A stretch of DNA of 48,364 nt from a virus: IMG/VR virus record IMGVR_UViG_3300025674_008651, positions 1 to 48,364 of that record; one strand, given 5' to 3'. A program made the position numbers and the translations under genes. This document shows positions 1-48,364 of the stretch, in pieces. Under the pieces are notes generated by a model. The model did not search any database and had not been told where the DNA came from. It saw only the letters and a list, made by a program, of their open reading frames with translations. Numbering within the stretch: the first letter of the stretch is position 1; the number at the start of each line of letters is the position of its first letter.

Positions 1-146
1 CTCTTTTTATCAAAGGGTTTCTCACAATTAGAGCATTGATCAGGTAAAAAGATGTTCTTCATCTTTGAAGCTAACTCTTTTTCAGAGATCTTTCTCTCTT
101 TTACATACTCTTTTCTTTTAATTTTTCTTTTTAAGTTATTACTCAT
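1..146 (-). CDS. Zinc-finger protein, candidate gp33-like late-transcription coactivator (5' part only)
   Basis: An open frame on the minus strand starts at ATG 146-144 and leaves the window at base 1, giving about 48 residues. It begins MSNNLKRKIKRKEYVKER, is strongly basic, and then reads PDQCSNCEKPFDKK, a CxxC knuckle followed by FDKK. From memory, the gp33-like late-transcription proteins of T4-like marine phages have the same arrangement (basic or helical lead, CxxC, FDK, then a second Cys pair). The second Cys pair would lie outside the window. Its partner, a gp55-type sigma factor, is present at 40548, which fits. The coding call is supported by the clean frame and divergent layout. 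The function is a family-resemblance inference and any other small zinc-ribbon protein remains possible. Confidence 0.6.
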   Translation of the reverse strand, partial: MSNNLKRKIKRKEYVKERKISEKELASKMKNIFLPDQCSNCEKPFDKK

Positions 147-205
147 AGTTTAATGGTAGCATGAATCAAAAATTAATTTAACTAGTTATTGTTGGAGGGC
201 ATAAA

Positions 206-448
206 ATGAAAAAATTATTGCCATTTTTATTAATCTTGTTGATATCAGGACCAATTTTTGCCAAGCCAAAGAAGGCTAGTTCAAAATTTTATGATTTTAG
301 TGACCAGTTGATCGACGGAAACATAAAAAAGCCATCTACAATCTGGATGGAGTCTAGAACTAGAGCAAAATTTGAAAAATTATTAAAGCTAAAGAAGTCT
401 TTTTATAGAGAATTACTTTTAACAGCTAAAGAAAGCTATCTAAAGTGA
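206..448 (+). CDS. Small secreted protein with signal peptide
   Basis: This 80-residue protein opens with a textbook signal peptide: KK, a hydrophobic core LLPFLLILLISG, then PIFA followed by KPKK, so signal peptidase I would cut after FA. The mature part is about 60 residues, basic and mostly helical, with the run FYDFSDQLIDG near its start. A strong Shine-Dalgarno, GGAGGG at 194-199, lies 6 bases before the ATG and fixes the start. The gene is divergent from the left-edge gene and convergent with the minus-strand gene ending at 449. I do not recognise a defined family. A periplasmic phage protein acting on the envelope or on superinfection is possible, but this is inferred only from the export signal. 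Confidence 0.75.
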   Translation: MKKLLPFLLILLISGPIFAKPKKASSKFYDFSDQLIDGNIKKPSTIWMESRTRAKFEKLLKLKKSFYRELLLTAKESYLK

Positions 449-745
449 TTAATTTAAATAAATTGGAACATAATTTTCTAATTTAACTTCTAATTCTGCG
501 GCGGTCTTCAACAGATTATGAAATTCTTTCAAAATTACACTGTCTGTTATTATCTCAGTATTATTATCAACTGATTCCATCAGATCTTCAATAAAAATCA
601 TAGTTTCACTAAGAACTAAAACGAATTCTGCGAGATCTTCGATGACTTTTTCGCTGTAGTCGCTCAGATCTCGCATTATTTCTATTATTCTGCTATAACA
701 ACACTTGGTGATGCTATAAATTTTAACAAATCGGTATATTTCCAC
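449..745 (-). CDS. Hypothetical helical protein
   Basis: This 98-residue frame starts at GTG 745-743. An internal ATG at residue 24 (MRDLSDYSEK) is an alternative start, because the AAGG stretch sits too close to the GTG to be a normal ribosome site. The protein is acidic and looks entirely helical, with heptad-like hydrophobic spacing (for example VIEDLAEFVLVLSETMIFI). It has no cysteine motif beyond CC near the start and no catalytic motif. It ends immediately next to the convergent gene ending at 448 and lies 11 bases downstream of the minus-strand gene 757-954, so the two are probably co-transcribed. Function unknown. Confidence 0.55.
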   Translation of the reverse strand: MEIYRFVKIYSITKCCYSRIIEIMRDLSDYSEKVIEDLAEFVLVLSETMIFIEDLMESVDNNTEIITDSVILKEFHNLLKTAAELEVKLENYVPIYLN

Positions 746-756
746 ACCTTAGTATA

Positions 757-954
757 TCACTTTTTAGAAACTTTTTCAAATTTTTCGAAAAAATCTCTTT
801 CAAATTGATCATAAGTCTTTAGTTCGTATGCTTTTTCAAATTTGCTTTTAAAAATTTGTTCTTGTTGTTTTTTATTTACATTATGAACTGGTGTTGGTAG
901 ACTAATTGGTGCGGCTATAAAAATAAAACCTAAAAATACTAATGTTTTATACAA
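757..954 (-). CDS. Small secreted protein with signal peptide, TTG start
   Basis: This 65-residue protein starts with TTG at 954-952. The start is supported by GGAGG on the minus strand (complement of 962-966) with a 7-base spacer. The N-terminus MYKTLVFLGFIFIAAPISL is a signal sequence or membrane anchor. The remaining residues are charged and helical (QEQIFKSKFEKAYELK). The gene is the first of a two-gene minus-strand pair. It is divergent from the trypsin-like lipoprotein at 981, so it belongs to a cluster of export-tagged small genes. No family is recognised. Confidence 0.65.
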   Translation of the reverse strand: MYKTLVFLGFIFIAAPISLPTPVHNVNKKQQEQIFKSKFEKAYELKTYDQFERDFFEKFEKVSKK

Positions 955-980
955 ACCTTATCCTCCAAAGTAGTTACTAT

Positions 981-1685
981 ATGAGATTTATTTTTTTGAT
1001 AGCTACTTTACTGATTTTAAATAGTTGTTCAAGTCCAACTTACAACCGAAGTTCTCCATTTTTTAAAGGAACCTTTTTAAAAGTCGAAAAAATAATTGAA
1101 ATTACAGCTTGTAACCCAAAAAACCCAAAACATTGTATAACAAAGAAGTATGGATCGTCCGCTTCATCATTTATTGTCGCTCATAAAGAAAAATATTCGT
1201 ATCTTTTGACCTCTGGACATGTTTGTGAGATGAATTTTGGTAGATTAACACAGCTTCCAGGCTTTAGAGCAGATATTCAGTTCTATGGAATCACTCTTAA
1301 AAACAAAAAACATGATTTTGAAATTGTTTCGCTTGATAAAGAAAGTGATTTATGTCTTTTACGGACTACAAGGGTTGATTTACCAGCTTATCGCATATCA
1401 AGCAACCCTCCAAAGCTCGGTGATCCAGCATATAACATAGCATCACCAATTGGTATCTTTGGTGAAGACATGGTACCACTTTTTGCTGGGATTTATAGCG
1501 GCGATGCTTACGGAAGGTCTATTTTTAGCATTCCAGCCATTGGTGGGTCGTCAGGATCGCCAGTTTTAAACAAAAGAGGTGAAGTAATTGGGGTTATTAG
1601 TGCGACAACAACAGATTTTAAACATTTAGTGATTTGCTCTCCACTTAAGGCAATCAAGGAGATAATTAACAATGGATTACAGTGA
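981..1685 (+). CDS. Trypsin-like serine protease, probable lipoprotein
   Basis: The start is set at ATG 981 because it places a lipoprotein signal (MRFIFLIATLLILNSC) at the N-terminus; Cys16 would be lipidated, although Asn before Ser-Cys is not a perfect lipobox. An upstream in-frame ATG at 942 has no ribosome site. Chymotrypsin-fold landmarks follow in order: TSGHVC (catalytic His80), SDLCLL (Asp123) and GSSGSPV (Ser191), with a C-terminal GEVIGVI strand typical of the fold. At 234 residues it has the length of a bare S1-type protease domain without PDZ domains. It would act in the periplasm or at the outer membrane. A phage-encoded envelope protease could change receptors or exclude other phages; that role is inference. 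The gene overlaps the next by 14 bases. Confidence 0.82.
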   Translation: MRFIFLIATLLILNSCSSPTYNRSSPFFKGTFLKVEKIIEITACNPKNPKHCITKKYGSSASSFIVAHKEKYSYLLTSGHVCEMNFGRLTQLPGFRADIQFYGITLKNKKHDFEIVSLDKESDLCLLRTTRVDLPAYRISSNPPKLGDPAYNIASPIGIFGEDMVPLFAGIYSGDAYGRSIFSIPAIGGSSGSPVLNKRGEVIGVISATTTDFKHLVICSPLKAIKEIINNGLQ

Positions 1686-1881
1686 AATGAAACAAAAAAT
1701 AAACGATCTAGAAGCTGAAATCAAAAGATTGGAGGACGAAAACTCTTCTCTATGGTTTTTATTAGATGAATTTGAAAAATCTAACATTTCTAATCCAGAA
1801 TATCGTGAAATGTTTACCAAAGTTTATGATAAACTTAGATACCAAACATTAATGACTGTAACAGCAGATGGAGAAGCCTAG
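1672..1881 (+). CDS. Small coiled-coil protein
   Basis: This 69-residue protein has residues 5-30 forming a regular heptad pattern (MKQKINDLEAEIKRLEDENS), a leucine-zipper-like coiled coil. A helical segment EKSNISNPEYREMF follows. The ATG at 1672 overlaps the end of the protease gene by 14 bases and has GGAG about 10 bases upstream. Its TAG stop shares a G with the GTG start of the Nudix gene, so translation is probably coupled. No enzymatic motif is visible. It is probably an oligomerising small phage protein of unknown role. Confidence 0.7.
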   Translation: MDYSEMKQKINDLEAEIKRLEDENSSLWFLLDEFEKSNISNPEYREMFTKVYDKLRYQTLMTVTADGEA

Positions 1882-2306
1882 TGTTGATAGTTGAAATTAA
1901 ATCTAAGAGAGCAAGACAATTCTCTTCTATCGTAATTTACTTTGATGGTAAAAAAGTTCTACTTTTAAAGAGAAAGGATGATGTCCCTTACGGTGGTAAG
2001 TGGGGATTCCCAGGTGGTGGAGCAGAAAAGGGCGAAACACCTGAAGAAGCTGCGATAAGAGAAACTGCTGAGGAAACTGGTATCAAAGTTTTACCAGAAG
2101 ATCTAGTTTTCTTGGATAAAGTAGTCTCACCAGATAAAAGAGATGTTCATGTCTTTGCCTGTAAAAACTTTGAAGGCAATGTAGATGCCCAGAAGGTCTA
2201 TAAAGAGCATGATGGCTACGAATGGGTGGCTATGGATAAGCTAAAGGACTATGATAAGCCAGACAACTCAGACGATCTAATTAAAAAAGCCATTTCAAAG
2301 CTTTAG
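1881..2306 (+). CDS. Nudix hydrolase
   Basis: The Nudix box G-x5-E-x7-R-E-x-x-E-E-x-G is complete at residues 46-67: Gly46, Glu52, Arg60-Glu61, Glu64-Glu65, Gly67, followed by Ile68. It is preceded by WGFPGGG, the usual lead-in. At 141 residues it is a single-domain enzyme that should hydrolyse a nucleoside diphosphate linked to a variable group. MutT-like dNTP, nucleotide-sugar, NAD or RNA-cap substrates are all possible and the sequence does not decide. The start is GTG 1881, overlapping the previous stop; TTG 1884 is an alternative. The first residues (LIVEIKSKRAR) resemble the start of the protein at 6880, which suggests a shared targeting leader. It lies just upstream of the tagged virion-protein cassette. 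Confidence 0.93.
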   Translation: MLIVEIKSKRARQFSSIVIYFDGKKVLLLKRKDDVPYGGKWGFPGGGAEKGETPEEAAIRETAEETGIKVLPEDLVFLDKVVSPDKRDVHVFACKNFEGNVDAQKVYKEHDGYEWVAMDKLKDYDKPDNSDDLIKKAISKL

Positions 2307-2319
2307 GGCTATTTAGTTT
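2305..2319 (+). promoter_or_regulatory. AGGG-CTATTTA-N4-ATG leader element
   Basis: The short gap before the gene at 2320 holds AGGG followed by CTATTTA (2309-2315), then 4 bases and the ATG. The same CTATTTA-N4-ATG layout occurs before 7531 and 12780. The function is not known from the sequence; it could be an unusual translation leader, an RNA processing site or a late-promoter remnant. Confidence 0.4.
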
Positions 2320-2688
2320 ATGGATAAAATCTTAGAACTTTGGAATGAGTTTATACAAGAAGCTAAAGATCCAAAAGTAGGAACTGGAAAGAAGCCAAAA
2401 GGCTCAAGTCGTCGTCTTTACACAGATGAAGACCCAACCGATACAGTTTCAGTAAAGTTTCGAACAGCAGCAGATATTAGAAAAACTTTAGCTAAAAAAA
2501 GTTTTAAATCTAAATCACATGCTCGCCAATCACAGATAATTAATTTAATACACCAAAGGGTCAGAGCAGCATACAACAATGCTAAAGATCCAGACACTAA
2601 AAAGAGACTCAAGACAGCTTTTGAATATGCTGAAAAGCGAAAAGAAGCTTCAAAGAAAAAAACCGAAAGGATGAGGGACAATAAATGA
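2320..2688 (+). CDS. Basic phage protein with T4-type capsid-targeting N-terminus
   Basis: This 122-residue, very basic protein opens MDKILELWNEFIQEAKD. EFIQE followed by Ala mirrors the T4 internal-protein capsid-targeting sequence, in which gp21 cuts after the E of EFIAE. The middle has a conserved-looking block KVGTGKKPKGSSRRLYTDE, and the C-terminal half is Lys/Arg-rich helix (SKSHARQSQIINLIHQRVR), suited to nucleic-acid binding. From memory the block matches a small marine-phage family of unknown function (DUF5872-like). This gene opens the tagged-protein cassette and its stop overlaps the next ATG (ATGA). A packaged DNA-associated internal protein is the best inference. Confidence 0.8.
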   Translation: MDKILELWNEFIQEAKDPKVGTGKKPKGSSRRLYTDEDPTDTVSVKFRTAADIRKTLAKKSFKSKSHARQSQIINLIHQRVRAAYNNAKDPDTKKRLKTAFEYAEKRKEASKKKTERMRDNK

Positions 2689-2909
2689 AAGTTACTAAAA
2701 CACAACTTCAAGAAATTATTAAAGAAGAGTTGGAATATGTCTTAAATGAAAAGAAGGCTGCCGACACTCTTAAAAAAATGCTTAAGAAGCTCAAAGATAA
2801 GATTGCTGATGAGTTTAAAGGCATGGAAGATAAAGAGGGCATGAGTGAGACTGCCCTTATGGATCTTCTTAATAAGCTAGAGGGCGAGATGAGAGGAGAA
2901 GAAGCATGA
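2685..2909 (+). CDS. Small internal-protein candidate with helical tag
   Basis: This 74-residue protein begins MKVTKTQLQEIIKEELEYVLNE. The lead MK-x-T-x3-L/V-x2-II-x-E is shared with the next two genes, and VLNE matches the [LIV]-x-E prohead-protease signature. The remaining 50 residues are charged helix (LKKMLKKLKDKIADEFKGM). The start is fixed by GAGGG with an 8-base spacer and by the ATGA overlap with the previous stop. It has no enzymatic motif. It is likely a capsid-targeted internal or core protein. Confidence 0.75.
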   Translation: MKVTKTQLQEIIKEELEYVLNEKKAADTLKKMLKKLKDKIADEFKGMEDKEGMSETALMDLLNKLEGEMRGEEA

Positions 2910-3304
2910 AAATCACAAAAGCAGAACTTAGAAAGATAATTGAAGAGCAGTGTGCTGCTATGTTACCACCACCAACTCAGCCTCGTCAAATGAAGCGAGT
3001 TAACATGGACACTATGATGCCAGAGCCAGTTGGCGGTGATCAAGCTCCAGTTAGACAGCTTGACCATCCTGATGATGAGGGTAGAATGGCTAAGTCTCAA
3101 CTTTTTAGAGCAGCCAAGTATGCTCAAGAGATTATGGACAACATTGGCGACGACGACGAGCTAGAAGCTTGGGTTCAATCCAAGATCACAAAAGCAGCCG
3201 ATTATCTCGGAGCAGTTAAACACTATTTAGAGTATGAATATAGGACAGGCGGTCAAGAGAAAGATATCGCTGTTATTCGTGTGATGGAAAATGAAGATAA
3301 CTGA
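2906..3304 (+). CDS. Tagged small phage protein, conserved helical core
   Basis: The 132-residue protein starts MKITKAELRKIIEEQ, the same leader type as its neighbours, then has a Pro/Met-rich linker (residues 20-55). A helical core follows, RMAKSQLFRAAKYAQEIM ... DDDELEAWVQSKITKAADYL, ending in a Tyr-rich helix. I remember this core as a frequent small family in marine T4-like phages, without a known function. An ATGA overlap couples it to the upstream gene, and its own end overlaps the next start by 14 bases. Probably a packaged structural or internal protein. Confidence 0.78.
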   Translation: MKITKAELRKIIEEQCAAMLPPPTQPRQMKRVNMDTMMPEPVGGDQAPVRQLDHPDDEGRMAKSQLFRAAKYAQEIMDNIGDDDELEAWVQSKITKAADYLGAVKHYLEYEYRTGGQEKDIAVIRVMENEDN

Positions 3305-3542
3305 ATCAAAAGTAAAAGAGATTATCCGCGAGGAACTACTAAATGAATTCACCACAACGGGAATTGATGTTCCTCGCATTGTCTCTTTACGAAGACCGGC
3401 GAAGAAGAGATCTAAGGCAAAAGATCCAATGAAGAGGCTTGAAGCTGACCTTCATACAACTCAAGACTCCGTTGATAGACTAGAAGAGTTTGTCCGTGAG
3501 ATCTACAATATGCTAGTTAAAATAATAAGGAAGAATAGATAA
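3291..3542 (+). CDS. Small tagged internal-protein candidate
   Basis: This 83-residue, basic protein opens MKITESKVKEIIREELLNEF. It is the third consecutive gene with the MKIT/MKVT helical leader, and LLNE followed by Phe fits [LIV]-x-E cleavage. The rest has a basic stretch (RRPAKKRSKAKD) and a C-terminal amphipathic coiled coil (RLEADLHTTQDSVDRLEEFV). Its TAA overlaps the next ATG (TAATG). No catalytic motif is seen; a DNA-associated packaged protein is the best inference. Confidence 0.72.
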   Translation: MKITESKVKEIIREELLNEFTTTGIDVPRIVSLRRPAKKRSKAKDPMKRLEADLHTTQDSVDRLEEFVREIYNMLVKIIRKNR

Positions 3543-5749
3543 TGTGGGATAAAAAAGGCGAAAATTTAACTTATAAATTTCTTAAACTATTAAATGAGAA
3601 AAACAACAAAGACACTTTTAATGTTATAGAAGAGCAGGTTTCAGCCGCTAGTGGTCTTCAGAGCGCCATGGGCGATGAAGATCCAAGCTTTGGTAGAAGC
3701 ATGGTGGATCCAGAACAGCTAAAAAGAACAAAGCCACAAGGCAAGCCTTTGGCAATTGTAGCTGGTGATAGTCAAACTTACTATTCTGGAGGAGCTTTAG
3801 CAAAAAGTTTAAGATCTAAAGGATTTGATGTTTTACATAAGCCTGGAATTACATATAAAAGTGGCGAAAGTACAGATAAAACAATAAAAAGAATTAATGC
3901 CTTGAAAGTAAATCGCCCAGTAAATTTAGTCGTTGTTTTTACTGGCGGTAATAACACTCATATGCTTGATCAGACTGAAGCTCTTGTATCTCAGCTTATA
4001 GATAATATTAGACAAAAATTTGGAGAAGATGTGGAAATAGTAATTGGAGCGGCTCCACCAGGAAGAACTGGAAATCCTGCTGCTGTCAAAAGAATTTTTC
4101 GCAAAGAAGCCCACACGCCAGAATACAAAGAAAAAAGAAAAATGGCGGCAAATTTAACTGCTCAAGCAGCAGCAGCAAAAGGGGTCGAAGTAGTTAATCC
4201 ACATGAAGCAGGTTTTTTAGCTGATGATGTAACAAGTGGAGACGGCGTACACTTGACTGGTACAGATGCTCAAAATTTTGCTAATGCGTTATTCCAGAAA
4301 ATAACTGGTAAAGGTGTCGGTATGGCTGTTGGTGGTCCTGCTCAAAGAACCCCAGGCGTAACACAAGCGCCACCTGTTGCTCAGGCAGCAAACATGGAAC
4401 AACTAAAGCAAAAAGCAAGAGTAAAAGCTAGGAGATGTTTACGAAGCAACATTTTAGCAATCGGCGCTGGCTTAAGAAATTATGGTCAAATGGAAGATCA
4501 AGTTTTAATCTTACAACAAGCCCTTGTAGATAAAAAAGCAATAAAAAATCCAAAAACTTTTAAAGTTGATGGAAAGTTTGGACCTGAAACATTAGAGGCT
4601 GTTATTAATTTTCAAGTCTTAAATAAATTAGACCCAGACGGCTGCGCAGGACCACAAACGCTAGCTGCGCTTGGTGTTACTTCTGATACTGCTGCTCCAG
4701 AAAAGGCAAAAAAAGCGCCTGCTGGTGGCGTCAAAGTGACTCAAGATACAGTAACCGTTGGAGGAAAAAATTATAAAGCTATTGGATCTGGAGAGGATTC
4801 TTCTACAAAACACATATACGTTGGAAGAACTCCTAGACCTTCAAGCGCAAATAGATTCTTGAACTTTGTCTCAGATCGAGGATCTTACGGAATGAACGAG
4901 CAACAGGGAGAAGATCCAAGTAACTTGTCTATGATAGATTTGATTAATTTTGTTGCTAAAAAGATGAACATTCCACCAGAAGTTTTATTAGCAGTTTCTT
5001 GGACAGAGACTGGTGGGTCTCCTAAAAAAGTATTTAGCATGTCTTTTGATGGAAGTTATGGTTTAACACAGGTTTGTAGACCTGTTCCAGAGAAAAAGTG
5101 GGATAGCTTTTGGAGAGGACATTTAACAATTTATAGAAGACAATTTATGAGAAATCCAGAAAAGTATGGCGGGTTCAAGCCAGAATATAAATATCTCGAT
5201 GATAAATCATATAATCAAAGAAGAAAAGTCCTTTACAAAGTTCCTGGCGGTGGTACTGTAAAAGGAGAAGCAATTGAGAAAGAATACACCAGAAGAAGAC
5301 ACCCGAGATCTAAAATAAAGCCATTTAGAGGCTGTCCTGATACTTTCGGAGGATATTGGAGAAGATTAGAGACTGGAAAAGGTGTCCCTCAATTAGATAA
5401 AGAGTTTATGGACAAGTACATGACAAAACAAAGAGGTGATGAGGTAAAAACCAAACAAGATAAAATTAAGTTTATGATCACTGATTTAATGATTGGCGCG
5501 GCAGAAATGAGAAGACAGTTAAGCAGGTATAAAGGAGACTTAAGAAAAGCATTTCCAGCTTACAACGCAGGCTCTTTTAGACAAAATAAACAATTTAAAG
5601 ACTTGTCTAGTAAAACAGGCGCTCCAATTGCTTTTAATGAGAACTACCAAAATAAAATTTTAACTGCTTACGCTTGGCTAAGAGAAAAAGCAGGCAAACA
5701 AGTTGAATTAGTTGACGTTGAAGGCTTTGATGGAGATTTTAAAGCTTAA
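3542..5749 (+). CDS. SGNH hydrolase - peptidoglycan-binding - lytic transglycosylase virion protein
   Basis: This 735-residue protein appears to have three enzymatic or binding modules. (1) Residues 68-256 have the SGNH/GDSL hydrolase blocks AGDSQT (Ser77), TGGNN (135-138) and DGVH (Asp234, His237). (2) Residues 312-378 match a peptidoglycan-binding domain (LQQAL, DGKFGPETLEAVINFQ, DGCAGPQT). (3) From about 463 to 700 lies a soluble-lytic-transglycosylase fold with SWTET (Glu489 catalytic), SYGLTQV and FPAYNAGS. The N-terminus (FLKLLNE ... FNVIEEQVS) has two [LIV]-x-E sites, as expected of a capsid-processed protein. The likely job is local opening of the host wall, with the SGNH domain perhaps deacetylating or de-esterifying glycan first. 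It starts in a TAATG overlap inside the tagged cassette. Confidence 0.88.
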   Translation: MWDKKGENLTYKFLKLLNEKNNKDTFNVIEEQVSAASGLQSAMGDEDPSFGRSMVDPEQLKRTKPQGKPLAIVAGDSQTYYSGGALAKSLRSKGFDVLHKPGITYKSGESTDKTIKRINALKVNRPVNLVVVFTGGNNTHMLDQTEALVSQLIDNIRQKFGEDVEIVIGAAPPGRTGNPAAVKRIFRKEAHTPEYKEKRKMAANLTAQAAAAKGVEVVNPHEAGFLADDVTSGDGVHLTGTDAQNFANALFQKITGKGVGMAVGGPAQRTPGVTQAPPVAQAANMEQLKQKARVKARRCLRSNILAIGAGLRNYGQMEDQVLILQQALVDKKAIKNPKTFKVDGKFGPETLEAVINFQVLNKLDPDGCAGPQTLAALGVTSDTAAPEKAKKAPAGGVKVTQDTVTVGGKNYKAIGSGEDSSTKHIYVGRTPRPSSANRFLNFVSDRGSYGMNEQQGEDPSNLSMIDLINFVAKKMNIPPEVLLAVSWTETGGSPKKVFSMSFDGSYGLTQVCRPVPEKKWDSFWRGHLTIYRRQFMRNPEKYGGFKPEYKYLDDKSYNQRRKVLYKVPGGGTVKGEAIEKEYTRRRHPRSKIKPFRGCPDTFGGYWRRLETGKGVPQLDKEFMDKYMTKQRGDEVKTKQDKIKFMITDLMIGAAEMRRQLSRYKGDLRKAFPAYNAGSFRQNKQFKDLSSKTGAPIAFNENYQNKILTAYAWLREKAGKQVELVDVEGFDGDFKA

Positions 5750-6879
5750 TGATTGAAATCACTATCGGCAAAACTTTAAACCCCGAGCTTTGGGACGGCA
5801 TGAAGCTAGATCCCGAGGTTCGTCGTAAGCTAATAGAGATTGCTATTCACTTCGCTGAGTATCTCGACATTCCAGAAGAATTCGTTAAAGATGTGACCTT
5901 CACAGGCAGCATGGCTAACTTCCACTACGGTCCTAAATCAGACATTGATCTTCACGTTGTTTTAGACTACAAAGATATCGATGATAATGTTGACCTCGTA
6001 AAGAAGATGTTACGAGCCAAGAAAGCCCTCTACAATGACCGTCACGACATTAAAATCAAAGATAGAGAGGTAGAGTTGTATCCACAAGATGCGAGCGAAC
6101 CACACTATTCTACGGCGGTTTACAGCGTTAAAAATGGCGAGTGGATTACTAAACCAACACCAGTTTATGTCGATATCGATGATAATATGATTCGCAGGAA
6201 GGCTGAAAATCTAATAGACAAAGCTAAGCTCATAATTAACACCGAAGACCTTTATGATAAAGTTGAAAGACTTGAAAAATTTAAAGACAAAATTATGGAT
6301 ATGAGAAAAGCTGGCTTGGAGAAGGGCGGTGAGTTCTCAACTGAGAACTTAGTTTTCAAAGAATTGAGAAACAATGGTTTTTTAGAAGCTCTCCTAAATG
6401 AAATCAATGATTCAATTGATAAATCATTGTCTTTGGATGAAATGGAAAAATATCAAAGGCAATCAATTAAAATTAATAAAATTAATGTTCCAATTCTGTT
6501 AGGATTAAAAAGCGGAGGTAAGGCTTTTAGACCTCGTAAAAAGAGTAAAAAGATGAAGCCCTACATTCATCAACCTAAACCAAATTATCTTTCAGCGCCT
6601 CCTGGTGCTCCAGGTGGATTGGAGGAAGCTTCAACATCTGCGAATGTTGAAATTTATGGAACAAGGTTCCCAGGACCAAGACCGTACAAGAAAATAGCTT
6701 ACATGGGCTATGCTGGATCTGTAGATCCAAACACAGGTGATAGAGGCAGATTCTTAGTAGAAAAAGAAACTATTTATGAAAAGTGGTCTGCTTCAGAAAG
6801 AAGAAAAAGGGCTAAAAAGTGCGCCAATCCAAAAGGCTTCACAATGAAACAGTTTTGTAAGAATAGAAGGAAAAAGTAA
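5749..6879 (+). CDS. Nucleotidyltransferase-superfamily protein
   Basis: A pol-beta-type nucleotidyltransferase core lies at residues 45-130: FTGSMANFHYGPKSDIDLHV gives the GS motif (Gly53-Ser54) and the metal-binding Asp65-x-Asp67. The third carboxylate is probably in EVELYPQD. The middle (about 150-250) is helical. The tail is basic and ends in a CANPKGFTMKQFC two-Cys motif plus RRKK; I recall similar tails on other marine-phage proteins. An internal GGLEE-AST could be an [LIV]-x-E cleavage site separating enzyme and tail. It could add nucleotides to RNA, proteins or small molecules; the substrate is not evident. TAATG coupling to the transglycosylase gene and its place among tagged genes suggest packaging in the virion. 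Confidence 0.82.
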   Translation: MIEITIGKTLNPELWDGMKLDPEVRRKLIEIAIHFAEYLDIPEEFVKDVTFTGSMANFHYGPKSDIDLHVVLDYKDIDDNVDLVKKMLRAKKALYNDRHDIKIKDREVELYPQDASEPHYSTAVYSVKNGEWITKPTPVYVDIDDNMIRRKAENLIDKAKLIINTEDLYDKVERLEKFKDKIMDMRKAGLEKGGEFSTENLVFKELRNNGFLEALLNEINDSIDKSLSLDEMEKYQRQSIKINKINVPILLGLKSGGKAFRPRKKSKKMKPYIHQPKPNYLSAPPGAPGGLEEASTSANVEIYGTRFPGPRPYKKIAYMGYAGSVDPNTGDRGRFLVEKETIYEKWSASERRKRAKKCANPKGFTMKQFCKNRRKK

Positions 6880-7512
6880 ATGGCTATTATCGTAGAGATT
6901 AAATCAAGAAAAAATTGCTGTAGAAAAAATGTATTAACCGAGCAAGAAAAAGGCTTTCTCAGTGGATTAGGTGATTTTTTTACTGGGATGATTAGCGGTG
7001 AAGGAAACGCTTTTAGTAAAGCTGTTGCCACTGAAATACAACAAGCTATTATTGAAAAGATTTTAGATGAAATTTTTGATATTGAGGCAAACCCAAACGT
7101 AAAAGCTACACTAATTTACAAAACATTTACAAGAACTTTAGCAAATGTAGATTTAAAAGATATTATGAAGTTGTTTGGTGATGAAAAATCATCATTTTGT
7201 GAAACAATGGCTGTAAACTTAGTTAAAAGCGTTGCCGACACAGTTACTGACGAGATTACAGATGAAATTGAATTCTTTTTTGATAGAAGGACAGGCAACT
7301 TTACAGGAATCTTAGGCAAGCTTGCTCCTGCTCTGAGAAAAGTATCTGGCGCTGCTGATGAAGTAGGCGACTTTTTAGAAAAGATGTCTACTGAGCAAAT
7401 GAAAGAAGATGGTTCTCTTGATGAAATTGCTAATGCCATCTGTGAAATTGATTTCGTTGGACTTGTAAAGCAAATTCCCGGTGTTGGACAAGCAATTAGT
7501 CTATTCTCATGA
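6880..7512 (+). CDS. Hypothetical tagged virion protein
   Basis: This 210-residue protein is of unknown family. The start MAIIVEIKSRKNCCRKNVLTEQE has two notable parts: IVEIKSRK resembles the Nudix protein start, and VLTE is an [LIV]-x-E site. The body is acidic and helical with hydrophobic stretches (FLSGLGDFFTGMISG and IPGVGQAISLFS at the two ends) that could associate with membrane. A good ribosome site (AGAAGGA) precedes the ATG. It sits between the nucleotidyltransferase and the HExxH protease, so it may be a co-packaged partner. No catalytic motif was found. Confidence 0.7.
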   Translation: MAIIVEIKSRKNCCRKNVLTEQEKGFLSGLGDFFTGMISGEGNAFSKAVATEIQQAIIEKILDEIFDIEANPNVKATLIYKTFTRTLANVDLKDIMKLFGDEKSSFCETMAVNLVKSVADTVTDEITDEIEFFFDRRTGNFTGILGKLAPALRKVSGAADEVGDFLEKMSTEQMKEDGSLDEIANAICEIDFVGLVKQIPGVGQAISLFS

Positions 7513-7519
7513 TAATAAA

Positions 7520-7530
7520 CTATTTATTAC
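7520..7530 (+). promoter_or_regulatory. CTATTTA-N4-ATG leader element
   Basis: CTATTTA at 7520-7526 lies exactly 4 bases before the ATG at 7531. This matches the arrangement before 2320 and 12780. No purine-rich Shine-Dalgarno is present in this gap. Confidence 0.4.
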
Positions 7531-8043
7531 ATGATTAAAGTGACTGATAATTCCAAAGACGGAATCTACAGTTCCAATATGGAGCTTATCGACAATTTTA
7601 CAGATTACTCATCAAAAAATTTAGACTTCAATAAACCAGTAGAAGTTGAGTTTTTAGATGATGAGGACAATGCTAAAAATCCTTTAGGTACAACAGCCCA
7701 CTACAATCCCGATAATCTTAAAATTACAATTTATGTTACAGGCAGGCATCTTAAAGATATTTTAAGGTCTATGTCTCATGAACTTATTCACCATGTTCAA
7801 AACTGTCGTGGTGATTTAGGTGGTAGAGATACCGAACTAGGATACGCCCAAGATGATAAGCATATGCGTGGAATGGAACACGAAGCTTACACTATGGGAA
7901 ACATAATGAATTTCAGAGACTTTGAAGACAACTATAAAAAGAAAGTATTTAAAGAATCTTTAGCTTTTGATAATCTAAATAATTATAGAAAAAATATTTT
8001 AAATAATAAATTCAAAAAGCTTGTTGAGAATATAGAGAGATAA
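7531..8043 (+). CDS. HExxH zinc metalloprotease-like protein
   Basis: The 170-residue protein carries SHELIHHVQ at residues 82-90, a zinc-protease HExxH motif (His83, Glu84, His87). A downstream acidic/aromatic segment MEHEAY (115-120) could supply the third ligand. The N-terminal 60 residues contain short strands (VEVEFLDD, TAHYNPDN, ITIYVT), typical of a compact metzincin- or gluzincin-like fold. The C-terminus is a basic helical tail (NILNNKFKKLVENIER) and the N-terminus lacks the helical tag of its neighbours, so any targeting signal may be C-terminal. It probably cleaves a host or virion protein; the substrate is unknown. Confidence 0.82.
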   Translation: MIKVTDNSKDGIYSSNMELIDNFTDYSSKNLDFNKPVEVEFLDDEDNAKNPLGTTAHYNPDNLKITIYVTGRHLKDILRSMSHELIHHVQNCRGDLGGRDTELGYAQDDKHMRGMEHEAYTMGNIMNFRDFEDNYKKKVFKESLAFDNLNNYRKNILNNKFKKLVENIER

Positions 8044-8046
8044 AAA

Positions 8047-10551
8047 ATGAACAAACTTCAAGAACAAAGGCTAAAGCGATTAAATTCTTTATTAATGGAA
8101 CAGGACAACATTCCCGATTCTATAAAAAGGGGTATTCAACGTGGTGAGGCTCCAGGCTACAGCGCTGGAGACGTAGCTCTTGGAGCCGCTGCTGGGGCTG
8201 GTGGTTTGGGCGTTTCAGTTGCCAGTGTTAAAGGTTTTCTTGGTCTATTTAAACAGAATCCAAAAGCAATAATAGAGGCGATGAAAGCCGCAGGTGTTGG
8301 AGCAGAAGAAATTGCTAAAGTTGAGGCATTAGCAGCTAAAAATCTTGAAAGTCCTAGCCGAACTAGAAGAGCATTAAGAGCAATAGCAAAACCTTTTAAG
8401 ACCGTAATGGAAAAAAGCAGTAGCGCTGTAAGAAACAATATTGGAAAAGGAATAAAAAGCTTTTGGAAAAATGCTGCTGCTCAACAAAGATATTTTGGAA
8501 AAACATCAAAATTTATATTTGATAAAGCAAGCGGTAAGCTAATCGAAAAAATGACAACCAAGGAAATCGAAGTTGCTGCTAGAGAAGCTGGCAAAAAGGC
8601 GTTTCAGAAAACGCTTGAGAGATCCATAGCTAGAAGAACAGCAACTGCTGTTAAAAAAGGCGCTGAATTAGCTGCGAAAAAAGGCAAAGACGAATTAGCA
8701 AAACAATTAGTTAAAAATAGTGGTAAAGTCATAGAAGCAGAAAAAAAATTGGCTCAAGCTTCTCAAAAGGCTCTTGATGCTGCTAAAAAATTAGACAGCT
8801 TAAAAGCCGCTCAGCAGGGTCCATTCAAGGCTCGACCCGGTACACTTAAGATTGATAAAGCAGAAAGGGCTTTAAAGGCGGCAAAGCAAGCAGAACAAAA
8901 AGCTGCTAAAAGCCTCAAAGGAATTAGTAAAAGAGCCGTAGCAAGAGCAGAAAAAGAAGCCATTAAACAGCTTAAAGACCAAGCAGTTAAAAAAGGTATT
9001 TCTAAAGCAGAGCAAGAGGCGATTGAACTAGCAGCTAGAAAGACAGCCACTGAAGCTGGTGAACGAATGACTGCGAGAGTTAGCGCTCAGCTAGCTGCCC
9101 AGGGAGGCAAAGTAGCAAACATTGGAGCTAGAACAGCAGCGAAAGCTGCTGCTGAAAAAGCTGCGATGTCGGCGGGCGCTCAATTAGCTGGGCAAGCTGG
9201 AGCCGGGGCTGCTCTTGGAGCCGCATTTTCTGTTTTATCAGCCGCAGAAGCAGGATATTATATTGGAAAAGGTATTAACGCATTTCTTCTTTCTCAAACA
9301 GAAACTGAAGAACAAAAAGATAGAATTAAAAGAGGGGAGAGAAGTCCCAAATATGCTAAAGATGAATTAGATGTTTATTTTGGATTTTATGGAACTTTGT
9401 GTATTAGAAATGTGAAATGCCTCGGACAAGGCAAGCCAGGAGGCTATAGTTATGAGACAGCTTCCTCTGAGGAATCTTGGACTTCTTCGTTTTTTGGTCT
9501 AGACTACGGTGGTAGAAATAAAACAGGATTGGGATTTGGAAAATTCATTCAAGTTCCCGGCTTCAACAGCAAAGATATTCTAGTAATCGTTGGTATGATG
9601 GCTGCTCTCATTAATGATGATATTAAAAATAAAAAAATTGTCTTAAATAAGAAAGGCGATAAGTATGAAGTTAAAGACGGCGCTATGGTAAAGCCTTACA
9701 TTAATGCGTTCGTTTCGCTAGCTAAGAAATATCCACAGGCATTTGGAAAAGTCACAAGCGATCCAGATGGACTTGCTTCATTAAGCGCAATTATAACTTA
9801 CCTTGGATTACAACCAATTAAAATTGGTGAAGAAGAAGTTACCGCTAGTGATCTTACATCCCGTGCTGAAGTTGAAAGATTTGTTGATGGATATTATGAC
9901 GCACTGGAAGGCGTTGGAACTAAAAAGCAAGTTGTTTTTGGCTTGGGCGGTCAGCTAATGGACAAGCCAGAATTGGCTAGAAAAGTTGAACTTAGATTCG
10001 ATGCTAAGTATGGTCAAACCTGGGATACTCTCCGAAATGGAATTGACGGCGACCTTGATGGTGATGATTACAAAAGAGCGATTGCTCCATTTTTAAATTC
10101 TGATAAGGTATTAGGTCCAATTGGTAAGGAGAAACCATCGCCAACTCCAGCAGGACCAACTGGACCTTCTAGATGTGATAATTACCCAATTACAAAAGGT
10201 TGTGTTGGAAAGCCAGTTGGGAATATAATCTATATCGCAACTTATGGAACTAAAACTGGTACTGATCTTGCTGCTAAAAATAAAGCCGCGATAGATAACT
10301 TAGAAAGCGCCAGTATTTTAAGTGATGAAGCGATTAAATTAATATCTCAAATTCTTCAAGTTGAGGCGCCAGACGTATTAAAAGTCTGGCAAGATAATAA
10401 TTTTACTATTAAAAGTGGTGATAAAGTTGATAGATGGCTTGACGTAACAGCTTCAAGAAAAGGTATGACAGAGAGTTTAGATTTTTATCGTAAAATTAAA
10501 AAAGATAAGCATAATAAATTAGCCGATCTTTTAATGGAAAGAATTAAATGA
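8047..10551 (+). CDS. Large Ala-rich helical virion protein with glycine-zipper segments
   Basis: This 834-residue protein opens MNKLQEQRLKRLNSLLMEQDN, with LLME an [LIV]-x-E site; the lead resembles that of the gene at 12780 (MEKLQEQKLRAF). Residues 38-72 (ALGAAAGAGGLGVSVASVKG) and about 378-420 (AGQAGAGAALGAAFSVLSAA) are glycine-zipper-like hydrophobic stretches able to insert in membrane. Between them lies about 300 residues of Ala/Lys-rich coiled coil. The C-terminal half is globular, with a DGDLDGDD acidic loop that could bind calcium and a Pro-rich linker PSPTPAGPTGPS. It resembles ejected or inner-capsid proteins in architecture, but I recognise no family. The ATGA overlap couples it to the ligase-NMNAT gene. 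Confidence 0.75.
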   Translation: MNKLQEQRLKRLNSLLMEQDNIPDSIKRGIQRGEAPGYSAGDVALGAAAGAGGLGVSVASVKGFLGLFKQNPKAIIEAMKAAGVGAEEIAKVEALAAKNLESPSRTRRALRAIAKPFKTVMEKSSSAVRNNIGKGIKSFWKNAAAQQRYFGKTSKFIFDKASGKLIEKMTTKEIEVAAREAGKKAFQKTLERSIARRTATAVKKGAELAAKKGKDELAKQLVKNSGKVIEAEKKLAQASQKALDAAKKLDSLKAAQQGPFKARPGTLKIDKAERALKAAKQAEQKAAKSLKGISKRAVARAEKEAIKQLKDQAVKKGISKAEQEAIELAARKTATEAGERMTARVSAQLAAQGGKVANIGARTAAKAAAEKAAMSAGAQLAGQAGAGAALGAAFSVLSAAEAGYYIGKGINAFLLSQTETEEQKDRIKRGERSPKYAKDELDVYFGFYGTLCIRNVKCLGQGKPGGYSYETASSEESWTSSFFGLDYGGRNKTGLGFGKFIQVPGFNSKDILVIVGMMAALINDDIKNKKIVLNKKGDKYEVKDGAMVKPYINAFVSLAKKYPQAFGKVTSDPDGLASLSAIITYLGLQPIKIGEEEVTASDLTSRAEVERFVDGYYDALEGVGTKKQVVFGLGGQLMDKPELARKVELRFDAKYGQTWDTLRNGIDGDLDGDDYKRAIAPFLNSDKVLGPIGKEKPSPTPAGPTGPSRCDNYPITKGCVGKPVGNIIYIATYGTKTGTDLAAKNKAAIDNLESASILSDEAIKLISQILQVEAPDVLKVWQDNNFTIKSGDKVDRWLDVTASRKGMTESLDFYRKIKKDKHNKLADLLMERIK

Positions 10552-12761
10552 TTGATAGTAAAGTATTAAAATTATTAATAGAAGAGATCATCAATGAAGA
10601 ACTCCTTACCGAAGGTGGGGCTGGTGGTCATATGCGCCACCCATTTGATTTAGATGATGTCAAAACTGGTGAAGATTTAATCAAAAAGTTTGAACAAATT
10701 GGTTCTGAAATTGAGGGTGGTAATCGCCCAGACACAAAGATCGACGGTGTAAATACAAGTATTAAGATTGTTGATACTCCAGAAGGCAAGCAATTTGCTA
10801 TGGATCGTGGTTCATCAAAACCTATTGATGTTGAAGGCATCACAGTAGATCGCTTACCTGAAAGATTCAGCGCTGGTCACGGAATGATTCCAGCCGGTGA
10901 GAATGTCTTAGGCATTTTTAATGACGCCCTAAAAGACGCTGAGCCTGAACTAAAAGAATTAGGCGTACTTGATGATCCAACTAAGTTCTTCAACATGGAA
11001 TACGTCAAGGGAACAACTAACGTCCTAGCTTACGATCACGACTTCTTAAAAATTCATGGTGTTAGCCAATTCTATGAAAAGAAAAATAGAAAGGGTCAAC
11101 CAGCAAGACCAGGATTAGAAAGACCAATAGATCCAGAGACTAATAAGGCAATTAAAGATCCTTCAGTTCCAGTAGCTTACGATCAAGAAGTTATGGATAG
11201 ATTGGTAGAAAAACTAAATAAAGTTGCTGATAAGTATGGCTTTAAGGTTTACTCATCTATTCCATCTACATCAACTGGCGATTTTGATTTCAGTTCAGTT
11301 ATGAATGTTCCGGTTCCAGTGACTTACTCAACTGGCGACATCAGAGAAGAGACACTAGGCGATAGACTCAAAGCTGCTAAAAACAGAATTGGCGAAACTG
11401 TTAAAACTGTTGATGGTCGTAAACCGCCAGCACAAGGCAAAGAGATTTACAAAGCTGTTCTTGGCGCTTCCGCTGCGGACACAAACGCAGATCCAGAGAG
11501 ACAGATTCCTTTAGACGAGCTACTAGCTTCTGACGAAGACTACCAAAGAGCTATTGATGGTGCTGTATTTTGGCACGGTACAAGGCTCTTAGGCAATGTT
11601 ATTATGAATAACATGGTAGTAGACCACCCTGCCGTCTCAGGACCCGCTACAGAGCACGAGGGGCTTGTTATCAGGCTATCTGGTGATGACTTCGACACCA
11701 AGATTACTGGCGAGTTCATTTTGGGTGGTGAGGCTACATCATTTAGAGCCGCTGAGCCAGAAGCAGCCAAGGAAGTAAAAGCTAAAAATATTGCTATCTT
11801 CCCAGGATCATTTAAGCCACCACATAAGGGACACTTAAGCATCATTGAAAGAATAGCTAAGAATCCTGAAGTTGATGAGATTAAAGTAATCATTTCAGCA
11901 CCCGGCAAAAAGGTTCGTAGTCCAAAGATTACACCTGAGAAGGCAAAGGCTATTTTTGAAAAGTTTATTTCAGCAGCCAACATCACCAAGCCAGTTAGTG
12001 TTGAAATTGCATCTCAACCAAGCCCAATCGGTGCTGCTTACGAATACATTGGCGAGAAGGCTGGTCCAAACGAGAACATCATGCTTCTAACTTCTGAAGC
12101 TGATGCAAAACGATATCCACAAGCTGTTCTTGATAAGGCTGTAGCATCAAATAAAAATGCTGACACAGTTACAGCCAGAGGCTTTGTCCTTCCAGTTTGT
12201 AGAGATGAGGGTTGCGACACAACTGAAAAAGTTAGTGCTACAACAATTAGAAACATTGTAGATGCTTACCCAGAGATCACTTTACAAGATCTCACAAAAG
12301 CCATTGATCACATGCCTGAAACAATGCCAACAGCAGATAAACTAGCTGCTTTTGAGATGCTTGTAGACGATAGCGTTTCCAATAAATTTGAAGATGAAGA
12401 GTTAAATAATTTAAATGAATCTGTTAGATTTATAATGGAAACTATTGATAAAGCATTAGATATAGTATTACTTACTGAGAAAGTTAGAAAGACTAAAGGT
12501 AAAGAAGAGTACTGTGTTGTTTCTAAGAATAAGAAAACTAAAGAAGGTAAGCTTAGAACTTATGGCTGCTACAAAAGTAGAAAAGCAGCTAACAAAAGAT
12601 TAGGTCAGGTAGAGGGATTTAAAGCAAGAGCCATGGCTGAAGGTGAGGAGTTAGAAGAATACGAGATCGTAGAAGTGTCTTCAAATGCTGGTGGTAATGC
12701 TAGCTATGGTTCTGCTCCACTTGGAATGACTAGAAGATCTATAATAAGAGAAGAAGATTAA
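10548..12761 (+). CDS. Fusion of KxDG ligase-like domain with HxGH nucleotidyltransferase (NMNAT-like) domain
   Basis: This 737-residue protein has a tag at residues 1-22 (VLKLLIEEIINEELLTE, with LLTE-GG a cleavage candidate). Residues 55-400 show covalent-nucleotidyltransferase landmarks: KIDG (Lys64 motif I), MEYV (motif III region, Glu151), EGLVIR (motif IV, 371-376) and DTKITGEF (motif V-like, Lys385). Residues 413-600 have FPGSFKPPHKGH (His426, His429) and VSATTIR (562-568), the two signatures of NMN adenylyltransferase and related HxGH enzymes. A second LLTE (641-644) leads to a small Cys-containing domain (EEYCVV ... YGCYKSRKAA) near the C-terminus. Either RNA/DNA sealing plus NAD synthesis, or nucleotide transfer to an unknown target, fits. 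It is coupled by ATGA to the upstream gene. Confidence 0.85.
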   Translation: MIDSKVLKLLIEEIINEELLTEGGAGGHMRHPFDLDDVKTGEDLIKKFEQIGSEIEGGNRPDTKIDGVNTSIKIVDTPEGKQFAMDRGSSKPIDVEGITVDRLPERFSAGHGMIPAGENVLGIFNDALKDAEPELKELGVLDDPTKFFNMEYVKGTTNVLAYDHDFLKIHGVSQFYEKKNRKGQPARPGLERPIDPETNKAIKDPSVPVAYDQEVMDRLVEKLNKVADKYGFKVYSSIPSTSTGDFDFSSVMNVPVPVTYSTGDIREETLGDRLKAAKNRIGETVKTVDGRKPPAQGKEIYKAVLGASAADTNADPERQIPLDELLASDEDYQRAIDGAVFWHGTRLLGNVIMNNMVVDHPAVSGPATEHEGLVIRLSGDDFDTKITGEFILGGEATSFRAAEPEAAKEVKAKNIAIFPGSFKPPHKGHLSIIERIAKNPEVDEIKVIISAPGKKVRSPKITPEKAKAIFEKFISAANITKPVSVEIASQPSPIGAAYEYIGEKAGPNENIMLLTSEADAKRYPQAVLDKAVASNKNADTVTARGFVLPVCRDEGCDTTEKVSATTIRNIVDAYPEITLQDLTKAIDHMPETMPTADKLAAFEMLVDDSVSNKFEDEELNNLNESVRFIMETIDKALDIVLLTEKVRKTKGKEEYCVVSKNKKTKEGKLRTYGCYKSRKAANKRLGQVEGFKARAMAEGEELEEYEIVEVSSNAGGNASYGSAPLGMTRRSIIREED

Positions 12762-12764
12762 GTA

Positions 12765-12779
12765 GAGGCTATTTATACT
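12765..12779 (+). promoter_or_regulatory. GAGG-CTATTTA-N4-ATG leader element
   Basis: GAGG (12765-12768) is followed by CTATTTA (12769-12775) and 4 bases to the ATG at 12780. This is the third copy of the arrangement seen before 2320 and 7531. Read on the minus strand, the site contains TATAAATA, the T4 late-promoter word, pointing upstream. Confidence 0.4.
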
Positions 12780-13766
12780 ATGGAAAAACTACAAGAACAA
12801 AAACTAAGAGCTTTTATTAGAGCAGGTATTATTAAAAAGAAGAAAGAGAGATTAGAAGAGCAATTTAAGCAAGCCTTAAATAAAAACAAGCTTAGATCTA
12901 TTATTAAGAATATACTACTAACAGAAGCTACAGATGTTAACACTGATACTCCTAATAGATCTACAGGTATCAATGTACTAGCTACTACTCTCAAATTAGT
13001 AATCCCTATTATTAAACAAGGCTATGAACAATTAACTTCTAGCCCAGAGCAGAGAAAGTCTTTTAGAGCACATGTTATTCAGAATGCTATTAATACTTTA
13101 GTTAGAGTTGATCTTACGACTGGTTCAGATGAAGAAAGAAGAGCAGGCGATCAAGAAAGAGAAGAAGTTCAAATGCCTCAGAACCCAGAGCTTCCACCAG
13201 AAGAAGCAGCCGAGGAGCCACTTGAGGAGCCAGTCGAAGAGCCCCTAGCTGAAGATGTTGTTGTCGAGCAGGAAGCCGACGAGGAAGATGACATTGAAGT
13301 TGAAGTTGGTGGAGATGAAGATAAGTTTATCGACATCGAAGACAAAGTACCAGAAGCAGAGCCAGAGGCTCCAAAAGGAGCTACAAATGTAGCCAAAGCT
13401 GTTACTGGTGAAAAAGAGTTTGTTCAGATTGGATCCCTTGACGACACCGGCATGGAAATGGCTCAAAGAACATTCCCCAAAGTCCAAAAGCAGATTGCTG
13501 ATGGTTATGCCATGCTTTCACTCAAGTCTGATAAAGAAGATTATGCTGATTTCCTAGTCGCTAACCTTAAGATGTATTTTGACCAGTTCGATCAGGAAGA
13601 GAATGCTGCTCTAGCCGAACCAACTTCACCAGAGTACGAGAAAGCAAAAGCCAACACAGCCCGTTTTGCTGCTGGTGAAGAGGGAGCCACTCTTGAAGAG
13701 GGAATTAATGTTCTTAAAGTTTTGAGAAAAGTTGCGCCCCATCATGAGTATTTTAAAAAGTCTTAG
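12780..13766 (+). CDS. Tagged acidic virion/core protein
   Basis: This 328-residue protein begins MEKLQEQKLRAFIRAGIIKKKKER and has LRSIIKNILLTEATDVN at residues 38-54, where LLTE followed by Ala is an ideal prohead-protease site. The basic first 45 residues would be removed. Residues about 118-205 are extremely acidic (repeats of EEP, EEPL, DEEDD), low in complexity and probably disordered. The last 110 residues form a helical domain (MAQRTFPKVQKQIADGYAML). A basic, cleavable lead joined to an acidic body is reminiscent of scaffold, core or DNA-mimic proteins. No family is recognised. Confidence 0.75.
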   Translation: MEKLQEQKLRAFIRAGIIKKKKERLEEQFKQALNKNKLRSIIKNILLTEATDVNTDTPNRSTGINVLATTLKLVIPIIKQGYEQLTSSPEQRKSFRAHVIQNAINTLVRVDLTTGSDEERRAGDQEREEVQMPQNPELPPEEAAEEPLEEPVEEPLAEDVVVEQEADEEDDIEVEVGGDEDKFIDIEDKVPEAEPEAPKGATNVAKAVTGEKEFVQIGSLDDTGMEMAQRTFPKVQKQIADGYAMLSLKSDKEDYADFLVANLKMYFDQFDQEENAALAEPTSPEYEKAKANTARFAAGEEGATLEEGINVLKVLRKVAPHHEYFKKS

Positions 13767-14052
13767 AGAGCAGAAAAGAATTAGCAAAGATGTTGAAGCT
13801 TTAATTGCTAATCTTACTGTCGAAGAACTAGTCCATTTAAAGTTAGAGATAGGAGCCAAAGCCCTGAATGGTGAGCCTTATGGCTTTAAAATATGGATGG
13901 TTCTACCAGATATGATTAAAACAAGCTTAATTGACTTTACAAAACAACATTTTAATACCAACAGTTCAGCCAGCAGATTCCTTGGTGTAGACATGAAGAC
14001 ATGGGGCTTTTTAAAAAAGAGGGCTAATTATAAAACTGGAGACGATGAATGA
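13744..14052 (+). CDS. Small protein with Fis-like C-terminal helix-turn-helix
   Basis: The start is placed at ATG 13744 (MSILKSLREQKRISKD), giving 102 residues and a 23-base overlap with the previous gene. An in-frame TTG at 13732 is the alternative. The last 30 residues read NTNSSASRFLGVDMKTWGFLKKRANY. This follows the spacing of Fis-type helix-turn-helices (N-x3-A-x2-L-G-[IV]-x3-T-x2-x-L-K-K), so DNA binding is plausible. The N-terminal part is helical (DVEALIANLTVEELVHLKLEIG). It may be a nucleoid- or transcription-related protein; packaging in the virion is also possible given its position. Confidence 0.7.
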   Translation: MSILKSLREQKRISKDVEALIANLTVEELVHLKLEIGAKALNGEPYGFKIWMVLPDMIKTSLIDFTKQHFNTNSSASRFLGVDMKTWGFLKKRANYKTGDDE

Positions 14053-14243
14053 GCTTAAATAGAAATAACATAAAAACAGAAATTTATCGACTTCTTGAAC
14101 TCGGTTCAATCACTGGCGAGCAAGCAAATCAAATCTTCGATAAGTCTTATGAAAATCAACAACCAGATCAAGATGAGCTAGCTGGTGTTACTGACACTGC
14201 TGCTGATTGGGTTCAGCAAAAAATAACGGAATTGGGATTTTAA
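14049..14243 (+). CDS. Small hypothetical protein
   Basis: This 64-residue, acidic, helical protein (IKTEIYRLLELGSITGEQANQIFDKSYE) starts in an ATGA overlap with the previous stop and ends 3 bases before the next gene. The first half looks like a short helix-turn-helix-sized unit but lacks a clear recognition helix. The C-terminus is DWVQQKITELGF. Function unknown. Confidence 0.65.
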   Translation: MSLNRNNIKTEIYRLLELGSITGEQANQIFDKSYENQQPDQDELAGVTDTAADWVQQKITELGF

Positions 14244-14246
14244 TAA

Positions 14247-15221
14247 ATGGCAACCGCTGTATTAGATGCTTATTATCTTTATCGTAAAACCACTGATACT
14301 GGTAGAGTAGCCCTATCAAGCCCTACAAGTTTGTTTGGTTCGGGTGTTGACTCAAGCATTAGTGCTCTAACCAATATTGGCTTTACATTTAATTTTAATA
14401 ATACTGATTATACTCAGTTTGCTGCTTGTACAGATGGATACATTCAACTTGGTGCTGCTGATAGTGCTGACTTTACCAACGATTTAATTCAGGTCGATAC
14501 AAGAACTATTTTATGTCCATGGTGGGACGACTTGAGAACCATGGGAAATGGTCTTCGCTATGAACTACAAGGCACCACACCAAATAGAAAACTTGTTGTT
14601 GATTTTGATTCTCAGATTTTTTGGAATGATAGTGACCCAAATCTAAAGTTTCAAGTTATTCTTTATGAAACCACAAACAGAATTGAATTTAGATACGATG
14701 ATCCCGCATCGGCTGGTGGAGCAACAAGCAATGCTTCTGTTGGTGCTAAAATAACAATTACTGATAACACTGGAACTAATGCCGATGGTAAATTTAGAGA
14801 CTTTGTTGGATCGACTGTTGCTCCTTATGATGTAGAAAACAACTCAAATGGTGGCTGGTCTCAAGTTATGAGAGATGGTGCTGTTGTTAAGATCCCAAAC
14901 AATGGACAAATCGGTACTCAAAATTTAGACTATCCGGGTGATCCAAACAACCGCCAGCAAAGTCAACAATATTACTTCCTATTCTCACCTGATGAAGAAG
15001 GTGGTGGAGGAGGCGGCGGTACCTTTCCAAATACTCAATCACCACCAACTGGTGTAAAAATATCTGCGGACTTTACAGACAATCAAATGTCTCAATTGGT
15101 TACTCAGTATGATAGGGGAGCTAATCAAGAAGCCTATGTTCCCTTTAGACTTTCTGTTCGTGGACCGTCCAACTTAAGACTAAGACCAACCGATAAGGTT
15201 TACAAAATTACTAAAGACTGA
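14247..15221 (+). CDS. Beta-rich structural protein with nidogen-like domain
   Basis: The 324-residue protein is rich in beta strand, Asn, Thr and Gly. Residues 40-150 read like an extracellular NIDO-type module: FTFNFNNTDYTQFAACTDGYIQLG, then CPWWDDLRT, then LVVDFD and FQVILYETTNRIEFRY. A poly-Gly linker (seven Gly, about residue 253) separates a C-terminal domain of about 60 residues. It has no signal peptide, so it is likely assembled into the virion, as a fibre, decoration or adhesion protein on the head or tail. It is the last gene before the sigma70-type promoter and probably closes the virion transcription unit. Family assignment is by pattern only. Confidence 0.75.
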   Translation: MATAVLDAYYLYRKTTDTGRVALSSPTSLFGSGVDSSISALTNIGFTFNFNNTDYTQFAACTDGYIQLGAADSADFTNDLIQVDTRTILCPWWDDLRTMGNGLRYELQGTTPNRKLVVDFDSQIFWNDSDPNLKFQVILYETTNRIEFRYDDPASAGGATSNASVGAKITITDNTGTNADGKFRDFVGSTVAPYDVENNSNGGWSQVMRDGAVVKIPNNGQIGTQNLDYPGDPNNRQQSQQYYFLFSPDEEGGGGGGGTFPNTQSPPTGVKISADFTDNQMSQLVTQYDRGANQEAYVPFRLSVRGPSNLRLRPTDKVYKITKD

Positions 15222-15227
15222 TATAAT
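15199..15227 (+). promoter_or_regulatory. Sigma70-type promoter, near consensus
   Basis: TTTACA (15199-15204), a 17-base spacer, then TATAAT (15222-15227). The -10 is perfect and the -35 has one clear mismatch. The predicted start of transcription falls at about 15234, which is the A of the ATG of the next gene, so its message may be leaderless. The promoter separates the virion cassette from the purA-clpP-phoH gene set and would be read by host RNA polymerase early in infection. Confidence 0.75.
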
Positions 15228-15233
15228 CTTCTT

Positions 15234-15545
15234 ATGAAGATTTCAGAACTGGTTGTAGGAGAGTTCTATATTATAAAACCAACTACCAAAAAGCAGGTAG
15301 TAATAAATAATGATACTTTAAAGCTCTCTTCTTATTCACCAGTCTACAAAGAAAATAAAATATATAAAGAGTCTCTTTTTATTTATACAGGTCAAAAAAG
15401 AATACAGATAGAGAAAAGACTTGACAGTAAGAAAAGAAATGTTTATACTTATAAACCACACATGATGCAGTGTGTGAAGACTGGTGAAACATTCAAAGTA
15501 GCCAGCTATTATATTCAAACATATTTCGTTAAGCCAGAGAAATAG
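15234..15545 (+). CDS. Hypothetical protein, possibly leaderless translation
   Basis: This 103-residue, basic, strand-rich protein (MKISELVVGEFYIIKP ... SLFIYTGQKRIQIEKR) has regularly spaced aromatic residues, suggesting a small beta-barrel. No ribosome site fits upstream, because the perfect TATAAT ends 6 bases before the ATG. It is the first gene of the downstream operon. It is followed 8 bases later by a gene with a strong Shine-Dalgarno. I recognise no family. Confidence 0.7.
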   Translation: MKISELVVGEFYIIKPTTKKQVVINNDTLKLSSYSPVYKENKIYKESLFIYTGQKRIQIEKRLDSKKRNVYTYKPHMMQCVKTGETFKVASYYIQTYFVKPEK

Positions 15546-15553
15546 GAGGTGCT

Positions 15554-15787
15554 ATGGAGGCGAATGCATTATTTGGGCGACCTTGGAAGACAGCAGGTCG
15601 CTTTAACACTTTTGAGGAAGCGGATAACAAAAGAAAACAACTTTCCTCAGATAAAAATTTACAAGTAAAAGTTAAGAAACAAATTAAAGGTTTTGTAGTT
15701 AAGACCCGTTCAACAGTAGTTGATACACAGGTAGAAGAAAAGAAATCCCGTAAAAAGCAACGGAAGGAGAAGACAAATGATCGCTGA
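15554..15787 (+). CDS. Small basic hypothetical protein
   Basis: This 77-residue, Lys/Arg-rich protein starts after an excellent ribosome site (AGGAGG at 15544-15549). The N-terminal half has RPWKTAGRFNTFEEADNKRKQL, resembling small phage domains that pair two strands and a helix, then VKVKKQIKGFVVKTRS. The tail is highly charged (EEKKSRKKQRKEK). It overlaps the purA-like start by about 10 bases. Possibly a nucleic-acid- or protein-binding helper; function unknown. Confidence 0.7.
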   Translation: MEANALFGRPWKTAGRFNTFEEADNKRKQLSSDKNLQVKVKKQIKGFVVKTRSTVVDTQVEEKKSRKKQRKEKTNDR

Positions 15788-16787
15788 TGTTGTTGTTGGT
15801 CTTCAATATGGTGATGAAGGCAAAGGTAAAGTTACTCACCATCTTTGTAAAACGGGAGGTTATACACATGTCTTACGGTTCAATGGCGGTTGCAATGCTG
15901 GGCACACTATTTTTCATGAAGGTAGGAAGTTTGTTACTCACCACATTCCAGCGGGTGTTTTCTTTGGGATTAAAAGTATCATTGGCAATGGTTGCGTTCT
16001 TGATCCTGTACAATTTTTCCGAGAGTTGGATGAATTGGAATCAGGTGGAATCAACACTAAGGGACTTATTTATATCGCTAAAAACTGCCATGTAATCACA
16101 GATCAACATAAAGAAGAGGACGGTAAAGATACCGCTATTGGAACTACAAAGCGAGGAAATGGTCCTGCTTATAGAGACAAGTATTCCAGAGATGGTTATT
16201 TAGCTCAGGACATTCCAAGTCTCAAACCATTTTTAATTGATCTACATGATGAGTTTTGGAACCATGGTGAGACTAAAATCCTCTGTGAAGGGGCTCAAGG
16301 CTTCGGATTGGACATTGACTGGGGAGACTACCCTTTCGTAACTTCAAGCCATTGTCTGACATCCTCAGTCCTTTTAAATGCTATTCCTCACTATGCCATC
16401 CGTGATGTGTGGGGAGTTGCTAAAGCTTACGAGACTTATGTGGGTTCTAAGAAGTTCCAACCACCACATAACAAGGTGTTTGAACATATTCAAGAAGCAG
16501 GGCAAGAGTTCGGAGCAACAACAGGCAGAGTTCGACAGTGTAACTGGATCGACTTGCCATTTTTGAAGAGAGCAGTTCAGTTGAATGCCGTAAATAAAAT
16601 TGTCTTCAATAAAATGGATGTAGTTCGACAAGTACAGAACTGGAGTTTGAAGAACAACGACGGAAAGTCTGATTTCTTTGAGTATTACTCTACAGAAGAA
16701 GAATTCAAACATAGAATCGAAGAGTTCTTAGCAGATGCGGTAAAAGATCTTGAGATCCACTTCTCAGACAATCCACACAGAATATAG
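15777..16787 (+). CDS. purA: Adenylosuccinate synthetase (PurA type)
   Basis: PurA makes adenylosuccinate from IMP, aspartate and GTP, the first committed step to AMP. The phosphate loop GLQYGDEGKGK (residues 8-18) keeps Asp13, the PurA catalytic base; I recall that in PurZ enzymes of 2-aminoadenine phages this position is changed. Other landmarks are NAGHTI, IGNGCVLDP, IGTTKRGNGPAYRDK, EGAQGFGLDID, YPFVTSS, VGVAKAYET-like VWGVAKAYET, and GATTGRVRQCNWID. At 336 residues it is about 90 shorter than the E. coli enzyme and near the compact archaeal/phage size. GGAAGGAG lies 7 bases before the ATG. It probably boosts adenine supply for an AT-rich phage genome. A PurZ0-like specificity is not excluded. 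Confidence 0.9.
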   Translation: MIADVVVGLQYGDEGKGKVTHHLCKTGGYTHVLRFNGGCNAGHTIFHEGRKFVTHHIPAGVFFGIKSIIGNGCVLDPVQFFRELDELESGGINTKGLIYIAKNCHVITDQHKEEDGKDTAIGTTKRGNGPAYRDKYSRDGYLAQDIPSLKPFLIDLHDEFWNHGETKILCEGAQGFGLDIDWGDYPFVTSSHCLTSSVLLNAIPHYAIRDVWGVAKAYETYVGSKKFQPPHNKVFEHIQEAGQEFGATTGRVRQCNWIDLPFLKRAVQLNAVNKIVFNKMDVVRQVQNWSLKNNDGKSDFFEYYSTEEEFKHRIEEFLADAVKDLEIHFSDNPHRI

Positions 16788-16796
16788 GAGAAAATA

Positions 16797-17009
16797 ATGA
16801 GTGATAAATTTTTTAAATTTCATTATAAGAATGATAAAGAAAGTTTAGCAACCAGTTATGATGTCGTCTTTGACGACTTCTCAGATGCGATGAAGTTCGC
16901 TTATGATAAGCTGGATGAATTAAATCAGTCGGTCAGCGGTTATAGAATTGTCGGTGTTTATGAAATTCTTTACCCAACCAACTCATACAATCCAAACCAA
17001 ATCAACTAA
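16797..17009 (+). CDS. Small hypothetical protein
   Basis: A 70-residue acidic protein with aromatic residues (FFKFHYKND, YDVVFDDFSDAMKFAYDKL), following a clear AGGAG ribosome site. It has an alpha/beta pattern and no recognised motif. It lies between purA and the ClpP-like gene with short gaps on both sides, so it is expressed with them. Confidence 0.7.
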   Translation: MSDKFFKFHYKNDKESLATSYDVVFDDFSDAMKFAYDKLDELNQSVSGYRIVGVYEILYPTNSYNPNQIN

Positions 17010-17026
17010 TTATAAAAGGAAACAAC

Positions 17027-17692
17027 ATGACAAGATATTATTGGTGCGACGATAAAACCAAAGAGAAAATCGAAGAAGAGTCTCAAGATGACGGTGGAGT
17101 GACACCAATCATTCTAATGGGTGGTAATGATGGACCACCACCAGCTATGGACTGCATAGATGTCTCTGATAACACAATTATGTTTTATGGCGAAGTTAGC
17201 GAAAAGAATGCTAAGCTATTAAACAAAGCTATTAGAGCCATAGACAAGGACCTACAAGTTTTTAAGGTCAAATACGATTCAGAGCCACCACCAATTAAGC
17301 TACACATTAACTCTTACGGTGGATCTGTTTTCGCTGGTTTCTCAACTGTAGATGTAATTTTGAACTGTAAGACTCCAGTTCACACCTACATTGACGGCTC
17401 AGCAGCTTCGGCAGCAACACTTATTTCTGTTGTCGGAGATAAAAGATTTATGTACGAGCATTCACACATGCTTATCCATCAGCTTTCCTCCGCTATGTGG
17501 GGCAAGTTTGAGGATTTCAAAGATGAGATGGAAAATCTAGATTTGTTAATGACAAAGATTAAGAAGATCTATAAAGAAAAAACAAACATGTCTATGCGAC
17601 AAATCACAGAGATACTTAAAAGAGACAAGTGGTTCGAAGCAGAAAAGTGTGTAGAGCTTGGACTTGTCGATGAGATTGTAGAAAATGGCTAA
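17027..17692 (+). CDS. ClpP-like serine protease (peptidase S14 fold)
   Basis: The 221-residue protein has the ClpP signatures in order: LHINSYGGSVFAGFSTVD (residues 92-109, oxyanion glycines), DGSAASAATLIS (catalytic Ser128) and MLIHQLSS (catalytic His151), with the acidic partner expected later in the chain. The end LGLVDEIV matches the ClpP tail. An N-terminal extension of about 45 residues with a Gly/Pro-rich stretch is not typical of cellular ClpP. It could be a regulatory protease working with a host ATPase. It is also a candidate for the head-maturation protease, since ClpP-fold enzymes do that job in some phages and no other prohead protease is in the window. The first choice is safer. 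Confidence 0.88.
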   Translation: MTRYYWCDDKTKEKIEEESQDDGGVTPIILMGGNDGPPPAMDCIDVSDNTIMFYGEVSEKNAKLLNKAIRAIDKDLQVFKVKYDSEPPPIKLHINSYGGSVFAGFSTVDVILNCKTPVHTYIDGSAASAATLISVVGDKRFMYEHSHMLIHQLSSAMWGKFEDFKDEMENLDLLMTKIKKIYKEKTNMSMRQITEILKRDKWFEAEKCVELGLVDEIVENG

Positions 17693-19001
17693 AAAAACTT
17701 ATGTTTTAGATACAAATGTTTATCTTTCTGACCCAACAGCTTTTAAAAACTTTGGAAGAAACGATGTTGTTATTCCATTAAAGGTTCTTGAAGAGATTGA
17801 TAAGCATAAGAAGAGGCAGGACGGTGTGGGGGCTAATGCTCGCCACACCATTCGTCTTTTGGATGAATATCGTGGAAAGGGCTCTCTTGAAAAGGGAGTC
17901 CGTATTGAGAAGGGTAAGGGACTCCTAAGAGCAAGAATCTCTGATATTAATGCTCTCCCAGCCGAGTCAAATAAAAAAGACCCAGACAACATTATTCTTG
18001 CCTGTGCTTTGAACGAAGTAAATGATGGTAGAAGGGTAGTTGTCGTTTCCCGCGATATTAACCTCAGAGTCCGCTGTGATGCCCTTGGAATCCCTTGTGA
18101 GGGCTACGACATAAACCAAGTCGTTAGTGATCGTAGCGAGCTTTACACGGGCTTTGAGAGGCATTTAGTAGATGATCAAACAATTGATCATTTTTATGCT
18201 GGCGAAAAAATCTTTATTGATAAGGAAGATAAATTACTTTTGCCTAATCAGTTTGTTATGCTGATATCTAATTCTAATGAGAAGAAAACAGCCTTGGCTA
18301 GATTCTTAGCTTATAACAAACCGCTCATCAAAGCAGGAACCCACAAACATGGAGTCTGGGAAATCACCGCAAGAAATAAAGAACAATCTTTTGCCATCGA
18401 TTTATTGTTGGATCCAAATGTTCCTATTGTATCCCTCATTGGTGCCGCTGGTTGCGGTAAAACTCTACTGGCTGTGGCTGCTGGATTGGAACAAGTTCTA
18501 GACGAGGGATCATATGAGCCAATCTACAACAAACTTGTAGTGTCCAGACCAATCATGCCTATGGGTAGAGATATTGGATTCCTTCCAGGTACAATGGAAG
18601 AGAAGATGGCTCCATGGCTAGCTCCAGTTCAAGACAACTTGAAGTTCTTGATGGGAAATGATAAAGTAGCCCTTGAAATGTATGCTGAAAGAGGTATCAT
18701 CGAGATCGAAGCTCTAACCTACATTCGTGGTCGTTCTATCGCAAATGCCTTTATTATCATTGATGAGGCGCAGAACCTGTCAGTTCACGAATTAAAAACA
18801 ATCATTACTCGTGTTGGTGAGAACACAAAGATTGTTCTTACAGGTGACATCGAGCAGATTGACACTGTTTACTTGGATGCTACTAGCAATGGCTTATCTT
18901 ATGCTGTAGAAAAATTTAAACATTATGATCTAGCAGGTCACATTTCACTACAGAAGGGTGAAAGATCAAAGGTAGCTACACTAGCAGCTAAGGTATTGTG
19001 A
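17685..19001 (+). CDS. PIN-PhoH protein (PhoH2-like RNase/helicase ATPase)
   Basis: The N-terminal PIN nuclease domain (residues 5-140) shows VLDTNVYL (Asp9), LEEIDKHK and later acidic residues in DPDNIILA and SRDINLR. A linker leads to a PhoH ATPase with Walker A GAAGCGKT (residues 253-260), the PhoH-typical RPIMPMGRDIGFLPG, Walker B IIIDEAQN and TGDIEQID. At 438 residues it has the normal PIN-PhoH length. PIN-PhoH proteins combine RNase and RNA-unwinding activity; marine phages commonly carry phoH genes. It overlaps the ClpP-like gene by 8 bases. Confidence 0.93.
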   Translation: MAKKTYVLDTNVYLSDPTAFKNFGRNDVVIPLKVLEEIDKHKKRQDGVGANARHTIRLLDEYRGKGSLEKGVRIEKGKGLLRARISDINALPAESNKKDPDNIILACALNEVNDGRRVVVVSRDINLRVRCDALGIPCEGYDINQVVSDRSELYTGFERHLVDDQTIDHFYAGEKIFIDKEDKLLLPNQFVMLISNSNEKKTALARFLAYNKPLIKAGTHKHGVWEITARNKEQSFAIDLLLDPNVPIVSLIGAAGCGKTLLAVAAGLEQVLDEGSYEPIYNKLVVSRPIMPMGRDIGFLPGTMEEKMAPWLAPVQDNLKFLMGNDKVALEMYAERGIIEIEALTYIRGRSIANAFIIIDEAQNLSVHELKTIITRVGENTKIVLTGDIEQIDTVYLDATSNGLSYAVEKFKHYDLAGHISLQKGERSKVATLAAKVL

Positions 19002-19663
19002 TGGGTTTGAGAGAGTTTATTACTGAAAGCCACGACAAGAATGCTCACAAAGGTGTTCTTGGAGTTGAGTTTATCATTGAGGACAAAGGTAAATTTAATT
19101 CAATGGATTTAAAATTTTTCATTAATAAACTTAAAGAAACACTTTCTCCAAAAGCTCTCAACCATGTAAATAAAATAAAACTTGGAAACTATCCAAAGCT
19201 GGATAAAGAAAATTATAAGTCTTACTACAAGGACGGTACAATTTATTTATCTAACAATGTTGATTTTGTCGAAGACATTCTAATGAACTTCTTTCACGAA
19301 TTAGCCCACTCATTTGAGAAGCCCTACTATGGGCAAATCTATGAGGACGGATTCCTAGCAAAAGAATTTAAAAATAAAAGAAATCAACTTAAGAATGTGA
19401 TATCAATGTACGAAGGTGGAAGACCGCCTCCTTTTGACTTTAATCAAATAAACTACTCAAAAGAGTTGGATGATTATTTAGCAAACACAATAGGCTACGA
19501 TAAACTTTGGAAGTATTGCTCAGGCATATTTACAAACCCTTATGCCGCAACATCTTTAAGAGAATACTTTGCAGCAGGTTTTGAGAACTGGCTGAAGGGC
19601 GAGCAACAAATGCTTTACAGGATGAGCCCAGTGTTGTATAATAAACTCAGACAATTTTTTTGA
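19001..19663 (+). CDS. HExxH metalloprotease with capsid-targeting-like N-terminus (lethal-factor-type fold candidate)
   Basis: The start is placed at ATG 19001 (TGATG with the previous stop; AAGG 7 bases upstream). The N-terminus MGLREFITESHDK parallels the T4 internal-protein tag, with EFITE a likely [LIV]-x-E site. NFFHELAHSFE carries the zinc ligands and catalytic Glu (about residues 99-103), and EYFAAGFENWL downstream can supply the third ligand. This HExxH ... E-[YF]-F-A order is what I recall for anthrax-lethal-factor-like catalytic domains in phage and toxin proteins. It would be packaged and act in the host after ejection. It lies outside the main tagged block, next to PhoH, so packaging is inferred from the tag alone. 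Confidence 0.82.
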   Translation: MGLREFITESHDKNAHKGVLGVEFIIEDKGKFNSMDLKFFINKLKETLSPKALNHVNKIKLGNYPKLDKENYKSYYKDGTIYLSNNVDFVEDILMNFFHELAHSFEKPYYGQIYEDGFLAKEFKNKRNQLKNVISMYEGGRPPPFDFNQINYSKELDDYLANTIGYDKLWKYCSGIFTNPYAATSLREYFAAGFENWLKGEQQMLYRMSPVLYNKLRQFF

Positions 19664-19670
19664 GGATGTT

Positions 19671-20453
19671 ATGCCACATATTTCTTATTCAGAACTTAAA
19701 AACTGGACCATGTGTCCACACTACAGGAAATTAGTAAATGAAGATAAACTTAATCCGCTTACTGATTCTATTTTTACGACCTTTGGAACGGCTGTTCACT
19801 CTGTGTGCGAGGAAATTGCACCAATGGATCACCAAGTTAGCGATCCAGCTACACTCTTTGAAAGCCGATTCAAAGAAGAACTCACAAAATTAGAAGATGT
19901 AGAGCAAAAAACAATAGATCAATTTATGAATCAAGGCAAGGAGATCGTAGTAGAAGTCACCGATGCCTTAAAAGACTATTTTGGTGAGTATGAAGTTCAC
20001 CAAGTTGAGGAGCAACTCTTTGAGCGAATCATTGAGTTCCCTAATAAAGAGTATGACTTTAAGGGCTATGTTGACCTTATCGTTAAGACTCCAGACGGCA
20101 AGTACCACATTCTAGACTGGAAGACTTGCTCTTGGGGCTGGGATGCCCGTAGAAAAGCAGAAAAGATTACCACTTATCAGCTTACTTTTTACAAAAAGTT
20201 CTTTGCTGAAAAATACAGTGTTGACCCATCAATGATTGAGACTCACTTTGGACTACTCAAGCGAACAGCAAAGAAAGGAAAAAAGGTTGAGATCTTTAGG
20301 GTCACAAGTGGTGATAAAAAAACTAAAAATGCTGTTAAACTTTTGACAGATGCCTTGTATAATATTTCTAACGAAAGACACTTAAAAAATCGGCTAAGTT
20401 GTCATAAAATGTATGGAACTTGCCCATTTTTTAAAACGGAACATTGTACATGA
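19671..20453 (+). CDS. PD-(D/E)XK nuclease, Cas4/RecB-like
   Basis: The 260-residue protein starts with SYSELKNWTMCPHYRKL, the usual lead of RecB/Cas4 nucleases, then FGTAVHSVCEE. The catalytic set is GYVDLIV (Asp135) and HILDWKTC (Asp149-x-Lys151), followed by YQLTFYKK (motif IV). One Cys in the lead (about residue 15) and three near the C-terminus (SCHKMYGTCPFFKTEHC) are placed like the four ligands of an iron-sulphur cluster in Cas4/AddB nucleases. It probably processes DNA ends in phage replication or recombination. No Cas genes are nearby. Its end overlaps the first glycosyltransferase by 4 bases. Confidence 0.9.
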   Translation: MPHISYSELKNWTMCPHYRKLVNEDKLNPLTDSIFTTFGTAVHSVCEEIAPMDHQVSDPATLFESRFKEELTKLEDVEQKTIDQFMNQGKEIVVEVTDALKDYFGEYEVHQVEEQLFERIIEFPNKEYDFKGYVDLIVKTPDGKYHILDWKTCSWGWDARRKAEKITTYQLTFYKKFFAEKYSVDPSMIETHFGLLKRTAKKGKKVEIFRVTSGDKKTKNAVKLLTDALYNISNERHLKNRLSCHKMYGTCPFFKTEHCT

Positions 20454-21712
20454 GTGATAAAAAGATAAAGATATTTACATTAAGCGATCATCCACTTACA
20501 CCATCTGGTGTTGGAACACAGACAAAATATATCATTGAGGGAATGCTCAGAACTGGTAAGTACCAGTTTATTTCTTTTGGTGGTTTGATCAGGCATGAAG
20601 ATTATCGTCCAATCAAAACAGAAGAGTTTGGTGATGATTGGATTATTATCCCTACAGATGGTTATGGAACACAAGAATCTGTTAGAGCTATGCTATGGTC
20701 AGAAAAGCCAGATATTGTTTGGTTCATGACAGATCCTCGTTTTTGGGGCTGGCTATGGCAGATTGAAGAAGAGATTCGCCATAATGTCCCAATGGTCTAC
20801 TACCATGTATGGGATAACTATCCTTATCCAACTTATAATAAACCAAATTACGATAGTAATGACTTTATCGCTACAATATCAAAGGTTACAGATGATATTG
20901 TAGCAAATGTCTCACCAGATGTAGACAGGCAGTATGTTCCACATGCTGTTAATTTAGATATTTTTAAACCTTTAGAGGATGATTTCCTAGAACAGCTTAG
21001 AGCAGATAACTTTAAAGAAAACAAAGACAAGTTTATTGTCTTTTGGAATAACAGAAATGCTCGCAGAAAGATGGGAGCTACTTTAATTCTTTGGTTTAAG
21101 GACTTCTTAGATAGAGTTGGTCATGATAAGGCTGTTCTATTAATGCATACTAATCCTAGGGACCAAGCAGGATCCAATCTAGAGGCTTTAATTGAAGACA
21201 TTGGATTGAACGACGGACAAGTACTTTTCTCAAGAGAAAAGCTGCATCCTGAGAACTTAGCAGCCATGTATAACATGGTTGATGTTACTATAAACATTTC
21301 AGATGCTGAGGGTTTTGGACTTGGAACTCTAGAGTCCTTATCCTGTGGAACTCCAATCATAGTCAACATGACAGGTGGCTTACAAGAGCAAGTTACAGAT
21401 GGCGAAGAGTGGTTTGGGGTCGGTTTAGAACCAACCAGTAAGACCATTGTAGGCTCACAAGAGGTTCCTTTCATCTATGAGGACAGACTCGCAAAGGAAC
21501 AGGTTGTAGAGGCTCTCCTAGAGATGTTTAACAAGACTCCCGAGGAAAGAAAACAGCTTGGTCTGAAGGGTCGTCAACATGTAGAAACTAACTACAACTT
21601 TGAAAACTTTATTAAGACATGGGACGAGATTTTTACAAAGGTTCATGAAGAACATGGATCTTGGGAAACTCGTAACAGAAAACAAAATTGGACATTAAAA
21701 GAAGTAGCATGA
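20450..21712 (+). CDS. Glycosyltransferase, GT-B fold (GT4-like)
   Basis: The start at ATG 20450 (MSDKKIKIFTLSDHPL) overlaps the nuclease stop by 4 bases; an upstream TTG is in frame. TPSGVGTQTKYIIEGML is the N-terminal Gly-rich donor loop region. The C-terminal half has FWNNRNARRKMGATLIL and the nucleotide-sugar signature EGFGLGTLESLSCGTPIIV. At 421 residues it has a full GT-B length. It is the first gene of the glycan island; sugar donor and acceptor are unknown. Its base composition resembles the left flank more than the AT-richer genes after 23 kb. Confidence 0.9.
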   Translation: MSDKKIKIFTLSDHPLTPSGVGTQTKYIIEGMLRTGKYQFISFGGLIRHEDYRPIKTEEFGDDWIIIPTDGYGTQESVRAMLWSEKPDIVWFMTDPRFWGWLWQIEEEIRHNVPMVYYHVWDNYPYPTYNKPNYDSNDFIATISKVTDDIVANVSPDVDRQYVPHAVNLDIFKPLEDDFLEQLRADNFKENKDKFIVFWNNRNARRKMGATLILWFKDFLDRVGHDKAVLLMHTNPRDQAGSNLEALIEDIGLNDGQVLFSREKLHPENLAAMYNMVDVTINISDAEGFGLGTLESLSCGTPIIVNMTGGLQEQVTDGEEWFGVGLEPTSKTIVGSQEVPFIYEDRLAKEQVVEALLEMFNKTPEERKQLGLKGRQHVETNYNFENFIKTWDEIFTKVHEEHGSWETRNRKQNWTLKEVA

Positions 21713-22986
21713 AAAAGAAGATTTTAGTAAGGGGACCAGCCCTATCACAAACTGGTTATGGCGAACAATGCCGTTTTGCTCTTAGGGCTTTAAGATCTAG
21801 AGAAGATTTATTTGACATCTATCTCCTTAACATTCCTTGGGGCGGTACTAACTGGATTTTTGAAGACAGCGAAGAGAGGAGATGGCTAGATGAGCTAATC
21901 ATCAAAGCCAAACCTTTGCTGGAACAACAAAAGCAAAATCCACAAATGCCCATCTTTGACATTTCTCTTCAGGTAACGATTCCAAATGAGCTACAAAGAA
22001 TGGCTCCACAAAACATTCTTTACACAGCAGGAATTGAAACAGATAAAGCTTGTCAGGAATGGATTGGCAAATGTCACCAGTTTGCCGACAAGATTCTTGT
22101 TATCTCAGAACATGCTAAGGCAGGACTACAGGTTCCAATCAAGGCTCAAGATCAAAATGGAAATGAACTAGACTTTGTTCTAGATAAGCCAATTGAAGTA
22201 GTTCACTATCCTGTCAAGAAAGTCGAGACAAAAGAGCTAGATCTTCAACTAGAAACAGACTTCAACTTCCTTGCTATCTCACAGTGGGGACCACGAAAGA
22301 ACTTAGCTAACACAATTGGCTGGTTTTGTGAGGAATTCAAAGATAATTCAAATGTTGGTTTAGTAGTTAAAACTTTTGCGAAGGGCAATAGTCAAATAGA
22401 CAAAGACTTCTTAGAGAAAGCTCTCAAGTCTGTTTTGGACAACTTCCCAGATAGAAAGTGTAAGGTTTATTTCCTTCATGGTTACATGAACGAGCAAGAG
22501 CTACACTCGCTTTATGTTCATCCAAAGATTAAAGCAATGGTCAACTTTGGTCATGGAGAAGGCTATGGTTTGCCTCTATTTGAAGCAGCTTACTCAGGGC
22601 TTCCTGTAATCACCCATGACTTCGGAGGGCAAAAGGACTTCCTCTATGCCCCTAAGAAGGATAAGAAGGGTGTAGAGAAGCTCAGAGCCCATTTCAGTAG
22701 GGTTAATCACGAACTCAAGCCAGTTCAAAAAGAAGTTCTTTGGAAGGGTGTAATTGAGCCTGACATGCAGTGGGCTTATCCAAACGAATCTAGCTGTAAG
22801 ATAGCTATGCGCGAAGCTGTAAAGAACTATGGGCTATTACAGGGCGAAGCAAAGCGATTGAAGGAATGGTTGGAGCAAGAGTTTGAAGAGGATAAAAAAT
22901 ACGACTCTTTTGTACAATCACTATATGGCGAAGAATTAGAAATACAGTCAGAAATTGACGATCTATTTAATCAACTAGAGCTATGA
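21709..22986 (+). CDS. Glycosyltransferase, GT-B fold (GT4-like)
   Basis: It starts at ATG 21709 in an ATGA overlap. The N-terminus has RGPALSQTGYGEQCRFAL, a donor-loop region similar in plan to its neighbour. AISQWGPRKNLANTIGWF and HGEGYGLPLFEAAYSGLPVI give the C-terminal nucleotide-sugar site with the E-x7-E spacing of GT4 enzymes. At 425 residues it is complete. It pairs with the upstream enzyme, and the two may work on the same acceptor. A linker with LRAHFSRVNHELKPVQKEV is an insert of unknown role. Substrate unknown. Confidence 0.9.
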   Translation: MKKKILVRGPALSQTGYGEQCRFALRALRSREDLFDIYLLNIPWGGTNWIFEDSEERRWLDELIIKAKPLLEQQKQNPQMPIFDISLQVTIPNELQRMAPQNILYTAGIETDKACQEWIGKCHQFADKILVISEHAKAGLQVPIKAQDQNGNELDFVLDKPIEVVHYPVKKVETKELDLQLETDFNFLAISQWGPRKNLANTIGWFCEEFKDNSNVGLVVKTFAKGNSQIDKDFLEKALKSVLDNFPDRKCKVYFLHGYMNEQELHSLYVHPKIKAMVNFGHGEGYGLPLFEAAYSGLPVITHDFGGQKDFLYAPKKDKKGVEKLRAHFSRVNHELKPVQKEVLWKGVIEPDMQWAYPNESSCKIAMREAVKNYGLLQGEAKRLKEWLEQEFEEDKKYDSFVQSLYGEELEIQSEIDDLFNQLEL

Positions 22987-24617
22987 TTATTGTAGTAGCT
23001 GATGCTTTTTCAAATCAGTTTTTAGGCGGCGCCGAATTGACCTCTGATGCTCTACTTGAAGCCGGTTTTAATAATTATAAAAAAATAAATTCACCAGCTT
23101 TAACTGAAGAAATTATTGAAAAATATAAAGATAAAAAGTGGATATTTTTTAATTTTGAATATGTCAATAAAAAATGCCTGCTAAAAGTAGCGACAACGAT
23201 ATTAGACTACAGTGTTGTCGAATACGATTATAAATACTGTAAGTATAGACTAAAGAGTAAGCATGAAAGCTCTGGTGAAAAGTGTGAATGTGAAAAATCA
23301 CACAGGGGAAAATTAATAGCAATATTTCTAGCAAAATCAAAAAATTTATTTTTTATGTCTAGCGGACAAAAAAATGAATATGAGAACATTTATCCAATAT
23401 TAAAAAAACATAAATCATCACATGTTTTAAGCTCTTCATTTAGCAAGAAAAGTTTAAACCAGATACGCTCTTTTTTAAAAAACTCAACAAGTAAAAATGA
23501 TAAGTATTTAATTTTAAATTCTGATTCTTGGGTCAAGGGAACAAAAAATTGTGTTGAGTACGCTGAGAAAAATAAATTAAAATATGAATTAGTGGGCGGC
23601 TTACAACACAAAGATCTGCTAAAAAAATTATCAGAATCTAAAGGTTTAATATTTTTACCAAACGGATATGATACTTGTCCGAGAATAGTAATAGAAGCAA
23701 AACTTCTTGGTTGCGATGTTATATTAAATGATAATGTTCAACACAAAGATGAGCCTTGGTTTAACGACAGTTCTAGTATTTTAAATTATGTTGAACAACA
23801 AAAGAATTTATTTTACGATAAATGCTTAAAGCAGGAGATAACTCATAATCGCCTATCTGAAAAAACAAGATTTCATTTTATAATACCGGGATACAACGTT
23901 TCTGATTGGATTCAAAAATGCGTGACATCTATAAAACGACAGGACTATAAAAATTATTCCGTAACGTACATTGATGATGTTTCAACCGACGACACGGTTG
24001 AAATATATGATTCACTAACACCAGATGATTGTGGTTTTACTAATTTTGAAAAAATTGTTAATAAAGAAAAAAGTTACGCTTTAAAAGGTATATCAAGTGC
24101 CATAAAGACATTAAACATTGACAAAGAAGATGTTATAATCGTTCTAGATGCGGACGATTGGCTGTCATCACCAGATGTCTTAAGTTATCTAAATACAGTT
24201 TATCAAAAGCAAGATTGCTGGATGACCTATGGAAGTTACATGTATTATCCATTTGGAGATATGGGTGTAGAGCCTTCTGACTACCCGCAAGATGTGGTGG
24301 AGAACAATTTATACAGAGAGGATGATTGGCGAGCATCTCATCTAAGAACTTTTAAGAAAAAACTTTGGGACAAAATTGACCAACAAGATCTTATAGATGA
24401 CGACGGAGAATATTATAAAACTGCCTACGATCAGGCTATGATGTTACCCATGTTAGAGATGGCAAGGGAAAGAGCAAAATACATTCCAGAAGTTCTACAT
24501 GTGTACAATAGAGCAAACGCTATAAACGTCGATAAACAAAAACAAAAACAACAATATGAAACAATGCTTAGAATACGAAAGCAAAAAAAGTATGAAAGGG
24601 CAGACTTTGAAGATTAG
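22983..24617 (+). CDS. Two-domain glycosyltransferase (GT-B-like plus GT2)
   Basis: The 544-residue protein joins two transferase modules. Residues 1-290 have a GT-B-like end, NSDSWVKGTKNCVEYAEK ... YDTCPRIVIEAKLLGCDVIL. Residues 297-520 form a GT-A/GT2 domain: FIIPGYNVSDWIQKCVTSI, YIDDVSTDDTVEI and VIIVLDADDWLSS, where DAD is the metal-binding DxD. The N-terminal half lacks the full first Rossmann motif and may be shortened. A single chain could add two sugars in sequence. It starts in an ATGA overlap. From here on the DNA is visibly more AT-rich. Confidence 0.85.
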   Translation: MIIVVADAFSNQFLGGAELTSDALLEAGFNNYKKINSPALTEEIIEKYKDKKWIFFNFEYVNKKCLLKVATTILDYSVVEYDYKYCKYRLKSKHESSGEKCECEKSHRGKLIAIFLAKSKNLFFMSSGQKNEYENIYPILKKHKSSHVLSSSFSKKSLNQIRSFLKNSTSKNDKYLILNSDSWVKGTKNCVEYAEKNKLKYELVGGLQHKDLLKKLSESKGLIFLPNGYDTCPRIVIEAKLLGCDVILNDNVQHKDEPWFNDSSSILNYVEQQKNLFYDKCLKQEITHNRLSEKTRFHFIIPGYNVSDWIQKCVTSIKRQDYKNYSVTYIDDVSTDDTVEIYDSLTPDDCGFTNFEKIVNKEKSYALKGISSAIKTLNIDKEDVIIVLDADDWLSSPDVLSYLNTVYQKQDCWMTYGSYMYYPFGDMGVEPSDYPQDVVENNLYREDDWRASHLRTFKKKLWDKIDQQDLIDDDGEYYKTAYDQAMMLPMLEMARERAKYIPEVLHVYNRANAINVDKQKQKQQYETMLRIRKQKKYERADFED

Positions 24618-25485
24618 ATTAGAAAATGTAAATTTAAATAGCAATTCTGGACCAAACTCCTTTGCTCAAAAGCTAGTAAAGGAGTTTCAAATTCAAGGGC
24701 ATTCTTTTGCATCTAAAGATTATGACAGCGCATTGTGCTTTATAGAGGATCATTCAAACTTGGCGGGTAAAAACCTCTATCAAAGGTTAGATGGCATTTA
24801 TTTCAATACTCAGTTCAACTATGATATGCAAAATTCAAATATTTTGAAAACTTATCAAAAAGCTCAAGGAATAATATTTCAATCAAACTTCAGTAAAAAA
24901 TTAGTTACATCTTTTTTTGGACCACATCCAAATACAATAATTATACACAACGGCGCCAATCTAGATTTAATAGAAAAGATAGAACCGATAAAAAATAACA
25001 TAATTGATCGTTATGAAACAGTTTGGTCTTGCGCTGCTACTTGGAGACCACATAAAAGACTAAAAGACAACATAGAGTATTTTTTAGAGCACAAGGGTCA
25101 AAATGACTGCTTGGTGATTGCCGGTAAACCAGATTACTTTTATAAGGATCCAAACATTTTTTATGTTGGGGAATTGAATTATGAAAAACTGTTATCCGTT
25201 TATAAAAAAAGCAAGTACTTTATACATCTTGGCTGGCTTGACAATTGCCCCAATGTTGTTGTAGATGCTAGAGCCTGCGGCAGTCAAATTATTTGTTGTT
25301 CTGCTGGTGGTACTCAAGAAGTCGCAGGTCTAGACGCGACAGTTGTTGAAGATAATTGGGATTTTAAGCCAACAAGGCTGTATGAACCACCTACACTAGA
25401 CTTTTCAAAGAAAATTAAAAATAAGTATGATTCATGTTACGATATAAGAGAAGTAGCTAAAAAATACATTGAGTTTATTAAATGA
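24592..25485 (+). CDS. Glycosyltransferase (GT4-like, small)
   Basis: The preferred start is ATG 24592 (MKGQTLKIRLENVN); an upstream in-frame ATG at 24556 would give a 62-base overlap, and TTG 24607 after AAAGGG is another option. Residues include NLNSNSGPNSFAQKLVKEF (donor loop region), IFQSNFSKKLV, WSCAATWRPHKRL and LDNCPNVVVDARACGSQIICC, with the final part being the nucleotide-sugar site. At about 298 residues it is shorter than usual for GT4. Sugar unknown. Confidence 0.8.
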   Translation: MKGQTLKIRLENVNLNSNSGPNSFAQKLVKEFQIQGHSFASKDYDSALCFIEDHSNLAGKNLYQRLDGIYFNTQFNYDMQNSNILKTYQKAQGIIFQSNFSKKLVTSFFGPHPNTIIIHNGANLDLIEKIEPIKNNIIDRYETVWSCAATWRPHKRLKDNIEYFLEHKGQNDCLVIAGKPDYFYKDPNIFYVGELNYEKLLSVYKKSKYFIHLGWLDNCPNVVVDARACGSQIICCSAGGTQEVAGLDATVVEDNWDFKPTRLYEPPTLDFSKKIKNKYDSCYDIREVAKKYIEFIK

Positions 25486-26402
25486 AAATATTTACCGTAG
25501 TAGCTAATGAAAACTGGATATGTGATAGACTTGTAGGTGAGTGGCAAGAACACGCCGGTTATGCAAAAAGTTACACCGATGCAGAAGTTATCTGGGTTTT
25601 TAGTCCGTCTAATTGGAGGCTGGTGCCACCAGAGATTTTAAAAACAAAAAAAGTTGTTGTAACAATACATCACATTACTCCACAAAAATTCACAAAAGAT
25701 TCGTTAAGAGAGTTTTTAATTAGAGATAAAATAGTTGATTTTTATCATGTTACTTGTAAACAGACCGAAGATTTTTTGAAAAAAATTACTAAAAAACCAA
25801 TTTTTAAACAGCCATTTTGGGTTAATTCAAAAAATTGGTTTAGTTCGCCAAAGCAGGAGCTTAGACAAAAATATAGTATTTCTCAAGATGCATTTTTAGT
25901 AGGTTCTTTTCAAAGAGACACAGAGGGCTATGATTTAAAATCTCCAAAACTAGAAAAAGGACCAGACTTATTCTGTGATATCGTAGAAAAAATGAACAAT
26001 CAAGTGGGCGATTTACAAGTTTTGTTAGCCGGTTGGCGAAGACAATATGTTATTGGCAGGTTAGAAAAAGCAGGAATAAAATATCAGTATTTTGAGAGAC
26101 CTGATTTATCGGTTGTTAATGATTTATATAACTGTTTAGACTTGTATGTCGTTTCAGCTAGAACCGAGGGTGGACCACAATCAATTGTAGAGTGTGCTGC
26201 CAACAAAACTCCAATAATTTCTACTGATGTGGGAATTGCCTCTGTTATTCTGGCACCAGAGAGCATATACGATCCAGCTATAGAAATTGGAAAGCCAAAT
26301 GTCGAATTAGCGTATGAAAACGTTCAAAAATATTTAGTTCCCTCTGGTTTCAAGCCGTTCATTGATTTTTTTAAAACAAGTTTTAAGTTGCAAAATGTAT
26401 AA
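25482..26402 (+). CDS. Glycosyltransferase (GT4-like)
   Basis: The 306-residue protein starts in an ATGA overlap. VTIHHITPQKF sits where GT-B enzymes have an acceptor-side loop. VGSFQRDTEG marks the domain linker, and SARTEGGPQSIVECAANKTPIISTDVG is a clear GT4 nucleotide-sugar motif with its Glu pair. The N-terminal domain is short. It is part of the serial glycosyltransferase run; donor and acceptor are not predictable. Confidence 0.85.
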   Translation: MKIFTVVANENWICDRLVGEWQEHAGYAKSYTDAEVIWVFSPSNWRLVPPEILKTKKVVVTIHHITPQKFTKDSLREFLIRDKIVDFYHVTCKQTEDFLKKITKKPIFKQPFWVNSKNWFSSPKQELRQKYSISQDAFLVGSFQRDTEGYDLKSPKLEKGPDLFCDIVEKMNNQVGDLQVLLAGWRRQYVIGRLEKAGIKYQYFERPDLSVVNDLYNCLDLYVVSARTEGGPQSIVECAANKTPIISTDVGIASVILAPESIYDPAIEIGKPNVELAYENVQKYLVPSGFKPFIDFFKTSFKLQNV

Positions 26403-27069
26403 ACAATTTTATAAAGATGGTCTCTGTCAGGTTAATTTTGGTGGAAAAAAATTAGATCAAGTTTTAACTAAAATTTTAAAAAACGATTTAAAACACGGTT
26501 ATAACTTAGAATCAAAATATCTTGGCAGTTATGATTTAAGACCAGATGTTTTGTCGTATGATAAGATTTTTATTGAGTCGCTCAGACAACACAATATTAA
26601 AAAAATTATAGAGGAAACCACACTAAAAAATTATTCATTATTTCATATACAAATTAGAGTGGTTGAAAACACTAATAGCTATATGGATTGGCATAGGGAC
26701 ACGTACTATGATGAGAGTGGAGAATTACACGGAAAAAGCCCACATGGCGTTAAATTAATTTACTATCCAGAGTTAAATAAAGAAAAACAAGACAGGCTTT
26801 TATATTTGTGTGGGTCAAATAGAATTCTTTTTCCTAATAACTTGTATGATAGAGGGCTTTTTAAAATATTAGAAAGTAAGAAGGTAAAATCAAATAAAGA
26901 TAAGGCTATATTGTTTGATACTAATGGTTTACACTCGGTCTGCCCAGAGGCTAAAAATAATAAATCTATACGTCTAATATATTCGTTTTTAAGTAAAAAA
27001 CAAATTTTGGATGACCATAGTGATAGTAAGTTGCATATGAAGACAATGCAAATGTTTGAGGAAATTTAA
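26395..27069 (+). CDS. Fe(II)/2-oxoglutarate dioxygenase-like protein (phytanoyl-CoA hydroxylase type)
   Basis: The start is placed at ATG 26395 (MYKQFYKDGLCQVNF), 8 bases inside the previous gene; the longer frame from 26362 seems less likely. The iron site is readable: MDWHRD gives His100-x-Asp102, and GLHSVCPE gives the distal His180. Arg193 in SIRLIYSF would hold the 2-oxoglutarate carboxylate. At 224 residues it has the size of a single double-stranded beta-helix domain. Within the glycan island it could hydroxylate or desaturate a sugar or lipid intermediate. The family call rests on this His-x-Asp...His...Arg set. Confidence 0.8.
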   Translation: MYKQFYKDGLCQVNFGGKKLDQVLTKILKNDLKHGYNLESKYLGSYDLRPDVLSYDKIFIESLRQHNIKKIIEETTLKNYSLFHIQIRVVENTNSYMDWHRDTYYDESGELHGKSPHGVKLIYYPELNKEKQDRLLYLCGSNRILFPNNLYDRGLFKILESKKVKSNKDKAILFDTNGLHSVCPEAKNNKSIRLIYSFLSKKQILDDHSDSKLHMKTMQMFEEI

Positions 27070-28071
27070 ATGAAAGTGGGAATAGTTGGAGCAGGCAAAA
27101 GATTTTTTAACGTCTATAAGCCAATATTGGAAAAAATGCAGTGTTCTATGTTTGTTTGGAATCGTACTAAACAGAAAGTAGAATCTTTGAAAGGGCAAAA
27201 AGGCTATGTGCTAGTTGAGGATATTGTTGATTTTGAGGATTTAGAGATAGATTTGTGTTTATGTTTCTTACCTCCAAGTATAAATTACAGCGTGTTATCC
27301 GATATAGAGATTGATTGTCCTTTACTGTTAGAAACTCCTGTTGTCGATCAGAGATGGTTGCAGAAAAATAATGTTGGCGTACTAGAACAGTGGATTTATT
27401 TACCAGTTGAACAATTCAAAGAGAATGTGTACGAGTCCAAAATGATTTCTAGACCTTATTGGGTGTTTAATGACGGTAGATCTTTTGAGTATCATGCAAT
27501 CGCTCAACTAAGAAAATACTGTCAACATCAAATACCAAAAACTTTTAAGGGTCACCTTCAAAATGTGGAGAATGAAAAAGGATATATTAATAAAAATGGT
27601 GAAAAAAGTTTTCAAAATTACGCGTGGATGCATGGTAACGCAACCTTGGAAAATGGCTCTTTCTTAACTTATAATTTTTCCTATTCTTGCAAAACAACAA
27701 AATTGAAACCATTCCAGATGCTAAGGGCGTACTCATCAGACGGTTCAATAATTTCTGGCAGATCACAAGAAATGGATAACGATTATGAGCTTTTTGAGGT
27801 AAGATATTGCGACTCTGAACGTAACGTTGTGTGTGAGAAAGTCAGAAGAGAGGCGAAAAACGATACAACAATTTCTCTATCTTTAGGGAAGCTCAAATGG
27901 AAAAATAAATATCACCATTTGAATTTTAATGATCAGCAGACGGCAATTGCATATTTGATTAAGGATGCTAGTGTAGGAAAACTTTATTCTGCAAAGAATG
28001 CGTACCTAGATAACTTAACAATGAACGGAATGAAACAGGCAGCTAACAACAACAGTGTATTAAAATTATAA
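27070..28071 (+). CDS. Gfo/Idh/MocA-type NAD(P)-dependent oxidoreductase
   Basis: The N-terminus KVGIVGAGKRFFNVYKPIL is a Rossmann GxGxxx nucleotide site. LCLCFLPPSINYSVL and LLLETPVV follow, where the family usually has EKP, so this Lys is replaced by Thr. The C-terminal half is strand-rich with YEHAIAQL-like EYHAIAQLRKYC, which may hold the catalytic His. At 333 residues it fits the family. It probably oxidises or reduces a nucleotide sugar for the island. The ETP in place of EKP could mean a non-redox or altered role. Confidence 0.75.
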   Translation: MKVGIVGAGKRFFNVYKPILEKMQCSMFVWNRTKQKVESLKGQKGYVLVEDIVDFEDLEIDLCLCFLPPSINYSVLSDIEIDCPLLLETPVVDQRWLQKNNVGVLEQWIYLPVEQFKENVYESKMISRPYWVFNDGRSFEYHAIAQLRKYCQHQIPKTFKGHLQNVENEKGYINKNGEKSFQNYAWMHGNATLENGSFLTYNFSYSCKTTKLKPFQMLRAYSSDGSIISGRSQEMDNDYELFEVRYCDSERNVVCEKVRREAKNDTTISLSLGKLKWKNKYHHLNFNDQQTAIAYLIKDASVGKLYSAKNAYLDNLTMNGMKQAANNNSVLKL

Positions 28072-29015
28072 TGGCAAAAATTTATCTTAATAGAAAATCA
28101 GTTAAAGGACCCTATGGCGGTGGCAATAAAACTCTTACTTTGCTAGAACAAAGAATAGTTGACGAGGGGTACAAATTAGTATATGAACTTGAAAATGATA
28201 TAGATATTATCTTTTGTTATGATCCAAGACCAAACCAAAATGGAATTTGGTATCAAAATTTCATTAATTACAAAAAAATCAATCACAACTGTAAGATAAT
28301 ACAGCGGGTGGGCGACGTTGGCACTCATTCGAAGCCACAATTAACGGCGATACTAAAACAAATTGTCAAATTTAAAACTACAGACTTTTTCATATTTCCA
28401 TCTAAGTGGGCTAGAGATATGATAGAACACTCTAATTCAAACTATCAGATAATACCAAATAGACCACTGGCGCAATTTTATGAGAATAGAGATGATGTCC
28501 CCGGTAGAAATAAAGATGTCATTAATATAGTAACACATCATTGGTCAGACAATAGAAAAAAGGGGTTTGAAGTCTATGAAAAGTTTGGAAAGAAAATAAA
28601 AGATGGCTTAATAATAAATGATAAAAATGTAAAATTTACCTACATAGGCAGATATTCACAACACTTTACTAGTGATGGGATAAGTGTGATAAGCCCGGTT
28701 GGAGTTAGCGACCTCAATAGAATGCTGCCAAAATATGATATATATCTTACAGCCTCGGAGGAAGAGGCAGGGGCAAATCATGTTTTAGAAGCTATGGCTG
28801 CTGGATTACCTATATTGTATAGAGAAAATGGCGGCTCAATTAATGAATATTGTAAAGATTACGGTATTGAATATAAAAAACTTGATGATTTAATTAAAAA
28901 AATACAACAGGTAGATAGTAATTTTGCCTACGAAAAAGAAAAAGTATTAAAATATTGTGAGACAGCAAACAATACAATTGAAGAGTACATTGGGATAATA
29001 AAGAGGATGTTGTGA
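28071..29015 (+). CDS. Glycosyltransferase (GT4-like)
   Basis: The 314-residue protein has KGPYGGGNKTLTLLEQ as an N-terminal Gly-rich loop, VTHHWSDNRKKGFEVYEKF at the start of the second domain, and TASEEEAGANHVLEAMAAGLPILY as the nucleotide-sugar motif. The start shares its first base with the previous stop (TAATG). It is one of the compact GT-B enzymes of the island; the specificity is unknown. Confidence 0.88.
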   Translation: MAKIYLNRKSVKGPYGGGNKTLTLLEQRIVDEGYKLVYELENDIDIIFCYDPRPNQNGIWYQNFINYKKINHNCKIIQRVGDVGTHSKPQLTAILKQIVKFKTTDFFIFPSKWARDMIEHSNSNYQIIPNRPLAQFYENRDDVPGRNKDVINIVTHHWSDNRKKGFEVYEKFGKKIKDGLIINDKNVKFTYIGRYSQHFTSDGISVISPVGVSDLNRMLPKYDIYLTASEEEAGANHVLEAMAAGLPILYRENGGSINEYCKDYGIEYKKLDDLIKKIQQVDSNFAYEKEKVLKYCETANNTIEEYIGIIKRML

Positions 29016-29734
29016 GAAAAAAGGTTAACATAAGTATAGATGATGTTTCCCCACACCCAAAATCTTCTATCAAGGTAGTAGAGGAGTGTAAGAGAATTAT
29101 AAATATATATCCAGATATAAAATTTAGCTTGTTTATACCTATGGCTTATTGGAGAACAATGCCTTCCTCTGGCATGAAAACTAGCACTCCTTACCCACTA
29201 ACAATTTATAAATATGAAAAATTTTGTAAATATTTAAAGAGTTTGCCTAAAAAAAATTTTGAACTTTGCTATCACGGACTATATCATGGAATTCCGCACA
29301 AAAGCAACAATGATGAGTTTGAAAACCTATCATATAATGAAGCTATCGAAAAATATAACAGTATGTTTGATATAGTCAACAAATCAGGCTTAGAAGGTGA
29401 CTTTAAGAAAATATTTAGACCCCCCGCTTGGAGAATGTCACCAGACTCTATTAAAGCAGCCCATGACGCCGGTATAGAGATCCTTGCACTATCCCCAGAC
29501 GAATATGCTAAAAAAACTTACCAAGGTGCTGACGAGGCATTTAAGAGCGTTGTATACTATAATGTAAACCCGCCATTTAAAGAACTAAAATTATTTGATA
29601 AGACAGAGATAGTTTATCATGCGTGTGAATGGGATAGAAACCACTTGTCTACTAAAAGAGCAGATGAATTAATAAAATTTTTACAAGAGCAAGACAAAGA
29701 AATAGAATTTACGTTTATGGAAGGCGTTATATAA
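29012..29734 (+). CDS. Polysaccharide deacetylase-like protein (NodB-homology)
   Basis: It starts at GTG 29012 (GTGA overlap). ISIDDVSPHP has the Asp-Asp of motif 1, CYHGLYHG the His-x3-His metal site of motif 2, and FRPPAWRMS motif 3. The C-terminus has VYHACEWDRNH. These are the landmarks of NodB-type de-N-acetylases. At 240 residues it is a single domain without a signal peptide, so it should act in the cytoplasm on a sugar or lipid-linked glycan before export. Substrate unknown. Confidence 0.82.
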   Translation: MRKKVNISIDDVSPHPKSSIKVVEECKRIINIYPDIKFSLFIPMAYWRTMPSSGMKTSTPYPLTIYKYEKFCKYLKSLPKKNFELCYHGLYHGIPHKSNNDEFENLSYNEAIEKYNSMFDIVNKSGLEGDFKKIFRPPAWRMSPDSIKAAHDAGIEILALSPDEYAKKTYQGADEAFKSVVYYNVNPPFKELKLFDKTEIVYHACEWDRNHLSTKRADELIKFLQEQDKEIEFTFMEGVI

Positions 29735-29736
29735 CT

Positions 29737-30342
29737 ATGGGAAGAAGTGATCCACATATATTTAATTTTTATAATCAAAATATTAAACCGTCTGGATCAA
29801 CCGCGCTCCTCGGGTTTACTAATAACAAATGGTTCAACGGGGATTTGTACGATCTTCAATTGGGAAACTGGAACATAAATAGTGAATGGGAACTTCCAAA
29901 AAAATATGACACTATTATATGTTTAAGGTGTGCTTATTTTTCTAAAAACCCAGACGATTTTATTGTTCGTTGTTATAACAGTCTGAATGACGGTGGTAAG
30001 TTATATGTTGACTGGGGCTTGGGTGATCATTGGAGATTCAAAGATTATAAAATCGGGTGGCTAAAAAATGAAGAGCATGAGTGTGCTTATGAAAGTGATA
30101 ATTATTTGTGGTCTACCGTGTGGGATGATTCGTTTTTAGAGAACGAACAGTTTAAATTATTTTCTAAGAGAGTGGAGAAGTTTGGTTATAATGATGTCAA
30201 AGAAGCAATATATCAAGAAACACCCGAGGTCTTAATTTTAAATTATATTAAAAAGTTCTTTAAAATAAATTATAATATAATAGCATTGTGGGAAGATATG
30301 CCACAACTGTATATCTTTATCAAAGGAATAAAAAATGGCTAA
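29737..30342 (+). CDS. Methyltransferase-like protein
   Basis: The 201-residue protein has a Rossmann-like order: TALLGFTNNKWFNGDLYDL (where a SAM-binding motif I would be, but with only one Gly), YDTIICLRCAYFSKNPDDFI (motif IV) and LNDGGKLYVDWGLGD (post-motif). The degenerate first motif lowers certainty. It lies between the deacetylase-like and epimerase-like genes and overlaps the latter by 8 bases. It may methylate a sugar, or be a non-catalytic relative. Confidence 0.65.
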   Translation: MGRSDPHIFNFYNQNIKPSGSTALLGFTNNKWFNGDLYDLQLGNWNINSEWELPKKYDTIICLRCAYFSKNPDDFIVRCYNSLNDGGKLYVDWGLGDHWRFKDYKIGWLKNEEHECAYESDNYLWSTVWDDSFLENEQFKLFSKRVEKFGYNDVKEAIYQETPEVLILNYIKKFFKINYNIIALWEDMPQLYIFIKGIKNG

Positions 30343-31279
30343 AAGATTATTAGTAACCGGCGGCGGCGGATTTATAGGTCATCATTTTTTACAACACATT
30401 TTAGATGTGACAGACTGGAACGTCGTCGCGCTTTATAGAAAAAACACAAAGAGGATTCCAACTTCAAGCAGAATTAATTGTGTGCAAGTAGATTTATCAC
30501 AAAAAATAGATTTAGATGTCGGCTGTTTAGATTATGTTGTACACATGGCTTCGGAAACATATGTCGATGACAGCTTGGAGGATTGTATATCATTTGTAAA
30601 TTCTAATACATTGGGTACTGCACATCTTTTAGAGTGGCTTAAAAGAAATCATCCTAAAGCAAAAGTGTGTGTATTTTCTAGTGATGAAGTAATGGGTGCC
30701 GCCCCAGAAGGAGTTTATTTTAAAGAAAATGATTTACGAAAGCCGTCTAATCCATACGCCGCAACAAAAGGCGCCGCAGAGTTGTTGGCTTACTCGTTTG
30801 CACACTCTTTTAATATGCCAATTTTTGTTATTCGCTGCATGAATGTTCTTGGCGAGCGCGAGAGTTTCAAAAAATTTATTCCAAAAACATTTAAAAGCAT
30901 AAAAGAGGAGAAAAAGATAGTCCTTCATGGCACCTCACCAGAGGATGTTGCTTCAAGACATTGGATATACGCCAAGGATGTCGCCAGCGCCGTTTTATTT
31001 TTATTAAAAGAAGCCAACCCAAAAGAAATATATCACATTGCAGGGGAAGAGAGGGATGTTTATTCTTTGGCAAAAATGATTTATTTTTTTACAACAGGTC
31101 AAGACATGCCAGCCGATGCTGTTGAGTTTGTTGATTTTCATTTGGCTAGACCGGGACACGATAAAAGATACAGCCTATCTAGTGAAAAATTAACAAACAT
31201 GGGTTGGCGCCCCTCCTGGGGCTTAGACAAATGTATTGAAAACATTGTTAATAATTTGAAAGAGGAATATAATGAATGA
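30335..31279 (+). CDS. NAD-dependent nucleotide-sugar epimerase/dehydratase (extended SDR)
   Basis: LLVTGGGGFIGHHFLQHIL is the NAD-binding GxxGxxG. VVHMASETYVDDS, VFSSDEVMGAA and NPYAATKGAAELLAY give the SDR order with the catalytic Tyr-x3-Lys. MNVLGERESFKKFIPK and RHWIYAKDVASAV follow the dTDP-glucose 4,6-dehydratase plan (the SSDEV is close to RmlB's TDEV). At 314 residues it is complete. It likely makes a 4-keto-6-deoxy or epimerised nucleotide sugar; RmlB-type activity is the leading guess. Confidence 0.9.
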   Translation: MAKRLLVTGGGGFIGHHFLQHILDVTDWNVVALYRKNTKRIPTSSRINCVQVDLSQKIDLDVGCLDYVVHMASETYVDDSLEDCISFVNSNTLGTAHLLEWLKRNHPKAKVCVFSSDEVMGAAPEGVYFKENDLRKPSNPYAATKGAAELLAYSFAHSFNMPIFVIRCMNVLGERESFKKFIPKTFKSIKEEKKIVLHGTSPEDVASRHWIYAKDVASAVLFLLKEANPKEIYHIAGEERDVYSLAKMIYFFTTGQDMPADAVEFVDFHLARPGHDKRYSLSSEKLTNMGWRPSWGLDKCIENIVNNLKEEYNE

Positions 31280-32381
31280 TAACTATACAAGGTTTTCTGG
31301 AAAGAACCCATTTGCAACAAATGCAAAGTTGTTGCTTCATCATACAAAATTAAACCAGTATTTAACAAAAGATGATACTGATAGTCCAATATTCATGGAG
31401 GTTGGCTTAACTAACAAATGTAATATGGCTTGTTTTTGGTGTATTACGGAGAATGGGCGAGACAATCAACACGGCGAACATCTAGAAATAGATGTTTTAA
31501 AAAGATTTCTGAAAAGCTTTTCTGACATGGGAGGAAAGGCAATAACATATGCAGGTCAAGGCGAGCCAACATATTACCCACATTTTGAGGAAGCTGTACT
31601 TTATGCTAAGAGTTTGGGTCTACAACTTGGCATGATGACAAACGGTGTTTATAAAAAAAGATACAACAAACTCATAGCAGAAAATTTTGAGTGGATAAGA
31701 ATTTCTTTAGACACTTTAGATGAGAAAAAGTACAAACAGTGGAAAGGTGTTGACGGTGTAAAAATTATCAAAAGAAATCTAGAAGATTTTAAGCAATATG
31801 AAAATAGAAAAGTTAGAGTTGGTATTAATTGCAATGTTGGACCAAATATCACTTTACAACATGCAAAAGATTTAGTTGACTGGGTTAATAACTCTGATGA
31901 AATTTCTTATTTACAATTTAGACCAATTTTGCCAAGGTACTACAAAGATGCTGAAACATCTTACAAGAAAACTGGCACCGCTGAGATTAATCTTGAAGTA
32001 TGGAAATATTTAGACGCTCTCGATAGCAAACAGAGAGAAAAAATTAATTTGAGTGATGATAAGCGATACGATTTAAAAAGTGGGACAGCTTTTTCATTTA
32101 GGAGTTGTGAAGGGCATTTTTTTGAACCAATATTAGACGCGACAGGAGAAGTCAAAGTTTGCACCTACCACCCTCTTGACAAAAATTTATCTTTTGGAAA
32201 TATTTATGAATCAACACTAGAGCAAATATGGGGTTCAGAACAAAGAAGAGAAGCCATACGGTATGTTAGATCTCTGGATTACAAAAATAGATGCCAAATG
32301 TGTTGCAAACTTTCAGAGCCAAATAAAATGTTGGACTTCTTAAAACACCCTGAAGAATGTACCGATTTAAACTTTTTATAA
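31272..32381 (+). CDS. Radical SAM enzyme with SPASM-like C-terminus
   Basis: Cys50-x3-Cys54-x2-Cys57 in LTNKCNMACFWCIT binds the SAM-cleaving [4Fe-4S] cluster. YAGQGEPTYYPHFEEAV is the GGEP-like SAM-binding strand. The C-terminal region has VKVCTYHP, NIYESTLEQIWGSEQRR and RCQMCC, which is the layout of SPASM auxiliary-cluster domains. At 369 residues it is of typical size. It overlaps the epimerase gene by 8 bases, so it most likely does a difficult step on a sugar (dehydration, deamination or epimerisation) or modifies a peptide. The reaction cannot be read from the sequence. Confidence 0.9.
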   Translation: MNDNYTRFSGKNPFATNAKLLLHHTKLNQYLTKDDTDSPIFMEVGLTNKCNMACFWCITENGRDNQHGEHLEIDVLKRFLKSFSDMGGKAITYAGQGEPTYYPHFEEAVLYAKSLGLQLGMMTNGVYKKRYNKLIAENFEWIRISLDTLDEKKYKQWKGVDGVKIIKRNLEDFKQYENRKVRVGINCNVGPNITLQHAKDLVDWVNNSDEISYLQFRPILPRYYKDAETSYKKTGTAEINLEVWKYLDALDSKQREKINLSDDKRYDLKSGTAFSFRSCEGHFFEPILDATGEVKVCTYHPLDKNLSFGNIYESTLEQIWGSEQRREAIRYVRSLDYKNRCQMCCKLSEPNKMLDFLKHPEECTDLNFL

Positions 32382-32391
32382 GAAATTTGTT

Positions 32392-33195
32392 ATGAGTAAA
32401 ATACAAATAGGTGTAGCCTGTGGTTCAAATTGTGAATTATATGTTAATTTTTTAATGAAAACAATAGAAAACACTGTAAGCGATAAAAAAAGAATAGAGT
32501 TTATTTTGGGAATAAATAAGCCGAACGTCAATAGAGAATCTCTTTTAAAATACAAAGATGTTTTTAACATAAAGATTATAGATGCTCTATCAAATGAGCA
32601 TGGATCTATGGGTCATGGATATTGCTTAGATAAAATACTAGAACAAATGAGTTCTGAATATGGAATGATTGTTGATTGTGACGTTGCATTTTTAGAAAAA
32701 GATTGGGATGTTAAACTAATAAATGAGCTTGATGATAAAAAAATTATCATCGGAGCCGCAACAGAAAACAATCATCACCATTATTATAATTTTCCTTTCA
32801 CGATTATGGTTTTATTTAAAACTAAAATTTTAAAAACCTTAAATGTTTCTTTTAAGCCAAAATTAGTTGATATAATCTTGACAGAAAAAAATGCAAAACT
32901 TTTTGGAAGAAAAGTCGGAGACAAAATACATTTAGATACTGCGTGGCAATTGCCGCTAAAGATAAAAAGCGCGGGCTACGATGGTATATCATTGCCACTG
33001 ATCAGCCCTAGATGTGACCATGGAAGAGAGAATATGCTGTTTATGAAAGAAGGGATGAGAGGCGAAGAACACCAGTTAAATGGGGTGCCAATATTTACAC
33101 ATGTAGGTCGATCATCTACAAGAGTATTTTCTAGTGATCCTATTGTGATAAAATGGAAGAACAGGGTGGAAGAGTGGTTGGAAGAAAAAAGATAG
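32392..33195 (+). CDS. GT-A type glycosyltransferase-like protein
   Basis: The 267-residue protein reads IQIGVACGSNCELYVNFLMK (first strand and nucleotide loop), EFILGINKPNVN, and YGMIVDCDVAFLEKDWD, where DCD is the likely DxD metal motif. HLDTAWQLPLKI and CDHGRENM complete the domain. The pattern fits a GT2-like or related GT-A enzyme with diverged edges. Its 3' end overlaps the next gene by up to 43 bases. Confidence 0.75.
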   Translation: MSKIQIGVACGSNCELYVNFLMKTIENTVSDKKRIEFILGINKPNVNRESLLKYKDVFNIKIIDALSNEHGSMGHGYCLDKILEQMSSEYGMIVDCDVAFLEKDWDVKLINELDDKKIIIGAATENNHHHYYNFPFTIMVLFKTKILKTLNVSFKPKLVDIILTEKNAKLFGRKVGDKIHLDTAWQLPLKIKSAGYDGISLPLISPRCDHGRENMLFMKEGMRGEEHQLNGVPIFTHVGRSSTRVFSSDPIVIKWKNRVEEWLEEKR

Positions 33196-34352
33196 CAATT
33201 TTTTTAGGAGACTGTTTTTGGAGTAGCACGCCTTATGATGGCATACCTCTATATAACTTTTTAAAAAATCATTATAGCGTAGATTTTTTAATGTTTGAAT
33301 CTGATATAAGATTAAACAAAGTCTTTAATTCTAGTGAAAAGTTTAATTTTGATACAAAAAAATTTAAAAATTTAAGTAATTTAAAAAAAATCAAAAATTG
33401 GGATGATCTTTATAATGTTTCTTTAAACTATTCTCTCATAATAACAAGCTCTCGTATCGCTCCAAAAACAAGATTTCCATTTAAGTCAAAAAAATTTAGA
33501 AGTTTGACCGAGTGTCCCATCGCAGTATGGGATATTGGGGGAGCCGACATATTAACAGATGCAGTCCAATTTGCTGATTATTTTTTTGTCAAAGGACCTA
33601 TCTGGAAAAAGTGGATGATAAAAATGGGTTACGATGAAAAAACAATTTTTATCACCGGCTCGCCACATTATGACAAATATTTAGAAGAGTATGAAACACA
33701 CGCTATCGAAAAGGTGTTGAATCGTCAACAATTTAATGAAAAATACGATTTAAAATATGAAAAAAGAATATTGCTAGCTCCTAGCAATCCTGCGAGCCAC
33801 ACTAAACAATTTAATGAAAGTATGAATTCTTTAGAAACCATGGTTAGATTGTGTGAGAAAAATAACATTGAGCTACTTCTTAAAACCTACCCTCACGATT
33901 ACATATTTTACGATAATGAGATTCCATACAGCGGCATTTACAAGAGAAAGTATACTAATAAACCACAATACCAATATATTGCAGACATGTTCCCGACAAT
34001 TAAAATTGTTGAAAGTCAGGATCATTTTGCAGCAGTTAAACATGTTGATAAAATTTACAACATGGCGGGTAGTAGCATAGCTTGGGAAACTTTCTTCACA
34101 AACTCGGTTTCTTATTCGACAAACTTTAAAAAACAAAAATACTATAAAAAATTATCTTATTTACCAGAATATATTGAATTTCCTGACGAAGAAATGAACA
34201 TTCATGTAGATAATTGTGAACAAATCATAAAAGGGGCGTATAATATAAATAAAGATTTGTGTTCTAATTTTATTTTAAAAAATTTTATTTTAAAAGAGAT
34301 ATCAATCTTTAATATATTTGAAGCAGTTAAACAAATTTTAAATGGTCATTAG
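33153..34352 (+). CDS. GT-B glycosyltransferase / CDP-glycerol-phosphotransferase-like protein
   Basis: The protein has up to 399 residues; the true start may be a little downstream (GTG 33174), as the listed ATG gives a 43-base overlap. KKIAIFLGDCFWSSTPYDGIPLYNFL begins the first Rossmann domain. FITGSPHYDKYLEEY, RILLAPSNPASHTKQF, ELLLKTYPHDY and YNMAGSSIAWETFFTNS follow the order seen in CDP-glycerol/poly-glycerol-phosphate transferases and UDP-GlcNAc 2-epimerase-like folds. The final GSS-AWE segment binds the nucleotide phosphate in such enzymes. It could transfer a sugar or a polyol phosphate. Confidence 0.75.
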   Translation: MEEQGGRVVGRKKIAIFLGDCFWSSTPYDGIPLYNFLKNHYSVDFLMFESDIRLNKVFNSSEKFNFDTKKFKNLSNLKKIKNWDDLYNVSLNYSLIITSSRIAPKTRFPFKSKKFRSLTECPIAVWDIGGADILTDAVQFADYFFVKGPIWKKWMIKMGYDEKTIFITGSPHYDKYLEEYETHAIEKVLNRQQFNEKYDLKYEKRILLAPSNPASHTKQFNESMNSLETMVRLCEKNNIELLLKTYPHDYIFYDNEIPYSGIYKRKYTNKPQYQYIADMFPTIKIVESQDHFAAVKHVDKIYNMAGSSIAWETFFTNSVSYSTNFKKQKYYKKLSYLPEYIEFPDEEMNIHVDNCEQIIKGAYNINKDLCSNFILKNFILKEISIFNIFEAVKQILNGH

Positions 34353-34355
34353 TAG

Positions 34356-35273
34356 ATGAAAATTCTGTGTATAACCCCCGTAAAACATTTAAATGGCGTA
34401 GCCGAACTTCTCTCCTCTAAAGGAGAAACATTCTATTACGAGGGGCATAAAAAAGCAGAGATAAGACAGATATTACTACGCAACAATATAGATGTAATAG
34501 TGTGTAACCCTAATCAGCAACTCTACTTAATTGATAAAGAAATATTAGACGGAACTTCTGTAAAGATAATTAATACTTGTTCAACTGGGCTAAATCATAT
34601 TGATTTAGAGTATTGTAAATCAAAAAGAATTAAAATACAATGTCTTAAAAATGATTACAAACTTATTAATCAACTACCTTCTACATCCGAACTAGCTTTT
34701 GGTTTAATGGTTTCACTTTTAAGAAAAATTCCTTCAAGCCAATCCCATGTTTCAAAATATCAGTGGGACTACACCCAGTTTATGGGTAGGCAGGTTAAAG
34801 ATTTAAAAATAGGAATTGTTGGCTATGGTCGCCTCGGTAAAATGATGCATAAATTTTGTCAAGCATTTGAAGCAGAGGTCTATATCTGCGATCCATACAA
34901 ACCAGAGGGGACAAATACGTTAGAGGAAATATTTTTAAATTGTGATGTTGTTTCTCTTCACGTTCATGTGACGAATGAAACAAGACATATGATTAATAAG
35001 GATTTGTTAAATCTTGCCACTAAAGAACTTTATTTAGTTAATACTTCAAGAGGCGAGGTGGTAAGGGAGGAAGACATTGTTTCTGCTTTAGCTAATAACA
35101 AATTAACTGGTTATGCCACAGATGTAGTACAAGATGAATTTGGGTCTTTAAAGCAATCTCCAATTATAGCTGCAATGAACGAGGGCGAAAACATAATAGT
35201 AACACCTCACGTTGGAGGCATGACTGTTGAAGGTCAGACAAAAGCTTATAAATGGTCGATAGGAAAATTATAA
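34356..35273 (+). CDS. D-2-hydroxyacid dehydrogenase family protein (SerA-like)
   Basis: KIGIVGYGRLGKMMHKF is the NAD-binding GxGxxG. The catalytic triad is visible: NTSRGEVV (Arg), TDVVQDE (Glu/Asp) and TPHVGGMT (His). INTCSTGLNHIDLEYCKSK is the typical substrate-domain loop. At 305 residues it lacks the regulatory ACT domain of PGDH. In such islands these enzymes supply a 2-keto or 2-hydroxy acid, or oxidise a sugar acid; the substrate is not clear. Confidence 0.88.
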   Translation: MKILCITPVKHLNGVAELLSSKGETFYYEGHKKAEIRQILLRNNIDVIVCNPNQQLYLIDKEILDGTSVKIINTCSTGLNHIDLEYCKSKRIKIQCLKNDYKLINQLPSTSELAFGLMVSLLRKIPSSQSHVSKYQWDYTQFMGRQVKDLKIGIVGYGRLGKMMHKFCQAFEAEVYICDPYKPEGTNTLEEIFLNCDVVSLHVHVTNETRHMINKDLLNLATKELYLVNTSRGEVVREEDIVSALANNKLTGYATDVVQDEFGSLKQSPIIAAMNEGENIIVTPHVGGMTVEGQTKAYKWSIGKL

Positions 35274-35274
35274 A

Positions 35275-35973
35275 ATGCATATATATGAATCAGCCTTTGA
35301 TCTTGAACAAAGAGAGGCAATTACAAAAAAAATTCAAGAATTTATAGAAAATAGAGATCAGATTACAATGTTGGTGATTGGCTCACCAGATTGCAAAGAA
35401 ATAAAAAATTTAAGTGAAAAAATTAAAGAAAAAATAAATTTATTTGTTTTTGACTTTGAAATAAAACGCGGTAAAATATCAAATAATTTTAAAAAATCTT
35501 TTAATTTTTATGAAGAGTACTCTGGCGATTTTTTTAAAAATATAGAAAAAATTAAGATAAAGGCAGACTTTGTTTTTCATCGATGGTTTTTGCACCATTG
35601 TACAGATCATCAAAAGATAGAATCGTTTAAGATAATTAAAAATTTGCTAGCAAATGAGGGTGAGTTATTAATAATAGACTGGATGATACCGGATTATTCT
35701 TCTGAACAGGAAAGGTGGAAATCATCAAAAAAATACTATAAATACCACGAACAGCATGGTTTAAAGATTGCAAAAAACAAACAAGAACATAATTTTTCAA
35801 AAATAAACACTCCCAACGGAAAAGGTGGAAAGTTTATTTCTCATCAAAAATTAGAAGAAATTATGAAAAAAGAAAATTTAGAGTTTAAACGAGAGATCCT
35901 ACACCAGTCAAAAGTAGAAGATCCAGAATTGTTTGGGGCAAATTTATACATATGCAAGGAAGGAGGTAATTAA
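35275..35973 (+). CDS. SAM-dependent methyltransferase-like protein
   Basis: The 232-residue protein has TMLVIGSPDCKEIKNLSEKI (motif I position), FVFDFEIKRG, FVFHRWFLHHCTDHQKI (a catalytic-region motif) and ANEGELLIIDWMIPD (the post-motif of class I methyltransferases). HRWFLHH recalls the LHH/VLHH of SAM methyltransferases acting on small molecules. Its stop shares a base with the next start. It probably methylates an island intermediate. The Gly-rich loop is weak, so the call is moderate. Confidence 0.7.
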   Translation: MHIYESAFDLEQREAITKKIQEFIENRDQITMLVIGSPDCKEIKNLSEKIKEKINLFVFDFEIKRGKISNNFKKSFNFYEEYSGDFFKNIEKIKIKADFVFHRWFLHHCTDHQKIESFKIIKNLLANEGELLIIDWMIPDYSSEQERWKSSKKYYKYHEQHGLKIAKNKQEHNFSKINTPNGKGGKFISHQKLEEIMKKENLEFKREILHQSKVEDPELFGANLYICKEGGN

Positions 35974-36509
35974 TGAAAATATTAGCAATCATACCAGCAA
36001 AATTAGACTCAAAAAGGCTATCAAGGAAAAACATTAGAGAACTAAATGGAAGACCGATGTTAATACATTCAGTTGAATATGCAAAAAATAGCAAATACGA
36101 TGTGGATGTGATCGTTTCTTCTGAAAGTGATATCGTCAAGAGTTTATGCGAACAAAATAATATAAAATTTCATAAAAGACAATTGTCTTTATGCGGTGAA
36201 ACTGAAGTTGTTGATGTTTACTTGAATGTTGTAAGAGCGGTACTTGGCAAATACGACCTTGTAGTAGGTCTTCAACCCGATAATCCAAATAGATCACATA
36301 CTCTTGATGAGTGTATTGATTATATGATTGAAAACAAATACGATGATTTGATTACTGTGAATCCAAGTTATAAGCGTAGTGGTTCCGTTCGGATATTTAA
36401 GTATGATTATTTATATTCTGGTCAAGTAAGTAAAAGATTGGGCTGTATCAAGGATGAAGCTGTGGACATTCATTACGAATCAGATTTAGAATTGATAAGG
36501 GAGTGTTAA
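35973..36509 (+). CDS. neuA: CMP-nonulosonate cytidylyltransferase-like (compact NeuA)
   Basis: IIPAKLDSKRLSRKNIREL is the CTP-binding signature of NeuA/KdsB enzymes, followed by GRPMLIHSVEYA, VIVSSESDIVKS and VGLQPDNPNR (the LQPTSP motif in altered form). The C-terminus AVDIHYESDLELIRE matches the IDI-x4-DL end of the family, so the gene is complete although only 178 residues against about 220-230 normally; the middle is shorter. It should charge a nine-carbon acidic sugar (sialic, legionaminic or pseudaminic type) with CMP. Its NeuB partner is at 37095, two genes on. Confidence 0.85.
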   Translation: MKILAIIPAKLDSKRLSRKNIRELNGRPMLIHSVEYAKNSKYDVDVIVSSESDIVKSLCEQNNIKFHKRQLSLCGETEVVDVYLNVVRAVLGKYDLVVGLQPDNPNRSHTLDECIDYMIENKYDDLITVNPSYKRSGSVRIFKYDYLYSGQVSKRLGCIKDEAVDIHYESDLELIREC

Positions 36510-36510
36510 A

Positions 36511-37107
36511 ATGTTATATACAAAAAAAATGAAGCGCACGTTCAAGGGTCATGCGCTAGATCAAATAACTCAATTAAAAGAAAAATACTGTGTAAGTCTA
36601 AATAATCCAATTATAGCTGATATTGGTGCTAATATTGGATATTGGTCTGAATCATTTTTAGAAATCTATCCTGCATGTGAACTTCACGCATATGAGCCAC
36701 ACCCGGATAACTTAAAAGAACTAAAACAATTAAACGATGGTAGACTTACAATACATGAATACGGACTGTTTGACTCTGATGGTGAGTTTACAATAGGAAT
36801 GCGTTCTGATGGCAAATCAAATAATGGAACCTATGGAATCTTTAATAAAGAAAATCCAACTAGCGTTCCTTTCAAAAACGCGAACAATGAAACTATAAGA
36901 CCAAACATTGTTAAAATGGATGCGGAGGGCGCTGAACCAAATATACTAGAGTGTTCGGATTTCTTTTCAGAAACAAAGGCAATTTTAATTGAATTACTTC
37001 ATAGGGATGACTTTGGCTTGAACCAAAAAATCGAAAATAATTTAAAAAAACTTGGATTTAAATATAAGTGTAGTTTAGGGAGAAACGATCAACTATGGTT
37101 AAGATAA
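36511..37107 (+). CDS. FkbM-family methyltransferase
   Basis: VSLNNPIIADIGANIGYWSE is the SAM-binding DxGANxG of FkbM enzymes. LHAYEPHPDNLKELK and NIVKMDAEGAEPNILE are the other two signatures, the second having the KxDxEGxE motif. At 198 residues it is a compact single domain. FkbM proteins O-methylate sugars and polyketides; here the target is probably a sugar hydroxyl in the island's glycan. It overlaps the neuB-like gene by 13 bases. Confidence 0.9.
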   Translation: MLYTKKMKRTFKGHALDQITQLKEKYCVSLNNPIIADIGANIGYWSESFLEIYPACELHAYEPHPDNLKELKQLNDGRLTIHEYGLFDSDGEFTIGMRSDGKSNNGTYGIFNKENPTSVPFKNANNETIRPNIVKMDAEGAEPNILECSDFFSETKAILIELLHRDDFGLNQKIENNLKKLGFKYKCSLGRNDQLWLR

Positions 37108-37895
37108 TTGCAGAAATAGGGTGGAATCACTGTGGTGATATGAACTTAGCCAAAGAAATGATTTTGGCAGCGCACAACAGTGGCGCTGATTACGCAAAAT
37201 TTCAAACATGGTCTGTTGATAGGCTTAAATCTGGCAGTTGGGACTATGATGGTAGAAGACAAATATATGAAAAAGCTGAATTGACACATGAAAAACATTT
37301 AGAGTTGAAAAAATACTGTGAATTGATTGGTATTAAATTTTTATCTAGTGTTTTTAGTATAGAAGATGCTAAAATGTTAGTTAAAATAGGGTGTAAAGAG
37401 GTTAAAATACCAAGTTTTGAGTCTAGAAATGAAGCGTTGATTGCATATTGCTTAAAAAATTTTAAAACTGTTTTTATGTCTACTGGCACCTCTTCTTACG
37501 ATGAGATTAGGAACGTTTATGAAAAAATAAACCATGAAAGTTTTTATTTATTACATTGTGTATCTTCTTACCCATGCAAGCCGGATATAGCAAATATACC
37601 AAAAATGTTAAAATTAAAACAATTAACAGAAAAAATTGGGTATAGCGATCACATACAAGGGGTTGAATCGGCAAAGGTCGCGATTGAGTTTGGCGCTAAA
37701 GTAATTGAAAAGCACTTTACTACAGATAACGATTTGCCGGGAAGAGATAATAAATTTGCAATTTTACCAAGCGATATGAAAAATTTATCAAATTATATAA
37801 AGCTGAGAAACGAAATGCTAATTGATCATGGCTCTGGATATCAAAGCTGTGAGAAGGACTCAAGAGAAAATTATGCAGGCAGATTTGATGGATAA
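37095..37895 (+). CDS. neuB: N-acetylneuraminate-type synthase, TIM barrel only (NeuB-like)
   Basis: NeuB enzymes join phosphoenolpyruvate to a six-carbon amino sugar to make a nonulosonic acid. Landmarks are AEIGWNHCGDMNLAKEMI (metal and PEP region), GADYAKFQTW, KFLSSVFS, STGTSSYDEI, IGYSDHIQG and AKVIEKHFTTDNDLPGRDN. The protein stops at 266 residues, just where the barrel ends (ENYAGRFDG), so the C-terminal SAF/antifreeze-like domain that normally completes the active site (total about 345) is absent. It may pair with a stand-alone SAF protein or work on a different sugar. It is close to neuA and FkbM genes. Confidence 0.88.
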   Translation: MVKIIAEIGWNHCGDMNLAKEMILAAHNSGADYAKFQTWSVDRLKSGSWDYDGRRQIYEKAELTHEKHLELKKYCELIGIKFLSSVFSIEDAKMLVKIGCKEVKIPSFESRNEALIAYCLKNFKTVFMSTGTSSYDEIRNVYEKINHESFYLLHCVSSYPCKPDIANIPKMLKLKQLTEKIGYSDHIQGVESAKVAIEFGAKVIEKHFTTDNDLPGRDNKFAILPSDMKNLSNYIKLRNEMLIDHGSGYQSCEKDSRENYAGRFDG

Positions 37896-38529
37896 GGTAA
37901 GTGTAATTATTAGAAATAAGAACGAGAGTCAATTTATAGGATTCGCCCTTCAATCAGTTTGTGATCACTTACCTAATTCTAATGTTGTTGTGGTAGACGA
38001 TAATTCTTTAGATGATTCCATGGATATTGTAAAAATGTTTAATACAAGATTAAACATAAAAACAATTAAAATTGATGACTATTCACCAGGAAAAGCATTA
38101 AATATAGCAATTAATTATTGCCAGCATGAAACTATTTTAATATTGTCTGCCCATGCTCAGATTGTAAGAATGGATCTGCACTCTGTAAAGAAAAAATTAA
38201 AAAAATTTGCCGCAGTATTTGGAAACCAAACACCAATATATCGTGGTAAAAAGATTACAAAAAGATATATTTGGTCTCATTTTATTGATGGCGAGGTAAC
38301 AAATATGTGGTCCGACATTGAAAATCGACCTTTTTTACACAATGCTTTTTGTTTTTATAATAAAAAAGACTTAATCGATCTACCATTTGATGAAAGCTTA
38401 TCTGGAAAAGAAGATAGGTATTGGGCTATAGATCTACTGAAGAAGAAAAAATCTTACTTGTATACACCAGAAATAGAGGTTAATCATTATTACACTGTTA
38501 ATGGCGCAACTTGGAAAGGCATTGGATAG
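37888..38529 (+). CDS. Glycosyltransferase family 2-like
   Basis: The preferred start is ATG 37888 (MDKVSVIIRNKNESQFI), overlapping the neuB-like gene by 8 bases; upstream ATGs at 37822 and 37873 are in frame. VSVIIRNKNESQFIGFAL, VVVVDDNSLDDSMDIV and PGKALNIAINYCQ are GT2 signatures. ILSAHAQI stands where DxD is expected, so the metal site is altered. FDESLSGKEDRYWAIDL resembles the ED acceptor-side motif. At about 213 residues it is the shortest GT in the island. It ends before a short non-coding gap. Confidence 0.8.
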   Translation: MDKVSVIIRNKNESQFIGFALQSVCDHLPNSNVVVVDDNSLDDSMDIVKMFNTRLNIKTIKIDDYSPGKALNIAINYCQHETILILSAHAQIVRMDLHSVKKKLKKFAAVFGNQTPIYRGKKITKRYIWSHFIDGEVTNMWSDIENRPFLHNAFCFYNKKDLIDLPFDESLSGKEDRYWAIDLLKKKKSYLYTPEIEVNHYYTVNGATWKGIG

Positions 38530-38587
38530 AACTTTTTAAATTAAAAAAAACTTAATTTGTGTTAAAATTAAAAAAAGGGGGTTGTGC
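38530..38587 (+). promoter_or_regulatory. Intergenic gap with candidate extended -10 promoter
   Basis: This is the only gap over 50 bases inside the glycan island. It is nearly all A/T. TGTTAAAAT (38560-38568) fits an extended -10 (TG-n-TAAAAT) after A-rich tracts; no good -35 is seen. GGGGG just before the next start acts as ribosome site. A 7-base AT-only inverted repeat (AAATTAA ... TTAATTT) lies upstream but is too weak to call a terminator. Confidence 0.45.
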
Positions 38588-39511
38588 ATGAGTAGATGTT
38601 TGGTTACTGGTTATAAAGGATATATTGGAAATAAATTATATAATAAATTAAAACAACTGGGTCATGATGTAATTGGTATAGATTTGCAAGATGGTCACGA
38701 CATTAACAGCGATTTAAATCACGGTTTAGATAAGAAATCATTTCATCCGAAGTATTATAATTTTAAGCCTGAATACATTTTTCACTTAGCATATATTCCA
38801 AGAGTAGCCTATAGTGTTGAAAATCCCGTAGAGACAACAAAAAATAACATTCTATGCACAACAAACGTTTTAAATTTTGCAAAATCGGTTGCAGCAAAAA
38901 GAGTTATTTTTTCAAGCTCTTCTTCTGTTGTTGGAGATGGTGACGGACCCGTTAGCCCATACGCACTACAAAAACTTTATGACGAAATGCAGTGTAGGCT
39001 ATGGTCTAAAATTTATGGCTTAGACACAGTGTCTTTAAGATATTTCAATGTTTATTCAGAAGATCAGGAGGCTAAAACTGCATACGCTACTGCTATAGCT
39101 AATTGGATGCACTATATAAAAGGAGACAAGAAGCCATTTTTAAATGGTGATGGCGAGAACAGAAGGGACATGTTGCATGTTAATGACGCAGTGTCGGCAA
39201 ATGTGTTCGCTATGAATTATGATGGACTATTTGCAGGAAAGTCTTTTGATGTTGGCACGGGAGACAATATATCTTTAAATGAAGTAATTAAAATAATACA
39301 TAGTCACTTCCCAGAAGTAGAGTTTGAAAGGCGTCCACCAAGAAAGGGGGATGTTTTACTTACCAGGGCAAAAACATCAGATCTTAAAAAGCTGGGCTGG
39401 GAAACCACTGTGGATATAAACAGTGGGATAAATTCCTGTTTTAAACAGTTAAAACAATATAAGCAGGGTATTGGAAGATCTCAATTTAGAAATAACAATG
39501 GAGTAATGTAA
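38588..39511 (+). CDS. NAD-dependent nucleotide-sugar epimerase (extended SDR)
   Basis: The start is placed at ATG 38588 (MSRCLVTGYKGYIGNKL), with GGGGG about 7 bases upstream. CLVTGYKGYIGNKLYNKL is the GxxGxxG site. HLAYIPRVAYSVENP, FSSSSSVVGDG, SPYALQKLYDE (Tyr-x3-Lys), LRYFNVYS and RRDMLHVNDAV complete the GalE/WbpP-like plan. At 307 residues it is intact. Typical products are UDP-galactose, UDP-GalNAc or their uronic acids. It may have its own promoter and closes the island. Confidence 0.9.
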   Translation: MSRCLVTGYKGYIGNKLYNKLKQLGHDVIGIDLQDGHDINSDLNHGLDKKSFHPKYYNFKPEYIFHLAYIPRVAYSVENPVETTKNNILCTTNVLNFAKSVAAKRVIFSSSSSVVGDGDGPVSPYALQKLYDEMQCRLWSKIYGLDTVSLRYFNVYSEDQEAKTAYATAIANWMHYIKGDKKPFLNGDGENRRDMLHVNDAVSANVFAMNYDGLFAGKSFDVGTGDNISLNEVIKIIHSHFPEVEFERRPPRKGDVLLTRAKTSDLKKLGWETTVDINSGINSCFKQLKQYKQGIGRSQFRNNNGVM

Positions 39512-39696
39512 TGAAACTATCAGATCAAGCACTAGGAGCCGTAATGATGGCTCTACAAAAGTCACTACTAGAACAATCAGACATTGTACCAGTTCTTAAA
39601 AATTTTGACTTTGTTCTAGATGGCGAAGAGTTATCAGTAACTAACCCACCAACCTTTAAGGTTGATGAGCAGCAGTCTGAGTTTGTTTATGAATAA
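39511..39696 (+). CDS. Small conserved phage protein
   Basis: This 61-residue protein starts MKLSDQALGAVMMALQKSL, a helix, followed by a strand-rich part (FDFVLDGEELSVTNPPTF). From memory, small proteins with this start are frequent in marine T4-like phages near late genes, without a known function. It starts in a TAATG overlap and its end overlaps the cupin start by 8 bases. Confidence 0.75.
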   Translation: MKLSDQALGAVMMALQKSLLEQSDIVPVLKNFDFVLDGEELSVTNPPTFKVDEQQSEFVYE

Positions 39697-40051
39697 GATA
39701 ATTAAAAAGCCATGGGGACATGAAGAAATCATAGTTCATACTGACAAATATGTTATGAAAAAACTATGGATCAATGAAGGGCAACGACTTTCAAGACAGT
39801 TTCATGTTAAGAAGGATGAGACTGTGTTTGTTTCAAAGGGAACATTGCTTTTAGATTTATCAACAAATGATCTTGAGAGCAATATTATGAGGCTTGAAGA
39901 GGGTCAATCGTGGAGAATTATTCCAAACACCATCCACAGATTCACAGCCCCTGATGATCAGCCAGTAGAGCTTTTTGAAGTTTCTACTCCAGAATTAGAT
40001 GATGTTGTAAGGTTATCTGATGATTACGGGAGATCAGGTGCCGAAGTATAA
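39689..40051 (+). CDS. Cupin, ManC C-terminal (phosphomannose isomerase type II-like)
   Basis: The start at ATG 39689 (MNKIIKKPWGHEEIIVHT) gives 120 residues. KPWGHEEIIVHTDKYVMKKL, RLSRQFHVKKDETVFV, GQSWRIIPNTIHRF and VSTPELDDVVRLSDDYGR match the cupin half of bifunctional mannose-6-phosphate isomerase/ManC enzymes, including the metal ligands (His-x-Lys-x2-Glu and the later His). As a stand-alone domain it could isomerise mannose-6-phosphate/fructose-6-phosphate or a related sugar and may serve the glycan island. It is translated with the small gene before it. Confidence 0.88.
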   Translation: MNKIIKKPWGHEEIIVHTDKYVMKKLWINEGQRLSRQFHVKKDETVFVSKGTLLLDLSTNDLESNIMRLEEGQSWRIIPNTIHRFTAPDDQPVELFEVSTPELDDVVRLSDDYGRSGAEV

Positions 40052-40280
40052 ATTTAACTGCGATTATTGTAATAGACAATGGTGGGAGTGGATGGGGATA
40101 AAAGATCCAATTCCAACAGAATGTCCTCATTGTGAACAGGGCAAGCCCTACAAAGTTCCTACAAACTTTGTTACAATAAGCAAGAAAGAAGAAAAAAAGT
40201 CTGCTAAAGAAAATGTGATTGATCACATTGAAGAAAACAGAGAAATCTTAAAGCAGATGAAAGCTGAGGCAACCAAATGA
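40038..40280 (+). CDS. Small zinc-ribbon protein
   Basis: The start is placed at GTG 40038, with GGGAG 5 bases upstream; an in-frame ATG at 40020 exists. KFNCDYCNRQWW and TECPHCEQG form a CxxC-x(about 17)-CxxC zinc ribbon. The C-terminus is a charged helix (SKKEEKKSAKENVIDHIEEN). At 80 residues it is likely a protein- or nucleic-acid-binding adaptor. It precedes the membrane-anchored gene and the late sigma gene by short overlaps, so a transcription link is possible but unproven. Confidence 0.75.
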   Translation: MPKYKFNCDYCNRQWWEWMGIKDPIPTECPHCEQGKPYKVPTNFVTISKKEEKKSAKENVIDHIEENREILKQMKAEATK

Positions 40281-40582
40281 TCGTTACACTAACAATAGTT
40301 ACAATTACCCTCTCAATCGCTCTAGGATTGGCTGTGTGGTATGTTAAAGGTTTACTTAGGGTAATGTATCAAATGACCGTAGATGTCCAACAGATGGAAG
40401 ATAAGATGGTTGAATTCTCAAAGCATTTAGACAATGTTTATGAGATGGAGATGTTTTATGGGGATGAAACCCTTGGTCAACTCATCCGTCACTCTAAAGA
40501 AGTCGTTGATAGTATTAGCAAGTTCAGAAACTTATTTGAGATAGAAAATGGAACAACAGAAACAGAGACGGAAGAGAACTAA
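40277..40582 (+). CDS. Small membrane-anchored helical protein
   Basis: The N-terminus has a single transmembrane helix (VTLTIVTITLSIALGLAVWYV), then a helical, mostly acidic cytoplasmic part (MYQMTVDVQQMEDKMVEFSKHL). The 101-residue protein starts in an ATGA overlap and overlaps the late sigma gene by 35 bases. No family is recognised. Confidence 0.72.
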   Translation: MIVTLTIVTITLSIALGLAVWYVKGLLRVMYQMTVDVQQMEDKMVEFSKHLDNVYEMEMFYGDETLGQLIRHSKEVVDSISKFRNLFEIENGTTETETEEN

Positions 40583-41249
40583 AAGACTTTATTTTACAAA
40601 AGTCCACGAAGAAGCAATAATTCAATATGCTCTCACAAGAGATCGTTTTGAGAGAGATCGCCTTTATGGAACTCTCATACAGCCAGCTTTTAGCGAGATG
40701 GTAGATAAGATTATCTATACATATAAATTTAATAACTTGCCTAACATAGAAGTAATGTCAGATGAGTGTAAGATTTGGCTCACAACTATTTTAGACAAGT
40801 TCGATCCTGATAAGGGACACAAAGCATTCTCTTATTTTAGTGTGATCACCAAGAACTGGTTCATTCAGAAGGTCAAGAAGAACACTAAGCGGCTTCAAAG
40901 AGAAGTAAGATGTGACGATGTTTATCAGCAGATAGATAATGAGGACTTTGTAACAAAAAACCATTATGAAGACGACAGAGCCCACCGAGAGTTTTGGACT
41001 GCTTTGTGTGGTGAAATAGACGGTTGGAAGCAAATGCAGTTAAAAGAGACAGAGCAAAGAACCATTTTAGCTATAGAAGATTTAATTACAAACATTGATA
41101 ACATTGAGATTTTTAACAAAAAAGCTATTTATCTATATCTACGAGAGATTAGTGGTTTAAACACTAAACAACTTGTAGCTAGCTTGAGCAATATCAAGAA
41201 AAGGTATCGAGAGTTCAAGCATGATTGGATAAATGGTGAGCCTAGATGA
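40548..41249 (+). CDS. Late-transcription sigma factor, T4 gp55-like
   Basis: T4 gp55 redirects host RNA polymerase to late promoters (TATAAATA-type), with gp33 and the sliding clamp. Here a 233-residue protein has LDKFDPDKGHKAFSYFSVITKNWFIQKVKK, the sigma region-2-like core helix of gp55 relatives (KFDP-x4 to AFSYF). The N-terminus is Lys/Arg-rich. There is no sigma-4 helix-turn-helix of the usual type. The gene precedes the tail genes, as in related phages. A gp33-like partner may be the left-edge gene. TATAAATA sites upstream of + strand genes were not obvious in this window. Confidence 0.85.
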   Translation: MEQQKQRRKRTKRLYFTKVHEEAIIQYALTRDRFERDRLYGTLIQPAFSEMVDKIIYTYKFNNLPNIEVMSDECKIWLTTILDKFDPDKGHKAFSYFSVITKNWFIQKVKKNTKRLQREVRCDDVYQQIDNEDFVTKNHYEDDRAHREFWTALCGEIDGWKQMQLKETEQRTILAIEDLITNIDNIEIFNKKAIYLYLREISGLNTKQLVASLSNIKKRYREFKHDWINGEPR

Positions 41250-41548
41250 TAGACCCAGATGAGTTAGCCGAGCAGGCGATTAAAAACATAGAAGAAGATA
41301 GAAATAAAGCAGACTATCTTGTAACTCAGATTCTAACAGACATTCAAGCTGGTAAAACAAACCACCAGAGCGCTGGCATGGTTCTATCAAAGCATTTAGA
41401 AACAATGCAGCGAGCTAACGAGCAGTTGGTTAAGCTCACTGCCCTATTCAAGAAAACAGAAACCAATCATTTTACTGGGTTCTCCGATTCTGAAAGAGAC
41501 AAGTTGTTTGAAGAAATCAACAAAAAAGAAGAGGGACCTAGTGAGTAA
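41246..41548 (+). CDS. Small hypothetical helical protein
   Basis: The 100-residue, acidic protein (ELAEQAIKNIEEDRNKADYL ... VLSKHLETMQRANEQLVKLTALF) is a predicted coiled coil. It starts in an ATGA overlap with the sigma gene and ends in TAATG with the tail hub gene. Possibly a small accessory to late transcription or tail assembly. No motif is recognised. Confidence 0.7.
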   Translation: MIDPDELAEQAIKNIEEDRNKADYLVTQILTDIQAGKTNHQSAGMVLSKHLETMQRANEQLVKLTALFKKTETNHFTGFSDSERDKLFEEINKKEEGPSE

Positions 41549-43773
41549 TGTCTGCTAATACAAATCATCGCATAATAAGCGGAAAAGCAGAGAGTATAAG
41601 TGATATTGCTAGTATCGCTAATAAAAGAAATACTACGGTATCTGATGTTCTTATTGCCTTAGCTAAAAAACAACTAGAATCAGTAAAAAATAAGGGCAAA
41701 GGTAAGTTTTTAGCTGTTGTCACTAAAGTTTTGGAGGGTCACACTTCTGATCCATTCTTAAATGAGGAATACGAGGCTGATAGGGTAGACGGTACCACCA
41801 AACAACTACAAGAAAATAGTAAAGTTGTTTTGCTTCATGTACCAGCCCTTTACACTTATTATGAAAATCAAAGCGTTGAAATAAAAAACTCAACTGATCT
41901 AAAACGAGAAATAGGAACGATTGATTTATACAAAATATCTTGTGTAACAACAAAGAACGTTCAACCAAATGATGTTGTTAATGTTGAATTTGAGGATATT
42001 TCTAATTTTAAAAATCCTAAAATTACAACTCTAGATAAAGAAGATAAGAAAAGATTAAGCATTGACGTAGTAAAGTTTCTTAAAGCTAAAGAAATCTTAA
42101 AGGAACAAAACGCTTGTAAACTTTTAAACACTGAAGAGGCTCAAGGTTACGCAATTAAATCAAAGGTATTTTTAAACCCCGGCAATCCAAAATTTGGATA
42201 CACTCAATTTTATAACAACTTTTCAGATATAGCAAAAAAAGATAATATTTTAAAGCAGATAGTAAGAAACAAAAGTTCGGCAGAGTTGTCTCAGATAGGA
42301 TTATCAGTCAACGCAACATCGGCAAAAGCTTATAGCGAATTAACAACAAACTCACAATACAAATTTTCAATAAGTTTAAATGGGAATACTCAAGTTGTTA
42401 ATTATATTAATTCAAATACTTCCATTAAGCCAAGTGAAAAAATTATACCAATTACGACCAATAATGAAGCTCAAAGAGAATTGTATTTAAAAATTGAAAC
42501 ACCAAATGTAAACAGCAATACTTTTAAGAATTATATTGCCGAATATTTAAAATCGATTATCATCAGCGAGTTTAATTATAGTTGGGCTGACTCTGGTGAT
42601 AAAGGTTATAAAATAGATATTTTTGGCAGCAGCAAGATAGATGATGGTTTAAAGAATGGTAACGCTAGCTTGGCTATTGAATATTCTACTAAGGTTGATA
42701 ATGTTTCTAGAAACAACGCAACTTCAATAACCGAGAAAACAGTTAAAACACCACTTAAAACCTCAAAAGCTCCACAACAAGCAGCATCGGATGCCACGCA
42801 ACAAAATGTAACAGGTAGTCAACCTGCCGCAGAAACACCAGTTTGCGATAATATACCCACTGTTAATGACTCTCTTTATATTAATGTTAAGGAAAGCAAA
42901 AAGACATCGTTTAATAATGATAATAAAAAGTTTAAAAGTAATGATGTTTCATTAGAAAATTGGTTTAGCGAGGGACTTAAACTCGCCATATTTAAAGACT
43001 ATGATGAAACTCCTGCTAGTTCTTTACCCACTAATAACAACTTTAGTTACGCTAAAGAAGTAGAGGTTATTTCTGGTACGCCAGAGTCTGTGAAACAAAA
43101 CGCTGCGACCATAATTACAAAGAAAAAAAAGATAGTAAATCCAATACAGAGAGGGACAAATGATACTAAAATACAAAACAACTTAAAAGAGTTGGTTAGA
43201 TTTTGTAAAGAACTTACAAAGCTGATTGCCGTAAAAGAGAATGTTCCTCTTAATAAAGTGTATGTTCTTCCCATTAGCGTTTTTAGAAAATATACAAAGA
43301 CAAAAGAAGAAGACGGCAAAGATGAAAATAGTCGTCACTTTTTTGGCAGGGCGATTGATTTTACTGTATATGTAAATTACGACGAGCAGGCTGATTTAAA
43401 AAGCAACTCAATTCCAACAGAAGGTACTTATGAGATACCAAACACAATTATTTATTTGTATGTTTTGGCTCTTTTAAAACTACACAAAACAAAATTTGGC
43501 GTTTGCGGCATTGGTCTTTTACGAGACGGTACTACAAGAAAATCTGGCTATGTTCACTACGAATATATGAGAGAGACCTCCAATGAAAATGTTGGTTTAC
43601 TTAAAAATAGAAGATGGGTCTCGCAGCCAAAGAAAAAAGACGAAAATACTGTCTATGGTAAAGCATTTGGTCAGCTAGATAGCAGCAAGGATAGAATCAT
43701 AAAAGATTTTGCTTTTAAGGATATTAAAGCTAAAATTGGTATCATACCTGAAAAGCTAGAAAACTTATTGTAG
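41548..43773 (+). CDS. Tail/baseplate hub protein with M15-type peptidoglycan peptidase domain
   Basis: The 741-residue protein has a strand-rich, Asn/Lys-rich body with a low-complexity Thr/Ala/Gln linker (about residues 390-430, SKAPQQAASDATQQN). The C-terminal 170 residues carry SRHFFGRAIDF (His597-x6-Asp604) and GYVHYEY (His670), the zinc-binding layout of VanY/M15 D,D-peptidases. It would cut peptide cross-links as the tail penetrates, the role gp5 lysozyme has in T4. The start is fixed by a TAATG overlap. The position after the late sigma gene and before two further structural genes supports a tail role. Confidence 0.82.
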   Translation: MSANTNHRIISGKAESISDIASIANKRNTTVSDVLIALAKKQLESVKNKGKGKFLAVVTKVLEGHTSDPFLNEEYEADRVDGTTKQLQENSKVVLLHVPALYTYYENQSVEIKNSTDLKREIGTIDLYKISCVTTKNVQPNDVVNVEFEDISNFKNPKITTLDKEDKKRLSIDVVKFLKAKEILKEQNACKLLNTEEAQGYAIKSKVFLNPGNPKFGYTQFYNNFSDIAKKDNILKQIVRNKSSAELSQIGLSVNATSAKAYSELTTNSQYKFSISLNGNTQVVNYINSNTSIKPSEKIIPITTNNEAQRELYLKIETPNVNSNTFKNYIAEYLKSIIISEFNYSWADSGDKGYKIDIFGSSKIDDGLKNGNASLAIEYSTKVDNVSRNNATSITEKTVKTPLKTSKAPQQAASDATQQNVTGSQPAAETPVCDNIPTVNDSLYINVKESKKTSFNNDNKKFKSNDVSLENWFSEGLKLAIFKDYDETPASSLPTNNNFSYAKEVEVISGTPESVKQNAATIITKKKKIVNPIQRGTNDTKIQNNLKELVRFCKELTKLIAVKENVPLNKVYVLPISVFRKYTKTKEEDGKDENSRHFFGRAIDFTVYVNYDEQADLKSNSIPTEGTYEIPNTIIYLYVLALLKLHKTKFGVCGIGLLRDGTTRKSGYVHYEYMRETSNENVGLLKNRRWVSQPKKKDENTVYGKAFGQLDSSKDRIIKDFAFKDIKAKIGIIPEKLENLL

Positions 43774-43785
43774 GATAATTATTAT

Positions 43786-44667
43786 ATGCCACAACAACAA
43801 GCAGGGATAACAAAATCAAATAACTCAAGATTGTCTGAGCCGTCTAGAGTAAGACTAGAGGCAGCAACAAAGGCAAAAAGTGGTGTTGACGCCAACAATA
43901 ATAGCTATCCAAACCCAACATTAGTTTTACCTTCTGACGGTGAACTAATCGGAAAACATCCAAATAAAGCAGGATATATCGTCTTTGGGAATAACGAAAA
44001 ATATGCGGCTCCAGAATTAAACATAACTGTGGGTGTTGGTGGTCCGTTTAAAAAAGAGGGCGTAGATTATACCTACCCAAGTCCTTTAGATGCGGCTTCG
44101 ATTGTTTTATCAGAGAAAACAGACGATACAGGCATTGTATCTCTCGTAGGAAAACCAAACTCTAGAGCAGCCATTAAAGCCACAGCAGACATGATTAAAA
44201 TCCATGGTAGGGAAGTGGTTGAAATTGCCGCTGGTGGAACTGAATACATTCATGGAACTGGAACAAAGAATCAAGCTAAAACTGGAGCAGTTCACATTGT
44301 AGCGGGTAATAGAACTGATGGGCAGTTTAAACTACAACCAATGGTTAAGGGAGAAAATTTAAAAAACTTTTTAGATGAGCTAACCGAAACAGTTGCTAAT
44401 ATAAATTCAAATCAGCAAAAAATTATTGAAATGATTATAAAAATGCAGGCTATATTTACGGCGCTTGGTACTGGGCTTTCAGCAATACCATTTACGGCTG
44501 CTGTCGGAGGTCCAATATTATCAGCCATAGCTCCAGATATACCAAAATCAGTTATAGCCCTTACAAACAATTTGTCAAGTGGACTCAATACAGAGTTCAA
44601 AAAGATTAACTACAGTCAGCCCTACTCTCCAAAGAATATTTTAAGCAGGTACAACAAGGTAAATTAG
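43786..44667 (+). CDS. Tail/baseplate structural protein
   Basis: The 293-residue protein has a disordered Ser/Asn-rich start, then strand-rich segments (NPTLVLPSDGELIG, ELNITVGVGGPF, MIKIHGREVVEIAAGG) that resemble the repeating strands of tail-spike or gp5/gp27-associated domains. A helical part follows (FLDELTETVANINSNQQKII) and a Gly/Pro/Ala-rich hydrophobic stretch (SAIPFTAAVGGPILSAIA). AGGA ribosome site upstream. I remember similar proteins in marine T4-like phages listed only as virion structural protein. It lies between the hub and the very large gene. Confidence 0.75.
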   Translation: MPQQQAGITKSNNSRLSEPSRVRLEAATKAKSGVDANNNSYPNPTLVLPSDGELIGKHPNKAGYIVFGNNEKYAAPELNITVGVGGPFKKEGVDYTYPSPLDAASIVLSEKTDDTGIVSLVGKPNSRAAIKATADMIKIHGREVVEIAAGGTEYIHGTGTKNQAKTGAVHIVAGNRTDGQFKLQPMVKGENLKNFLDELTETVANINSNQQKIIEMIIKMQAIFTALGTGLSAIPFTAAVGGPILSAIAPDIPKSVIALTNNLSSGLNTEFKKINYSQPYSPKNILSRYNKVN

Positions 44668-47600
44668 ATGTCTAATTTTGATAGTAAAATTTATAAAATA
44701 GCCAAAGAGTATGTAAGGAGCAGGGCAACAGCAAACCCATCTCAGCTAAATTCTATTTTTGAGGCTGAAAATCAATTTGAAGCTAAGAAAGAAAATGATT
44801 TCGCTTTAGCTTGTTTGCGATTAATTTGTAAGGACACCAGAGCAGGCATCGACCCAACCAAGAATCCAGATGAGTTCTCTCAAATGGTTAAAGATTTAAA
44901 ACTAAACGAGTTGGGAGGCATAGATCTTGGATTTGGACAAGGGACTTCAAACAATCTTTTTTATAGGTTAGCTATTAAATACTACCCATTAAATCTTAAA
45001 GAAGAGTACGACTATAAAGATGAATTTTTAAAAACTGCGTTTGTAGACTACAATTTTCTTAATACATTGGCTGTAGACCAATTAAATGATACAGAAACTT
45101 ACGAAGTATTAACAAAACAAGCATTCTTTAAGTGGCATTACAAAAATTTTATTGAAGATTTAGAATACAACAAGGTTATAAAGACGGCAAATCCCGGTGA
45201 TGGCTCTTCTAATGGTTGGACATCTTTTAGAGAAAAAGAGGGGTTTTATGTTTCACCAACCGGCGCCCCATTCAATACTGGAACGCCAACGGTTTGCTGC
45301 TTGATAGAAGAGAAAGTAGAAAATGTATTAGATTTAGATGTAGAAAATTTAGAAAAATACTATCCCAGAGCTTTTAATCCGGTCTTATCTGCCTTCGGAA
45401 AGAAAAACTGGGAAAGCTTAAACGCAACAGAAAAGTCTAAACTTTTAGTTAGTGTTGTAGACCACAGAAAAAATTCATCAGAATATTCTAAATTCTTGTT
45501 TAATTTGGTCGATACAAAGCAAAAAATTTATAGATTGTGTTTTGGGCTTGACTACGCAATACTCAACACTTTAGAAAGCATCAGTCTTCCAAGCAAAAAT
45601 TATAAAAAATTAAGTCAAATAAAAACTTTTGTAGGACAAGAACTTAATGATAAGTCTCCACTAGTAATACAAGCCTTTTCTGCTACAGAGGAACAGGAAA
45701 CAACAAGACTATTTCTTGATAAAATCAATAAAGCAAGTGATATCTTAGAGAAGAAAGATGAGGCGATTCAAAATGGACCAGCTTTATTTTTCGATACAGA
45801 AACAAATGAAAATAAGGAAGCTTACAATTTAGTAAAACAAGATTTAGAAACTTATGAATTAATTGACGAGACTACATCAACAGAAATATTAAAAGCTCAA
45901 TATTCACCAAGCGGTATTGATTTTGGTCAATCAATGAGGGGAGTTTATGGAGAGCTTATATACAACTACTATGTTAAAAATAGAATACAATTTATACAGT
46001 TTTTAACTGATATAAAGCCCAAACAGGGTCTTTTAAGACAAGACAAAGCGACGGAAGATTTAAAGTTTTATTTTAAATTCAACAAAGGGTATCCAGTATT
46101 ATTAGCTGTTGGAGCAGAGCAGAAAAACTCTAAAAAGACAGAACCCAGTAACGATGTAATAAAAACCCAAAGTAAAAGCAACCCATTTGAATTTTCAGAA
46201 CTAAAAGATAATCAAGAACAGCCACTCTATATCGATGAAATTGATAAAGCATATGCTGTTATAAAGAAAGTTGATTTTACAGATAAAACCGTTGGCTCAG
46301 CCTCAAAGTTTACAGGAATAAATGGAGAGTTTTTATTTGTAACTGAATTTTTATTAAAGGAAATATTAGCGTCAGAAACTCTTTTAGCTAAAGAAATTCA
46401 ACCATTAATAGATAAAGATAATTTACAATTCAAAGAAAGTCTTTATGATGTAATAAGTTATGATGATATGCTTTCTGAGATGTCGGCAACCAACAATTCT
46501 TTTGGACCGATATTGCTATCAACCATAAACGGTTTTGTAATTGGATTAAATTACATACTTTTATCTAATGAAACTGGTGGCTTGTTAGATTTTTCATCAG
46601 CCAACTTAGAGCTTGGAACAAGTTTCTTATCGTCAACACAGACATTTAAAGATAGGGATACTTTCATTTTAGATAATGTCGGCAAGTTTTTAGAAACACT
46701 ACATTATCCAAGGCTACAAATAAAGCCTACAGTCCCAAAGCAAAAAGCGGCGACTGTAGAAGAGCCTGACGCTGGCTTGGTAAAACCAGCAAATGAGAAT
46801 GCCCTAACTTCTGCGAAAAAGAAAAAAGAAAAAGTTTATGACTTAGACAGCTACAATAGCTGGTTAAAAACCGGTGGTAAAAAGATTTTTGTTACGTTAG
46901 CTCAAGTAAGTGGAAGTCCGTGTTATGAAGATCTAGCGAGAATAGTATCAAATGGAACGGTAGACCAAATTTTTGAATTTCTTTTAACAAAATTTCCATG
47001 GGATGAACTACTAGCTAAATCGCTATTAACGAACCTTAGACGTATAGCTAATTTAACCCCTGGGGAAACAGGCTTTGCTGATGCTGTTAACGCCTGTTTA
47101 AAAGACGGTGGTGTTGATGATTTGTTAAACAGCTTTGCTAGAACTCTCGATGTTTTACAGAATTTCGATAAGATAATTAACTCTAACATACCACAGGTTC
47201 CAACAATACCAGAATTACCAAATCTTTTTGTCTTAGACTTTCAAAAAGTGTTCCGAGATGCAGTATTTAACGCTGTTCAAGAAGTAGTTTTAGCTATTTT
47301 AGGTCAAATTTTGGGTGTAATGCTTCAAGAAATTCTAGGAGATTGTCAGTTAGACGGTGAATTAGATGACTTATTAAACGAAAAATTAAAGGGAAGTAAG
47401 GACAAAACAGCCACCGGAGCCAACCAAAGCCCGACAGATTTAGCTTTACAGTCAAATATTGATGAATTATCAGATTTTGGTACTGACTTAAACAGCGTCT
47501 CAGTTGATATTGTAGCGATTTTAAGGGCTAGTAGGCAAGATAGCTTAGATAACATCTTTAACGGCGTTCTAGACCTATTCCCGAGCCTTAGAATTAAGTT

Positions 47601-48364
47601 TAAAGCGACTAATTCTGATCCACTAGTGGTGATTGAAAATTATTTGAGCGATTTGACGGCGGAGGTCTTATCAGCTTTACAAACGAAAAACTTACTAAAC
47701 CGTGTTGCTGGTGAGAGAGAATATTCAAGAGTAAAGATATTTACTGAAAATTACAACAACAATGCCCTGAAACCAACATTTTTATCAAACAAAAACATTT
47801 CATTGTTGTTTAGATACCTAAGCCAATTTATTGATGAGAATCTAATCAATCAAGAAATAGTTTCTGCTAACGTAATCATACCAGACCCATGTTATGTCAA
47901 CTTTGGAAGACTTAGCAACGAGGACATTAATGTGTTACGAAATCTGCTGGGCGACGATTTAGCAAATGATTACGCTAGAAACAGCGCAAATATATTTTCA
48001 GATCAAATAAACTCTATTTGTAGTAAGTTAGCTAATGGTGTTTTTAATTTTGCTAACAATTTAGAAAATTTAAACTTGGTTTCTGATAGCTCTAAAAAAG
48101 CTTTACAAAAAGCAGTTGATTCATCTTTTGATTATTTGGTGGCTCTACAGAATAGTACGAGAGCGGGAGCCCTACAGAGAGCTTCTTTTATTAACGATTT
48201 CATTAAAGCAGCGTATTTTGGTGAAATAGCTAAAAAACCTGATGATTATTATAATGGTCTAGATTTTAAATTAGGATATAAGGCTTTTTCTGAGGACCTG
48301 TACAAGCAAATTTTTAATTTGACTTTCGGAGAGGCAGAGTTTCTACTAAACAAAGACGTAATAA
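44668..48364 (+). CDS. Very large structural protein, 3' end beyond window
   Basis: An open frame starts at ATG 44668, directly after the previous TAG, and runs to the end of the window without a stop: at least 1232 residues (MSNFDSKIYKIAKEYVRSR ...). I translated it through to base 48363. It mixes helical and strand regions, and is Asn/Lys/Asp/Ser-rich like the two preceding structural genes. A hydrophobic helical stretch lies near 47.3 kb (VFNAVQEVVLAILGQILGVM). No enzymatic motif was recognised. A baseplate or tail component is the most likely role from size and place. The length and the missing end prevent a firm family call. Confidence 0.8.
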   Translation, partial: MSNFDSKIYKIAKEYVRSRATANPSQLNSIFEAENQFEAKKENDFALACLRLICKDTRAGIDPTKNPDEFSQMVKDLKLNELGGIDLGFGQGTSNNLFYRLAIKYYPLNLKEEYDYKDEFLKTAFVDYNFLNTLAVDQLNDTETYEVLTKQAFFKWHYKNFIEDLEYNKVIKTANPGDGSSNGWTSFREKEGFYVSPTGAPFNTGTPTVCCLIEEKVENVLDLDVENLEKYYPRAFNPVLSAFGKKNWESLNATEKSKLLVSVVDHRKNSSEYSKFLFNLVDTKQKIYRLCFGLDYAILNTLESISLPSKNYKKLSQIKTFVGQELNDKSPLVIQAFSATEEQETTRLFLDKINKASDILEKKDEAIQNGPALFFDTETNENKEAYNLVKQDLETYELIDETTSTEILKAQYSPSGIDFGQSMRGVYGELIYNYYVKNRIQFIQFLTDIKPKQGLLRQDKATEDLKFYFKFNKGYPVLLAVGAEQKNSKKTEPSNDVIKTQSKSNPFEFSELKDNQEQPLYIDEIDKAYAVIKKVDFTDKTVGSASKFTGINGEFLFVTEFLLKEILASETLLAKEIQPLIDKDNLQFKESLYDVISYDDMLSEMSATNNSFGPILLSTINGFVIGLNYILLSNETGGLLDFSSANLELGTSFLSSTQTFKDRDTFILDNVGKFLETLHYPRLQIKPTVPKQKAATVEEPDAGLVKPANENALTSAKKKKEKVYDLDSYNSWLKTGGKKIFVTLAQVSGSPCYEDLARIVSNGTVDQIFEFLLTKFPWDELLAKSLLTNLRRIANLTPGETGFADAVNACLKDGGVDDLLNSFARTLDVLQNFDKIINSNIPQVPTIPELPNLFVLDFQKVFRDAVFNAVQEVVLAILGQILGVMLQEILGDCQLDGELDDLLNEKLKGSKDKTATGANQSPTDLALQSNIDELSDFGTDLNSVSVDIVAILRASRQDSLDNIFNGVLDLFPSLRIKFKATNSDPLVVIENYLSDLTAEVLSALQTKNLLNRVAGEREYSRVKIFTENYNNNALKPTFLSNKNISLLFRYLSQFIDENLINQEIVSANVIIPDPCYVNFGRLSNEDINVLRNLLGDDLANDYARNSANIFSDQINSICSKLANGVFNFANNLENLNLVSDSSKKALQKAVDSSFDYLVALQNSTRAGALQRASFINDFIKAAYFGEIAKKPDDYYNGLDFKLGYKAFSEDLYKQIFNLTFGEAEFLLNKDVI

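Follow-up and report, generated by a model that had tools for sequence, protein, structure and literature searches.

We describe a gene of a marine, T4-like virus whose product joins a KxDG ligase-like domain to a T/HxGH nucleotidylyltransferase domain behind a predicted capsid-targeting leader. In our judgement the chances are about even that this product is an RNA-end ligase or adenylylating enzyme which has an HxGH partner, is packaged in the head, and is matured by a protease. The pairing of the two enzyme types in many viruses and in varied gene layouts probably reflects an undescribed enzyme kit that is carried into the cell. The whole stretch of DNA analysed, here called the window, is a virus record of 48,364 bases; as the record is linear, it is probably a fragment.

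The fusion gene and its ligase-like half

The gene is an open reading frame of 737 codons' worth of protein (737 aa) on the plus strand, with its ATG at 10548 and its stop at 12761. The frame and all the motifs quoted in the preliminary description were recovered exactly as placed from the translation of the window: KIDG with Lys64, EGLVIR (371–376), and DTKITGEF (383–390) in the first half, PPHKGH (424–429) and VSATTIR (562–568) in the second, an N-terminal leader ending LLTE/GG (the slash marks a predicted cut after residue 22), and a C-terminal domain that contains Cys. Identical copies of the gene are found at loci L001 and L002, and a third copy at L003 is 88–93% identical, all on IMG/VR contigs. 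The model of the whole protein is of moderate confidence (pLDDT 74.5). The features, together with two neighbouring genes discussed below, are as follows.

10548–12761, plus strand: fusion gene, 737 aa, with leader, KxDG ligase-like half, HxGH half, and C-terminal domain
10548–10613, plus strand: leader, residues 1–22 (MIDSKVLKLLIEEIINEELLTE), predicted to target the capsid and to be cut after LTE
10614–10649, plus strand: conserved start GGAGGHMRHPFD of the predicted mature ligase-like half, from family alignments and partly selected by the search patterns
10614–11747, plus strand: KxDG ligase-like domain, residues 23–400, from the AlphaFold2 model and the PDB fold search
10737–10754, plus strand: motif I, K64-I-D-G-V-N69 (K, D, G, and N invariant)
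10986–11033, plus strand: motif III-like FFNMEYVKGTTNVLAY (E151, N158, and Y162, invariant; hhalign to the T4 Rnl1 motif III region)
11658–11675, plus strand: motif IV, EGLVIR, residues 371–376 (E, G, and V invariant)
11700–11717, plus strand: motif V-like KITGEF, residues 385–390, with a single Lys (K in 97%, T in 94%, G in 97%, and F in 97% of clusters)
11781–12377, plus strand: T/HxGH nucleotidylyltransferase domain, about residues 412–610 (PF01467; PPAT and NadD structures)
11823–11834, plus strand: HKGH motif, residues 426–429, intact in the window protein
12234–12251, plus strand: SATTIR, residues 563–568, C-terminal motif of the HxGH superfamily (SxTxxR or SxSxxR in nearly all relatives)
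12471–12665, plus strand: C-terminal domain LTEKVRKTKGKEEYCVVSK..GCYKSRKAANKRLGQVEGFK, residues 642–706, nearly unchanged in locus L004, whose N-terminal half differs
5749–6879, plus strand: pol-beta-like nucleotidyltransferase in the same gene run, a possible further partner (NTP_transf_2 E 7.8e-4, under the cut-off; phrog_36119, 168 bits)
12780–13766, plus strand: next gene, with an LLTE/A site; a similar sequence ends the chain of the L039 member (by eye)

The KxDG half has no sequence match in Pfam, PHROG, NCBIfam, or PDB. A relative in Microcystis phage Mel-JY01 was found by plain tblastn and shows the same features independently of any motif pattern, and the large viral family was reached by a search with an alignment that included it. 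Relatives were found at 31 loci in one scan and as at least 120 stretches in a motif scan. A tblastn search with the 346-aa clade gave no match in cultured phages. Conservation was counted over 35 clusters of viral relatives (70% identity), in which K64, D66, G67, N69, E151, N158, Y162, E371, G372, and V374 are invariant and K385, T387, G388, and F390 are kept in at least 94%; most of the same motif residues are conserved in an alignment of 58 sequences. Since most relatives were fetched by patterns containing GGHMxHP, one of which also held KxDG, the invariance of those two stretches is partly selected. No search pattern contained the other motif residues or the LxE that precedes GG, and as judged from these alignments the motif conservation is beyond chance. 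The conserved residues fit motifs I, III, IV, and V of covalent nucleotidyltransferases, with KxDG as motif I, the acidic E151 in motif III, and EGxV as motif IV; motif V reads K-x-T-G-x-F and is missing the second Lys of the KxK found in Rnl1 and Rnl2. A scan of 84,980 bacterial and archaeal genomes returned two matches only, both in MAGs. A cellular origin for these is not supported: both assemblies also contain a T4-type Gp23 capsid gene, and on the L200 contig an S77 protease lies close to the family match.

The AlphaFold2 model of the KxDG domain is confident (pLDDT 91.7, pTM 0.88). The preliminary description had proposed comparing a predicted structure with RNA ligases, and these proved to be its best matches among solved structures: the top 12 in the PDB fold search are all RNA ligases, including archaeal RNA ligases, T4 Rnl2, T4 Rnl1, and an RNA editing ligase, with DNA ligases next. 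At E values of 0.02–0.08 and low TM-scores, these matches are no more than suggestive of a ligase fold. The fold search of viral models (BFVD) returned first more viral proteins of the KxDG kind, several of them named cytidyltransferase-like, and further down many viral RNA ligases, including an Atu_ph07 protein named RNA ligase. Pfam RNA_ligase matches the distant member L201 with E 1.6e-4, under the curated cut-off, and weakly matches 3 of the 58 aligned members. The curated RNA ligase models PF09414 and PF09511 left the window protein unmatched, the best member scoring 22.3 bits against a cut-off of 27. When the family was aligned by hhalign with Rnl1 (T4 and relatives), FFNMEYVKGTTNVLAY paired with the Rnl1 motif III region only (p 0.0018, a single comparison). 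Searched against PDB by sequence, the KxDG half alone found nothing and its profile search found no ligase; in a search of T4 ORFs with the family profile, the ORF holding rnlA ranked third of 166, which is not significant. Thus, the ligase core that had been claimed for this half holds up in its motif set, its confident model, the RNA-ligase-led fold matches, and the Pfam match of L201, but falls short of the curated RNA ligase cut-offs.

The family resembles T4 Rnl1 and the RNA_ligase/Rnl2 group in its KxDG, its NxE(F/Y) motif III with the N..Y run, its EGxV motif IV, its motif V Lys, and its RNA-ligase-led folds. It differs from them in scoring under the curated cut-offs, in having one Lys in motif V, in the HxGH partner that is fused or adjacent, and in the virion leader. 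We take the KxDG half as a new family within the superfamily, outside Rnl1 and Rnl2, for which sealing of RNA or DNA is possible. It is rather unlikely, in our estimate, that the KxDG half adenylylates a target other than RNA, such as phage DNA ends or a host protein, while the HxGH half supplies or processes the nucleotide. KxDG chemistry does extend beyond RNA, motif V is unlike that of Rnl1 and Rnl2, and no RNA-binding domain was recognised in Pfam searches of the window protein and 58 relatives. However, RNA ligases come ahead of DNA ligases among the nearest folds, and the pol-beta neighbours described below resemble RNA repair clusters.

The HxGH half and its recurrent pairing

The HxGH fold proposed for the second half of the protein is borne out by Pfam CTP_transf_like (PF01467), which matches residues 417–464 with 23.7 bits against a gathering score of 21, and by the best PDB matches of the full-length model, PPAT and NadD (probability 0.99–1.00), with NMNAT and HldC also among the fold matches. 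The NCBIfam model cyt_tran_rel is slightly over its cut-off as well. Given the Pfam score, the fold, and the HKGH and SATTIR motifs, membership in the T/HxGH superfamily is secure. Relatives have H, T, G, or S at the position of the first HxGH His and keep the last His. HxGH-first relatives such as L063 and L048 carry GxHH in place of HxGH, the first His being lost and the ligase motifs intact. A stand-alone HxGH protein of Lak megaphages (L013, 3992–4615, from a Prevotella Lak phage) is similar to the HxGH half of the window protein.

For the NAD regeneration that the preliminary description had assigned to this half, we found nothing past the fold. The NMNAT, NadD, NadM, NadR, and PPAT equivalog models all score far under their own cut-offs (12–26 bits for the NadD/NMNAT models against 112–397), and NadV was found in 1 of the 26 records searched, most of them fragments, and not in the window. 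We therefore regard as unlikely the reading in which the HxGH half acts as an NMN adenylyltransferase and rebuilds NAD lost to host NADase defences, with a ligase half that either uses NAD or is a separate repair enzyme. This reading draws on NadD and NMNAT being among the best structural neighbours, on weak matches of NadD and NadM models to the first part of the HxGH half, and on the proposal of NMNAT in virions by the authors of cyanophage papers. The T/HxGH fold and the SxTxxR motif are likewise shared with the NMNAT, NadM–Nudix, and NadR–kinase enzymes of phage NAD salvage. In contrast to those enzymes, however, the fusion partner here is ligase-like and not a Nudix or kinase domain, and many relatives have G or S in place of the first HxGH His. 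The scarcity of NadV also runs against this reading, since phage NAD salvage is built on NadV (PMC9503650).

From 20444 to 38529 the window holds a long gene run with at least seven glycosyltransferase or O-antigen-type matches. The HxGH half might in principle make a nucleotide-activated sugar or alcohol for this large cluster, a role of the kind suggested for cyanophage HIGH enzymes (PMC7824862), and HldC is one of the fold matches. We hold this to be very unlikely, as it accounts for neither the ligase-like fusion partner nor the virion leader nor the recurring pair.

Over the 35 clusters, the HxGH domain follows the ligase-like domain in 8, precedes it in 12, lies in a nearby ORF in 5, is unseen in 8, and is cut by the contig end in 2, so that it is fused or nearby in 25 of the 33 scorable clusters. 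Some records without a nearby HxGH ORF carry one elsewhere, and an HxGH gene also lies near the far member L201. On a tree of the ligase-like domain, which is a quick tree with some long branches, the starred branches alone give at least four changes for HxGH-first and two for HxGH-last, and both domain orders thus appear to have arisen repeatedly.

The mosaic locus L004 (6000–8942) resembles the window gene in its neighbours and leader and shares its C-terminal domain, which was not found beyond the nearest relatives and L004. Here, the KxDG half is swapped for a pol-beta-like nucleotidyltransferase and DUF6267; we read the N-terminal part as pol-beta-like from its GDLDIAID. The DUF6267 part (PF19782, E 1.5e-35) itself bears KWDG..EGYV..KLV. 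PF19782 has no match in the window protein and is absent from the families matched by the 58 relatives, and hhalign of the family with DUF6267 gave no match. As sequence profiles give no link, the kinship is argued only from fold matches and shared context. In cyanomyoviruses, a DUF6267 gene is followed by a cytidyltransferase gene (T4-GC 71 and 190; phrog_455 and phrog_395), a KxDG-type protein next to or fused with an HxGH protein as in our family, and DUF6267 is present in 469 phage records. The fold search reaches A0A0K0KVS3 of P-TIM68 (262 aa), which from its length and coordinates we infer to be gp052, the DUF6267 protein of that phage, and an S-PM2 protein of 591 aa, which by equal lengths and coordinates would be a DUF6267 plus cytidyltransferase reading of the locus. 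The KxDG halves of the two groups nevertheless differ in having no detectable sequence similarity.

The Atu_ph07 gene that agrees with the entry named RNA ligase overlaps one that is related to the L004 N-terminus and encodes a nucleotidyltransferase-like product without a match in Pfam. The combination of pol-beta enzymes and RNA ligases is a known theme of phage repair (PMC7824862), and the family resembles such RlaP modules in having a KxDG protein with a nucleotidyltransferase fused (L004) or adjacent (Atu_ph07). Such pol-beta-like partners of analogous KxDG proteins fit an RNA-end repair kit. What sets the family apart from the RlaP modules, besides the lack of a Pfam match in Atu_ph07, is its HxGH enzyme. 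In the relevant parts of two reviews, on phage NAD and RNA repair systems (PMC9503650 and PMC7824862), HIGH enzymes come with a Nudix or kinase partner and RNA ligases with a pol-beta one, and no pairing of a ligase with a HIGH enzyme appears.

Other genes of the window include an adenylosuccinate synthetase-like gene at 15777–16787 (Pfam 6e-84; PHROG 2-aminooxy adenylosuccinate synthetase), a ClpP-like serine protease at 17027–17692 (Pfam 2e-34; PHROG head maturation protease), and a protein at 3542–5749 with matches to a GDSL-type lipase (just under the cut-off), a peptidoglycan-binding domain, and an SLT transglycosylase. By eye, we also noted a Nudix-like box GGGAEKGETPEEAAIR at 1881–2306 and a HELIHH metallopeptidase-like motif in a small protein at 7531–8043, in the same gene run as the fusion gene.

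The leader, its predicted cleavage site, and probable packaging in the head

The suspicion that the leader is cleavable is strongly borne out across the family. The residues (L/I/V/M/F)-x-E stand directly before the conserved start in 30 of the 31 clusters with upstream sequence (29 before GG and one before A), compared with a background rate of 2.2% per position, and all four remaining clusters start at Met-GG. In all 12 clusters with an HxGH-first fusion, this site falls between the two enzymes, a position suggesting that they are separated on maturation. Short leaders, e.g. MLSFLQFLAE, MISFKNYTLLQE, and MITFKNFIIVQE, resemble the leader of T4 IPII and IPIII, MKTYQEFIAE/A (T4 record), so that leader and site together resemble a T4-type capsid-targeting leader and its cleavage site. 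A capsid-targeting sequence is common to the T4 internal proteins, one of which, IPI, undergoes proteolysis and injection (PMC3012670). The short N-terminal leader and the xE before a small residue are shared with IPI, IPII, and IPIII; unlike these proteins and Alt, the family has two catalytic-type domains and, in its HxGH-first members, an inter-domain site. A T4-type prohead protease of the S77 type was found in 19 of the 30 records searched and Gp23-type capsid genes in 18 of the 30; the 48 kb window fragment has neither. Within the window, the genes at 2320–2688 and 18998–19663 have T4-style leaders (MDKILELWNEFIQE/A and MMGLREFITE/S), so these are probably further packaged proteins.

Virion presence has been reported for related cyanophage HxGH proteins only; for the window protein, packaging and cutting are predicted from its leader. 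The virion proteome of S-SZBM1 includes the HxGH protein SSZBM1_140, which begins MRFRQFIIEA, and the neighbouring protein _139. The DUF6267 protein _141 is absent from the list and is without a leader, in which respect it differs from our family. An NMNAT-like protein was reported in the virion proteome of S-SCSM1 and a cytidylyltransferase in that of S-CREM2; the authors of the cyanophage virion proteomes do not exclude contamination. A structural or assembly role on an enzyme fold, without catalysis, could also account for a virion protein, as in the role of T4 Rnl1 in tail-fibre attachment that is noted in the T4 rnlA record. The gene run does contain other leader-bearing proteins and the HxGH motif is degenerate in some relatives, but every cluster retains the catalytic-type residues of the KxDG half, for which a scaffold would have no use, and the HKGH of the window protein itself is intact. 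We therefore consider such a role quite unlikely.

Proposed function and its meaning

Several points weigh against the reading of a head-packaged ligase, namely the E values and low TM-scores of the PDB fold matches, the PDB profile search without a ligase, the single Lys of motif V, the S-SZBM1 KxDG-type DUF6267 protein being off the virion list on which its HxGH neighbour stands, and the S77 protease gene missing from the window fragment. In its favour, the pairing and the head-targeting leader together fit an enzyme kit, delivered with the DNA, that would adenylylate or seal nucleic-acid ends as infection begins. From the anatomy of the leader and the family-wide pattern, the leader would send the fusion protein into the prohead, where the prohead protease would cut after LTE and leave GGAGGHMxHPFD as the mature N-terminus. 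The mature protein would then enter the cell with the DNA, as the T4 internal proteins do. Going by its motifs and fold, the RNA-ligase-like KxDG half would accept AMP from ATP on Lys64 and pass it to a nucleic-acid 5′-phosphate end, most likely of host-cut RNA, adenylylating or sealing it. LigA-like use of NAD by way of the N-terminal GGHMxHP element is a further, speculative possibility for this half. The HxGH half may carry out a second nucleotidyl transfer onto a phosphate in the same pathway, and so prepare or recycle the substrate or product of the ligase half. The two domains with their motifs, the repeated pairing, and the pattern at the leader are seen in the sequences, whereas packaging, cutting, injection, RNA as the substrate, and the coupling of the two reactions are inferred.

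Ligases place AMP on a 5′-phosphate, and T/HxGH enzymes place a nucleotide on the phosphate of a small molecule, both giving products of the A-P-P-R type. As a tentative extension, doubtful at present, the ligase-type adenylyltransferase and the T/HxGH enzyme could form a head-delivered end-modifying machine that acts sequentially on one 5′-phosphate end, e.g. building or editing a dinucleotide RNA cap such as an NAD-like or App cap, or recycling the nucleotide released. It would be made as one chain, with the HxGH-first versions split by the prohead protease at LxE/GG in the maturing head.

Public databases already hold such proteins, named cytidyltransferase-like, and single members are thus deposited; DUF6267 had no mention in the literature searched, and the family, the ligase-like half, and the leader rule appear to be undescribed. 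What emerges is a widespread viral enzyme family without a curated model, tied to a recurrent partner, together with a sequence rule by which LxE/GG or Met-GG foretells packaging in the head and the precise mature N-terminus. The side-by-side DUF6267 and cytidyltransferase genes of many cyanomyoviruses and the HxGH proteins reported in cyanophage virions also gain a meaning that can be tested. If the enzymes are active, RNA-end chemistry would join the short list of enzymes injected with phage DNA.

Follow-up and report, generated by a model that had tools for sequence, protein, structure and literature searches.

Exchange of sugar-gene cassettes beside a constant glycosyltransferase pair in marine T4-related phages, a probable source of changeable sugar coats

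Gene content of the locus

The window, the whole stretch of 48,364 nt that we analysed, is an IMG/VR virus fragment from a marine phage distantly related to T4. A preliminary description of this DNA proposed a glycan-biosynthesis island within a phage genome, made of glycosyltransferases and sugar enzymes and flanked by a nuclease and a late regulator. Our annotation agrees: 21 consecutive plus-strand genes occupy 20444-39511, between a PD-(D/E)XK nuclease gene and a gp55-like sigma factor gene. Pfam matches above the gathering score were obtained for 14 of the 21 genes (GT1/GT4, GT2, NAD-dependent epimerase, CTP_transf_3, NeuB, FkbM methyltransferase, radical SAM/SPASM, 2-hydroxyacid dehydrogenase and DUF2334), and the remaining seven gave matches below threshold only.

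Left flank and core pair
19671-20453, +, PD-(D/E)XK (RecB/exonuclease-like) nuclease, left backbone (PF12705 E=9e-14; phrog_1218 exonuclease)
20444-21712, +, GT4A, core retaining GT4 glycosyltransferase, proposed primer (PF00534 E=1.4e-13; EX7E motif EGFGLGTLE)
21688-22986, +, GT4B, second core GT4 glycosyltransferase (PF00534 E=4.3e-6; EX7E motif EGYGLPLFE)

Cassette
22890-39510, +, exchangeable glycan cassette, 19 genes, 16.6 kb, edges good to about 20 bases
22983-24617, +, two-part protein with a GT2 domain in its C-terminal half (PF00535 E=1.7e-15; cluster in 22/46 loci)
24556-25485, +, GT4-like glycosyltransferase, sub-threshold (PF00534 E=1.7e-5)
25482-26402, +, GT4 glycosyltransferase (PF13692 E=2.9e-9)
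26362-27069, +, possible 2OG-Fe(II) oxygenase, weak (PF13640 E=0.009, under cut-off)
27070-28071, +, NAD(P)-binding oxidoreductase-like, weak (PF01488 E=0.0017, under cut-off)
28071-29015, +, GT4 glycosyltransferase (PF13692 E=8e-8)
29012-29734, +, polysaccharide-deacetylase-like, DUF2334 (PF10096 E=4.2e-12)
29737-30342, +, methyltransferase-like, weak (PF08242 E=0.0057, under cut-off)
30335-31279, +, NDP-sugar 4,6-dehydratase/epimerase, RmlB/LegB-like (PF01370 E=9.5e-41; TIGR01181 E=8.5e-57, under equivalog cut-off)
31272-32381, +, radical SAM/SPASM enzyme (PF04055 E=8.6e-21; PF13186 E=1.5e-8)
32392-33195, +, possible GT-A glycosyltransferase, weak (PF00535 E=0.067)
33153-34352, +, GT-B/NeuC-like protein (TIGR03568 NeuC E=8.3e-6, far under cut-off)
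34356-35273, +, D-2-hydroxyacid dehydrogenase (PF02826 E=6.6e-43; SAR86 homologue adjoins neuB)
35275-35973, +, methyltransferase-like, weak (PF00891 E=9e-4, under cut-off)
35973-36509, +, CMP-sugar cytidylyltransferase, KdsB/NeuA/PseF-like (PF02348 E=6.5e-18)
36511-37107, +, FkbM-family methyltransferase (PF05050 E=1.6e-9; TIGR01444 above cut-off)
37095-37895, +, NeuB-family nonulosonate synthase, short form without SAF domain (PF03102 E=1.2e-57; PDB 6ncs E=4e-32)
37822-38529, +, GT2 glycosyltransferase paired with NeuB (PF00535 E=1.1e-15; adjacent homologues in SAR11 and SAR86)
38582-39511, +, NDP-sugar epimerase, right-edge cassette gene (PF01370 E=5.2e-41)

Right flank
39511-39696, +, conserved 61-aa ORF, right-edge marker (motif just ahead of sigma in 21/46 loci)
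39692-40051, +, cupin of the mannose-6-phosphate isomerase C-terminal type, outside the cassette (PF01050 E=6.4e-13)
40020-40280, +, FmdB-type zinc ribbon protein, right backbone (TIGR02605 above cut-off)
40277-40582, +, small backbone protein with an N-terminal hydrophobic segment (cluster in 44/46 loci)
40548-41249, +, T4 gp55-like late sigma factor, right backbone (phrog_234 E=5.7e-7)

The cassette is predicted to encode both a NeuB-type PEP-condensing synthase and a CMP-sugar synthetase, the pair that marks nonulosonic acid synthesis; neither reaches its NCBIfam equivalog cut-off, which limits the assignment to the enzyme family. Short NeuB homologues (271-284 aa, 42-50% identical) occur in SAR11 and SAR86, which rules out that the phage gene is truncated or broken. 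A NeuC role for the product of 33153-34352 is at most tentative, since the match is sub-threshold and the protein has no PDB match and no viral relatives except in a near-identical record. The right-edge epimerase has homologues with 59-63% identity in three relatives (G038, G034 and G012). A complete oligosaccharide, as suggested earlier, is a plausible product of the predicted enzymes.

On the right side, the cupin gene is found in some close relatives only and is missing in G002. The locus, the late sigma gene and the downstream tail-region genes form one strand-coherent block. The T4 late-promoter motif TATAAATA was detected at 10 sites in comparison with 5.4 expected, none of them at the cassette edges, and sigma-70 promoters and terminators were not clearly above chance. 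For an adenylosuccinate-synthase-like gene, identity as PurZ (2-aminoadenine genome) was not supported, as it keeps the PurA aspartate (GDEGKGK) and scores 126 with the PurZ model, whose cut-off is 300.

Exchange of cargo at fixed edges

We compared the window with 50 related records, of which 48 contained the nuclease and all 50 the gp55-like sigma factor. The nuclease-to-sigma interval was sized in 48 relatives, the GT4 pair was scored in 45 relatives and cargo was compared across 46 loci. A host contig or an assembly chimera was ruled out: the window is a virus record, a second record is 99.98-100% identical to it, 45 relatives are syntenic and the locus is present in dozens of phage contigs. 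The T4-type gp23 capsid gene (PF07068) was carried by 16 of 22 tested contigs with the locus.

Similarity to close relatives stops at 22,884-22,904 and restarts at 39,488-39,510, with different cargo in between, and in relatives sharing both edges the flanking proteins are 85-97% identical. The edges are fixed in several relatives, while the interval from nuclease to sigma ranges from 3.3 to 27.1 kb. Three relatives carry empty sites that retain the GT4 pair alone. Sequence comparison shows that the segment between GT4B and the 61-aa ORF is either empty or swapped wholesale for other sugar-gene sets, made up of glycosyltransferases, NDP-sugar enzymes, methyltransferases and CMP-nonulosonate genes.

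The same comparison places the first two GT4 genes in the phage core, outside the exchangeable island. All 45 relatives have both GT4A and GT4B, those with the three empty loci among them, and GT4A identity is at least 51.5%. The pair is co-inherited with the nuclease and sigma genes (Mantel r 0.68-0.83), and cargo is nearly independent of backbone inheritance (Mantel r 0.15-0.26). A single insertion of about 19 kb starting at 20450 is therefore ruled out; the island proposed at 20450-39511 ends exactly where predicted, but GC and gene content change only at about 22,884-22,904, so that the region consists of two core GT4 genes followed by a 16.6-kb exchangeable cassette.

The AT-rich centre noticed earlier was evident in a GC scan, which gave a mean gene GC of 0.325 for the cassette, compared with 0.377 and 0.364 for its two flanks (Mann-Whitney p=5e-6). 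GC of the GT4 pair (20444-22986) is 0.392, like the flanks. Across relatives, cassette GC follows backbone GC (r=0.76), indicating long residence in phages and ruling out, for most relatives, recent bacterial import as a general rule. The window's own cassette is among the exceptions, being 5.5 points lower.

These data bear on the idea that the cargo is neutral, either filler DNA that brings the genome up to headful length or enzymes that make a soluble small molecule and no glycoconjugate. 'Stuffer DNA' has been considered for cyanophage LPS clusters (PMC3037559), and the cassette is missing from three relatives. However, the cassette reading frames are intact and tightly packed or overlapping, and cargo across loci lies on one strand and is largely sugar-related. 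Furthermore, nine relatives with a cassette gave 21 epimerase matches, 20 of them inside the locus, with none in the three empty ones. Together with the long residence indicated by GC, these observations make neutral cargo improbable.

Searches for export and DNA-modification genes

Screening for polytopic membrane proteins (>2 predicted TM segments) gave none among 1,073 ORFs in 46 loci, whereas the positive control, E. coli rfb/wca, had Wzx, Wzy and WcaJ flagged. The Wzx flippase and PHPT initiating-transferase families (PF01943, PF02397) were absent genome-wide in 17 relatives and two isolates, with positive controls. Across the 46 loci and these 19 records we found neither Wzx/Wzy or an ABC exporter nor an initiating transferase, the marks of O-antigen and capsule systems. 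A serotype-converting gtrABC system, with its membrane flippase GtrA and GtrB/Gtr glucosyltransferases, is likewise not apparent, as the locus has no polytopic membrane protein. Since flippase, polymerase and initiating transferase are lacking, the locus does not amount to a self-sufficient system for O-antigen or capsule, and the acceptor must be reachable from the cytosol.

Phage DNA would be one such acceptor. According to this explanation a modified base would receive sugar from the GT4 pair, which the cassette enzymes would extend, protecting against restriction; phage glycosyltransferases have been reported to make diverse DNA glycans (work cited in PMC12619734), and Flavobacterium phage immuto has one thymidylate-synthase-family gene. 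However, PF00303 (thymidylate synthase, dCMP/dUMP hydroxymethylase) was absent in 22 relatives with positive controls, the window's own genome being only partly known, and none was found in Microcystis phage Mel-JY01, again with positive controls. The classical route of DNA glucosylation is therefore unlikely, and we consider DNA as the target very improbable. A search for the TET/JBP 5mC dioxygenase (PF12851) gave no match, with its controls silent too. The preliminary description left the choice of target among virion, DNA and host surface; these data narrow it without settling it.

The probable acceptor and known glycosylation systems

The order nuclease-GT4A-GT4B-cargo was also found in Flavobacterium phage immuto and Microcystis phage Mel-JY01. 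Retention of the GT4 pair in phages whose hosts have very different envelopes favours an acceptor encoded by the phage. A virion glycan would also suit the strand-coherent block that the locus shares with the late sigma gene and the tail-region genes downstream. In addition, sugar cassettes swapped at exactly the same place beside a constant GT4 pair make a changeable sugar coat probable. Judged from gene content and order, the best explanation is that the locus serves cassette exchange for cytosolic glycan synthesis in a marine, distantly T4-related phage lineage, and that these phages probably put changeable sugars on a product of their own, most likely the virus particle.

In the cytosol, GT4A and GT4B would put the first sugar or sugars on an acceptor that is conserved and encoded by the phage, most likely a protein of the virion. 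Cassette enzymes would then lengthen the primed sugar, before or during particle assembly, into a lineage-specific, methylated glycan containing nonulosonate. We give this scheme of priming and extension about an even chance. Co-infecting phages would recombine through the conserved flanks and swap the cassette, thereby changing the surface sugars in a serotype-like manner. The wider proposal of 'phage serotypes', in which two fixed enzymes prime a virion protein and an interchangeable cassette, with up to about 30 genes and exchanged at defined edges, sets the outer glycan, is held more tentatively, slightly short of even.

Two observations count against a virion glycan: cytosolic synthesis would suit host LPS core or host-exported lipid-linked intermediates too, and the cargo modules resemble bacterial surface-polysaccharide genes. 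Working from the cytosolic side, the enzymes could add sugars to LPS core or to undecaprenyl-linked intermediates; host MsbA/Wzx would export these, and the changed surface would block superinfection or re-adsorption of progeny. Comparable clusters in P-SSM2 and pelagimyophages have been read in this way (PMC2984593, PMC7824862 and PMC7029224), and high cargo turnover suits adaptation to variable host LPS. A module of NeuB, GT2, cytidylyltransferase and dehydrogenase is common to the cassette and SAR86 polysaccharide clusters, and partly to those of SAR11; the short NeuB, its adjacent GT2 and the cytidylyltransferase have homologues in both, the 2-hydroxyacid dehydrogenase in SAR86. Yet the SAR86 cluster includes a polytopic membrane protein and that of SAR11 an ABC transporter, whereas the phage loci have neither and encode no exporter, polymerase or initiating transferase, and phages of unrelated hosts all retain the primer pair. 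We regard modification of the host surface as unlikely, albeit a serious competitor of the virion glycan.

Fixed and variable glycosyltransferases and no export route, as found here, are the pattern of virion glycosylation. Chlorovirus capsid glycans have a fixed core and variable decorations (PMC5408694). Chloroviruses (PBCV-1, NY-2A B736L) similarly rely on virus-encoded cytosolic glycosylation, with universal glycosyltransferases predicted to make the core and others variable; in contrast, they infect eukaryotic algae, their genes are mostly scattered and their capsid is different, and the likeness at our locus is one of fold family only. The best PDB profile match of both GT4A and GT4B was 3oy2 (B736L), ahead of BshA by only a narrow margin for GT4A. 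GT4 similarity says little about acceptor identity. Virion glycosylation in mycobacteriophages reportedly involves few glycosyltransferases rather than a 16-kb sugar-precursor cassette. It shares the use of phage glycosyltransferases, which there modify capsid and tail proteins (Freeman et al. 2023, cited in PMC12619734).

A glycan on the virion would mean interchangeable coats of marine phages, affecting receptor binding, particle stability and host range, and 'phage serotypes', if true, would parallel chlorovirus capsid glycosylation in bacterial viruses, at the scale of an O-antigen locus. A glycan on the host would show a lytic phage remodelling the cell surface without its own exporter. 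The phages encode no recognisable export route at the locus. Since the work on P-SSM2, phages have been known to carry sugar genes, whose target is still debated; the locus makes this question testable, separating constant genes (GT4A/GT4B) from exchangeable ones, with empty-site genomes as natural controls. Immuto and Mel-JY01 are named records with bacterial hosts and in principle growable.

Phage glycan clusters are already known; we found no description of a locus like this one, where cassettes are exchanged beside core primers, empty sites occur and export genes are lacking. The pelagimyophage host recognition cluster (PMC7029224) is similarly hypervariable, rich in glycosyltransferases and marine T4-like, with cassette-like differences between relatives, but it is placed between VrlC and gp14 and includes tail fibres. 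Our exchange site is bounded by GT4B and the sigma-side ORFs, and we recognised no tail-fibre gene among the cassette genes of the window. Like P-SSM2-type islands, the locus is a multi-gene cluster of glycosyltransferases and NDP-sugar enzymes in a T4-related genome; neither orthologous core genes nor a common genomic site is apparent, and P-SSM2 homologues of the window's GT4A, sigma and NeuB were not found in the phage collection. In the available parts of their sources, the LPS clusters of T4-like cyanophages (P-SSM2, S-SM2, S-SSM7) are large glycosyltransferase/epimerase/cupin clusters of marine T4-like phages, polymorphic between relatives, with no description of a fixed nuclease-GT4-GT4/sigma locus with empty sites. 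One of these clusters is placed there near phoH, and the locus in the window also lies near phoH.

Layout and edges of the sugar cassette

The window, an IMG/VR virus record of 48,364 bases, lacks terminal repeats and is probably a fragment of a phage genome. No tRNA genes were found in the window, and a megablast search of 20000-40000 against 50,697 phage records gave no match. Between 19671 and 41548 every recognised gene lies on the plus strand. Neighbouring genes overlap or are spaced by at most 10 bases, except at a single 52-base gap, and the run looks from its spacing like one transcription unit. The sugar genes listed below were identified by Pfam and NCBIfam scans; they have a nuclease on the left and a late regulator on the right, as the preliminary description had it.

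Genes of the locus, by span or start position
19671-20453, plus strand, PD-(D/E)XK nuclease (left neighbour; PhoH further left)
20444-21712 (GT4A), 21688-22986 (GT4B), plus strand, glycosyltransferases
22983, 25482, 28071, 37822, plus strand, glycosyltransferases
24556, plus strand, sub-threshold glycosyltransferase
30335, 38582, plus strand, NDP-sugar dehydratase/epimerases
37095, plus strand, NeuB-family nonulosonate synthase
35973, plus strand, CMP-sugar cytidylyltransferase
36511, plus strand, FkbM methyltransferase
31272, plus strand, radical SAM/SPASM enzyme
34356, plus strand, 2-hydroxyacid dehydrogenase
29012, plus strand, deacetylase-like DUF2334 protein
26362, 27070, 29737, 32392, 33153, 35275, plus strand, sub-threshold matches only (oxygenase, NAD-binding, methyltransferase, GT/NeuC-like)
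40548-41249, plus strand, gp55-like late sigma factor (right neighbours, in order: cupin, FmdB-type zinc ribbon, small protein, sigma factor)

Compared with relatives 85-97% identical in nuclease and sigma proteins, nucleotide similarity ends on the left at 22,904, 22,884 and 22,889, the 3' end of GT4B, and returns on the right at 39,488-39,510, where the edge is the first codon of a conserved ORF of 61 aa (39511-39696). These breaks define an exchangeable cassette of ~22,890-39,510 and assign GT4A and GT4B to the backbone. The island first drawn at 20450-39511 therefore keeps its end and loses its start, its first two genes being backbone. The AT-richer centre seen at first inspection was borne out by a GC scan (GT4A/GT4B 0.392, cassette 0.325, flanks 0.377 and 0.364; Mann-Whitney p=5e-6), in agreement with these limits. 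The epimerase at the right edge is also common to the window and the related contig L087. In the relative G002 (ORF G002_02; L172, contig 32000-44719) GT4B is 662 aa long, apparently through a C-terminal fusion to an extra domain, at exactly the position of the cassette edge in other relatives.

Conservation of the GT4 pair and turnover of cargo

Nuclease and sigma scans detected hundreds of related viral contigs, and in 48 of 50 records examined the two genes share a strand, with 3.3 to 27.1 kb between them. We compared 45 of these loci, one with an incomplete left end, with the window, clustering 1,073 mechanically called ORFs; the window, like most relatives, is a fragment or of uncertain completeness. 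GT4A and GT4B are both present in 45/45 loci. The proposed comparison with relatives lacking the island yielded three empty sites (G025, G030 and the 180 kb record G040), in which nuclease, GT4A and GT4B are followed immediately by the small right-hand backbone ORFs and sigma. These three records have no NAD-dependent epimerase match elsewhere; of 21 such matches in nine relatives with a cassette, 20 lie within the locus and the remaining one is in G050. A T4-type gp23 capsid gene was present in 16/22 relatives.

In pairwise identity, nuclease, GT4A, GT4B and sigma correlate strongly with one another across loci (Mantel r 0.68-0.83), and cargo sharing tracks them weakly (r 0.15-0.26). The window shares 5%, 6% and 12% of cargo with G002, G003 and G039, whose sigma factors are 90%, 85% and 88% identical to its own. 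Between pairs of loci the cargo overlap has a median of 9%, and 182 of 298 ORF clusters are singletons. Edge cargo (22983, 24556 and 25482 at the left end, 38582 at the right) is commoner in other loci than most mid-cassette cargo, a pattern that recombination through the flanks would produce. Cassette GC follows backbone GC (r=0.76, 41 loci), indicating a long circulation in phages for most cassettes; the largest deviations are those of the window and G039, whose cassettes were probably swapped recently.

The closest bacterial NeuB proteins found (42-50%) are from SAR11 and SAR86 single-cell genomes, where the short NeuB is the normal form. In SAR11 AG-919-O08 and SAR86 AG-447-A08 neuB is followed by a homologue of 37822-38529 and a cytidylyltransferase, and in the latter also by the 2-hydroxyacid dehydrogenase. 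The bacterial clusters differ in that their translations also include a polytopic membrane protein or ABC transporter. Neither NeuB nor the cytidylyltransferase of the window reaches an NCBIfam equivalog cut-off, so the exact sugar cannot be named. Seven relatives (G006, G014, G017, G022, G026, G033, G041) carry two NeuB-family synthases per cassette, in many cases pairing a short form of about 280 aa with a long one of about 340-500 aa, which suggests two different ulosonic acids. Some relatives' cassettes hold thiamine-pyrophosphate enzymes and PfkB-kinase/cytidylyltransferase-type genes, a hint that the precursors include unusual sugars or amino acids outside the common O-antigen set.

Candidate acceptors of a putative glycan

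Because the GT4 pair is universal, kept without the cassette and inherited with the backbone, its simplest role would be priming a conserved acceptor. Among named phages, Flavobacterium phage immuto has the same nuclease-GT4A-GT4B-cargo order, as does Microcystis phage Mel-JY01 with an inserted IMP dehydrogenase gene, at 27-34% identity; the very different envelopes of their hosts speak, by inference, for a phage-encoded acceptor. For both GT4 profiles the best match among solved structures is chlorovirus B736L. Chlorovirus capsid glycans, a fixed core with variable decorations, are made by virus-encoded enzymes, and the glycosyltransferases present in all members are predicted core builders (PMC5408694, PMC4691112). 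We draw this likeness as an analogy and claim no membership.

A hydropathy scan of the 1,073 ORFs, crude but with well-behaved controls (in E. coli K-12 rfb/wca it flagged Wzy with 6 segments, both Wzx with 9 each and WcaJ with 4), detected at most two predicted transmembrane segments in any protein. Genome-wide, neither the Wzx family PF01943 nor the initiating-transferase family PF02397 was found in 17 relatives, each at least 130 kb long, or in two isolate genomes, and the controls were positive. With no encoded export, the acceptor must be reached from the cytosol, and may be a virion protein, DNA, or an inner-leaflet host carrier exported by the host. We give virion glycosylation with a putative glycan an even chance. 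Host-surface modification, which would borrow host export, seems rather unlikely; a neutral or other role is improbable.

DNA glycosylation, the least probable reading, also fits a cytosolic acceptor. The thymidylate-synthase superfamily, which includes dCMP and dUMP hydroxymethylases, has a member in immuto. However, it was not found in 22 relatives or in Mel-JY01, which makes the classical DNA-glucosylation route unlikely. A TET/JBP search gave no match, its controls being silent too.

Known glycan clusters and other genes of the window

Marine T4-like phages are already known to carry glycan clusters. Published reports describe 24 LPS genes in P-SSM2 (PMC2984593) and polymorphic glycan clusters in jumbo cyanophages (PMC7824862). 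Pelagimyophages have a hypervariable host-recognition island (PMC7029224), and four glycosyltransferase groups are reported as widely shared in the 'moraphages', a Bacteroidota jumbo phage lineage (PMC12619734). In the open-access literature we found no account of the present locus, its fixed edges, universal GT4 pair, empty sites or missing export.

Elsewhere in the window, 15777-16787 encodes a short (336-aa) PurA-like adenylosuccinate synthetase; the PurA aspartate retained in GDEGKGK makes it unlikely to be PurZ, the 2-aminoadenine enzyme. The 735-aa product of 3542-5749 combines GDSL-lipase-like, peptidoglycan-binding and SLT transglycosylase domains and looks like a virion-associated cell-wall enzyme. 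At the contig edge, 942-1685 encodes a trypsin-like serine peptidase whose N-terminus resembles that of a lipoprotein. The 737-aa product of 10548-12761, whose gene sits among probable structural genes, has a mid-protein cytidylyltransferase-like (HIGH nucleotidyltransferase) domain.
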